From Desulfovibrio sp. (GTDB lineage: Bacteria > Desulfobacterota > Desulfovibrionia > Desulfovibrionales > Desulfovibrionaceae): DNA of 35,409 nt. The notes below the pieces were generated by a model that had not been told where the DNA came from, ran no database searches, and saw only the letters and a program-made list of their open reading frames with translations. Position 1 is the first letter of the stretch. Each line of letters opens with the position of its first letter. The stretch is taken from positions 1 to 35,409 of the forward strand of contig JAFTCE010000001.1 of the NCBI GenBank assembly GCA_017454855.1. The letters run 5' to 3'. Both the position numbers and the translations under genes were made by a program. Of this stretch, positions 1 to 35,409 are shown piece after piece.

Positions 1-56
1 CCGTGCGTCACTAAGCCGGAAACGCTTGTCCACATACTGGCTGAAAGTCCGCTCAT
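1..56 (-). CDS. flgE: Flagellar hook protein FlgE, N-terminal fragment
   Basis: Reading leftward from the ATG at 56, the first 18 codons give MSGLSASMWTSVSGLVTH, the typical start of the hook/rod/filament family (LSASMWTSVSGL, in many homologues followed by the ANN-containing helix). The gene runs off the window edge, so only about 18 residues are seen. A GGAGA ribosome binding site lies about 8 nt upstream of the ATG. It follows flgD in the same direction, the usual order hook cap then hook protein. FlgE polymerises into the flagellar hook after export by the flagellar type III apparatus. A sigma-54-type promoter sits about 100 nt upstream. Too short for the ORF to be proven, but motif, start signal and context agree. 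Confidence 0.85.
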   Translation of the reverse strand, partial: MSGLSASMWTSVSGLVTH

Positions 57-157
57 GTTCTTCTCCGTATCGTGAAAGTTGTTCTGTTCTTGCGGGGAGG
101 CACGGATGGGGATATGTGCCTTGCCCGACAAATGTTTTTTCTCGCTATCTGCACTAA

Positions 158-173
158 TGCAGCTCCCGTGCCA
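158..173 (-). promoter_or_regulatory. Sigma-54 (-24/-12) promoter for flgE
   Basis: On the minus strand the sequence reads TGGCACG, four bases, CTGCA. This matches the RpoN consensus TGGCACG-N4-TTGCA with one mismatch and exactly ten bases between the invariant GG and GC. It lies in the 131-nt gap between the flgD stop and the flgE start, about 100 nt before the flgE ATG. Hook genes are sigma-54-dependent class genes in many polar flagellates, so flgE probably has its own start here besides read-through from flgD. Confidence 0.8.
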
Positions 174-187
174 GGGGCAATTTTTGC

Positions 188-958
188 CTAGCCGGCAGTG
201 AGGGTATCCTTGCTACTGCTAGAAGACGATGATGAAGACGTAGTGTCTGTTGTACTGATGACCTTGGGTTGGCTGACCTGGCGCACGTCAGCCAGATTCA
301 TGAGCTGTCCGCCGTCCAGACCGAGGCAGACAGTACCGTTGTTATTGACCACACCTGTGACGGTAGCGTCCACTACCTGGTCGCAGAGTACGGCTTCTCC
401 CTCGGAGTTGAGCAGGGCAATGTTCACCGTGTAGACGCCATCGGGTGCTACGGCTCCGCTGTTGTTCACGCCCTGCCAGCTGAACGTCCGGGTGCTGCCG
501 CTGGTCAGGGCGGGCACTTGTTCTGTGTACACCACATTGTTGGAGGAATCGCGCACAGTGAGTGTGCCGCCCACAGTGTTGTCGGCTGGAGCAAAGCGGA
601 ATTCCGAAATGGTCATGGTGTTGTTTGTGGCATCCGTGACCTTGCCAATGCTGTTGCCGCTCACTGTCACCTGCTTGCCGATGTACGACGTGGCATTGAC
701 CATCTGTTGGTTGTTGGTGGCAGTGGTCAGGGTGCCCATGCTGTCGTTGAGGTTCATCAGCTGTTCCAGGCTGGAGAACTGGGCCATCTGGGCGATGAAT
801 TCCTGATCTTCCATGGGATTCAGGGGGTCTTGATACTTGAATTGCGTGACCAGCAGAAGAAGGAAGGAATCCTTGTCTAGCTGAGAACCGCTCTGCTTGC
901 TCAATGCGGCATTGAATTCATTGTTGGTCTGCGTAATGGCAGCTGAGGTAACGCTCAT
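188..958 (-). CDS. flgD: Flagellar hook assembly (cap) protein FlgD
   Basis: FlgD forms the temporary cap that lets FlgE subunits polymerise into the hook. The 256-residue product has the diagnostic N-terminal region (residues about 28-70, with [19 protein letters not shown] and [18 protein letters not shown]), then the FlgD Ig-like region containing [10 protein letters not shown] and a following VAPDGVYTV. The C-terminus has an unusual extension with a run of nine serines at about residues 242-250. The start at 958 is supported by GGAG about 9 nt upstream. It lies 23 nt after fliK in the same direction, so the two are almost certainly co-transcribed. Confidence 0.96.
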
Positions 959-981
959 GTCTGTTCTCCTGGGGGCGATGG

Positions 982-2748
982 CTAGGCAACCAGGTTCAGG
1001 CCGCCCATGGCATAATGTGCCGTTCCTCCACTACTATGCATGGATTGTTCCAGAATGGAATTTTCGCGATTTGATGAAGAATGGCGCATACTTGCCAGAT
1101 TTCGCAGCCGGGCAAATTCTTCCCTGCGCGCTTGCTGTTCCTGCTGAAAATTGTGTTGTTCCAGATCCTGCCAGAGCAGATTCTGCTCATCCTGCGACTG
1201 GAGCTGCACTTCCACCTTGGCAACCTTAAGTCCCTGCTCTTCCAGGTTGACGCGGATGTAGTCGAGCTGTTGCTGCAGCAATTCGACGGATTCGGATTTT
1301 TCGGAACGAAGCAGAGCGCTTACCTCGCCATTACGCACGGTCAGCGTGACCGTGAGCGCCCCCAGCTCCTGGGAGGAGAGTTGCAAATCCATGCGCTTGC
1401 CGCCGTCCTTGAGACTGGAGAGCATGGCCTGGGTAACGTCTTGCACGGCCTGTCGCGCTAAGGGCACAGGTGGCTGTTGGCTACGTGCATCAGCAATTTG
1501 CTGGGGCTGCAGGGCGGAAAAACTTGCCGCGCCTTCGCCGACAAAGGGATTCGACGGGTGAACTTCAGTCTTGTTCCGTAGGTCACTCCAAGCGCTGGTA
1601 TTGCCCTTGTCCTGACCGGCATGGTCGGCATCCTTGCCATTTTCCTTGCTGCCCTGGCTACCTGCTTGCTTGCCGAAGGCTTCGGCGTTGTAAGCGGCAT
1701 CCGTGAGATTGTGGCCTTGTTGCTCATTGCTTATGCGGAGGGTGTTCGCATCGGCTGCCGCCTGTTCTGTGCTGGTTCTGGCGCGGCCTTCTGCTGCGTT
1801 TTGCCGTGCGTCTTCCTGAGCCTTGGAGAGGATATCGTCGAGGATATGGCGGCTGTTTTCCTGCACCGTACGTTGAATATGAACTTTGCTGTGCATGGCA
1901 TCGCGATTTTGCAACTCATTGGCCTGACGTTCCTTTTCTGTGCGGGCACGGGCTGCGCTGATGCGCTTTTGCAATGTTTCCTTAAGGGCCTTGTCCAGGG
2001 ATGCCTGACCGGCCTGTTGGTTGGCAAAGAATGCCTGCGCGGGACTCAGCAATGTGCCAAACTGGCCGTTGCGTAGGAACAGAGTTTCACTCTGACCAAA
2101 CATAGCGGACAAGCCCTTCAAGCTGGCGCTGTCCAGTCCAAGCCCGCGGCCCAGAGAGAGGAGTTCATCCTTGCTGATGTCGAGCTGTCCTGTGGGATCA
2201 AGCTGGCCGGTGAAGCCAAGTAGCATGTCCAGGGCTTCGCGGCCCATGCCTTCCATCATGAGCGACTGCATGTTGGTATGTAGTACGCCCGAGGGATCGA
2301 TTTGGCCAAGCAAGGATGAAATATTGAGCTTGTCCTGGTCACTGAGCAGGGGAGCGCCACCACTGCCCTTGACGCTGGCCAGAACCTGGGCCAGATTGGC
2401 GCCTTCAGGCAGATCGGCAAGCGATGCCAGACGGGAAAGGCTTTCTTGTGGAGCCCCGGCCTTGATCAGATCGTTGTACAGGCCCTGTACTTCTTGCCTC
2501 GTAAAGCACACTTCGTCCAGCGTATAGGTAACGCCATTGCTCGAATTGCGGGCATAGGGCGTCTGTACCATGCTGGCGGAACGGAGGGCTTCGGCGTCCG
2601 TGCGCTCTTCCTCGCGCTCTTCCTCGCGTTCTTCCAGGGCCTCATTGATAAGATCCAGAAAATCGCTGCTGCGCTCGTCATCCAGTAATGTCGGTGTGAG
2701 GGCCTGGACCTTGAGCAATTCGCTGACATCAGTAGGTAGAATCTGCAT
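982..2748 (-). CDS. fliK: Flagellar hook-length control protein FliK
   Basis: FliK acts as a molecular ruler and switches export from hook to filament substrates. The 588-residue protein is typical in size and layout: a long low-complexity, Gln/Ala-rich N-terminal two thirds and a conserved C-terminal hook-length domain at about residues 440-520 ([20 protein letters not shown], then a second strand set ending [11 protein letters not shown]). An acidic/arginine repeat ([11 protein letters not shown]) lies near residues 37-50. Start at 2748 is preceded by AGGAG at 7 nt spacing. It precedes flgD directly, consistent with a fliK-flgD-flgE hook block. Confidence 0.93.
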
Positions 2749-2774
2749 GGTTCACTCCTTGCGCTTAAAAACAT

Positions 2775-2790
2775 TTCAAGGATCGTTCCA
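2775..2790 (-). promoter_or_regulatory. Degenerate sigma-54-like site upstream of fliK
   Basis: The minus strand reads TGGAACG-N4-TTGAA, with the GG and the -12 dinucleotide at the correct spacing. It has A for C in the -24 block and GA instead of the nearly invariant GC at -12. It lies 27 nt before the fliK ATG, inside the 125-nt gap after the glycosyltransferase gene. It may be a weak or decayed promoter. The wrong -12 element keeps confidence low. Confidence 0.25.
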
Positions 2791-2873
2791 AACAGTTTTT
2801 ATTAGTAATTTTAGGATAGTATTTCTACTTTCTGGCAGGGGCAGGCAATATCTGCCGTCCTTGTGGACTCAAG

Positions 2874-4286
2874 TCAGGCCAGATGTTCAAAGATGGAGGC
2901 CAGCGCGCCCATTTGTGACAGAACCATTTCCCAACCAGCGCGGTCAAAATCAGCATTTTGCAGGGACATGTGCATGTGACCGGCGAACAGGCGGAAAAAG
3001 GTCGGCTGTGTGCGCCAGAACTCATCAGGCAGGGGGGCATGCCGTTTGAGGTATCCACTCAGGACGGCGCACATGCGCGCCAGGTGGCGGGTCATGCGGC
3101 TGGCAAGCAAGGGATAGGCGTTACCGAGCAGGGCAAGGCGTTCGCGCAGCAGGCTTTCTTGGCGGTCGTGGTAGAGAAAAAGGAAAACCGCCTGCCAGAG
3201 GTCTTCCAGCAGGGGACGGCAATGCGCTCGCGGTGTGCATGGCGTCAGGCTGTGCAGCCCCAGGGCGTCGCGTCCCGTGCGGTACAGGCTGAGGCCGACG
3301 GGCAAGGTCAGGGCAGGGAAATCATCGGGGCATGTCGTGCTGCCTTGCAGCAAGTGCAGCGCTAAGTCAGCCACGGCCCTAGGATCGAATGCCTGTCTGC
3401 AGTATATCTGCCTGCGTTGGCACTGCCAGCACCCCACGCAGCTCATGTTGGCCCGCAGAATCCACTGACCGGGAGCAGAAGGCCCTGTTTCGCGGGCATG
3501 CACCGGACCCATGGAAAGGTTGAGTACCGGAACCCCCAGGAAGTCGGCCAGGTGCATGGGTCCGGTATCGGGGGTGATGCACAGGTCGAGTGTGCGCATG
3601 AGAAGGGCCAGACGTCCCAGGGAAAGCCTGCCGCAGAGGTTGGCCTGGGGCAGGCGCGAGCGTCGCGCCACCTCCGCGCCTAGGGCCGTTTCGGCCTTGC
3701 CGCCCAGGAAGACCGGTGGGGCGTCGTTGGCCGCCAGGCGCGAGGCCAGTCGTGCCCAGAATGTGGCGTCCGGCCTTTTGGCTTCCTCGCTCGCGCCGAG
3801 TACGAGGCCCACGCGTCGTGTACCTGCGGCATGGGGGTGGGCGTGGCCCGTACTCGTAAGGTCTGGTTCGGGTTTCAAATCCAGTTGGTGTAAATCGGCC
3901 CAATGGAAGGCATTGAGGTGGTTGTTCAGGGTCAGAGCGGCCCGGTACAGCTGCCAGAATCCCCGGATGTGCAAGCCGCTGGCATCCTGAATGGGACCCA
4001 AGACGGTTGCGGCCTTGACCCTGCTAAGGCAAAGGGCAGCCACAGGCGCACTGCTCAAATTGATGGCCGCTGTAAAATGCTGCCCTGTCAGGGCCTCGCA
4101 GCGCTGTGGTGGGAGAAAGACGACCGCAGGGGCCAGGGGTTGAAGTTCCCCGAAAAAACGCGGTTCGGCCACGACCCACAGGGGACAGCGAGGCCAGAGC
4201 CTTTGTAACCGAAGCAGCAGAGGAAATGTGAGAATAAGATCGCCCATGCGGTGCATTTGCAGCACCAGGACGGGATCAGCGCTCAT
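2874..4286 (-). CDS. Glycosyltransferase family 9 (heptosyltransferase-like) protein
   Basis: The N-terminus [19 protein letters not shown] is the family 9 signature (RxGDxxLtxPll), and residues about 190-265 carry the second-domain motifs: [22 protein letters not shown], and [18 protein letters not shown]. Family 9 enzymes transfer sugars such as heptose from nucleotide donors in the cytoplasm. The 470-residue length is about 120 longer than a plain heptosyltransferase; the tail (about 320-470) carries a CVGCWQCQR cysteine cluster just before it and a mostly helical extra region I do not recognise. It overlaps the preceding glycosyltransferase by 4 nt (ATGA), so the two are translationally coupled. 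Position directly before fliK-flgD-flgE suggests flagellin or surface-glycan modification rather than core LPS, but the acceptor is not visible. Confidence 0.85.
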
Positions 4287-6061
4287 GGGGCAGACTTTGG
4301 GGCTTGTGGGGCATGTGTGCCGAAAATAGTACGCATGTGCGCCAGCATGGTTTGCAGGCGATGCTGCCAGGTATGGCAGGCCAGGACGCGTCTGCGTGCG
4401 GCGGTGGCGATGTTGTGGCGTTCCTCGGGATGGGCCAGATAGTATCGCGCCATGTCCAGTGCTTCTTCCGGCGCATGGTAGCAGGCAATTTCCTGTGGCT
4501 CGAAGAGTTCGGCCATCTGTTCCCGCCAGTCGGTCAGGACAAAGCCGCCAGTAGCCGGAACATCGAATACGCGTTGGTTGACAGCCCCCTTCATCTGCTT
4601 ACTCGTGCAATTGAAATTAATGGCAGGACAGGTGTAAAATAGCGGTAAGTCCGAATAATAGTTGATGGCGTCCAAATAACGCGGCTGCACGGGTTCGTGT
4701 CGGAATTCCACTTTCCAACCTGCGTCGCCCACGATAAGAGGGCGCAGGGGGAGCAGATGACGCACACAGCCATTGCGGTAGGTGCGCGTGGCTTGCCAGG
4801 TGATGGCGGTTTCGTAGGCCAGCTTGGCTTCGTTGTCCGGCAAGGCGGCATAGCAGTTGTAGATGTCTGGGAAAGACGTGCGCAGGAAAGTGGCCACGGA
4901 ACGCTGGTCGCTTTCCATGAAGGCTCGGGCTGTTTCTTTATAGGATACGAGTAATGGCCGGGGAAAATGGCCGCTTTTCAGTCTACCGCCCACCTTGTAG
5001 AGCATGGAATTGCCCACGAAGGCCACATCGGTCTTCCAAGCTCTCGGCGCTGACGCAGGACTACGTGGTGAGAAGCGATCTGGATCAGTGCCCAGGGGAA
5101 GATAGAAGACATGGGGGAAGCCAAAGTCGCGCAAGGTGTCCACATTGTCCATGTCCCAGGTGAACAGAGCCGTCCAGGGACTGACACATCGGGCATAGAG
5201 GTGGATGATGAGGTGCGGGTTGTCCACGAACCAGGAGGCCAGAGGCAGCTGCAGGCGGGCCAGAAGATCCATGAGGACACCTTCCACATCGACGCCCATA
5301 TGGTTGAGCGTGATGCAGCAATCGGGCTTGAACGTGAGCGCCTCTTCCAACAGACGGCGCACAAAGTCCGCGCACCCCACGGATCCATCGCCCACGACTA
5401 CCATTTTGTAAGCAATATTCAGCTTGCGGCAGGCATTCTCCAACTCGCCCATGAGGAAATATTTGCTTGTCAGGAGGAGTACGCGCGTTTGGGATTGGAG
5501 AAAGCGGGGAGCGGCAGCGCGCCCCCAAAAGTCAAAACTGGCGCTGGCCTGCAGTTCCCTCTGCAGTCCGCCGTAATACGTTCTGTCAAGACGCAGGTAA
5601 AAAGGCAGAGCCAAGGGGAGCAAAGGCAGTCCGGCGTTTTTCATTTGCCACTGCGTGAGCTGCTTGAGTACTTGGGCGCTGTCTTGCTCGCAGACAAACA
5701 TGACACGTTCCCGTTGCGCAGGGGCAAGGGCGGCCAGTACTTGCGTACATGCCTGGAGGTCGGCTTCTTTTTCTACGACGGCTATGGGTCCGGAAACCTT
5801 CTGGAGCAGCAAGCGCAGGGCATAGCCGAGGCCGCAACCCAGCAGCACGGGCAGGCAAGGCCGGTTTAGGGCTTGGGCTTGTGCGTCAATGACGGACGTC
5901 TCGCGCTCGGGGCCGCCCGGACGCAGCATGTAGAACTGTCGTTCGGCGCTGCGCACGAGGATGTCGTCGGGGGGGGCGAGAGATATTGGACGCGAATCCT
6001 GCAGCCCAGGGCGCACCGTGGGACGGATCGCCGTGAAAACTGGTCGAGAGCCAGCGCTCAT
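4283..6061 (-). CDS. CgeB-like / DUF3880-type glycosyltransferase
   Basis: A 592-residue cytoplasmic protein. Residues about 70-130 ([16 protein letters not shown], then [10 protein letters not shown]) resemble the nucleotide-fold region seen in motility-associated Maf/DUF115 proteins. The middle (about 195-335) with [19 protein letters not shown] and [11 protein letters not shown] resembles the DUF3880 domain. The C-terminal part (about 470-580), with [30 protein letters not shown] and [13 protein letters not shown]-like helices, is the CgeB/GT1-like glycosyltransferase module that binds the nucleotide sugar. It overlaps its neighbours by 4 nt at both ends. Context next to hook genes suggests flagellin glycosylation; donor and acceptor are unknown. 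Family is clear from the C-terminal half, while the N-terminal relation is an inference. Confidence 0.8.
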
Positions 6062-7260
6062 GCTAAGGAACCCGCGTTTTTTTTCGCCTCCCAGGGTTCC
6101 ATGACTATCTCATCGCCTTCCAGCCGAAAACACACACTGCTGTGCCTTTTGTCCACGGTGGTGAAGGCGCGGCCTATGGAAATCTCCACGCCGGGAAAGA
6201 TCGTTCCCGGGCAGATGAGGCGGCAATTTTGTACGGATTTTTCGTCAAGATAGAGCGTGTTCCACAGATATTCGCGGCGTTGAATGAGTTGGTTGCGCTG
6301 TTCACGCAGGGAGTGCAGCTTGCGACTGGCTTCGGTGGCGTCCGGCGGCAGGTGACCGGCGATGGCCGTCAGATGTGTGATGGTTTGCGACTGGCCGGCG
6401 ATAATCTGGTCGATTTTTTCCAGTTGGCGGATGAGATGCGGGGCATAGCCCAGGTAGATGCGCGTGGCGATATCGGCCCTGTTGCCGATTTGCTCGCCCA
6501 CATAGATGCTGCCATAGGCATTGATAACGCCGCCGTAGAGCTTTTCCTGCACGAGCAGATTGCTGCCGGCGTAAACCACGCAGTGCAGGCAGTTCTTTCT
6601 GATGACCATGTTGTCACGGGCACGGGCTTCCATGCGTTCCAGAAACTGGGCCAGCAGCTTGCCGCCTGCGTCTATCTTGCCATGTTCGCCGGCGCCGCCG
6701 CGGGCGCCGCCATCAATCATCATGTCGCATCGGGAGCGTGCCACGCCGCCTTCAAGCATTCCCAGGATACGCACACTGTTGCCTTGCACGGAAAATCCTG
6801 CACGCACGGAGCCATGCACGGCCATGTTGCCCACGAAGAAAATGTTGCCTGTTTCAAAACTCACATCCTTGCGCACATTGAGCAGGCCCTTGACCGTGAT
6901 TTTGCCGTTCAGGTAGAAGACATAGCCATTGACGGTGGAAAGCAAAAAATTGGGATGCTTTGGTGCCGGGCACGTATTGGCACCCACGGGAAATTCCGCA
7001 TGATCCAGAATGAAGCGGGGGTCACAGTTCTCCTTCACCTGATCAAGGGGCACGAGTTCCGCCAGAACCTGACCGCGAATGGCATTTTGCACATACCCCA
7101 GACTGTACACGTCGGAGGCTTCGTCACCCCCGCCGGGCTTCAGATGGAGGTAGTCAAAATCGGGATTGAAGTAGTGTCGTAAATAATACTGCAAGGTTGC
7201 ATTCCTGAAGAGAAGTTTTTTGCACAGAGCAAAAGCCGCACAGATACGAGCGCGGGTCAT
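6058..7260 (-). CDS. FapA-family (DUF342) beta-helix protein
   Basis: The 400-residue protein carries the glycine-spaced repeats of the FapA/DUF342 fold at about residues 90-265 ([53 protein letters not shown]), which form a right-handed beta-helix. A helical coiled segment of about residues 270-335 follows ([16 protein letters not shown] through [16 protein letters not shown]). FapA proteins are cytoplasmic and are linked to polymer-export or cell-envelope and flagellar localisation functions; the exact role is unsettled. The start at 7260 lies 5 nt after the STAS gene stop, and the stop overlaps the next gene by ATGA, so it sits in the middle of one operon. It lacks a signal peptide. Confidence 0.82.
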
Positions 7261-7265
7261 GCCCG

Positions 7266-7619
7266 TCAGTCGGCAGCATCGGGAATATAGCCCTTGAGTT
7301 CTTCTTCCGTCTCAAAGGTTGGGAAGAAGCCTTCAATTTCCACTTTGCGCAGCAGTGCTTCCACATGGGCTGCGGGCTTGAGCAGCACCAACCTGCGCCT
7401 TAGGCCCAGCCCCCTGGTGTTGATGCTGACCAGAACCCCTAGTCCCGCCGTGTCTACCTTGCCCACGGCACTGAGGTCGAGGACGAGCTGGCGCAAATGC
7501 GAAGAAAAAAGGTAGGCTTCCAGCTCCTTGGTGAGCTGCGCCACGTCCGGAAGGCACATGTCGCCCTCATAGCGCAGAATGGTGACGTGCGGATGCATTT
7601 CCGCTTTTAGGGCAAACAT
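7266..7619 (-). CDS. STAS-domain protein (anti-sigma factor antagonist-like)
   Basis: The 117-residue protein is a single STAS domain. The conserved segment LVLDLSAVGKVDTAGLGVL (residues about 46-63) contains the phosphoacceptor region; the usual Ser is replaced by Thr57 (DTAGLG), which could still be phosphorylated. Upstream in-frame ATGs would extend it by 32 residues, but the ATG at 7619 has a strong GGAGG at 10 nt spacing and gives the family's normal length, so I chose it. It heads the operon with the FapA-like protein and glycosyltransferases. No kinase or phosphatase partner is in the window, so its regulatory circuit is unknown. Confidence 0.88.
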   Translation of the reverse strand: MFALKAEMHPHVTILRYEGDMCLPDVAQLTKELEAYLFSSHLRQLVLDLSAVGKVDTAGLGVLVSINTRGLGLRRRLVLLKPAAHVEALLRKVEIEGFFPTFETEEELKGYIPDAAD

Positions 7620-7680
7620 GTTTGGAATTCCTCCGTACTTTCCGTAAGGGGCTGCAATCGTCATTCTCGTAAGGAATAAA

Positions 7681-7709
7681 ATTTTACACAATACCAGCGT
7701 ATTTTTCAA
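7681..7709 (-). promoter_or_regulatory. Sigma-70-type promoter for the STAS-fapA-glycosyltransferase operon
   Basis: On the minus strand TTGAAA (7704-7709) and TAAAAT (7681-7686) are separated by exactly 17 nt, each one mismatch from consensus. The predicted start lies about 55 nt before the STAS ATG at 7619. The spacing and position make it a convincing promoter for the whole leftward operon. Confidence 0.72.
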
Positions 7710-7796
7710 TATCACGAGGGCTTGGCAGAGAGCAAAAGATTTGAGAAAAACCCAGGTGGGCGTACCGTGTGTAGCGATCAGAAAATTGGATAAAAA

Positions 7797-7944
7797 CCTC
7801 CCCCTTCGTGGGGAAAATGAGCTTGACGGATAGCGAAGCCGATGGCATCCTTTTCGTAACCCCTCCCTTGAGGGAGGGCCGCCCGGTTCCTTTTTCGCTG
7901 GCGGCGGAAGACGTCGGCGGTTGGAGCTGTCTGTGGATTGTAGT
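7797..7944 (+). repeat. Dispersed hairpin element, copy 1 (upstream of tatA)
   Basis: The element has two parts. The left half (7797-7870) holds a CCCC-TTCG-TGGGG hairpin, then TTGACGGA, GCGAAGCCGATG and CCTTTTC. It matches the left half of copy 2 at 12062-12137. A CCCTCCC-TTGA-GGGAGGG hairpin follows at about 7861-7878. The right half ends in a 32-nt unit at 7913-7944 that aligns without gaps to three other copies; this one is the most diverged (stem GTCGGC/GCTGTC, end GTGGATTGTAGT). The element lies in the 360-nt gap between the leftward STAS operon and tatA and ends 35 nt before the tatA ATG. No protein-coding gene is supported in this gap. Confidence 0.7.
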
Positions 7945-7978
7945 AAATAACATGTACGCCCCTAGGGAGGTTCCTTTC

Positions 7979-8188
7979 ATGTTCGGCGTCGGTATTCCCG
8001 AATTACTGGTTGTTCTTCTGGTTGTTCTCCTGGTTTTCGGCTACAAGAGGCTGCCCGAAATCGGCGGAGGCCTGGGCAGGGCCATACGCAATTTCCGTCG
8101 TGCGACTTCCGAACCGGACGAAATCGACATCACTGCGGAGGGGCAAAAACAAGCCTCGGCTGCGGGAGATGCAGGACGGAAAGTTTAA
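7979..8188 (+). CDS. tatA: Sec-independent translocase subunit TatA/TatE
   Basis: A 69-residue protein with one N-terminal membrane helix (residues about 5-20, [14 protein letters not shown]), the [20 protein letters not shown] hinge and amphipathic helix of TatA, and a short charged tail. TatA oligomers form the pore that moves folded, often cofactor-containing, proteins across the inner membrane after a twin-arginine signal. ATG 7979 is preceded by AGGGAGG at 8 nt. No tatB or tatC is nearby, so this is a stand-alone tatA gene. TatB is less likely because of the short tail. Confidence 0.93.
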
Positions 8189-8258
8189 ACAGTTGTGCAG
8201 CGATTCTCGACGTTGAACGTATGTGATTGTCCCATTACAGACAACCAAAGGATATGCC

Positions 8259-8690
8259 ATGAAAACGGAACAAATTTCAGTTTTTCTGGAAAACCGGGCG
8301 GGCCGACTGGCCGAAGTTACGCGCACACTGGCCCAGGCTGGCATCAATATCCGTGCATTATCCCTGGCAGATACGTCCGATTTTGGGATTCTGCGCATGA
8401 TTGTATGTGATCCCGAAAAAGCCAAGGCTGCACTCAAGGACAAGGGCTTTACCATTGGCAGAACCAGCGTCATTGCTGTGGAAGTGCCAGATCAGCCTGG
8501 AGGTCTGGATTCTGTCTTGCAGACCGTTTCTGAAAACGGCATTAATGTAGAGTACATGTATGCCCTTGTTCAGCGCGATCAGGACAGCGCCATCATGATT
8601 TTCCGTTTTGACAAGGCAGACAGGGCAGTGGAAGTGCTGCAAGCGCATAATTTCGTTATCATTCCTTCAGAACGCCTTTGCTCTATCTAG
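8259..8690 (+). CDS. Tandem ACT-domain protein
   Basis: The 143-residue protein consists of two ACT domains: residues about 4-68 (ISVFLENRAGRLAEVTRTLA, then GINIRALSLAD) and about 70-140 (VIAVEVPDQPGGLDSVLQTV, then GINVEYMYAL). ACT domains bind amino acids as small regulatory ligands. Stand-alone double-ACT proteins of this length are common in sulfate reducers and methanogens, where they often sit near aryl-CoA ligase and indolepyruvate oxidoreductase genes; those partners are absent here. The ATG at 8259 is chosen for its AAGGA site and because it starts just before the first beta strand; an upstream ATG at 8223 adds 12 unconserved residues. Confidence 0.88.
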   Translation: MKTEQISVFLENRAGRLAEVTRTLAQAGINIRALSLADTSDFGILRMIVCDPEKAKAALKDKGFTIGRTSVIAVEVPDQPGGLDSVLQTVSENGINVEYMYALVQRDQDSAIMIFRFDKADRAVEVLQAHNFVIIPSERLCSI

Positions 8691-8715
8691 GGTAAAAATG
8701 CCTTGCGTCTGCTGT

Positions 8716-8733
8716 GGGCGGGATGTCCCGCCC
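8716..8733. terminator. GC-rich hairpin between convergent genes
   Basis: GGGCGGGA-TG-TCCCGCCC forms an 8-bp perfect stem with a 2-nt centre (effectively a 4-nt loop). It lies 26 nt after the ACT gene stop and 5 nt after the RNase J stop, which converge here. There is no long T tract on either side, so it may be a bidirectional terminator or a 3'-end stabiliser. Confidence 0.55.
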
Positions 8734-8737
8734 ATGC

Positions 8738-10399
8738 TCACACTTCACTGATGACAGGTACAACTACGGGGTCTCTATCAAGAACGCTGCGGAAAAAGCG
8801 GCGCAGAGCAGAACGAATACCATCCTGCAAGCGACCGAGCTGTCCAGGCCGGATTGACTCAACTTCATCTAATACCAGGCATTTGGCATCTTCGAGCAAA
8901 TGACTGTACTGTTGGGCGAACACAAAGCCTTTGGAAAGCATCTCTGGGCCGTGCAGCACATTGCCTGTTTCCGAATCCAGCACCAGGACGACAATGACCA
9001 TGCCCTCATCGCCCAGGATACGCCGTTCCTTGAGGACAGCGTAGCCAACATCGCCTACGCCCTTGCCATCGACAAGGGTGCATTCGACGGGGACGCACGC
9101 CTCAAGCCGGAAGCTGTCCGGCAAAAGCGTTAAGGGCTGTCCGTCTTCGAGCAAAATACAGTTGCTAGCTGGCAGGCCGCAGTCCACAGCAAGGCGTCCG
9201 TGTTTGATCAAATGCTGATATTCCCCGTGTATAGGAACGAACATGTCGGGCCGCACGGCCAGGAGCATGTCACGCAATTCCTCGCGCTGTGCATGGCCTG
9301 AAGCGTGAATGGCATGGACGCTCTCATAGAGAACTTCGGCACCCAAGCGATACATTTCATTGATGAGTTTGGAGATGGTCTTGGCGTTGCCTGGGATCAT
9401 GCGCGAACTCATGACCACGGTATCGCCTTTGCGTATCTCCAATTGACGGTGTCCACCGTGAACCATGCGTGAAAGGGCTGAGAGCGGTTCTCCCTGCGCT
9501 CCGGTCACGAGCAAGACAATTTTGTCATCGGGCAGTTCTGGCACGCCGTTGTGGGCATTAAAAAACGAGGGCGGCAGTTTGGCAATGCCCAAATCACGCG
9601 CCATTTCTATGTTATTGGCCAGAGATTTGCCACTGATGACTACCGTGCGGTCATGTTCTTGGGCCAGATCGAAAACTTCCTGAATGCGCTGAATATGGCT
9701 GGAAAAGAGGGTAATGACAATGCGTCCTTGCGCGGAGAAGAAGATCTTTTCCAGAGACTCCTTCACCTCGCGTTCAGAGAGGGAACGGCCTTCGCGCATG
9801 ACATTTGTGGAATCGGAAAGCAGCAATCTGGCGCCTTCTGCTCCAGCGAAGTCCCGAAACAGAGCGAGGTCAGTCCCAGTCCCCCCCAAGGGATGGGGAT
9901 CAATCTTGAAATCTCCGCTGTGTACAACCTTGCCCACGGGAGTCTCAATACCGAGTCCAAACCCTTCCGGTATGGAATGACAGACAGGGAAAAAATGAAA
10001 GACAAGATCGCCCAGCGGCAACGTCGTTGTAGCATCTACGGGACATAGGTCTCCCCAGTCTTGAATTTCGCGCTCGCGCAATTTGTGTTCAACCAGAGCC
10101 AGCGTAAAGCGCGAGCCATAGATGCGCGTACCCTTGATTTCAGGTAATATCCATGGCAGTGCGCCAATGTGATCCTCGTGTCCATGCGTCAGCACAATGC
10201 CCAGCAGCTTGTCTTTGACGGCACTGACCGCGCCGAAATGCGGAATGACCACATCCACGCCCAAATGTTCATCGTCAGGGAACATCAGACCGCAATCAAT
10301 CATGACCACACCGCCTGCTGTCTCCCACAACTGGCAGTTGAGACCGATTTCTCCCAATCCTCCCAGGGGCGTAATGGTCAAAAATGGTTTGTCAAGCAT
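8738..10399 (-). CDS. rnj: Ribonuclease J
   Basis: A 553-residue metallo-beta-lactamase/beta-CASP nuclease. The zinc-site motif LTHGHEDHIGALPW is at residues about 73-86, with the further acid and histidine motifs in HSGDFKIDPHP (about 160-170) and a beta-CASP region with SSRMIPGNAKTI (about 330-341). The C-terminal histidine motif lies in HASGHAQREEL. RNase J has endonuclease and 5'-to-3' exonuclease activity in mRNA decay and RNA maturation. Length is typical of a single bacterial RNase J. The start codon at 10399 has no clear Shine-Dalgarno sequence, but the conserved N-terminus FLTITPLGGLGEIG begins right after it. It stands alone, converging with the ACT gene. Confidence 0.95.
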   Translation of the reverse strand: MLDKPFLTITPLGGLGEIGLNCQLWETAGGVVMIDCGLMFPDDEHLGVDVVIPHFGAVSAVKDKLLGIVLTHGHEDHIGALPWILPEIKGTRIYGSRFTLALVEHKLREREIQDWGDLCPVDATTTLPLGDLVFHFFPVCHSIPEGFGLGIETPVGKVVHSGDFKIDPHPLGGTGTDLALFRDFAGAEGARLLLSDSTNVMREGRSLSEREVKESLEKIFFSAQGRIVITLFSSHIQRIQEVFDLAQEHDRTVVISGKSLANNIEMARDLGIAKLPPSFFNAHNGVPELPDDKIVLLVTGAQGEPLSALSRMVHGGHRQLEIRKGDTVVMSSRMIPGNAKTISKLINEMYRLGAEVLYESVHAIHASGHAQREELRDMLLAVRPDMFVPIHGEYQHLIKHGRLAVDCGLPASNCILLEDGQPLTLLPDSFRLEACVPVECTLVDGKGVGDVGYAVLKERRILGDEGMVIVVLVLDSETGNVLHGPEMLSKGFVFAQQYSHLLEDAKCLVLDEVESIRPGQLGRLQDGIRSALRRFFRSVLDRDPVVVPVISEV

Positions 10400-10878
10400 C
10401 TGAACGCACCCGGTTATTCACAACATTCACATCAGTATTTCCTTGCTTCGTCTTGAGCTTTTGGCGAGAAGCGCACGCCATTACGCACATCATCGTCTGT
10501 TCCCGCGCCAAGCCATCAAGTGACGCAGCAAGAATACACTGAAACCTAGGCTATTGGCAACACAAATGGCAATGTAAGGACGTGCAGCAAGGCGGGAACT
10601 GAGAAATTGCCCACGAGGTATACCATTGGCCCGGAACCGTAAAATTTAGGAACGCATATGGCAGGAAAGGGAGCAATGCAAGACAAAAAAATGCCCTGTG
10701 TCTAAAAAAAATCTTGAAAGTTTGTGCCAGCCGTTGCATGCTTCGCTTTGACCGTACAGTATCATGTAACGCGGCTATCCTGGCCTAACAAGGTCGGTGC
10801 AAACTGTTTGCGCTGATCACTGCCATCCAAGGCAGGACAAGGGGATGTTCCTGCTGCCGCGCAGTTGTGGAGAATCTC
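10400..10878. other. Intergenic region between divergent rnj and tolQ
   Basis: This 479-nt stretch separates the divergent RNase J gene and the tol operon and must hold promoters for both. I see only weak candidates for the rightward promoter (TTGAAA at 10714-10719 with CATGCT after 17 nt; TTGACC at 10748-10753 without a good -10). Short ORFs here have neither start signals nor recognisable products. No RNA gene or repeat is evident. Confidence 0.5.
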
Positions 10879-11574
10879 ATGGAGTTCAGTTTTTTTTCAA
10901 TGATTGCCCAGGCAAGTCTGGTTGCCAAGGCCGTGCTTGCCTTTCTCCTTGTTATGTCCATTGTGAGCTGGGGGCTGATGATCCAGAAATTCATCGGTCT
11001 GAGCGCCGCCAACAGCAAAGCTGTGCGCGGAACGGAACGTTTCGAGAAAGCGCCCAATTTGCGTGACGCTGTGCAGTCACTGGGGGCCGATCCGACATCA
11101 CCCTTGTACTATATTGCCCATCAGGGCGTCGTGGAATTCAACCGCTCAAAAGAATTAGGTAACAGTAGCGACGTGGTGGTTGACAATGTGCGTCGCGCAC
11201 TGCGTCAAGGCGTCGGCACGGAGCTGGCACGTTTGCAAAGTTCCCTTTCCTTGCTGGCAACAACGGCCAACACCGCTCCCTTCATCGGCCTTTTTGGCAC
11301 AGTCTGGGGCATCATGAGTTCCTTTCACTCCATTGGTATGCTGAAAAGTGCCTCGTTAGCCACGGTAGCGCCGGGGATTTCCGAAGCTCTTGTAGCCACT
11401 GCCATTGGCCTGGCCGTGGCCGTGCCCGCCACAATAGGATTCAACGTCTTTATGGGAAAGCTCTCGCAGGTTGATACCCTGCTGGTGAATTTTGCTGGTG
11501 TGTTCTTGAATCGCGTTCAACGTGAACTCAACGCCCACCGGCCCGTACAGCGCATGGGCGCAACGGAGATATAG
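10879..11574 (+). CDS. tolQ: Tol-Pal system proton channel subunit TolQ
   Basis: The 231-residue inner membrane protein has three membrane helices of the TolQ/ExbB/MotA family: residues about 13-33, about 125-150 (TTANTAPFIGLFGTVWGIMSS) and about 165-190 (GISEALVATAIGLAVAVPA). With TolR it forms the proton-driven motor that energises TolA to keep the outer membrane attached during division. ATG 10879 is chosen over the GTG at 10867 because GGAG lies 6 nt before it. It is followed by tolR after 2 nt. The presence of tolA, tolB and pal downstream favours TolQ over ExbB. Confidence 0.93.
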   Translation: MEFSFFSMIAQASLVAKAVLAFLLVMSIVSWGLMIQKFIGLSAANSKAVRGTERFEKAPNLRDAVQSLGADPTSPLYYIAHQGVVEFNRSKELGNSSDVVVDNVRRALRQGVGTELARLQSSLSLLATTANTAPFIGLFGTVWGIMSSFHSIGMLKSASLATVAPGISEALVATAIGLAVAVPATIGFNVFMGKLSQVDTLLVNFAGVFLNRVQRELNAHRPVQRMGATEI

Positions 11575-11576
11575 GC

Positions 11577-12020
11577 ATGGGCGCAAGTCTCGGCGGTGGC
11601 AATAAATTTGTTTCGGAGATCAACGTCACGCCCTTTGTGGATGTGATGTTGGTTCTGCTAATCATTTTCATGGTGGCCACGCCCATGATGAGTCAGGGAC
11701 TGGATGTGGATCTGCCGCAAACCAAGCAAGTGGAAGTGCTGCCTACGGAAGCGGATCACATGGTCTTGACCGTGCGCAACGATGGCAAGATGTTCCTGGA
11801 CGAGTATGGCGTTGACAGCATGGAAGACCTTGAGGGCTATCTGCAGCGCTTGGTCAAGGAGAAGAACAAAACGCTCTTTCTCCAGGCCGATAAGGCTGTG
11901 CCCTATGGCATCGTGGTTGAAGTCATGGGCCACATCAAGGCCGTAGGCATCGAAAAACTTGGGGTCATTGCCGAACAGCCGGATGTCAGTGCCACGAGTC
12001 CCGCATCTGCCGGGAAATAA
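11577..12020 (+). CDS. tolR: Tol-Pal system subunit TolR
   Basis: A 147-residue TolR/ExbD protein with one N-terminal membrane helix (VDVMLVLLIIFMVATPMM, residues about 22-39), preceded by the family's SEINVTPFVDVML signature whose Asp in the membrane segment carries protons. The rest is a periplasmic domain ending with the conserved amphipathic region around PYGIVVEVMGHIKAVG. It starts 2 nt after tolQ. A 253-nt gap filled by a repeat element follows before tolA, which is unusual in a tol operon. Confidence 0.93.
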   Translation: MGASLGGGNKFVSEINVTPFVDVMLVLLIIFMVATPMMSQGLDVDLPQTKQVEVLPTEADHMVLTVRNDGKMFLDEYGVDSMEDLEGYLQRLVKEKNKTLFLQADKAVPYGIVVEVMGHIKAVGIEKLGVIAEQPDVSATSPASAGK

Positions 12021-12061
12021 CGACGGCAGGGATATTTTTTTCCAAAAATTCCTTATTTGAA

Positions 12062-12273
12062 ACCTCCCCCTTCAGGGGGAAAAATGTTATTGACGGACGG
12101 CGAAGCCGATGACACCCTTTTCACTAACCCCTTCCTTTTATCAGCCTGTTACGACGAAGAAAGTTACAGGCTGTTATGCAGAGTCTTCCTCTGCCAGTGA
12201 GAGGCAATCCGCACGGCTCCTATCCGCCGGTTGCGGAGTCAGTCGGCGGAAGGAACCGACTGTGGATTGAAAC
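12062..12273 (+). repeat. Dispersed hairpin element, copy 2 (between tolR and tolA)
   Basis: The largest copy. The left half 12062-12137 repeats copy 1: a CCCCC-TTCA-GGGGG hairpin, TTGACGGA, GCGAAGCCGATG, CCTTTTC and AACCCCT. An extra segment follows with its own inverted repeat (AGCCTGT at 12143-12149 and ACAGGCT at 12166-12172). The right half is a long imperfect inverted repeat, 12205-12229 against 12244-12269, with a 14-nt centre and about 24 possible pairs. The terminal 32-nt unit at 12242-12273 (stem GTCGG/CCGAC, end GTGGATTGAAAC) stops one base before the tolA ATG. The element fills nearly the whole tolR-tolA gap. Confidence 0.8.
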
Positions 12274-13308
12274 ATGCGTCTTGCATCCTATATTCTGTCT
12301 TTCTGTCTGCATTTTGCAGTTTTCCTGCTGATTTGGTTCTGGCCGCAGAGGACTCCTGTCAGACTGGATACGCCGCCCGTCATGATTAGCCTGGTAGACG
12401 GCGCAACCGGCGGCAGTAGGACGCCTTCGCCCATTCTCGGTCATATGGGAGAGACGGGCGAAGGGCCAAAGGCGCCCACGCCGCCGGCGCCCAGAGCGGA
12501 AGTAGCCGCACCGGAACGCATGGAGATCAAGGAACCCAAACCCGTGCAGCCGCAACAGCGCAGGGAAACGCCCGTCGTACGCAAGCCCGAACCCAAGCCA
12601 GAACCCAAGCCAAAACCAGAACCCAAGCCAGAACCCAAACCAGAAGTAAAACCAGAGCCAAAGCCGGAACCAAAACCGAAGCCCAAGGAAGACGCCAAGC
12701 CTGTGGCAGCCAAGAAGGAACCCAAGAAGGAAGCCAAGAAGGAAGCCAAGAAGGAAGCGCCGCCCAAGGAGACTGCCCAAAACCAAAGGAAGCCTGAAGC
12801 GCCAAAGCCATCCCCGAAGGCTGACAAGCCCACGCAAGGCAAGGCCGCTGACGACCCTGTGGCCGCAGCCTTGCAACAAGCACGGCGCAAGGCATCATCG
12901 CGTGCTGAAGCCGGGGACAGGGGCAATGCCGTGGAGCAGGCGCTGGCCCAAGCCAGACGCAATGCAAGCGGCAATAGAGGCGGCGGCGGCGGAGAAGGAG
13001 AAGGCCCAGGCGGCGGCGGACTGGGCGATGTCTACATGGGTCAGGTCATGCTGGCCGTCCGTCCCAATTGGGGGTTTGCCTCCTCGGGACGGCGCAATCT
13101 GCGCTGTGTTGTCAATGTCAAGGTCGATGCCCACGGTCAGGTACAGCAGACGCAGGTCACCCGCAGTTCCGGCAATGCCCAGTTTGACGCCTCAGCTGTC
13201 AATGCCATTGTCCGCACGAGCCAAAGTGGCAACTTCCCGCCGCCGCCTTCTGCAGCCTATGGGGATTTGGATTTGGTATTCACCTTAGACGAAATGATGG
13301 GACGCTGA
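12274..13308 (+). CDS. tolA: TolA/TonB-family energy transducer of the Tol system
   Basis: The 344-residue protein has an N-terminal membrane anchor (residues about 5-24), a long periplasmic spacer rich in Lys, Pro, Glu and Ala (about 65-240) and a C-terminal TolA/TonB-type domain (about 250-344, with LRCVVNVKVDAHGQVQ and SGNAQFDASAVNAI). TolA links the TolQR motor to TolB-Pal at the outer membrane. Family assignment to TolA rather than TonB rests on operon position. The spacer mixes a Lys-Pro/Glu-Pro repeat typical of TonB with a KKEAKKEA helix-like part typical of TolA. The Shine-Dalgarno sequence is weak: GTGGAT of the abutting repeat element, 7 nt before the ATG. Confidence 0.88.
   Translation: MRLASYILSFCLHFAVFLLIWFWPQRTPVRLDTPPVMISLVDGATGGSRTPSPILGHMGETGEGPKAPTPPAPRAEVAAPERMEIKEPKPVQPQQRRETPVVRKPEPKPEPKPKPEPKPEPKPEVKPEPKPEPKPKPKEDAKPVAAKKEPKKEAKKEAKKEAPPKETAQNQRKPEAPKPSPKADKPTQGKAADDPVAAALQQARRKASSRAEAGDRGNAVEQALAQARRNASGNRGGGGGEGEGPGGGGLGDVYMGQVMLAVRPNWGFASSGRRNLRCVVNVKVDAHGQVQQTQVTRSSGNAQFDASAVNAIVRTSQSGNFPPPPSAAYGDLDLVFTLDEMMGR
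12583..12687 (+). repeat. Short tandem repeat coding for the KPEP spacer of TolA
   Basis: Imperfect repeats of the 12-nt unit CCAGAACCCAAG and 6-nt variants encode residues 104-138, an alternating Lys-Pro-Glu-Pro run. Such spacers are extended and rigid in TonB proteins. The DNA repetition makes length change by slippage likely between strains. Confidence 0.8.
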
Positions 13309-13341
13309 AGTGCATCTTTCCCTGTTCGACAACATCTGCTT

Positions 13342-14427
13342 ATGATGGGGGCATGTATGCCTGTTTACACGCAAGCACGGCTTGCCCTGCGACGTATGTC
13401 TGTCGGACTGATCCTGGTGATCATGACCTGCTTTTTGTACTCGCAGGGGCATGCCGCGACCATTGTCGGAGCAAGCCTGGACGGGAAGTATGCGGCAAAG
13501 GTCGTGGCTGCCGTCATCGACGCCTGGACGCCGCCCCCGGCTCTCAAAAATGATTTCACTGTCTGCGTCCAAATGACCATCGATGAGAATGGAAGGGTGG
13601 CAGCCTGTAATATCCTTTCTTCTTCAGGACTTGAGGCTTTTGATACTGCTGCTTGCGGTGCAGTGAAAAAATCAGGACCGTTTGGAACGCCGCCCTATGC
13701 CCAACCCGTGGATATATACATGACGTTTTGGAATGGCGTCCCCAAGGGCAGGGAGACAGGCATGCTTCTGGACAGCGACGCGGCCATGCGTGCGGAAATC
13801 CTGTCCCGAACTCGGGCCAATGCAGCGCGGGGCGAACAGCACGCCACCGCTGTGGAAAATCTGGCGCGTCTGCGCGCCGAAGCCGCAGCCAGAGACAGTG
13901 GCAAGGACTTGCCGACAATACGCCCGAAAAGTCCACCGATACCTCCTGCCAAACCCAAGCCAGCAAGCGCTCCAAGGCGCTTGCGACCGACGTTTGCTAC
14001 GGAGGACGCGCAGCATGCCCAGGCGAGCCAGCACATAGGGAGTACGCAAAAACCTGCTCCAAAGCCGATAAACGCCAGCCCCAAGGTTCAGGGAACCAAG
14101 CCCGTCACGGCGTCCAGTTCAGAACGCACTGCGGCCCAGGGGCAAAAGGGAGATGCCTTGACTGCCTACCGCAACGAGGCAGAGGCGCGCTTGCGCAAAG
14201 TAGTTGTCATTCCGGCCCAAACTGCGCCTGGCTCGTATACGGCACGCTTGCGGCTGCATATGGCTCCTAACGGAACTATTGCCCGCTTCTCCACGCTGTC
14301 ATCGTCGGGCAATATATATCTTGACAAAGCCATACGCTCGGGCATACGCCGCTTGGGCAGACTGCCGCCACCGCCAGAGGCCGCCAAAGGCATCGTGGAT
14401 ATTGCGCTCACCCTGACGCGTCACTAG
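13342..14427 (+). CDS. Periplasmic protein with two TolA/TonB C-terminal-like domains
   Basis: The 361-residue product has a signal-like N-terminus (residues about 17-39, RRMSVGLILVIMTCFLYSQGH, probable cleavage after GHA). One TonB-C/TolA-C-like domain lies at about 48-130 (FTVCVQMTIDENGRVAACNI, GLEAFDTAACGAVKK). A charged Ala/Pro/Lys linker of about 140 residues follows, then a second such domain at about 273-361 (YTARLRLHMAPNGTIARFST, NIYLDKAIRSGIRRLG). The two domains share the pattern of two strands around an N-G turn, SSSG, and a helix beginning with a DKA/DTA-like motif. Two starts are possible: ATG 13342, or ATG 13357 with GGGG 6 nt before it, which I find slightly more likely. The gene lies between tolA and tolB, 33 nt after tolA. 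It lacks a membrane anchor of its own if the signal is cleaved. Function unknown; a TolB- or Pal-binding accessory is an inference. Confidence 0.7.
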   Translation: MMGACMPVYTQARLALRRMSVGLILVIMTCFLYSQGHAATIVGASLDGKYAAKVVAAVIDAWTPPPALKNDFTVCVQMTIDENGRVAACNILSSSGLEAFDTAACGAVKKSGPFGTPPYAQPVDIYMTFWNGVPKGRETGMLLDSDAAMRAEILSRTRANAARGEQHATAVENLARLRAEAAARDSGKDLPTIRPKSPPIPPAKPKPASAPRRLRPTFATEDAQHAQASQHIGSTQKPAPKPINASPKVQGTKPVTASSSERTAAQGQKGDALTAYRNEAEARLRKVVVIPAQTAPGSYTARLRLHMAPNGTIARFSTLSSSGNIYLDKAIRSGIRRLGRLPPPPEAAKGIVDIALTLTRH

Positions 14428-14589
14428 AGGCATCGGCGTACGCAAGACCATGTTTTGTCTAGAGCTGGCTCCAAGGCTGGAAAAATTTTATAGCCGCAAA
14501 ACAGCACCGTGTGCATTGTCTCTTCAGGACTGCGCCGTTTGCTTACGCAGGCAGCATGGAAAAAATTTCAAATCACGAAGGAAGTTCTG

Positions 14590-15903
14590 ATGAAAAAACT
14601 CTTTGTCCTCCTGGTCATGAGTGCCTGGCTGCTGCTGAGCGACGCCGTGCAGGCTGCCTTGCGCGTAGATATTTACGGCCCCGGTCAAAACATTGTCAAT
14701 TTGGCGCTTGCAGCTCCCATTAAGGGGCCTGAGGCAGAAGCCACGAGCATGGGCCAAACGCTGCAAAAGGTCGTGCAGCAAAATTTGAGTTTTTTACCCT
14801 TCATGCGCCTTACGGATCCCAAGGCAGTGCTTGGGGGCATTGTTTTGGCCGGGTATGAACCGCCTTCCCTGGATTTTAAGCGCTTTCAGCTCGCCGGTTC
14901 TGACATCGTTGTAACGACATTTTGGCCGGAAGGGGATAGCGGTACCAGACCTGTCCAGATTCGTGCCTTTGAAACCAACACCGGTGGCCGTATTTTTGGC
15001 AAGGAATATCCCAAAGTTTCTGCCAAAGATTTGCCCGAAGTGGCTGATCGTTTTTGCGCAGATCTGCTTGAGGTGTTGACCGGCGACGGTTCCTTCTTCC
15101 GCTCCACCCTAGCCTTTGTGCGGAAAAAAGGCAAAATGAGTGCCAATGTCTGGTTGGTCAAGCCCACAGGCCGTGGTCTGCGTCAGATTACGAACATGCC
15201 AGGTGAGTCCATGTCTCCGGCATGGTCTCCCGATGGTCGTTTTGTGGTTTTCAGCCATATTGACAGGCAGTCCCACGCGCTTGGCGTCTGGGATCGTGCC
15301 AGCGGCAAGGTGCAGCGCATCCGCTTTCCCGGAAACGTGGTTATCGGCCCGGCTTTCACCCCCGACAACAAGGTCGCTGTGGCCCTCTCCAATGGAAAAT
15401 ATCCCGTCATTTTTCTGCTGAACCATGTCTTCCAAAAAGAACGCATCCTTGAAGGCGGTAATTCCATCAACGTATCTCCTACTTTTGACAAAACTGGCAC
15501 CAAGATGGCCTTCACTTCTTCCCGTATGGGCGGTCCGCAGATCTTCCTCAAGGATCTGAGTTCCGGTTCTGTGACACGGGTGAGCAAGAATGGTTCCTAC
15601 AATACCGAGGCCAATCTTTCTCCTGACGGTACGCTCGTGGTCTACAGCCGGATGACAGAATACGGTCATCGCATTTTCGTTCAAGACATGGTGACCGGTG
15701 AGGAACGCCAAGTTTCCTTCGGTCCTGGCAGCGATGAGCAGCCTTCCTTCTGCGCGGACAGCTACTTCATCGCCTTTGCCTCCACGCGCAGCGGGCATGG
15801 CATCTACTTGACCACAAGACATGGCGGCGATGCCAAACAGGTGCCTACCGGTGGGTCTGCCTATTTCCCCCGTTGGGGCATGCCCGAAGGAGGGAAGAAG
15901 TAA
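14590..15903 (+). CDS. tolB: Tol-Pal system periplasmic protein TolB
   Basis: The 437-residue protein has a signal peptide (MKKLFVLLVMSAWLLL through QA), an N-terminal TolB domain (about 25-155) and a six-bladed beta-propeller (about 170-437). Its blades show the family's SPAWSPDGRFVVFSH, SPTFDKTGTKMAFTS, ANLSPDGTLVVYS and QPSFCADSYFIAFAS repeats. TolB binds Pal and TolA in the periplasm. The ATG at 14590 is chosen because AAGGAAG lies before it and the signal peptide begins there; an upstream ATG at 14509 adds 27 residues that do not fit. Standard length. Confidence 0.95.
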   Translation: MKKLFVLLVMSAWLLLSDAVQAALRVDIYGPGQNIVNLALAAPIKGPEAEATSMGQTLQKVVQQNLSFLPFMRLTDPKAVLGGIVLAGYEPPSLDFKRFQLAGSDIVVTTFWPEGDSGTRPVQIRAFETNTGGRIFGKEYPKVSAKDLPEVADRFCADLLEVLTGDGSFFRSTLAFVRKKGKMSANVWLVKPTGRGLRQITNMPGESMSPAWSPDGRFVVFSHIDRQSHALGVWDRASGKVQRIRFPGNVVIGPAFTPDNKVAVALSNGKYPVIFLLNHVFQKERILEGGNSINVSPTFDKTGTKMAFTSSRMGGPQIFLKDLSSGSVTRVSKNGSYNTEANLSPDGTLVVYSRMTEYGHRIFVQDMVTGEERQVSFGPGSDEQPSFCADSYFIAFASTRSGHGIYLTTRHGGDAKQVPTGGSAYFPRWGMPEGGKK

Positions 15904-15944
15904 AAATTATTTTACGAAACACGGCGAAAATCGACTTCAACATC

Positions 15945-15972
15945 TTGACAAAAATTATGGTACATATACCAT
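15945..15972 (+). promoter_or_regulatory. Possible pal promoter with a palindrome over the -10 region
   Basis: A perfect TTGACA at 15945-15950 is followed by TACCAT (15967-15972) after 16 nt or TATACC after 14 nt. The -10 candidates lie inside a perfect inverted repeat ATGGTA-CATA-TACCAT (15957-15972), an operator-like arrangement. It sits in the 150-nt tolB-pal gap, about 82 nt before the pal ATG. A small GGGC-TTGAG-GCCC hairpin at about 15981-15993 follows in the leader. The -10 is not consensus, so promoter strength is uncertain. Confidence 0.45.
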
Positions 15973-16053
15973 CTCTTTATCGGGCTTGAGGCCCAATGTG
16001 TGCTGAAAGGAAAGGTATTTTCTTTTGGAGAATGAGCTGTTCAGGAGGACACA

Positions 16054-16524
16054 ATGAAACGTTATGCTCTTATTCTCGCTTTGGTCATGGCTCTGGCCGC
16101 AGGTTTTGGTTGTGCGAAAAAAACACAGACTACTGAACCTGCCTATGATGATGGTGGAAATGCCGAATTGCGCGCTGCCATTGAACAAATCACAGACGCT
16201 CGTGTGTACTTCGCCTTTGACAAATTCAATATCCAACCTGAGTACAAGGATATGTTGAAAACCAAGGCTGAGCTCTTGAAGAAGTACTCCTCCATTCGCG
16301 TTCGCATTGAAGGTAACTGCGACGAGCGTGGCACGCAGGAATACAACCTCGCCTTGGGCGAACGTCGTGCCCGTGCTTCCTATGAATATCTGGTCAACCT
16401 CGGCGTGAATCCCAGCCAGCTGGAAATGATCAGTTACGGTAAGGAAAATCCGGCAGTTCAAGGCCGCGGTGAAGCTGCCTGGTCAAAGAACCGTCGTGAC
16501 GACTTCCGCGTGATTTCCCAGTAG
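16054..16524 (+). CDS. pal: Peptidoglycan-associated lipoprotein Pal
   Basis: The 156-residue protein has a lipoprotein signal with the acylated cysteine at residue 20 (LAAGFGC; a slightly atypical lipobox), a short linker and an OmpA-like peptidoglycan-binding domain from about 50 (VYFAFDKFNI, then IEGNCDERGTQEYNLALGERRA, the diaminopimelate-binding motif). Pal anchors the outer membrane to peptidoglycan and is the partner of TolB and TolA. Start supported by CAGGAGG at 5 nt spacing. Last gene of the cluster. Confidence 0.95.
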   Translation: MKRYALILALVMALAAGFGCAKKTQTTEPAYDDGGNAELRAAIEQITDARVYFAFDKFNIQPEYKDMLKTKAELLKKYSSIRVRIEGNCDERGTQEYNLALGERRARASYEYLVNLGVNPSQLEMISYGKENPAVQGRGEAAWSKNRRDDFRVISQ

Positions 16525-16570
16525 TCACACTGTAGGCAGCGTCTTGCTGCTTGCACGCAAATAGTCAGGA

Positions 16571-16605
16571 AGAGGGGTCATCTGCAGATGGCTCCTCTTT
16601 TTTTT
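16571..16605 (+). terminator. Rho-independent terminator of the tol-pal operon
   Basis: An AGAGG...CCTCT stem encloses an inner perfect palindrome CATCTGCAGATG and is followed by a run of eight or more T. It lies 47 nt after the pal stop, the expected place for the operon's end. Confidence 0.85.
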
Positions 16606-16698
16606 GCTCCAAAAGAGCAGGAGGCATGCCTAGACAAGTAAAAGGCTTGACACACAGGCCAGAGGGGAAGAGGATAGCCCAAGGACACGCCTTCAAGT

Positions 16699-16765
16699 GT
16701 TGCAATCCACAGTCGGCTTCATCCGCCGACTGACTCCGCTGTCGGCAGACAGGAGTCGTGCGCAC
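16699..16765 (-). repeat. Dispersed hairpin element, copy 3 (right half only)
   Basis: On the minus strand the 32-nt unit spans 16730 to 16699 (stem CAGTCGGC/GCCGACTG with a 7-nt loop, end GTGGATTGCAAC), an 8-bp perfect stem, the best of the four copies. The bases before it (16731-16765) align to the left arm of the inverted repeat in copy 2 (shared CGCACG, CTCCT, GCCG and GCGGAGTCAGTCGGCGGA). The left half with TTGACGGA is missing. The copy lies in the 204-nt gap between the pal terminator and the downstream dehydrogenase gene, antisense to both. Confidence 0.75.
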
Positions 16766-16808
16766 TGGCCTTCACTGTATGGGGATGTTTCCAACGAAGG
16801 AATTTCCG

Positions 16809-17774
16809 ATGAAAATTGCCATACTCGACGGTGCTGTGTTGAACCCTGGAGATGTGGACTGGTCTCCTATTACCATGCTTGGCGAGACAGTCATTCATCC
16901 CGTGACTTCGTCCACCGAATTGGCCGAGCATGCTGCCGGGGCCGACGTCGTCCTCACCAATAAAACGCCCCTGACCAGCTCCTGCCTCGATATCCTGCCT
17001 TCCATGCGCGTCGTCTGCGTCCTCGCTACAGGCTACAATATTGTGGATATTGATGCCCTGGCCAAACGCAACATTCCTGTATGCAATGTCGTTGCCTACG
17101 GCGTCAGTGACGTGGCGCAACACGCCATGGCCCTATTGTTGGAATTAAGTCGACATACGAGCTTGCATACCCAATCCGTAAAAGAGGGAGAATGGCAGGC
17201 CAACGGAAGCTGGTGTTATTGGAAGTCGTCTCCTGTTTGCCTTGAAGGCATGACTCTGGGTCTGGTGGGCTTTGGCGCCATTGGACGCCGCATGGGCGAG
17301 CTGGGGCATGCCTTTGGTATGAACGTGCTGGCTTGCTGCCGTACGCCGAAAGATCCTCCGGCCTACAGTCCTTTTGCCTTTGTCTCCCTGTCGCACCTGC
17401 TGGAAACAGCCGACGTCATTTCGTTGCATTGCCCGCTCACTGCGGCAACACGCCACTGCATCAACGCGCAAAGTCTGGCCACGGTTCGCCGCGGCACCAT
17501 TTTGCTCAATACGGCCCGCGGTGATCTGATCGATGAAGCTGCAGTCGCTGCTGCCCTGCGTTCAGGACAGCTGGCAGGGCTTGGCACTGACGTACTCAGT
17601 TCCGAACCCCCCAGTGCGGACAATCCTCTTCTCACCGCCCCCAACACACTGATTACGCCGCACATTGCCTGGGCAACTACAAGGGCGCGGCAAAACATCA
17701 TCAACCTTACGGCGGAGAATATCCGCCGCTGGCAGGCAGGGACGCCCATCAACGTGGTCAATGGCGTCAAGTAG
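16809..17774 (+). CDS. D-2-hydroxyacid dehydrogenase (glycerate dehydrogenase/hydroxypyruvate reductase-like)
   Basis: The 321-residue NAD(P)-dependent enzyme has the full set of family motifs: GLVGFGAIGRRMG nucleotide-binding loop (G154, G156, G159), NTARGDLID with catalytic Arg237, Glu266 in SSEPP and His285 in ITPHIAWAT. The substrate-side segment TGYNIVDIDALAKR and YGVSDVAQHAMALLLEL is closest to glycerate dehydrogenase/hydroxypyruvate reductase, but related 2-oxoacid reductases are possible. The ATG at 16809 follows AAGGA at 7 nt; an in-frame upstream ATG at 16758 adds 17 unlikely residues. The downstream amidohydrolase starts 20 nt later. Confidence 0.88.
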   Translation: MKIAILDGAVLNPGDVDWSPITMLGETVIHPVTSSTELAEHAAGADVVLTNKTPLTSSCLDILPSMRVVCVLATGYNIVDIDALAKRNIPVCNVVAYGVSDVAQHAMALLLELSRHTSLHTQSVKEGEWQANGSWCYWKSSPVCLEGMTLGLVGFGAIGRRMGELGHAFGMNVLACCRTPKDPPAYSPFAFVSLSHLLETADVISLHCPLTAATRHCINAQSLATVRRGTILLNTARGDLIDEAAVAAALRSGQLAGLGTDVLSSEPPSADNPLLTAPNTLITPHIAWATTRARQNIINLTAENIRRWQAGTPINVVNGVK

Positions 17775-17794
17775 AATTTTCGGCTCAGTGTTAC

Positions 17795-18604
17795 ATGACA
17801 CACAGCATGTTCATTGACATTCATACGCATGCCTTTCATCCCAAAATTGCCCACAAGGCCGTGGAGCATCTTAATATCTACTATAATGTCCATTGTTCGG
17901 GCGATGGCACCATCACCCACTTATTGCAACGTGAGGGTATGGCTGGTATCCAAAAATGTGTCGTCCTTTGTGCGGCCACAGCGCCAGCTCAGGTCATTCC
18001 AGCCAATAACTACGCCATACGCCTGCAGAAGGATCATCCAGACGCGGTGGTTGCCTTCGGTACCATGCATCCAGGGTATGCCGATTGGGAACGAGAGCTG
18101 GATCGCCTGCGCAGGGCCGGACTGCGCGGGATAAAGTTACACCCCGATTTTCAGGGGTTCTGGCTCAATGACCCACGTCTTTTGCCCATTTTTGAGGCTG
18201 CGCAAAACGATTTTCTTTTTGAAATCCACATAGGCGATCGATCTGCGCCGGAAAAAAATCCCTCTTGCCCATACAAGTTGGCAGCCATTCTGGATGCCTT
18301 TCCGCAGCTCAAGGTCATAGCGGCGCATTTTGGCGGGTATCGCATGTGGGCACACGCCTTGGCTATCTTCGCCGGGCACTGGCGCGACAATCTGTGGATG
18401 GATACCTCAAGTACTACCCCTTTTGCCACCGGGCGACTGATGCGCACACTTCTTGGGGCATTTCCCCGTGAACGTTTGCTTTTTGGCACGGATTGGCCCA
18501 TGCATGATCCGGTAGAAGAGGTCAGTCGTCTGCAAAGTCTGGGCGCATTGCGGGACGCTGAGCTGGAAGCGCTGATGGGCAATGCAGCGGAACTTTTGGC
18601 CTGA
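17795..18604 (+). CDS. Amidohydrolase family (TIM-barrel, Amidohydro_2) protein
   Basis: The 269-residue protein has the metal-site motifs of COG2159-type amidohydrolases or decarboxylases: IHTH (His10, His12), HIGD (His145), AAHFGG (His178) and FGTDWPM (Asp233), with IKLHP at 113-117. These enzymes hydrolyse C-N bonds or decarboxylate aromatic or imino substrates; the substrate cannot be read from sequence. It lies 20 nt after the D-2-hydroxyacid dehydrogenase and is probably co-transcribed. Neither possible start (17795 or 17807) has a clear Shine-Dalgarno site; the second begins right at FIDIHTH. Confidence 0.85.
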   Translation: MTHSMFIDIHTHAFHPKIAHKAVEHLNIYYNVHCSGDGTITHLLQREGMAGIQKCVVLCAATAPAQVIPANNYAIRLQKDHPDAVVAFGTMHPGYADWERELDRLRRAGLRGIKLHPDFQGFWLNDPRLLPIFEAAQNDFLFEIHIGDRSAPEKNPSCPYKLAAILDAFPQLKVIAAHFGGYRMWAHALAIFAGHWRDNLWMDTSSTTPFATGRLMRTLLGAFPRERLLFGTDWPMHDPVEEVSRLQSLGALRDAELEALMGNAAELLA

Positions 18605-18648
18605 GGTCGCGTGCGCATTAGAAACTTTCCCCATGTGACGATAACCTA

Positions 18649-18678
18649 TTGACATGGCCCATCCTTTACAGGTATATT
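18649..18678 (+). promoter_or_regulatory. Promoter of the SRP RNA gene
   Basis: A perfect TTGACA (18649-18654) and TATATT (18673-18678) are separated by 18 nt. The expected start falls at about 18685, right at the 5' end of the SRP RNA stem. Confidence 0.8.
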
Positions 18679-18684
18679 ATAGCC

Positions 18685-18766
18685 AAGCCGGACGGCGGCG
18701 ACACTGCCAACCCCGTCAGGTCCGAAAGGAAGCAGCGGCAACAGACGTTGTCGGGTGTCCGGCCCA
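18685..18766 (+). ncRNA. ffs: Signal recognition particle 4.5S RNA (small bacterial type)
   Basis: The terminal stem GCCGGAC (18687-18693) pairs with GTCCGGC (18757-18763). The apical domain holds the diagnostic Ffh-binding sequence GTCAGGTCCGAAAGGAAGCA, with a GNRA tetraloop (GAAA) and the asymmetric and symmetric internal loops on either side. The RNA binds Ffh and targets nascent membrane proteins to FtsY. It has its own promoter and terminator. Confidence 0.95.
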
Positions 18767-18767
18767 C

Positions 18768-18801
18768 AAAAAGCCGTAACGGTTTTCCGTTGCGGCTTTT
18801 T
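18768..18801 (+). terminator. Rho-independent terminator of the SRP RNA
   Basis: AAAAAGCCGTAACGG and CCGTTGCGGCTTTTT form a nearly perfect 15-bp stem with a TTTT loop, ending in a T run, directly after the SRP RNA. Confidence 0.9.
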
Positions 18802-18895
18802 GCCGACCGAATGCATTCTACCACGTAGGCAAAAATCCTTTTCGTGGAAGATTACGCTTGTTTCCATTGCCTATTTAGGTGTGGAGGCCATGTCC

Positions 18896-19579
18896 ATGAT
18901 GCCTGCAGCAGCGCCGCTCTATCCTATTTTTCTGTCTTTGCAGGGATTGACCTGCGTTGTGGTGGGGTTTGGGCGCGTGGGACAACGCAAATTGGTTGGG
19001 CTGCTTGACTGCGCTCCGGCTGCCGTGTTGGTTTTGGATATCGTCGATCCAAGTCCTGAAGCTGCCAGGCTGTTGCGAGACCCGCGGACGCGTTTTGTCC
19101 GTCGCGCATTGGCCCCTTGCGATCTGCGCGACTGCGCCTTGGTTTTTGCCACAACCAACGATGCCGCTGAAAATGCGCGCATTGCCGCGCTCTGTGCAGA
19201 GCATGGCGTTCTGTGCAACAGCGCTACAAGTCAGGGGAATGTTCTGCTTCCGGCAGTGGCGCGTTGCGGTACAATGGCAGCAGCCCTGTCTACGGGTGGA
19301 TCCAGCCCGGCCCTTGCCCGACGTTGGAAGACTGACCTGGAACGCTGGCTTGCGCCACGCGCACGCATGGCCTCCTTCATGGGGCGTTTGCGACCTCTGG
19401 TGCTTGGCCTGAACCTCTCCTCGGAATGCAATGCAGATTTGTTTCGGACAATAGCGGCATCACCGTTGCAAGATTTGTTGGAAACAGGCGACCGAGATGC
19501 CAGTAGCCGCCTGCTACAAGGCATATTGCCAACGGTTTTGCATACTAAACTCGCGGAGTTGCTCGATGATCTCCCCTGA
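18896..19579 (+). CDS. Precorrin-2 dehydrogenase / sirohydrochlorin ferrochelatase domain protein
   Basis: The 227-residue protein matches the N-terminal half of siroheme synthase (CysG-N/Met8p/SirC): VVVGFGRVGQRKL nucleotide-binding loop at about 17-29, VFATTNDAAENARIA at about 84-98, and ALSTGGSSPALARRWK at about 126-141. It oxidises precorrin-2 to sirohydrochlorin with NAD and may insert iron. Sulfate reducers need siroheme for dissimilatory sulfite reductase and also make heme through siroheme. The methyltransferase half of CysG is absent, so the work is split between genes. ATG 18896 is chosen because GGAGG lies 8 nt before it. It overlaps the next gene by 14 nt. Confidence 0.88.
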   Translation: MMPAAAPLYPIFLSLQGLTCVVVGFGRVGQRKLVGLLDCAPAAVLVLDIVDPSPEAARLLRDPRTRFVRRALAPCDLRDCALVFATTNDAAENARIAALCAEHGVLCNSATSQGNVLLPAVARCGTMAAALSTGGSSPALARRWKTDLERWLAPRARMASFMGRLRPLVLGLNLSSECNADLFRTIAASPLQDLLETGDRDASSRLLQGILPTVLHTKLAELLDDLP

Positions 19580-20393
19580 ATTTTCCACCGGGCTCACGCT
19601 TGTACTCTATAGTCTGGCCCTCGGCACAGGATTTGCGGGTCTGCTGGCCCGTCAACCTGCGTGGAGAAAATGCGGTTGCGTCCTAGCCGTTACAGCTTTC
19701 GCCTGCCAGACGCTGACCCTTGCCCTAGGCTTTCATAAGGCCCTGCCCGACGGCTTGAGCGTTGGAGCCTATTTTCAGCTTATGGCCTGGTTTGTTGTCC
19801 TCTGCGGAAGCATCGCCTGGGCAAAAATGCGGCAGGAATCCACATTGATTTTCGCCGCTCTGCTGGGATGCCTGCTGTTTCTCTTGTCCACCCCCTATCT
19901 TACCTCCGTGGTACGGGTGCCGACATTTCTTTCCAAGCCATTTTACGCGCTACACATCGGCGCGCTCTTCTTGAGCTTGGCGCTTCTGGCTATGGCCTTT
20001 GCCGCCGGTGGAATCTTCCTCTTCCTCGAAAGCCGCATCAAGAGCAAACGCAGCGTCAAGGGCTTCTGGAAGGATATGCCAGCGCTGTCCCTGCTGGATA
20101 AGGTCAATGCCTTCACCGTGCTGACTGGCTATCCCCTGTACACGTTGGGCATCTTTTCCGGCATTGTTTGGGCGAAGCCTGCCTTTGGCGCTTTTATGAC
20201 GGGCGATCCCAAGGAAGTCCTCAGCATCATCATCTGGTTGCTCTTTTCTCTGCTTTTTTATAACCGTCTTACACGGAATTGGAAGGGAAGAAAGCCGGCG
20301 CAATGCGCCGTAGGCATCTTCTTTCTCTGCCTTTTTTCCATCCTCGTGGTGAATACCTTGATGCCTTCGCATCATGCCTTCGTCAGAAATTGA
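19566..20393 (+). CDS. HemX/CcsA-type membrane protein (cytochrome c assembly family)
   Basis: The 275-residue integral membrane protein has about eight helices and the conserved CcsA-family segments, including VPTFLSKPFYALHIGALFLSLA and GYPLYTLGIFSGIVWAKPAF with conserved histidine and tryptophan. Homologues next to hemA are called HemX and are thought to affect HemA level or heme handling; others export heme for c-type cytochromes. Gene order here (siroheme dehydrogenase, this gene, hemA) supports HemX. The tryptophan-rich WWD motif of full CcsA is not obvious. Start at 19566 has GGAG at 7 nt; an earlier in-frame start adds 23 unlikely residues. Confidence 0.85.
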   Translation: MISPEFSTGLTLVLYSLALGTGFAGLLARQPAWRKCGCVLAVTAFACQTLTLALGFHKALPDGLSVGAYFQLMAWFVVLCGSIAWAKMRQESTLIFAALLGCLLFLLSTPYLTSVVRVPTFLSKPFYALHIGALFLSLALLAMAFAAGGIFLFLESRIKSKRSVKGFWKDMPALSLLDKVNAFTVLTGYPLYTLGIFSGIVWAKPAFGAFMTGDPKEVLSIIIWLLFSLLFYNRLTRNWKGRKPAQCAVGIFFLCLFSILVVNTLMPSHHAFVRN

Positions 20394-20406
20394 TCGAGCT
20401 GCTGTC

Positions 20407-21696
20407 ATGGATTCTGATATTGTACTTGTGGGTCTCAACCACCGCACTGCGGGCGTGGACATCCGTGAACGCTTCGCCCTGACCGAATACTGCGACCCGG
20501 AGCGCTGGGCCTTGCCTTGCACTGACGCTATACGCGAAAGCGTGATTCTCTCCACATGCAACCGTGTTGAATTGCTGGCCGCAGGGAAAGGAGACTTGGA
20601 AGAGCAGATGCTGCGCGACTGGGCCCATGTGCGTCATGCCACTCCCTCGGAATTGGCCCCTTATGTGTATATTTACAAAAATCAAGAAGCAGTGCGGCAT
20701 CTTTTTTCCGTAGCTTCAAGCCTGGACTCCATGGTCGTCGGCGAACCGCAAATCCTCGGTCAGCTCAAGGCAGCTTACCGCAAAGCCGTCAGTAACCACA
20801 GCACAGGAGCCATCCTCAACCGTCTGCTGCACAAGGCGTTTTCCGTGGCAAAGCGTGTGCGCACGGAGACCTCCGTGGCCTCCAGCGCTGTTTCCATCAG
20901 CTATGCTGCTGTTGCTTTGGCCAAGCGTATCTTTGGAGACATGCAAGCCCACAAGGCCATGCTTGCCGGTGCAGGCGAAATGGCCGAACTGGCCGCCAGA
21001 CATCTCTTGCAGGCTGGAATCTCGGAAATTCTGGTTGCCAATCGTACCCTTGCCCGCGGCGAAGCATTGGCGCGGCAATTTTCCGGTCGGGCCATTCCCT
21101 TTGAAACCATGACCCATCACCTGGCGGAAGTGGACATTGTCATCACGTCCACTGCCGCACAAGAATCCATTATCAGGGCCAGTGACATTCGCGCTGTGTT
21201 GAAAATGCGCAAAAATCGGCCCATGTTCTTCATTGACATTGCCGTGCCGCGTAACGTTGATCCCGACGTCAACGGGCTGGACAATGTCTATCTGTACGAT
21301 ATTGACGACCTCCGGGAAGTGGTTGAGGAAAATATGGCTGTTCGTCGCGATGAGGCCGCAAAGGCCAGAGAAATCGTCAGCGAGGAAGTTCAGCATTTTT
21401 CCACCTGGCTTGCCGATCTGGACGTGCAGCCCACGATAGTGGATCTCATTCAACGCGGCGAATCCTTGGCCCAGAAGGAACTTGAAAAGACGTTGAAACG
21501 TCTCGGCCCTGTAGACTCAGGAACTCGCGCTGCCCTGGAGGCGATGGTGGAGGCATTGATCCATAAGTTCAACCACGCACCTCTCATGTTTCTCAAAAAC
21601 GGCGGAATGGCCCAGGAGGGCAATGCGCAACGCATCAGCCTTGTGCGACGTATCTTCGATTTGGACGCATCCTGTAGCCACAGTGAGGGACAATGA
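20407..21696 (+). CDS. hemA: Glutamyl-tRNA reductase HemA
   Basis: The 429-residue enzyme reduces glutamyl-tRNA to glutamate-1-semialdehyde, the first step of tetrapyrrole synthesis. It shows VGLNHRTAGVDIRE at residues about 8-21, the catalytic Cys51 in STCNRVE, MVVGEPQILGQLKAAY, the NADPH-binding GAGEMAELAARHL and a C-terminal dimerisation helix with LIHKFNHAPLM. The ATG at 20407 gives the usual N-terminus; an upstream ATG at 20374 would add 11 residues and overlap the HemX-like gene by 20 nt. Neither has a strong ribosome binding site, which suggests translational coupling. Confidence 0.95.
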   Translation: MDSDIVLVGLNHRTAGVDIRERFALTEYCDPERWALPCTDAIRESVILSTCNRVELLAAGKGDLEEQMLRDWAHVRHATPSELAPYVYIYKNQEAVRHLFSVASSLDSMVVGEPQILGQLKAAYRKAVSNHSTGAILNRLLHKAFSVAKRVRTETSVASSAVSISYAAVALAKRIFGDMQAHKAMLAGAGEMAELAARHLLQAGISEILVANRTLARGEALARQFSGRAIPFETMTHHLAEVDIVITSTAAQESIIRASDIRAVLKMRKNRPMFFIDIAVPRNVDPDVNGLDNVYLYDIDDLREVVEENMAVRRDEAAKAREIVSEEVQHFSTWLADLDVQPTIVDLIQRGESLAQKELEKTLKRLGPVDSGTRAALEAMVEALIHKFNHAPLMFLKNGGMAQEGNAQRISLVRRIFDLDASCSHSEGQ

Positions 21697-22034
21697 TGCG
21701 TTGGTATGGCATTGATGACATCACGCATGGCGACATGGCCACGTTCACAGCTACGCTCAAGGACATGGGGCTGGAGTCCGGTCTCGATGGACTTTTCTGG
21801 CTGCCCGTGCCCGCTAATATGCTCTCCGCCATCCAGACAAAGCACAAGGAAAGCTGCGGACCCCATGTCATGGGCCTGGAAGTAGAAGAAAACTCCCTCA
21901 GGCTCGAACTTCTGGTTCGTGCCCGAGGACGCCTGCGCTGCGATTGCATAGGCTATGCAAGTACCGAGTTGAGAAACCACATGATTGGCTGGCTGGAAAA
22001 TTTGCTCAGGGAACTGCGTATCGACGCGGTTTGA
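21693..22034 (+). CDS. Small conserved-looking protein between hemA and tilS, function unknown
   Basis: A 113-residue soluble protein with no signal or membrane segment that I do not recognise. Notable features are an N-terminal MRWYGIDD, a hydrophobic centre (GLFWLPVP) and three cysteines, two of them close together (RCDCIGYA). The C-terminal helix is amphipathic. Its start overlaps the hemA stop (ATGATG over TGA), so it is translated with hemA. The tilS gene starts 24 nt later. Coding status is supported by the tight packing and lack of competing frames. Confidence 0.7.
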   Translation: MMRWYGIDDITHGDMATFTATLKDMGLESGLDGLFWLPVPANMLSAIQTKHKESCGPHVMGLEVEENSLRLELLVRARGRLRCDCIGYASTELRNHMIGWLENLLRELRIDAV

Positions 22035-22058
22035 ACTCGGAACCTGTGCCAACAGAGC

Positions 22059-23114
22059 ATGCCGCTAAGCCTGCCACGACGTTTTTCTCGACCGACGCTG
22101 CGCCTCTTACGCACGGTCGAGCTTTTTTGCCGCGAACATCTGGCCTTGCAGCCAGGGACGCACCTCTTGCTGGCCGTTTCCGGAGGGGCGGACTCCAGTG
22201 CGCTGGCCGTGATCCTGCACCTGCTTGCGCCACGGCTTGGGTTGATCCTGCATGCGGCGAGCATCAATCACGGTCTGCGTGCAGAAGCCGCAGACGATGC
22301 GGCCTTTGCCCGTGATCTCTGCTGCGGCCTAGGCATTCCCTGCAAGATTTGTGTAACCGATGCCGGACGTTACGCCGATGAAAAGCGCGTAGGGATTGAG
22401 GAAGCCTGCCGCCTTTTGCGCTATAGCCTTCTGGAAAAAGAACGCCAAGCCTGCGGCGCCGATGGCATTGCCCTGGGCCATCACGTCGGCGATCTCAGCG
22501 AAGACGTGTTGCTGCGTCTGGTTCGTGGCACGGGCTGGCCAGCTCTGGGGGGCATGGCGGCCCGCGATGACGCACGTCACCTTCTGCGTCCGCTGCTTGC
22601 TGTCAAAACTGAAGCTTTGCGTACGCTGCTGGTGGAATGCGGTATTGCCTGGCGTGAGGACAGCAGCAATGCGGATCAGCGCTTTACGCGCAATCGCTTC
22701 CGCCATAGGATTTTGCCTCTGCTGCGGAATGAAAATCCCTCCCTGGAACGATCACTGTTCCACCTTTGGCATTTGGCCCGTCTGGACGAAGCCTTTTGGG
22801 AACGTAGACTGGACAACCTTCTGGCCGCTACACCCTGGCGCAAGGACGCCTTGGGTATTGAATTGCCTGCCGTTCTTCTCCGTGACTTGCCGCCAGCCGC
22901 CCGCTTGCGCGTCTATATGCGGGCCATACATGCTCTACAGCAGGACAAGGAAGGCGGACATACCCCCTGCGGGCAGGCGCGTGCCGATGCCTTGCTGGCT
23001 CTGGACACAGCCTTGAGCCAAGGACGCGGCAACACATGTTTTCAACTTCCAGGACGTTTGGAAGCCCGCATCGTCAAAGGTGCCATCCTCTTTCGTCGCA
23101 CAGCAGAAAGGTAG
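22059..23114 (+). CDS. tilS: tRNA(Ile)-lysidine synthase TilS
   Basis: The 351-residue protein has the PP-loop ATP-pyrophosphatase motif AVSGGADSSAL (residues 39-49), INHGLR at about 69-74, a GHHVGD motif in GIALGHHVGDLSEDVLLRL, and REDSSNADQRFTRNRFRH at about 200-217, diagnostic of TilS. It converts C34 of the CAU anticodon of tRNA-Ile2 to lysidine, so that it reads AUA. The usual long C-terminal domain is short here. A CAU tRNA lies 87 nt downstream. Confidence 0.93.
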   Translation: MPLSLPRRFSRPTLRLLRTVELFCREHLALQPGTHLLLAVSGGADSSALAVILHLLAPRLGLILHAASINHGLRAEAADDAAFARDLCCGLGIPCKICVTDAGRYADEKRVGIEEACRLLRYSLLEKERQACGADGIALGHHVGDLSEDVLLRLVRGTGWPALGGMAARDDARHLLRPLLAVKTEALRTLLVECGIAWREDSSNADQRFTRNRFRHRILPLLRNENPSLERSLFHLWHLARLDEAFWERRLDNLLAATPWRKDALGIELPAVLLRDLPPAARLRVYMRAIHALQQDKEGGHTPCGQARADALLALDTALSQGRGNTCFQLPGRLEARIVKGAILFRRTAER

Positions 23115-23164
23115 AGCAGAAACGCAGGTACCTTTTTCCCCTGCCAAAAAGTGCATCGGGCATC

Positions 23165-23193
23165 TTGACCGCACTCGGTCTTGTCTGTATATT
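23165..23193 (+). promoter_or_regulatory. Promoter of the tRNA gene
   Basis: TTGACC (23165-23170) and TATATT (23188-23193) are separated by 17 nt, and the expected start falls 7-9 nt later, at or just before the tRNA 5' end at 23202. The tRNA therefore does not depend on the tilS transcript. Confidence 0.78.
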
Positions 23194-23201
23194 TTGGGAA
23201 T

Positions 23202-23277
23202 GGGCCCATAGCTCAGTTGGTAGAGCCTCCGGCTCATAACCGGCAGGTCCCAGGTTCGAGTCCTGGTGGGCCCACCA
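23202..23277 (+). tRNA. tRNA with CAU anticodon (tRNA-Ile2 or elongator tRNA-Met)
   Basis: A 76-nt cloverleaf including an encoded CCA: acceptor GGGCCCA/TGGGCCC, D arm GCTC-AGTTGGTA-GAGC, anticodon arm with loop CTCATAA, variable loop AGGTC, T arm CCAGG-TTCGAGT-CCTGG. The anticodon stem has one T-C mismatch at its first pair (27-43). Acceptor pairs C4-G69 and C5-G68 are those used by TilS to recognise tRNA-Ile2 in E. coli, whereas E. coli elongator tRNA-Met has U-A and A-U there. With tilS next door, tRNA-Ile2 is favoured. An initiator tRNA is unlikely because the first acceptor pair is matched and the anticodon stem lacks three G-C pairs. Confidence 0.93.
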
Positions 23278-23302
23278 GAGGAGACTTCATCAATGTCCGT
23301 CT

Positions 23303-23332
23303 AGGTTCGCAAAGCCTTGGCGGATTTTTTTT
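23303..23332 (+). terminator. Terminator after the tRNA
   Basis: TTCGC (23306-23310) and GCGGA (23320-23324) form a short stem followed by eight T. An alternative longer stem pairs AGGTTCGC (23303-23310) with GCGAACCT (23336-23343). It lies 30-55 nt after the tRNA. Confidence 0.6.
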
Positions 23333-23429
23333 ATGGCGAACCTTGCGTCGATGTGATGTAATCTTGAATGCTAAGGTATTTTTTCGATACATTAGGGAAA
23401 AGTAAAAAATACGAATGTTATTTATTTGT

Positions 23430-23578
23430 TAACGTGTTATTGACGATATCCTCCGCTGGGGGAACTTCCAAGCGAAAACCGAGCGCATATCCCCTTGGGC
23501 CGTCTCGTTGAAGCAGGGATCGGCCAAGGGGAGCTTTTCTCCCGCTAGGAATCCCCCGCCTTTAGGCGGGGGAGACCA
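23430..23578 (+). mobile_element. Probable 3'-end remnant of an IS200/IS605-type (tnpB) element
   Basis: The stretch ends in a strong hairpin, TCCCCCGCC-TTTA-GGCGGGGGA (23552-23573), preceded by a smaller GGGGAGC-TTTT-CTCCC hairpin (23528-23545). In frame it translates VSLKQGSAKG and ARNPPPLGGGDH, similar to the tail and right-end region of many OrfB/TnpB elements, where such GC-rich hairpins form the transposon end. There is no transposase ORF. The hairpin could also end argD transcription on the other strand, 31 nt after its stop. The rest of 23333-23603 shows no gene; it is AT-rich at 23350-23440. Confidence 0.4.
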
Positions 23579-23603
23579 CAAAAGAACATCAGGAAGCTGG
23601 CTC

Positions 23604-24812
23604 CTAGATTCCACTGTCTGTCCGCAGTATGTCTTCAAGTGTCGCCGCAAAGGCGGTGAGGTCGTCTTCGTCAATGGTCAGCGGCGGCAGCAGGCGCAAG
23701 GTGACATCGTGGCTCAAGTTACAGATATAGCCGCGTTCAAGAAGTTCCATCCAAACAGGCCGACCGGGAATGGCCAGCTCAATACCCAGCATCAGGCCCA
23801 GGCCGCGTACCTCGCGTATTTTGTTCGGCAAGCGGGCCTGCATGGCGCAGAGACGCTCCTTGAGTCGACCGCCCAATTCTTCGGCGCGCTGGGCCAACTT
23901 GTCGCGGAGCATGATTTCCACTACCTTGGCAGCCACAGCCGAAACGAGCGCGCCGCCGCCAAATGTCGTGGCATGGCTGCCTAGGGCAAAGCCCTGAGCT
24001 ACCTCGTTCGTGGCCAGCATGGCCCCCATGGGCAGGCCATTGGCCAGGGATTTGGCCGTGCTGATGATGTCGGGAGTCAGTCCGTAATTCTGGAAGGCCC
24101 AGAATTTGCCGCTGCGGCAGAAACCAGCCTGCACTTCGTCGCAGATGAAGAGAACGCCGCGTTGGCGGCACAGCGCTTCCACTTGGCGTAGCCAGTCCCC
24201 GGACAGGGGAACGACGCCGCCCTCGCCCTGCACGACTTCTACCAGCACGGCGGCTGTGGCCGGAGTGATGGCCGCTTCCAGCGCGGCAAGGTTCTCGCTG
24301 GGCACGTGCCGGAAGCCTTCGGGCAGGGGGGTGAAGCCATCGCTCAGGTTCTCACGGCCCGTGGCAGCCAGGGTAGCCAAGGTGCGACCGTGGAAACACC
24401 CGTCCAGGCTGATGATTTCCCAGGCATCGCGTTGCGCGACCTTGCGCATGTAACGCCGGGCCAGTTTGATGGCGGCCTCGTTGGCCTCTGCCCCGGAATT
24501 GCAAAAAAACGCCTTGCCGTGGTGCGTTGTGGACAGCAGCAAGCGTGCCAGTTCCACTTGTGGCTCCTGATAGAAGAGATTGCTCACATGCCAGAGACCT
24601 TGGGCCTGCTCCACGAGCGCGGCGCAGACTTCATCGTTGCAGTGGCCGAGGGCCGTCACGGCAATGCCTGCCAGTAAATCCACATATTCCTTGCCGTTGA
24701 CATCCCAAAGACGCGCCCCCTTGCCGCGCACAATGGCCAATGGGTAGCGGGCATAGGTTCGGCAAAGCAATTGCTCTTCTTGCGCTTTCATGGCATCAAA
24801 AGCCTTTGACAT
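23604..24812 (-). CDS. argD: Acetylornithine aminotransferase (class III)
   Basis: The 402-residue PLP-dependent enzyme has class III motifs: FCNSGAEANEAAIKLAR at residues about 103-119, SLDGCFHGRTLATLAATG at about 135-152, VQGEGGV at 194-200, ICDEVQAGF with Asp225 and STAKSLANGLPMGA with the PLP lysine at 254. This is the pattern of ArgD, which makes N-acetylornithine in arginine synthesis and often also serves in lysine synthesis; related ornithine or succinylornithine aminotransferases are less likely. The ATG at 24812 has GGAG about 6 nt before it; an upstream in-frame ATG at 24842 lies inside the repeat element. No other arg gene is nearby. Confidence 0.9.
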   Translation of the reverse strand: MSKAFDAMKAQEEQLLCRTYARYPLAIVRGKGARLWDVNGKEYVDLLAGIAVTALGHCNDEVCAALVEQAQGLWHVSNLFYQEPQVELARLLLSTTHHGKAFFCNSGAEANEAAIKLARRYMRKVAQRDAWEIISLDGCFHGRTLATLAATGRENLSDGFTPLPEGFRHVPSENLAALEAAITPATAAVLVEVVQGEGGVVPLSGDWLRQVEALCRQRGVLFICDEVQAGFCRSGKFWAFQNYGLTPDIISTAKSLANGLPMGAMLATNEVAQGFALGSHATTFGGGALVSAVAAKVVEIMLRDKLAQRAEELGGRLKERLCAMQARLPNKIREVRGLGLMLGIELAIPGRPVWMELLERGYICNLSHDVTLRLLPPLTIDEDDLTAFAATLEDILRTDSGI

Positions 24813-24835
24813 GGCAAACTCCTCGATCTTGCAAT

Positions 24836-24905
24836 GTTTCAATCCAGAGTCGGCTCCGTCCGCCGACCGTCAAGCACATGTCCCTCCTAGAGGTGGAGGT
24901 CTCGC
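24836..24905 (-). repeat. Dispersed hairpin element, copy 4 (upstream of argD)
   Basis: On the minus strand a CCTCC...GGAGG hairpin and ATGTGCTTGACGG correspond to the left half of copy 1 (CCTCC hairpin, ATGAGCTTGACGG). They are joined directly to the 32-nt unit at 24867-24836 (stem GTCGGC/GCCGAC, end CTGGATTGAAAC). It looks like an internally deleted element. It ends 23 nt before the argD ATG, in argD orientation. The remaining 24906-25222 shows no supported gene. Confidence 0.72.
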
Positions 24906-25222
24906 AGACTAAAGGGTTTTTTGCTGAAAGAGCGTCAACCTAGCCGAGTTTTTCGCCGGAGGCAAGAGCAGGCAAAGGGTCGAAGCGTGATAAAAAATGC
25001 GAGAAAAAGGCATGGCCATGCTGTTTCGTACGCTTTGTTCTCCGTGGTACGCAGCAAACAGCGTTGTTTTCTTGTGCGTGTTGGGCTATGCTAAACCCCC
25101 ATGCACCGTATGTCTGCTAGCAGAAGAGAAGAAGCCCGCACATGCCGAAGTGCGTCTGCGCGTCATGGGCGAGGTATCAGCCTCCAGGGGCTGGGCCAGA
25201 AAAAGGCTCCTGGAGATGTTCT

Positions 25223-25666
25223 ATGGGAGGGAACGTGCGCAACGCCATCTATCTTTTTTTGTGTCTTTTACTTGCTGCGTCCTGCGCCCGCAAGCCGCAA
25301 TATGTCGTGGCCGACCAGCGTCTCCTTGACATGTGTGAGGCGTTTACGCTTCTGGTGCATGACGCGAAGCACGTAGAGGATGCTCAGTACAGAAGTATGC
25401 GGAAGGCGACGTTTCAGCGTTACAAAAATCCCGAAGCAATGGGCAATGATCTGCTCGACATCATGCGCGAAACCCAGCGCACATTGGGCAATGATACTGC
25501 AAAAAGAGCTGATCGGAAAATCTGGGACACTGTCCTGCGCATGGAGGGCGAAATGCATAAAGCGCTTGACGCCTGCCAGGGGCAGGCAGAGCAGGCGGCT
25601 TACCTGCAGGCTCTTTTCGAAAAACACAAGCCGCTCTACGACTTTCTGAACAGTAGGAACTCCTGA
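25223..25666 (+). CDS. Putative lipoprotein, function unknown
   Basis: A 147-residue protein with a lipoprotein signal (AIYLFLCLLLAASC; acylated cysteine at about residue 22) followed by a mostly helical, charged domain rich in Met, Lys, Glu and Gln (LLDIMRETQRTL, MEGEMHKALDACQ). I recognise no family. ATG 25223 has GGAG 7 nt before it; a GTG at 25235 with GGGAGGG close by is a second option. Upstream frame extensions have no start signal. It stands alone, converging with the cation transporter gene. The periplasmic face of the inner or outer membrane is the likely location. Confidence 0.7.
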   Translation: MGGNVRNAIYLFLCLLLAASCARKPQYVVADQRLLDMCEAFTLLVHDAKHVEDAQYRSMRKATFQRYKNPEAMGNDLLDIMRETQRTLGNDTAKRADRKIWDTVLRMEGEMHKALDACQGQAEQAAYLQALFEKHKPLYDFLNSRNS

Positions 25667-25782
25667 TTGCGTTCCGGCCCTTTCCCAGAATAGCATAGTG
25701 CAGGCCAGGTTCTTGCATTTTTTCTTGCGTTCACGGTGCGTGGCAGGCCCTGTGCCGCCTCATGGAACGTTTAGGGCTGTTC

Positions 25783-27204
25783 TCAGTCCTCAGGTTCCAG
25801 ATGTATGTTGATGTATCCCAGACCTGAGATAGAGGAAAAGAGGGCATGTTCCATATTTTTGCAGATCGTGTGCGCCTTTTGCACCGTGAGTCCCTGGGGC
25901 ACAAGGCAGCTAAAGGCTAACGATGTGCCGAGTTCGGGATATTCAAAAATGGAAATGTTCTGCACAGAGCGTACAAGATGTTCGTTTTTTGCCACGCGCC
26001 GCACTTCACGCTGCAGCAGATTCCCCCTTGCGATGGGGATGGGGCTGTCTTCTTTTGACAAAGGCTGCTCGGGTTCCAGATGACTGAAAATTTCCATGTC
26101 GGGAGCGTAGGGCTTCAGGCTTTCTTCCAGTGCTTTCACCTGCCTATAGGCCGTCGCAAAATCCATGCTTGCGGGCAGCTCCACATGAAATTCTAGATGG
26201 GTGGGCTTTTGGTCGCCAGACACATGGATATGATGCACGCGCAGGCCATGCGCACCGGCCTGGCAGCGCACCAGGCTGAAAATTTCTTGCGGTATGTTCG
26301 AAGTCTGTGGCTCCACATGCACTGTCACATCGGCCTGGGGGAGTTCCGCACGCACGGCAGCGACAGCGGCATGTCCCAGCGTATGGGCATCTTCCAGCAT
26401 TTGCTGCGGCAGGACACCGAGGTTCAGCTCCACAAAATATTGCGCTCCGCTGCGGCGTATGCGCAGACCGTGAATTTCCAGCACACCTGGTACTGAGAGG
26501 ACAACGTTGCGGATGACAGCAGCGGCGTCAGTCGGGGCAGCATCCATGAGGATGTTCACGGCGGCGGTTGCCATGCGCACGCTGGAAACAAGGATAATGG
26601 CGGCAACCAGCAGGGCAGCAATGCTGTCGGCCTGCGCGAGGATGTTGGCAAGGTGGGCGGGCGCGTGGAGCAGGTCAGCCAGATAGACCACCAACACGCC
26701 GCAGAGGACAATGGCGGAAGAAAGAATATCCGTGGAAAAATGTAGGGCATCGGCTTCCAGAGCCTGACTGTGATGCTTTTTGGCCGCACGGCGCAGGACG
26801 CGTACCCTGTTGATATCCACAGACATGGAAAGCAGCATGACCCCCACGCCCCACAGCGAAGGTTGCGTGGGACTTGCCCCGCTGAGCAATCGATGCACGG
26901 CCTCCCAGGTGATCCAGCCGCAGGTCAGGAAAAGCAGCAGGGTTTGCGCTAGAGCCGAGAGATTTTCCGCCTTGCCGTGTCCATAGGCATGGTCGGCGTC
27001 CGGCGGACGTGCGGATATCCGCACCGCCAGCAGGGTCAGGCCCGCAGCCAGCAGATCCAAGGCGCTGTGCAAGGCTTCGGACAAGATGCCCAGACTGTCG
27101 GCATGGAGTCCTGCCGCAAGCTTGACAACAGTGAGGCCAAGGGCTGCCAGCAGGGAGAAAAGGGCGGCACGTTGCTTGTCGCCAGTGGCGCTGTCATTCC
27201 TCAT
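25783..27204 (-). CDS. Cation diffusion facilitator with three C-terminal domain repeats
   Basis: A 473-residue protein. Its N-terminal part (about 12-215) is a cation efflux membrane domain with the paired metal-site motifs ALHSALD (His46, Asp50) and ALHFSTD (His155, Asp159) and the DHAYGHGKAENL loop. The tail holds three copies of the cytoplasmic dimerisation-type fold, at about 227-299, 306-378 and 396-473, each ending in a VTVHVEP, EIFSHLEP or INIHLEP-like strand. Ordinary family members have one copy and about 300 residues. It exports divalent metal such as Zn, Fe, Co or Mn; the metal cannot be told. The start at 27204 lies 7 nt after the receiver-like gene; a longer frame start is rejected because it overlaps that gene. 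It closes the NifX/MinD operon. Confidence 0.86.
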   Translation of the reverse strand: MRNDSATGDKQRAALFSLLAALGLTVVKLAAGLHADSLGILSEALHSALDLLAAGLTLLAVRISARPPDADHAYGHGKAENLSALAQTLLLFLTCGWITWEAVHRLLSGASPTQPSLWGVGVMLLSMSVDINRVRVLRRAAKKHHSQALEADALHFSTDILSSAIVLCGVLVVYLADLLHAPAHLANILAQADSIAALLVAAIILVSSVRMATAAVNILMDAAPTDAAAVIRNVVLSVPGVLEIHGLRIRRSGAQYFVELNLGVLPQQMLEDAHTLGHAAVAAVRAELPQADVTVHVEPQTSNIPQEIFSLVRCQAGAHGLRVHHIHVSGDQKPTHLEFHVELPASMDFATAYRQVKALEESLKPYAPDMEIFSHLEPEQPLSKEDSPIPIARGNLLQREVRRVAKNEHLVRSVQNISIFEYPELGTSLAFSCLVPQGLTVQKAHTICKNMEHALFSSISGLGYINIHLEPED

Positions 27205-27211
27205 AGTCGAT

Positions 27212-27604
27212 TTAACATCTGGGTAAAAAGCCTCGCAAAGCCTCAAGCAGGCTTTCGCCGTCGCTGCGTGTAGGACAGGGCGGGAGTGGCGGGAGCATGC
27301 CCAGGCCCTCCATGGCCGCATGAAAGTCCTCGGATCGCAGGGGACTTATGGCGGCGACCCAGGTAAGCGCGCAGTGCGCAAGCACACGCATGCAGTCCTC
27401 GCGCAGGGCAGCGCCATCCTTGTCGTTGCTGGCGTCCAGCAATACCAGGGCAGGCGGTTGCCCAGGATCGAGTGCGGCAAGCGCCGCATCCAGATCTGGG
27501 ACATGGTTTATGGAAAAGCCCGCATCCAGAAAGGGGGTCAGGGCATCGGCCAATGTATCAGCCTGGGTGGAAACGAGCAGAATACGTTGTTCTGGTTTGA
27601 TCAT
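27212..27604 (-). CDS. Degenerate response-regulator receiver-like protein
   Basis: A 130-residue protein with the fold pattern of a CheY receiver: RILLVSTQADTLADAL start, PALVLLDASN with a possible phosphoacceptor Asp57, and an ISPLRSEDF segment. The acidic pair that normally follows the first strand is replaced by Ser-Thr, and the conserved lysine is missing, so phosphorylation is doubtful. ATG 27604 has AAGGA at 8-9 nt. It is in the metallocluster operon between nifX-like and transporter genes. It could be a pseudo-receiver that binds partner proteins. Alternative: an unrelated small Rossmann protein. Confidence 0.6.
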   Translation of the reverse strand: MIKPEQRILLVSTQADTLADALTPFLDAGFSINHVPDLDAALAALDPGQPPALVLLDASNDKDGAALREDCMRVLAHCALTWVAAISPLRSEDFHAAMEGLGMLPPLPPCPTRSDGESLLEALRGFLPRC

Positions 27605-27627
27605 ACGGAGTTCCTTGGACAAAGAGC

Positions 27628-27647
27628 GGCGCGACAGGGGTCGCGCC
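27628..27647 (-). terminator. Strong hairpin between the nifX-like and receiver-like genes
   Basis: GGCGCGAC and GTCGCGCC form a perfect 8-bp stem with a 4-nt loop, in the 55-nt gap of the leftward operon. A short CTCTTTG follows on the minus strand, not a real T tract. It may be a partial terminator or a processing/stability site that lowers expression of the last two genes. Confidence 0.45.
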
Positions 27648-27659
27648 GGCTATGGTTGT

Positions 27660-28034
27660 CTAGTGCCCGCCGTGGCAGGTGTGTTCCTGGGAAAATTCCG
27701 GCAGTTGTCCGTTCAAGAATGCCGAGACGCCTTCGCCCACGGTGGGCAGCTGTCCGGCATAAAAAACGTGAATGCCAACCTGGTTGAAGGCCATGAGCGG
27801 TCGAAAGCCCATGCCGCCAGCCAGCAGGGCCTTGACCCCCTTGCCGGCCAGGAGCTGCACCGGGGCCAGGCAACCGCCCTGGGCGTGCGGGGGATTGTCG
27901 AGGGTGGAAACGCTTTTGACCTGATTGTTTTCTATTTCCACCAGGGTAAACACGTCGCAGTGGCCAAAGTGCATGCCCATGCCGGCATCAAGGCCGCCCG
28001 GGGCAGCAGAAGGAATGGCAAGAAGGGTATCCAT
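27660..28034 (-). CDS. NifX/orange-protein-type iron-molybdenum cluster-binding protein
   Basis: The 124-residue protein is a DiNase FeMo-co domain (NifX, NifB C-terminal, VnfX and orange protein fold): LLAIPSAAPGGLDAGMGMHF at the start, HCDVFTLVEIENN, LLAGKGVKALLAGGMGFRPL. It ends in the potentially metal-binding CHGGH. Relatives bind FeMo-co precursors or, in Desulfovibrio orange protein, a Mo-Cu sulfide cluster. The start at 28034 has AAAGGAG. It follows the two MinD-like ATPase genes with a 15-nt gap, like the orange protein complex genes. Confidence 0.87.
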   Translation of the reverse strand: MDTLLAIPSAAPGGLDAGMGMHFGHCDVFTLVEIENNQVKSVSTLDNPPHAQGGCLAPVQLLAGKGVKALLAGGMGFRPLMAFNQVGIHVFYAGQLPTVGEGVSAFLNGQLPEFSQEHTCHGGH

Positions 28035-28049
28035 GTCTGTCGTACTCCT

Positions 28050-29009
28050 TTACAGGGATGATGTTATTATGTCAGGCAGCAGAGGCGCTGCCGGTATGTA
28101 TGGCCTGAGCGTCACGGACGTCGCAGGCCGGAAATGGCAAATATTCTGCCATAGCTGGACGATAGTGTCGCGGAGCTGGGTGTGCAGCTCGGTGGCAGCC
28201 AGACTTTGCGCGGTGGCGCGGAGCATGTCGGCATCGAAGGGGATTCGGCCAAAAACCGTAATGCCGCTATCACGGCAAAACGCTTCCAGGGCTGCGCTGC
28301 CTTCGGGGTTGAGATCCCAGCGATTGATGACAAGGCCAAAGGGCAGTCGAAAATGACGGCATACCCCGGCCACGCGTTCGAGATCGTGCCTGCCTGACAG
28401 ACTGGGTTCCGTCACGATCACGGCCACTGTGGCTCCGGCAAGCGAGCTGATGACAGGGCAACCAATGCCTGGCGAACCATCGCACAAAATGGTTGTGTAG
28501 CCTTCTTTTTTGGCCAGGTCACGCGCTTCCTTTTTGAGCAGGCTGACGAGGCGACCGGAATTTTCCTGGCCAGGTGCGAGAGCAGCGTGTAGCATGGGGC
28601 CAAAGCGCGTCTGGCTGATGTGCCATTCTCCGCAGCGGGCCTCGGGGAAATCCATGGCTTTTTCCGGGCACAGGGCCACGCATACCCCGCAGCCTTCGCA
28701 CAGGGCCTCGTCTACCTCGTATCCCGTGCCCTTGTCCCGCACGGCGTCAAAACGGCACACATCCTTGCACTGGCCGCAACGGATACAGTCCGCTGAACGC
28801 ACACGCGCCTTGTTGCCGCCCATAAAGGGGGAACTTATGCGCGGCTTGGGCCGTAAAATAATGTGCAAATCGGGAACATCCACGTCCAGGTCGCAAAAGA
28901 CAGTGTTCTGGGCCAGCGCGGCAAAGGCCGCCACAAGGCTGGTCTTGCCCGTGCCTCCCTTGCCGCTGATGACAACCAGCTCCCGCAATTCCTGCTTGGC
29001 ATCAGACAT
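28050..29009 (-). CDS. MinD-type ATPase with two [4Fe-4S] clusters (second copy)
   Basis: The 319-residue protein joins a P-loop ATPase to a ferredoxin insert. The deviant Walker A VISGKGGTGKTS is at 13-24; cysteines 75, 78, 81, 85 and 104, 107, 110, 114 (CIRCGQCKDVC, CEGCGVCVALCP) bind two clusters; LCDGSPGIGCPV and VTEPS follow. Such proteins occur in pairs next to NifX/orange-protein genes in anaerobes and are thought to assemble or transfer metal clusters. ATG 29009 has GGAGG at 8 nt and overlaps the first copy by 8 nt. An upstream in-frame start at 29204 would lie within the first copy and is rejected. Confidence 0.9.
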   Translation of the reverse strand: MSDAKQELRELVVISGKGGTGKTSLVAAFAALAQNTVFCDLDVDVPDLHIILRPKPRISSPFMGGNKARVRSADCIRCGQCKDVCRFDAVRDKGTGYEVDEALCEGCGVCVALCPEKAMDFPEARCGEWHISQTRFGPMLHAALAPGQENSGRLVSLLKKEARDLAKKEGYTTILCDGSPGIGCPVISSLAGATVAVIVTEPSLSGRHDLERVAGVCRHFRLPFGLVINRWDLNPEGSAALEAFCRDSGITVFGRIPFDADMLRATAQSLAATELHTQLRDTIVQLWQNICHFRPATSVTLRPYIPAAPLLPDIITSSL

Positions 29010-29886
29010 TGGCCGCACCTCCGAAAACATGCAGAATCTTTTGCGCCAGAGCGGCAAAAAGCGTTTGCCATTGTGAACCAGTGGCCACCAACGGTTCCCC
29101 CTGGGCCAGGACATGCGCTGCTTCGCGCGAAAAGGGCAAAACGCCGACGATGGGCAGGCCGTGCCCTGCACAGAAGTCCGCAACTGCAGCCTCTCCGCCC
29201 TCATTGCCAGGCATGTGCGCCCTGTTGATCACCACAGCGAGGGGGAGATGCAGTGCGCTGAAGGCGGCAAAGGCAATGCGGAAATCAGCAAGGCCAAAGG
29301 GCGTGGGATCCACAACCAGCAGCACGGCATCGACCCTCCTGGCCACGGTAATGGCCGGACAGCTTACACCGGGCGGACTGTCCAGCAGCATGTCCACGTC
29401 CTGACCCTGGGTTGCTAAATCCAATTCTGCCAAGAGGCGGCGCAACAAAGGGGGCGTCATAACTTCGCCAATACGTGTTGCTCCTGAAACATAGAGTGTA
29501 CCGTCAGCCAGATGCCCCAGTTCCACCGTGCCCAGGGCACGCCTACCTTCTTCAAGGGCATGTTCTGGACAGACGACAAAGCACCCACCGCAGCCATGGC
29601 ACATGTCAGGAAAGAGGGTGATTTTGTTCCCAAACCGTGCGATACCGCCATAGTGGCAGATGTCGCGGCATTGGCCGCAGGAAGTGCAGGCAGCGTTCAC
29701 GGCGGCGGGCACACTGAGGGCCACGTCAATGCTGCGTTCCATGACCGGATGGAGAAAAAGGTGCAGGTTGGGCGCTTCCACATCCGTATCCGCCATGACA
29801 TGGGGGCGTGGCCAAGATTGGTGCAGAGAGGCCGTCAGCGTTGTCTTGCCCGCCCCGCCTTTGCCGCTGGCAATGGCGATGCGCAT
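29002..29886 (-). CDS. MinD-type ATPase with two [4Fe-4S] clusters (first copy)
   Basis: The 294-residue paralogue has Walker A IASGKGGAGKTT (residues 5-16), ADTDVEAPNLHLFL, cysteines 67, 70, 73, 77 and 96, 99, 102, 106 (CTSCGQCRDIC, CHGCGGCFVVCP), then LLDSPPGVSCPA and VVDPTPFG. Together with the second copy it probably forms a heterodimer, as described for paired genes in sulfate reducers. It starts 2 nt after the DUF134-NifX gene, a sign of tight coupling; a frame-extended start at 29937 would overlap that gene and is rejected. Confidence 0.9.
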   Translation of the reverse strand: MRIAIASGKGGAGKTTLTASLHQSWPRPHVMADTDVEAPNLHLFLHPVMERSIDVALSVPAAVNAACTSCGQCRDICHYGGIARFGNKITLFPDMCHGCGGCFVVCPEHALEEGRRALGTVELGHLADGTLYVSGATRIGEVMTPPLLRRLLAELDLATQGQDVDMLLDSPPGVSCPAITVARRVDAVLLVVDPTPFGLADFRIAFAAFSALHLPLAVVINRAHMPGNEGGEAAVADFCAGHGLPIVGVLPFSREAAHVLAQGEPLVATGSQWQTLFAALAQKILHVFGGAANV

Positions 29887-29888
29887 GG

Positions 29889-30602
29889 CTAGCCCTGCAC
29901 TCCGGCGGCATGGTTGGGAGCAGTGGCGCAGGAACACTGTCCTGCGCGGTAGCGGCGCAGGGCTTCCCCTACGCTCATGCCATCCATGTCCTGGACAACG
30001 GCAATGCCTGCCGCCTGCAGGGCCTCAAATGCCTTTGGCCCTACATAGCCGCTGATGACGACGTTTACGCCGGCCTTGGCCAGATGCTCGGTCGTGGCAA
30101 TGCCAGCGCCCTGGGGGAGGAGCTGGGCATCGCCATTATCAAGGTAAGAAATCTGCATTTCGTCGCTCGCATCAGGGCAGGTGGCGATGATGAAACCTCC
30201 GGCCCTGCCGTAGCGTGCATCCACGGCATCGTCAAGGCTGGGGCCTTCACTGGAAATGGCAATGACAGGCATGTCGGTTCTCCTTCTGCCAGCGCAGGGC
30301 GTCGGCGTGTTCACAAAGGCATATGTACCGCCCTCAATGCGTAGGGCCTTGCCCATGACCAGAGCTTCGGCAACGGCCTTGCGGGCGGCGGAGAGCGTAC
30401 GCGCATAGGTAAAGCGTGATACGCGTACCCTTTTGGCGGCCTCCAGGGTGTTCAGCCCTTCCATGTCGCTCAGGCGCAAGGCTTCCAGCCCTTCCACGGA
30501 CAAGCACACTGCATCCAGCAGCCTGAGCGGTACACCGCAGGGCTTGAAGTAGGTCGCCTGGGGTTCCTGCGCTACATAGCGGCAATGACGCGGTCGGGCC
30601 AT
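29889..30602 (-). CDS. DUF134 (helix-turn-helix) fused to a NifX-type cluster-binding domain
   Basis: The 237-residue fusion has an N-terminal DUF134 part (about 1-95: RPRHCRYVAQEPQATYFKPCG, EALRLSDMEGLNTLEAAKRV, VSRFTYARTLSAARK), a predicted DNA-binding helix-turn-helix. A NifX/DiNase FeMo-co domain follows at about 112-220 (VIAISSEGPSLDDAVDARYG, VNVVISGYVGPKAFEAL). The tail has CSC. This looks like a cluster-sensing transcription regulator; that role is an inference. It is the first gene of the operon, with a promoter and a palindrome just upstream. Confidence 0.87.
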   Translation of the reverse strand: MARPRHCRYVAQEPQATYFKPCGVPLRLLDAVCLSVEGLEALRLSDMEGLNTLEAAKRVRVSRFTYARTLSAARKAVAEALVMGKALRIEGGTYAFVNTPTPCAGRRRTDMPVIAISSEGPSLDDAVDARYGRAGGFIIATCPDASDEMQISYLDNGDAQLLPQGAGIATTEHLAKAGVNVVISGYVGPKAFEALQAAGIAVVQDMDGMSVGEALRRYRAGQCSCATAPNHAAGVQG

Positions 30603-30625
30603 AGGTTTTTTTCCTCAAGGAAGCT

Positions 30626-30675
30626 GTTTTGCTCAAATGTTCAAAACAGAATAAGGCGGTCATTTTTTTTGTCAA
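30626..30675 (-). promoter_or_regulatory. Promoter and operator-like palindrome of the metallocluster operon
   Basis: On the minus strand TTGACA (30670-30675) and TATTCT (30648-30653) are 16 nt apart. Directly after the -10, GTTTTG-N10-CAAAAC (30626-30647) is a perfect inverted repeat over the expected start site, placed as a repressor would need. The first gene's ATG is at 30602. Autoregulation by the DUF134 protein is the simplest idea. Confidence 0.7.
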
Positions 30676-30709
30676 GCCGGAGGGCGATATTTTTTATGGC
30701 GGTGCGGCC

Positions 30710-31789
30710 CTACAGGCACGTCTGCACGGCGTTGAGCAACCAGCCGGCAAGGGTGAACATCACCAAGAGCATGGCGATGAACATGGCCATGAGCTTCCAG
30801 GTCATGACTTGCTTGAGCATCATGAATTCTGGCAGGCTGACTGCCACGGAACTCATGCAGAAGGCCATGCTCGTGCCCATGGGCAAGCCCTTGGCCAAGA
30901 GGCTTTCCATGACAGGCACAATGCCCGTTGCGTTTGTGTACAGGGGGATGCCAGCGCCCACAGCGCAGGGCACGGTCCACCACTGTCCGGCGCCGAGGTG
31001 TTCTGCAAACCAGTGCTGCGGCACATAGCCATGCAGTCCTGCGCCTATGCCCACACCCAAGACCACCCAGAGCCAGACTTTGCGGAAAATGTTCTTTACT
31101 TCCGCCGCTGCGAAGGCATGGCGCTGCGCAAGAGTGATCTTCTGCTCTTGGGAAGTCTGTAGGGGCCGCAGTGTCAGCTGCGGCTTTTGCAGCATGGGCT
31201 GAAGCCAGCGCTCTGCCCGCACAGTATCCATAATGATGCCGCCGACAATGCCAGAAAGCAGGCCAATGGCAATGTAGATAAGGGCAAACTTCCATCCTAG
31301 CAGTCCCCAAAGCAGGATAACGGCAACTTCATTGATGATGGGCGAGGTGATCAGAAAAGCCATAGTTATGCCAAGGGGAATGCGGGCGCTGATGAAGCCC
31401 AGGAAAAGCGGTATGCTGGAACAGGAGCAAAAGGGCGAAATAGCACCCAATGCGGCAGCCAGGACATAGGCAAGGCATCTGGCCCTGCTGGTAAGGTATT
31501 TTCTGATGCGGTCGGCGTTCAGACCAGCGCGTAGCCAGGAAATGCTATAGACCATAAGCACGAGCAACAGTAGGATTTTGGGCGCGTCGTAGAAGAAAAA
31601 GGCAGCGGCATCGCCCAGGCGTGATCCTTGTTCCAGACCAAGGAGGGTATGCGCCGTCCATTGTGAAAAAGGGACAAGCAGGGCGTATGCCGCGAACCAT
31701 GCGGCAAGGAACGTCACGAGCAACATGGCCTGCCGTAGAGTGATGCCGGTTTCCGGACGCCCGTGCGAAGTGTTGCATGAGCAGGACAT
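30710..31789 (-). CDS. Permease of the ArsP/DUF318 type
   Basis: The 359-residue membrane protein has about 8-10 helices and the family's cysteine motif, SPFCSCSSIPLFLGFISARIP (Cys121, Cys123), followed by AFLITSPIINEVAVILL. The second half has GAGIPLYTNATGIVPVMESL. The N-terminus carries an extra cysteine pair (MSCSC). Such permeases export organoarsenicals or other thiol-reactive metal species; the substrate is not known here. ATG 31789 has AGGAG at 6 nt; the frame-extended start at 31900 adds an implausible stretch. It lies behind arsR in the same direction. Confidence 0.85.
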   Translation of the reverse strand: MSCSCNTSHGRPETGITLRQAMLLVTFLAAWFAAYALLVPFSQWTAHTLLGLEQGSRLGDAAAFFFYDAPKILLLLVLMVYSISWLRAGLNADRIRKYLTSRARCLAYVLAAALGAISPFCSCSSIPLFLGFISARIPLGITMAFLITSPIINEVAVILLWGLLGWKFALIYIAIGLLSGIVGGIIMDTVRAERWLQPMLQKPQLTLRPLQTSQEQKITLAQRHAFAAAEVKNIFRKVWLWVVLGVGIGAGLHGYVPQHWFAEHLGAGQWWTVPCAVGAGIPLYTNATGIVPVMESLLAKGLPMGTSMAFCMSSVAVSLPEFMMLKQVMTWKLMAMFIAMLLVMFTLAGWLLNAVQTCL

Positions 31790-31815
31790 AGGGACTCCTT
31801 TGGGATATTGTTTTA

Positions 31816-31831
31816 TTGGCAAAATAGCCAA
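31816..31831 (-). promoter_or_regulatory. Operator-like inverted repeat in the permease leader
   Basis: TTGGC-AAAATA-GCCAA is a perfect inverted repeat 27 nt before the permease ATG. On the plus strand the flanking TATTGGCAAAATAGCCAAAT resembles the sequence over the arsR promoter (TATTTGGTAAATAAGCAAAA), so one regulator may bind both. Confidence 0.5.
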
Positions 31832-31922
31832 ATATGCTGTAAAAAAAATTTTCCTGCCCACAGGCCATGAATGCGTGTGGAGAGTGTCGAAATATCTCAT
31901 TGAGGCGGCGAATGTCCTGGCC

Positions 31923-32252
31923 TCATGGACAGTTTTGTATCATGGAGCATTCCTGAAGAACGCGGCACTTGATCATTTCCGAAGAGCAGGCCAAAAAGCT
32001 GTCCAGGCAGCAAAGGGCAATCCTGTAGTAGATGCTTGTGCCGCGCTTTTCTGAGCTGACAACGCCTGCTTCGCGCAGTAGGGACAAGTGCTTTGAAACC
32101 GTGGACATGTCCAAGCCGGTCAGGGATTGCAGCTCGCAGACGCATTTTTCCCCGGATCGCAGGGCATCGACCATGAGCAGCCTGGCGGGATGTCCCAGGG
32201 CCTTGAAAATTTTGGCCTGCGCTTCAATATATTTTCGGTAAGAGTTGTCCAT
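31923..32252 (-). CDS. ArsR/SmtB-family metal-sensing repressor
   Basis: The 109-residue winged-helix protein has the family layout: ALGHPARLLMVDAL, the metal-site-like CVCEL (Cys37, Cys39), the recognition helix STVSKHLSLLREAGVV and the wing EKRGTSIYYRI. A further cysteine-rich C-terminal segment has Cys81, Cys82, Cys89, Cys96, Cys102 and Cys108. Binding of arsenite or another metal by Cys37/39 would release it from DNA. No Shine-Dalgarno sequence is evident. It lies 133 nt before the permease gene, the likely target. Confidence 0.9.
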   Translation of the reverse strand: MDNSYRKYIEAQAKIFKALGHPARLLMVDALRSGEKCVCELQSLTGLDMSTVSKHLSLLREAGVVSSEKRGTSIYYRIALCCLDSFLACSSEMIKCRVLQECSMIQNCP

Positions 32253-32268
32253 GTTTTTTTATACTTTG

Positions 32269-32304
32269 TTATTTGGTAAATAAGCAAAATATATGTTTTG
32301 TCAA
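32269..32304 (-). promoter_or_regulatory. arsR promoter with overlapping palindrome
   Basis: On the minus strand TTGACA (32299-32304) and TATTTA (32277-32282) are 16 nt apart. The -10 lies inside the inverted repeat TTATTT-GGT-AAATAA (32269-32283), an AT-rich palindrome of the kind bound by ArsR/SmtB proteins. This supports autoregulation. Confidence 0.65.
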
Positions 32305-32370
32305 GAGGCATTTCGGGGGTGCTGGGGGATGCCGGTGATTTGTGAAATAACGATGTCTCGCGAAGGTGTA

Positions 32371-35300
32371 TCAAGTTCCGCTGGCAAGGTCGGCATTATT
32401 TTCCACGAAATTTTCGACCTGTTCCATAACCTTGCGGAATGCTTCTGGGCTGTATTGTGGTGGATAGCCGTTTTTGACGAGACAGACCTTGATGTCAAAT
32501 TTGAGCTGATCGCGGACGATTTGGTTGTTGAGCCAGTCGGCCAAGGAAGATTTTTCGTCGATGATGCCCTTGATTTTCTTGGCCAATTCCTTGCATTTTG
32601 TATTTGTCAGCACACCCTCAACCACTTCATCCGTGCCGTATTCGAAGTTGCATTGTTCCCGCAAGGCCATCAAAATGTCGTAAAAGGCCTTTTCTGCAAA
32701 GGTCAATCCCAGTTTGCGGAAGCTCTCGCGATCGGCCTGCATGTCTCGCAGAATCTGCAATGCCTGATCCGTGGCCTGCCTGATCAGGAGTTCAGCGGCG
32801 TCCTCCTGGGTCTTCCCCGCTTCTTCCACGCTCAGTTGACTGCGTCTGGCGTGATATTGCTTAATGGTATCCTCCAACATCTCCTGATATTTTCTTGCGG
32901 CCACCTGATTGGTCTTGCCGTATTCCTTGATCTGCTGCCGCAGCATTTTGAGGAGCAGTTCCAACCTGGAAGCCGGCAGCGGCACATCCGTCAGGCTTTC
33001 GACATATTCGGGGCTGAAAATATCTTCTTCTTCGCCGACGCCGAGAACGCTTTCTACCCTGTTGTACTTCAGGGCCTCCTCCACCATGCTGGCCACTTGG
33101 CGATTCATACTTTCCGCATCCGCATGGCCGGAGCCGCTCATCTTGCGCACAAAGCCGCCAATGGCCATGAAGCATTGGGCCAGAGCGGATTCCTCTTCCC
33201 CAAGTTCTCCCGATGGCTGGCAGATGTCGTATGCCCCCCGCATTCTTTTGACGCTTTCCAGAAAATACGTCTTGAAAGACACCTTACTGACGGCCTTGCC
33301 CTTTTGCGACTGCAATTCCTGCGTGGAGGCAAAGACGTATTCGGCTGCCCTTGCCAGGAGCGTGTAGCGTTCCACAGGATTCCCGTTGGGGTTCAGGAAG
33401 GGGGACAGGTCATAGCCCTTGAATAAATCCTTGAGTACGGTCAGTTCTTCCCGAAACACCTTGGTAGCCCGGGCCACATCGTCAGCCGTAGGGGCCACGG
33501 AATTCTCCCCGCCGTATATCTTGAGGGCTTCGCGCAAGTTGTCGCGAATGCCGATGTAATCGACGATCAAACCGCAAATCTTGCCAGGATATTTTCTGTT
33601 GACGCGGCTGATGGTCTGGATCAGTCCGTGTTTTTTTAAGGGCTTGTCATTGTACAGATAGGTGAGGCTGGGCACGTCAAAGCCCGTGATCCACATGTCT
33701 ACCACAATGACAATGCGCAGGTTGGACGCATCCTGCTTGAAGGCTGCGTCCAGATCGTCGGAACGTGCATTGTTTTTCACGCCGCCGAGATAGTCGTACA
33801 TTTCCTTGGGGTCATTGCTGCCCACGCTGGCAACCATGGCCATGAAGGGCATGGGCTTCAATTCCTGCAGCTTTGCCGCACCAACGCTCTGGCCTTCCGG
33901 CGTTTTCTTCGCCTCAAACCATTCTGGATATTTTTCCTGGAATATTTGCAGCAGGTTGAAGGCGATAGGTCGGCTGGAACAGACGATCATGGCCTTTTGC
34001 ACGCGCTGTGGGTCATTGGCGCAGGCATTAACATAGTGGTCGTGTATGTCCACAGCCAAACGCTCCAAACGGGACGGCTCGCCCAGAATGACCTCCATGG
34101 AACTCATGGCCTTTTTGCTCGCCGCGATGTCTTCTGCTGTGGCCCCGTCCTCCGCACATTGACCGTAATATGCCTCAATCTCTTTGACTTTGTCCTCATC
34201 TAGCAAAACCCTGGCAATGCGCGGATGGTATTTGATGGACACGGTCAGGCCGTCGGCAACAGCCTGATCCATAGTGTAGCGGTCTATTTCCTCGCCGAAT
34301 GTCTGGTAGGTTTCCGCAATGGGTGTGCCGGTGAAGCCCACGAACGTAGCGTGCGGAAATGCCTCTTTTAAGACTTTCGCGTAGGGGCGGGAGAGCATGG
34401 CTCGCATGTTTTCGTTTGTGTCCTTGCTGAACTGGATTTTTTTGGAATGATCCAGCTGCGTCCTGTGCGCTTCGTCGGAAAAACATACGATGTTGGCCCG
34501 ATCATTGATCAGTCCCAGAGCGTCATTTTCGCGGTCACAAAATTTTTGAATAGTGCAGATGTAAAAGCCGCCGCTCTTGCGCAGGCCCAGCTCCTGCCGC
34601 AAATGGTTGCGGCTCTGTACGATGGACACGTCACCGAGGTTCAGAAACTCCTTGCTCTTGGTGAATAGCTTTGCTCCCTGCTTCTGGAGATCCTCACGGT
34701 CTACGATGAGGACAAGTGTGGGCGAACCCATTTCCGGCACGTCGGAGCAGCGCAGGGCTAACTGACGGGCCAGGAAAGCCATGGTGTAGGTTTTGCCGCA
34801 GCCAGTGGCGCCGAAATACGTCCCACCCTTGCCGTCCTTGCGATCGCGTATGGAACGTGCGATGCTCCGTTTCAGACGTCGTGCGGCGAAAAACTGCGGG
34901 TAGCGGCAGACAATTTCCATTTTTTTGTGGTCGTAAACGCTGTCCTGGAAATAGATGTAGTCCCGGAAAATTTCCAGAAACCGTGCTGGACTGTACACGC
35001 CCTTGATCATGCACTGCGTTTCCTCAAAAGGCGTGGTTGAGACCTTGTCTGCATCGTGGACGCGACGCCAGGCGTAGAAATGCTCATATGGCGTGACTAC
35101 CGTGCCCAGCCTGGTCTTGACGCCGTCCGAAATGCAGGCCAGAGGGCAATAGTGCAGCAAGTGTGGAATGTCGCGCCAGTAGCGGATTGTGATCTGCTCC
35201 CAGGCGTCGTGAATGCTTGCTTGGGCGTCCGCCGGGTTTTTCAGTTCAATCACGCACAGCGGCATGCCATTGACGTAGAGCATGACATCGGGCCGTCGGG

Positions 35301-35409
35301 TCGCCGTCTGCCCGTTGTTGATATATTCCACAGTAAGCTGGTTGACGACGCGGAAGATATTGTTGCCAGGATGGTCAAAATCGATCAACGCCACCATGCG
35401 CGGACTGCC
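32371..35409 (-). CDS. hsdR: Type I restriction-modification system R subunit (5' end beyond window)
   Basis: At least 1012 residues, starting outside the window: the frame is open to the edge, and M at 35397 is just the first methionine inside. Counting from it, the PD-ExK nuclease site lies in RRPDVMLYVNGMPLCVIELK (Asp37, Glu51, Lys53). The translocase motor has Walker A GATGCGKT (196-203), DEAH (308-311) and FVGFTGTPI (352-360), and the helicase C-terminal part has SRVNRKYPGKICGLIVDYIG. The C-terminal helical region after about 800 contacts the methylase core. HsdR cuts unmodified DNA with HsdM and HsdS, which are not in this window and should lie to the right. No stop or frameshift is seen. 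Confidence 0.94.
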   Translation of the reverse strand, partial: GSPRMVALIDFDHPGNNIFRVVNQLTVEYINNGQTATRRPDVMLYVNGMPLCVIELKNPADAQASIHDAWEQITIRYWRDIPHLLHYCPLACISDGVKTRLGTVVTPYEHFYAWRRVHDADKVSTTPFEETQCMIKGVYSPARFLEIFRDYIYFQDSVYDHKKMEIVCRYPQFFAARRLKRSIARSIRDRKDGKGGTYFGATGCGKTYTMAFLARQLALRCSDVPEMGSPTLVLIVDREDLQKQGAKLFTKSKEFLNLGDVSIVQSRNHLRQELGLRKSGGFYICTIQKFCDRENDALGLINDRANIVCFSDEAHRTQLDHSKKIQFSKDTNENMRAMLSRPYAKVLKEAFPHATFVGFTGTPIAETYQTFGEEIDRYTMDQAVADGLTVSIKYHPRIARVLLDEDKVKEIEAYYGQCAEDGATAEDIAASKKAMSSMEVILGEPSRLERLAVDIHDHYVNACANDPQRVQKAMIVCSSRPIAFNLLQIFQEKYPEWFEAKKTPEGQSVGAAKLQELKPMPFMAMVASVGSNDPKEMYDYLGGVKNNARSDDLDAAFKQDASNLRIVIVVDMWITGFDVPSLTYLYNDKPLKKHGLIQTISRVNRKYPGKICGLIVDYIGIRDNLREALKIYGGENSVAPTADDVARATKVFREELTVLKDLFKGYDLSPFLNPNGNPVERYTLLARAAEYVFASTQELQSQKGKAVSKVSFKTYFLESVKRMRGAYDICQPSGELGEEESALAQCFMAIGGFVRKMSGSGHADAESMNRQVASMVEEALKYNRVESVLGVGEEEDIFSPEYVESLTDVPLPASRLELLLKMLRQQIKEYGKTNQVAARKYQEMLEDTIKQYHARRSQLSVEEAGKTQEDAAELLIRQATDQALQILRDMQADRESFRKLGLTFAEKAFYDILMALREQCNFEYGTDEVVEGVLTNTKCKELAKKIKGIIDEKSSLADWLNNQIVRDQLKFDIKVCLVKNGYPPQYSPEAFRKVMEQVENFVENNADLASGT

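Follow-up and report, generated by a model that had tools for sequence, protein, structure and literature searches.

Classic DDE-type MITEs such as Correia, RUP and ERIC are small, gene-less, intergenic and multi-copy, a description that also fits the repeat studied here. This repeat further resembles the ends-only elements of the IS200/IS605 type (PATEs, e.g. the PATE-like element of Halanaerobium), which, in the available part of PMC7290912, have no coding region, are presumed to be mobilised in trans, carry two different ends with subterminal hairpins and insert 3' of a short target. A third group, the REP sequences, is defined by the tetranucleotide GT[AG]G, located at a hairpin's 5' foot (PMC6006769, available part). 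We analysed a window of 35,409 nucleotides from Desulfovibrio sp. (contig JAFTCE010000001.1, positions 1 to 35,409) and consider it likely that the repeat copies within it belong to a family of non-autonomous mobile elements with hairpin ends, confined to the genus and moved by a transposase that acts in trans. No description of this hairpin-repeat family was found in the literature searched, in which subscription journals were mostly not included.

The four copies reported in a preliminary description of the window are all present, far beyond chance as judged by BLAST, and each lies between predicted genes as had been stated (Table 1). Copy 1 is matched by models of both ends, the left at 7776-7819 (E 0.003) and the right at 7870-7946 (E 3.9e-7). 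Copy 2 has a tolR-like gene (11577-12020) as its left neighbour, and the proteins of relatives align with tolA from residue 1 at the ATG at 12274. Copy 3 had been taken for a right end only; in fact, its decayed left end, which we read from the sequence and which is absent from the listed matches of the left-end model, reaches 16811 and adjoins CAT 16809-16811, which is the start codon of a + strand gene for a D-2-hydroxyacid dehydrogenase. Copy 4, which lies upstream of an argD-like gene for a class-III aminotransferase (23604-24812, - strand), is indeed internally deleted. As also reported, no transposase of the family was seen among the listed ORFs of the window, part of which were searched against family libraries.

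Table 1. Element copies and associated features in the window
Feature	Position	Strand	Remarks
Copy 1	7776..7946	+	Standard form with hairpins and right end; the left tip has decayed
Copy 2	12040..12275	+	Long form with an extra hairpin of ~55 bp, between tolR-like and tolA-like genes
Conserved internal block	12090..12117	+	Consensus TTGACGGACGGCGAAGCCGATGGCATCC, with a short palindrome; resembles a promoter by eye only
Right terminal unit of copy 2	12242..12273	+	32 nt; hairpin + GTGGATTGAAAC, part resembling a type I-C CRISPR repeat
tolA-like gene	12274..13308	+	TonB C-terminal domain; copy 2 is inserted at its start codon
Copy 3	16697..16811	-	Right end at 16697-16772; left end decayed, extending to CAT 16809-16811
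Copy 4	24834..24926	-	Left hairpin joined to right-end hairpin

Copies vary in length and share two asymmetric ends, the left consisting of CAAAAATTCCTTTGTGGTTTGAAAC plus a hairpin and the right of hairpins followed by GTGGATTGAAAC-AT. The left module had been described as a hairpin plus TTGACGG; the family extends further left, its left end being (TTCAT)CAAAAATTCCTTWGTGGTTTGAAAC and then the CCTCCCCC hairpin. The two ends do not form an inverted repeat; a direct repeat, GTGGWTTGAAAC, is common to both. Folding of one copy revealed subterminal hairpins at both ends, TCCCCC-GGGGGA on the left and several on the right. By eye, the GAA preceding the left hairpin is complementary to TTC. A candidate internal promoter (TTGACG-17-CATCCT), also spotted by eye, is no more than a suggestion: a consensus promoter scan of another copy did not call this block and called a single weak site, in the left end.

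The family is large. Whole-genome BLAST, which had been suggested as a check, uncovered many more copies: copy 1 finds 32 places in its own genome (best non-self E 2.2e-23) and copy 2 yields 64 matches at E<=0.1. The end models detect 47 left and 61 right ends there (55 of these 61 matches being listed). Merged with the BLAST places, they define ~79 detectable loci on 49 contigs of this 2.95 Mb Desulfovibrio genome, a count in which the weakest left-only places may be false; both ends are present at 27 of these loci. Near-identical copies occupy unrelated loci, and a sixth copy is 98-99% identical to each of five others. Elsewhere, the family occurs in 10 of 24 other genomes of the genus as opposed to none of 16 genomes from other genera. 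The left end was found in 15 and the right end in 18 of 79 genomes of the genus, its own included, and the exact internal pattern was matched in two Desulfovibrio rumen MAG contigs (genome_contigs). Among the genomes sampled, the repeat family is thus restricted to one Desulfovibrio group or genus. One copy sits within a phage tail operon; a search for related phage sites that would allow an empty-site comparison returned the same contig and one weak match only. In viral contigs, the right-tip pattern matched 12 times, with one true copy, and two other element patterns had no match; a phage collection gave no match to the element. Two plasmid records were matched, one with a solo right end and the other from Polaromonas.

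Insertions lie 3' of TTNAT, mostly TTCAT. In 67 left flanks, the five positions read T (57/67), T (61/67), C (53/67), A (61/67) and T (57/67), and in 87 right flanks every position beyond GAAAC-AT carries at most 0.03 bits and thus shows no preference; both sets contain a small number of questionable matches and in some cases the same site from sister genomes. AT is found on both sides in 25 of 35 end pairs and the sides differ in the other 10; no target duplication longer than this 2 bp AT was seen. Comparison with relatives exposes empty sites. The tolR-tolA spacing is 18 bp in three of them versus 253 bp here, and the element is absent from this position in all 8 relatives listed. An ordinary leader precedes leuA in 7 of 7 relatives listed (9 were searched), and the 120 nt listed for leuB hold no element in 9 of 9. 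At a third locus, the site is uninterrupted in genome G073 and holds a short copy in G066. The empty sites at tolA and in the G066/G073 pair hold one CAT; the present left junction at tolA, TTTTTTTCC, differs from TTCAT, and we take it as a decayed TTCAT. Looking for empty sites and target duplications had been suggested from the start: the former exist (tolA, leuA, G066/G073), and of the latter nothing exceeds a possible 2-bp AT. The suggested non-autonomous mobile repeat is supported by the empty orthologous sites, the near-identical copies at unrelated loci, the sharp boundary and the copy in a phage operon.

TTCAT read on the other strand is ATGAA, which explains why many surviving insertions lie exactly at start codons. 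When CAT junctions were tested, an outward ORF of at least 60 codons began at the junction ATG in 26 of 38, preceded there by the element's own AAGGAATTTTTG; the other two frames gave 0 and 13 of 38 (Fisher p 9e-8). The genes at these junctions include leuA, leuB and a phage tail X gene, with tolA on the right side. A preference beyond the target itself is not established, the start-codon position being compared with non-coding TTCAT sites at 11/17 versus 31/71 (p = 0.098). The left end read outward carries AAGGAATTTTTG and so gives the flanking gene, whose ATG stays unchanged, a stretch resembling a Shine-Dalgarno sequence at a distance of 7 nt from this ATG. When the element lies the other way round, its right tip supplies AT again in front of a G in the flank, so that an ATG is rebuilt: at copy 2, the tip AT plus the next G is the tolA start codon, 12274-12276. 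Judging from sequence, these element-borne stretches may well act as ribosome-binding sites.

Such a position directly before start codons, in many copies, could also be expected of a cis-regulatory structured RNA, a leader or riboswitch-like motif conserved before a set of genes, and the right part does fold strongly (z = -7.9 in the one copy folded), with two alternative right-end structures whose pairs are present in 92.7% and 87.9% of cells. However, base pairs at the paired positions show covariation no higher than shuffles, the orthologous genes of relatives have no element, and the gene downstream of the right end lies on the element's strand at 26 and on the opposite strand at 20 of 46 loci scored with a crude gene caller. 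No Rfam family is matched at its gathering threshold; the weak matches below threshold include a CRISPR repeat family (17.5 bits versus 45 needed). The RNA-structured element, which the preliminary description had offered as an alternative, fares badly on the mixed gene orientation and on these Rfam and covariation results, and we regard it as highly improbable.

We therefore return to a mobile element, which would be mobilised in trans by a transposase, and infer single-strand (HUH/Y1-like) transposition. It inserts directly 3' of its short TTNAT target, mostly TTCAT, pushing the gene's former leader beyond the element and leaving the ATG unchanged; the AT at the right junction would be either a 2 bp duplication or the element's own tip. 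By analogy, the element may work like a non-autonomous IS200/IS605-type element (PATE); its membership in this group is unproven because no transposase with these ends was found. Y1 transposase loci bearing element ends numbered 0 among 30 taken from a longer match list and 15 further loci, and five element-bearing genomes had no Y1 match at all. Three long left-right pairs were inspected as potential parents. That at 806300-805175 in genome G087 contains a nested transposase of the IS4/5 family rather than a parental one, and the copy of G066 at the same site has none; a 773 bp pair in G062 (contig C20, 14266-15038) has no transposase evident by eye; and a 423-bp copy in G087 holds only extra repeats.

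In its own genome, the only Y1 seen is a fragment at a contig start. This fragment, the short intergenic hairpins in many copies and the GTGG motifs near both ends would be in keeping with repeats of the REP/BIME type whose mobility depends on a RAYT (TnpA-REP) transposase. Yet alignments inspected by eye place GTGG away from the 5' foot of the hairpins, where the REP definition has it (PMC6006769, available part), and in place of a REP pair we find an asymmetric mobile unit that has a target of its own. We find this origin very unlikely.

The right end also recalls a CRISPR repeat. A type I-C cas operon is present in the host (NCBIfam identifies six cas genes, and a cas2-like ORF was recognised by eye), together with a type I-C repeat, GTCGCGCCCCACGCGGGCGCGTGGATTGAAAC. 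This repeat and the right end are both 32 nt long, agree in the first 4 and the last 12 nt, and have a hairpin in corresponding positions. In addition, the target starts with TTC, which experiments in Xanthomonas have confirmed as a type I-C PAM (PMC8406640, available part), and filled (GAAAC/AT + flank) and empty ((T)TC/AT + flank) sites have the geometry of repeat/spacer and PAM/protospacer. The right end could then mimic the host repeat, with insertion beside TTC(AT) reflecting the use of Cas proteins: Cas4-Cas1-Cas2 would join PAM-processed DNA to the end that resembles a repeat, or a transcript of the element would be processed by Cas5c to yield an RNA that is crRNA-like or inhibitory. 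We consider this unlikely. The match to the repeat covers only 18 of 32 positions, and the right-end hairpin sequence does not track the repeat of each species. The one-contig genome G087, with 8 left and 8 right ends, gave no match to the array pattern, a counter-case qualified by at least five element sites in common with G066. Furthermore, the tail of the full right end pairs with upstream CAATCC in the folded copy, and the one weak promoter called is in the left end. It is decidedly unlikely that the right end functions as a repeat mimic and the target is a PAM-marked site, with insertion joining the repeat end to TTC-adjacent sequence as in spacer acquisition. If transcription ran through the right end and Cas5c processed the RNA, the flanking sequence would serve as a spacer, and the empty allele would match it perfectly and bear a PAM; the filled site would be protected because its PAM is gone.

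A mobile repeat that in effect targets start codons could enter before housekeeping genes (leuA, leuB, tolA) without silencing them, and its spread would rewire translation initiation and operon spacing. Ends that keep the ATG and bring a Shine-Dalgarno-like sequence would explain how tens of gene-less copies fit in a compact genome. The CRISPR-like right end and PAM-like target make a possible link between MITEs and CRISPR-Cas directly testable.

How does the element compare with known systems? As in solitary repeat units and RNA anti-CRISPRs (Racr; PMC10651486, available part), a single hairpin resembling a repeat is carried on mobile DNA, and the CRISPR type of the host matches; however, its 18/32 identity lies below the 90% used by SRUFinder (same source), and it is chromosomal, in tens of copies, with the repeat-like unit serving as one end of a mobile element. 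The REP/BIME and REPIN repeats that go with RAYT are likewise intergenic hairpins in many copies; here, the ends are asymmetric, insertion is of a precise unit and no GT[AG]G stands at the hairpin foot. Unlike DDE-type MITEs, our element lacks terminal inverted repeats and shows no clear duplication of its target; instead, its ends have GTGGWTTGAAAC in common as a direct repeat. Finally, in contrast to PATE and IS200/IS605 elements, the Y1 loci checked include no partner IS that carries these ends, the TTCAT target leads to start codons, the left end is Shine-Dalgarno-like when read outward, and a right end resembling a CRISPR repeat is combined with high copy number and a modular interior.

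The four stretches of the window that the preliminary description had taken for copies of one dispersed repeat proved to be just that: when read and searched, they gave many matches in the genome that the window comes from (G000; 174 contigs, 2.95 Mb in all). As BLAST queries, copy 1 found 32 places in this genome and copy 2 gave 64 matches. We then took out 47 elements with their flanks and aligned them; models of the left and right ends, built on copies from this genome and its relatives, recovered 47 left and 61 right ends. Merging the end-model matches listed (55 of the 61 right ends) with the BLAST places yields 79 loci, spread over 49 contigs. Of these, 27 have both ends, 28 the right end only and 20 the left end only, the weakest of the last group perhaps being false; a further 4 are known from BLAST only. 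Copy 3 had been described as a right module alone; in fact, it has a decayed left end that was missed.

In the + orientation, the consensus opens after the target TTCAT with CAAAAATTCCTTTGTGGTTTGAAAC and a hairpin, TCCCCC-TTTA-GGGGGA. The middle is formed by a block, TTGACGGACGGCGAAGCCGATGGCATCC, and a second hairpin, CCCCTTCCTTCAGGGAGGGG, and the right part by a long hairpin with the end AGTCGGCGGATGGRGCCGACT, followed by GTGGATTGAAAC-AT. Both ends share the direct repeat GTGGWTTGAAAC. Among 35 end pairs (spacing 60-500 bp), 22 span 173-179 bp and 5 span 226-232 bp, with extremes of 112 and 419 bp. Long forms carry one additional hairpin of ~55 bp and short forms lack the middle; genome G087 has forms of 298 and 419 bp, in which the extra length is internal.

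Coordinates of the element copies and of related features
Feature	Location	Remarks
Copy 1	window 7776..7946 (+)	
Copy 2	window 12040..12275 (+)	long form between tolR-like and tolA-like genes
Copy 3	window 16697..16811 (-)	
Copy 4	window 24834..24926 (-)	
Small SRP RNA	window 18684-18769	Rfam
tRNA	window 23202-23274	Rfam
Phage tail copy	L172 5259-5442, IMG/VR contig IMGVR_UViG_3300010163_002591	at start codon of phage tail X gene (Pfam Phage_tail_X)
Element copy with a nested IS4/5-family transposase gene	L239 1175-2300 (G087 C1 805175-806300)	interrupted by the transposase gene, whose frames are broken
Decayed right end closing leuD-like frame (...SKHVTVHSG*)	L057 about 2563-2700	left end of same copy precedes leuB
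Solo right-end fragment	L179 314-352	uncultured 2.9 kb plasmid pRGI00788
Left and right ends around about 640 bp of other DNA	L240 1271-2042 (G062 C20)	
Type I-C CRISPR-Cas operon	L310 (G000 contig C106) 1-8169	cas3, cas5c, cas8c, cas7, cas4, cas1 by NCBIfam

The main proposal of the preliminary description, a non-autonomous mobile repeat, is borne out by near-identical dispersed copies, empty sites in relatives and a copy at the start of a phage gene, which together support the view that the element moves. In G000, five copies at unrelated loci match a sixth at 98-99% over 140-185 bp, and four contigs end inside element copies. The tolR-tolA spacer measures 18 bp in genomes G052, G076 and G015 vs 253 bp in the window, where the element's end abuts the tolA ATG; all eight relatives listed lack the element there. 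The left junction at this site is TTTTTTTCC rather than TTCAT, and we take it as a decayed TTCAT. In all 7 relatives listed (9 searched), an ordinary leader lies directly 5' of the leuA ATG. The own leuA is preceded by a whole element, beyond which stands AAGGAATTATTG, perhaps the former leader. No element occurs in the 120 nt listed upstream of leuB in 9 of 9 relatives. At a third site, a 121-bp copy in G066 corresponds to an uninterrupted ...GCTCAT/GCTGG... in G073, with flanks 87% and 81% identical. Internal differences exist, too, between copies that occupy one site in G066, G073 and G087; one such difference is a nested IS4/5-family transposase, present in the G087 copy (L239) and missing from the G066 copy (L257). 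The phage tail X gene with a copy at its start codon adjoins a tape-measure-like ORF.

At leuA, the sequence that immediately follows the right end, CAATAATTCCTTACG (extracted locus L057, beyond position 6249), itself resembles a left end; from this likeness, the site may have received an earlier insertion.

The five bases 5' of the element read TT(C/T/G)AT in 67 left flanks (T, T, A and T each conserved at 85-91%, C at 79%), and no position past the AT exceeds 0.03 bits in 87 right flanks, both sets holding a few doubtful matches, the right one chance viral matches, and some sites being counted twice through sister genomes. AT stands on both sides in 25 of the 35 end pairs; the sides are unlike in 10, so that the AT may or may not be a 2-bp target duplication. 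Read on the opposite strand, TTCAT is ATGAA. CAT is present in 38 of 49 left flanks of at least 400 bp, and the outward frame from this ATG is open for at least 60 codons in 26 of the 38, against 0 and 13 for the other two frames (Fisher p 9e-8); the genes thus opened include leuA and leuB (Pfam). Among right flanks, 21 of 73 read ATG, with at least 60 codons open in 7 of the 21 (one being the TolA-like gene) and in 2 and 5 for the other frames. Set against TTCAT sites in the non-coding DNA of these loci, the start-codon excess is weak (11/17 vs 31/71, p = 0.098). We therefore attribute the start-codon position mostly to the target TTCAT and to loss of insertions inside genes, where 287 of 358 control TTCAT sites lie. 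Read outward, the left end is AAGGAATTTTTG-ATG, the CTT of CCTT being at least 90% conserved, and its AAGGA may act in translation. The right tip rebuilds AT before G, and a leuD-like frame upstream of leuB takes its final codons and stop from the element's right end.

Of 24 other Desulfovibrio genomes, 10 have BLAST matches, compared with none of 16 genomes from other genera. Across the genus, own genome included, the models find left ends in 15 and right ends in 18 of 79 genomes. In G062, the DNA bracketed by two ends shows no transposase on visual inspection; it may have been captured, or the ends may be two separate fragments.

The right end also resembles a CRISPR repeat. The type I-C operon of G000 includes a cas2-like 96-aa ORF (by eye), and an array with the repeat GTCGCGCCCCACGCGGGCGCGTGGATTGAAAC is cut by the start of the same contig. 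The element's terminal 32 nt, GTCGGCGGATGGGGCCGACTGTGGATTGAAAC, equal this repeat in length, agree with it in the first 4 nt and in the last 12, and fold likewise into a hairpin plus tail. The exact 12-nt end match is unlikely to be due to chance, but the likeness was spotted after the fact. The target starts with TTC, a PAM confirmed for type I-C systems in Xanthomonas (PMC8406640), so that GAAAC/AT plus flank relates to the empty TTC/AT plus flank as repeat/spacer does to PAM/protospacer. Yet a functional link with type I-C CRISPR-Cas, the right end acting as a repeat and the target as a PAM-like site, strikes us as improbable: overall identity to the repeat is low (18/32 positions), right-end hairpins do not track each species' repeat, and the right-end tail is able to pair elsewhere within the element. 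Moreover, G087 has 8 copies and no array matching the pattern; at least 5 of these sites are common to G066, so those copies may be old. SRUFinder sets a threshold of 90% identity for solitary repeat units (PMC10651486), and the right end falls below it.

The best-supported model is a non-autonomous element whose mobilisation depends on a single-strand (HUH/Y1-like) transposase acting in trans: it has hairpins at both ends, asymmetric ends, a one-sided short target and no inverted repeats. The element's ends are found at 0 of 30 Y1 loci among the matches listed and at none of 15 further loci, G087 copies included. G087 has 36 Y1 matches, G000 one fragment only, at a contig start, and the element-bearing G005, G015, G020, G064 and G073 none. 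As the mobiliser is missing among the Y1 loci examined, we say that the element works like IS200/IS605, not that it is a member. A target preference of this one-sided sort is shown by IS200/IS605 elements (PMC6006769). Hairpin-ended non-autonomous mobile elements are a kind already known, of which this element is a variant. Two of its properties are unusual: it inserts at start codons and brings a leader of its own there, and its right end resembles the CRISPR repeat of its host.
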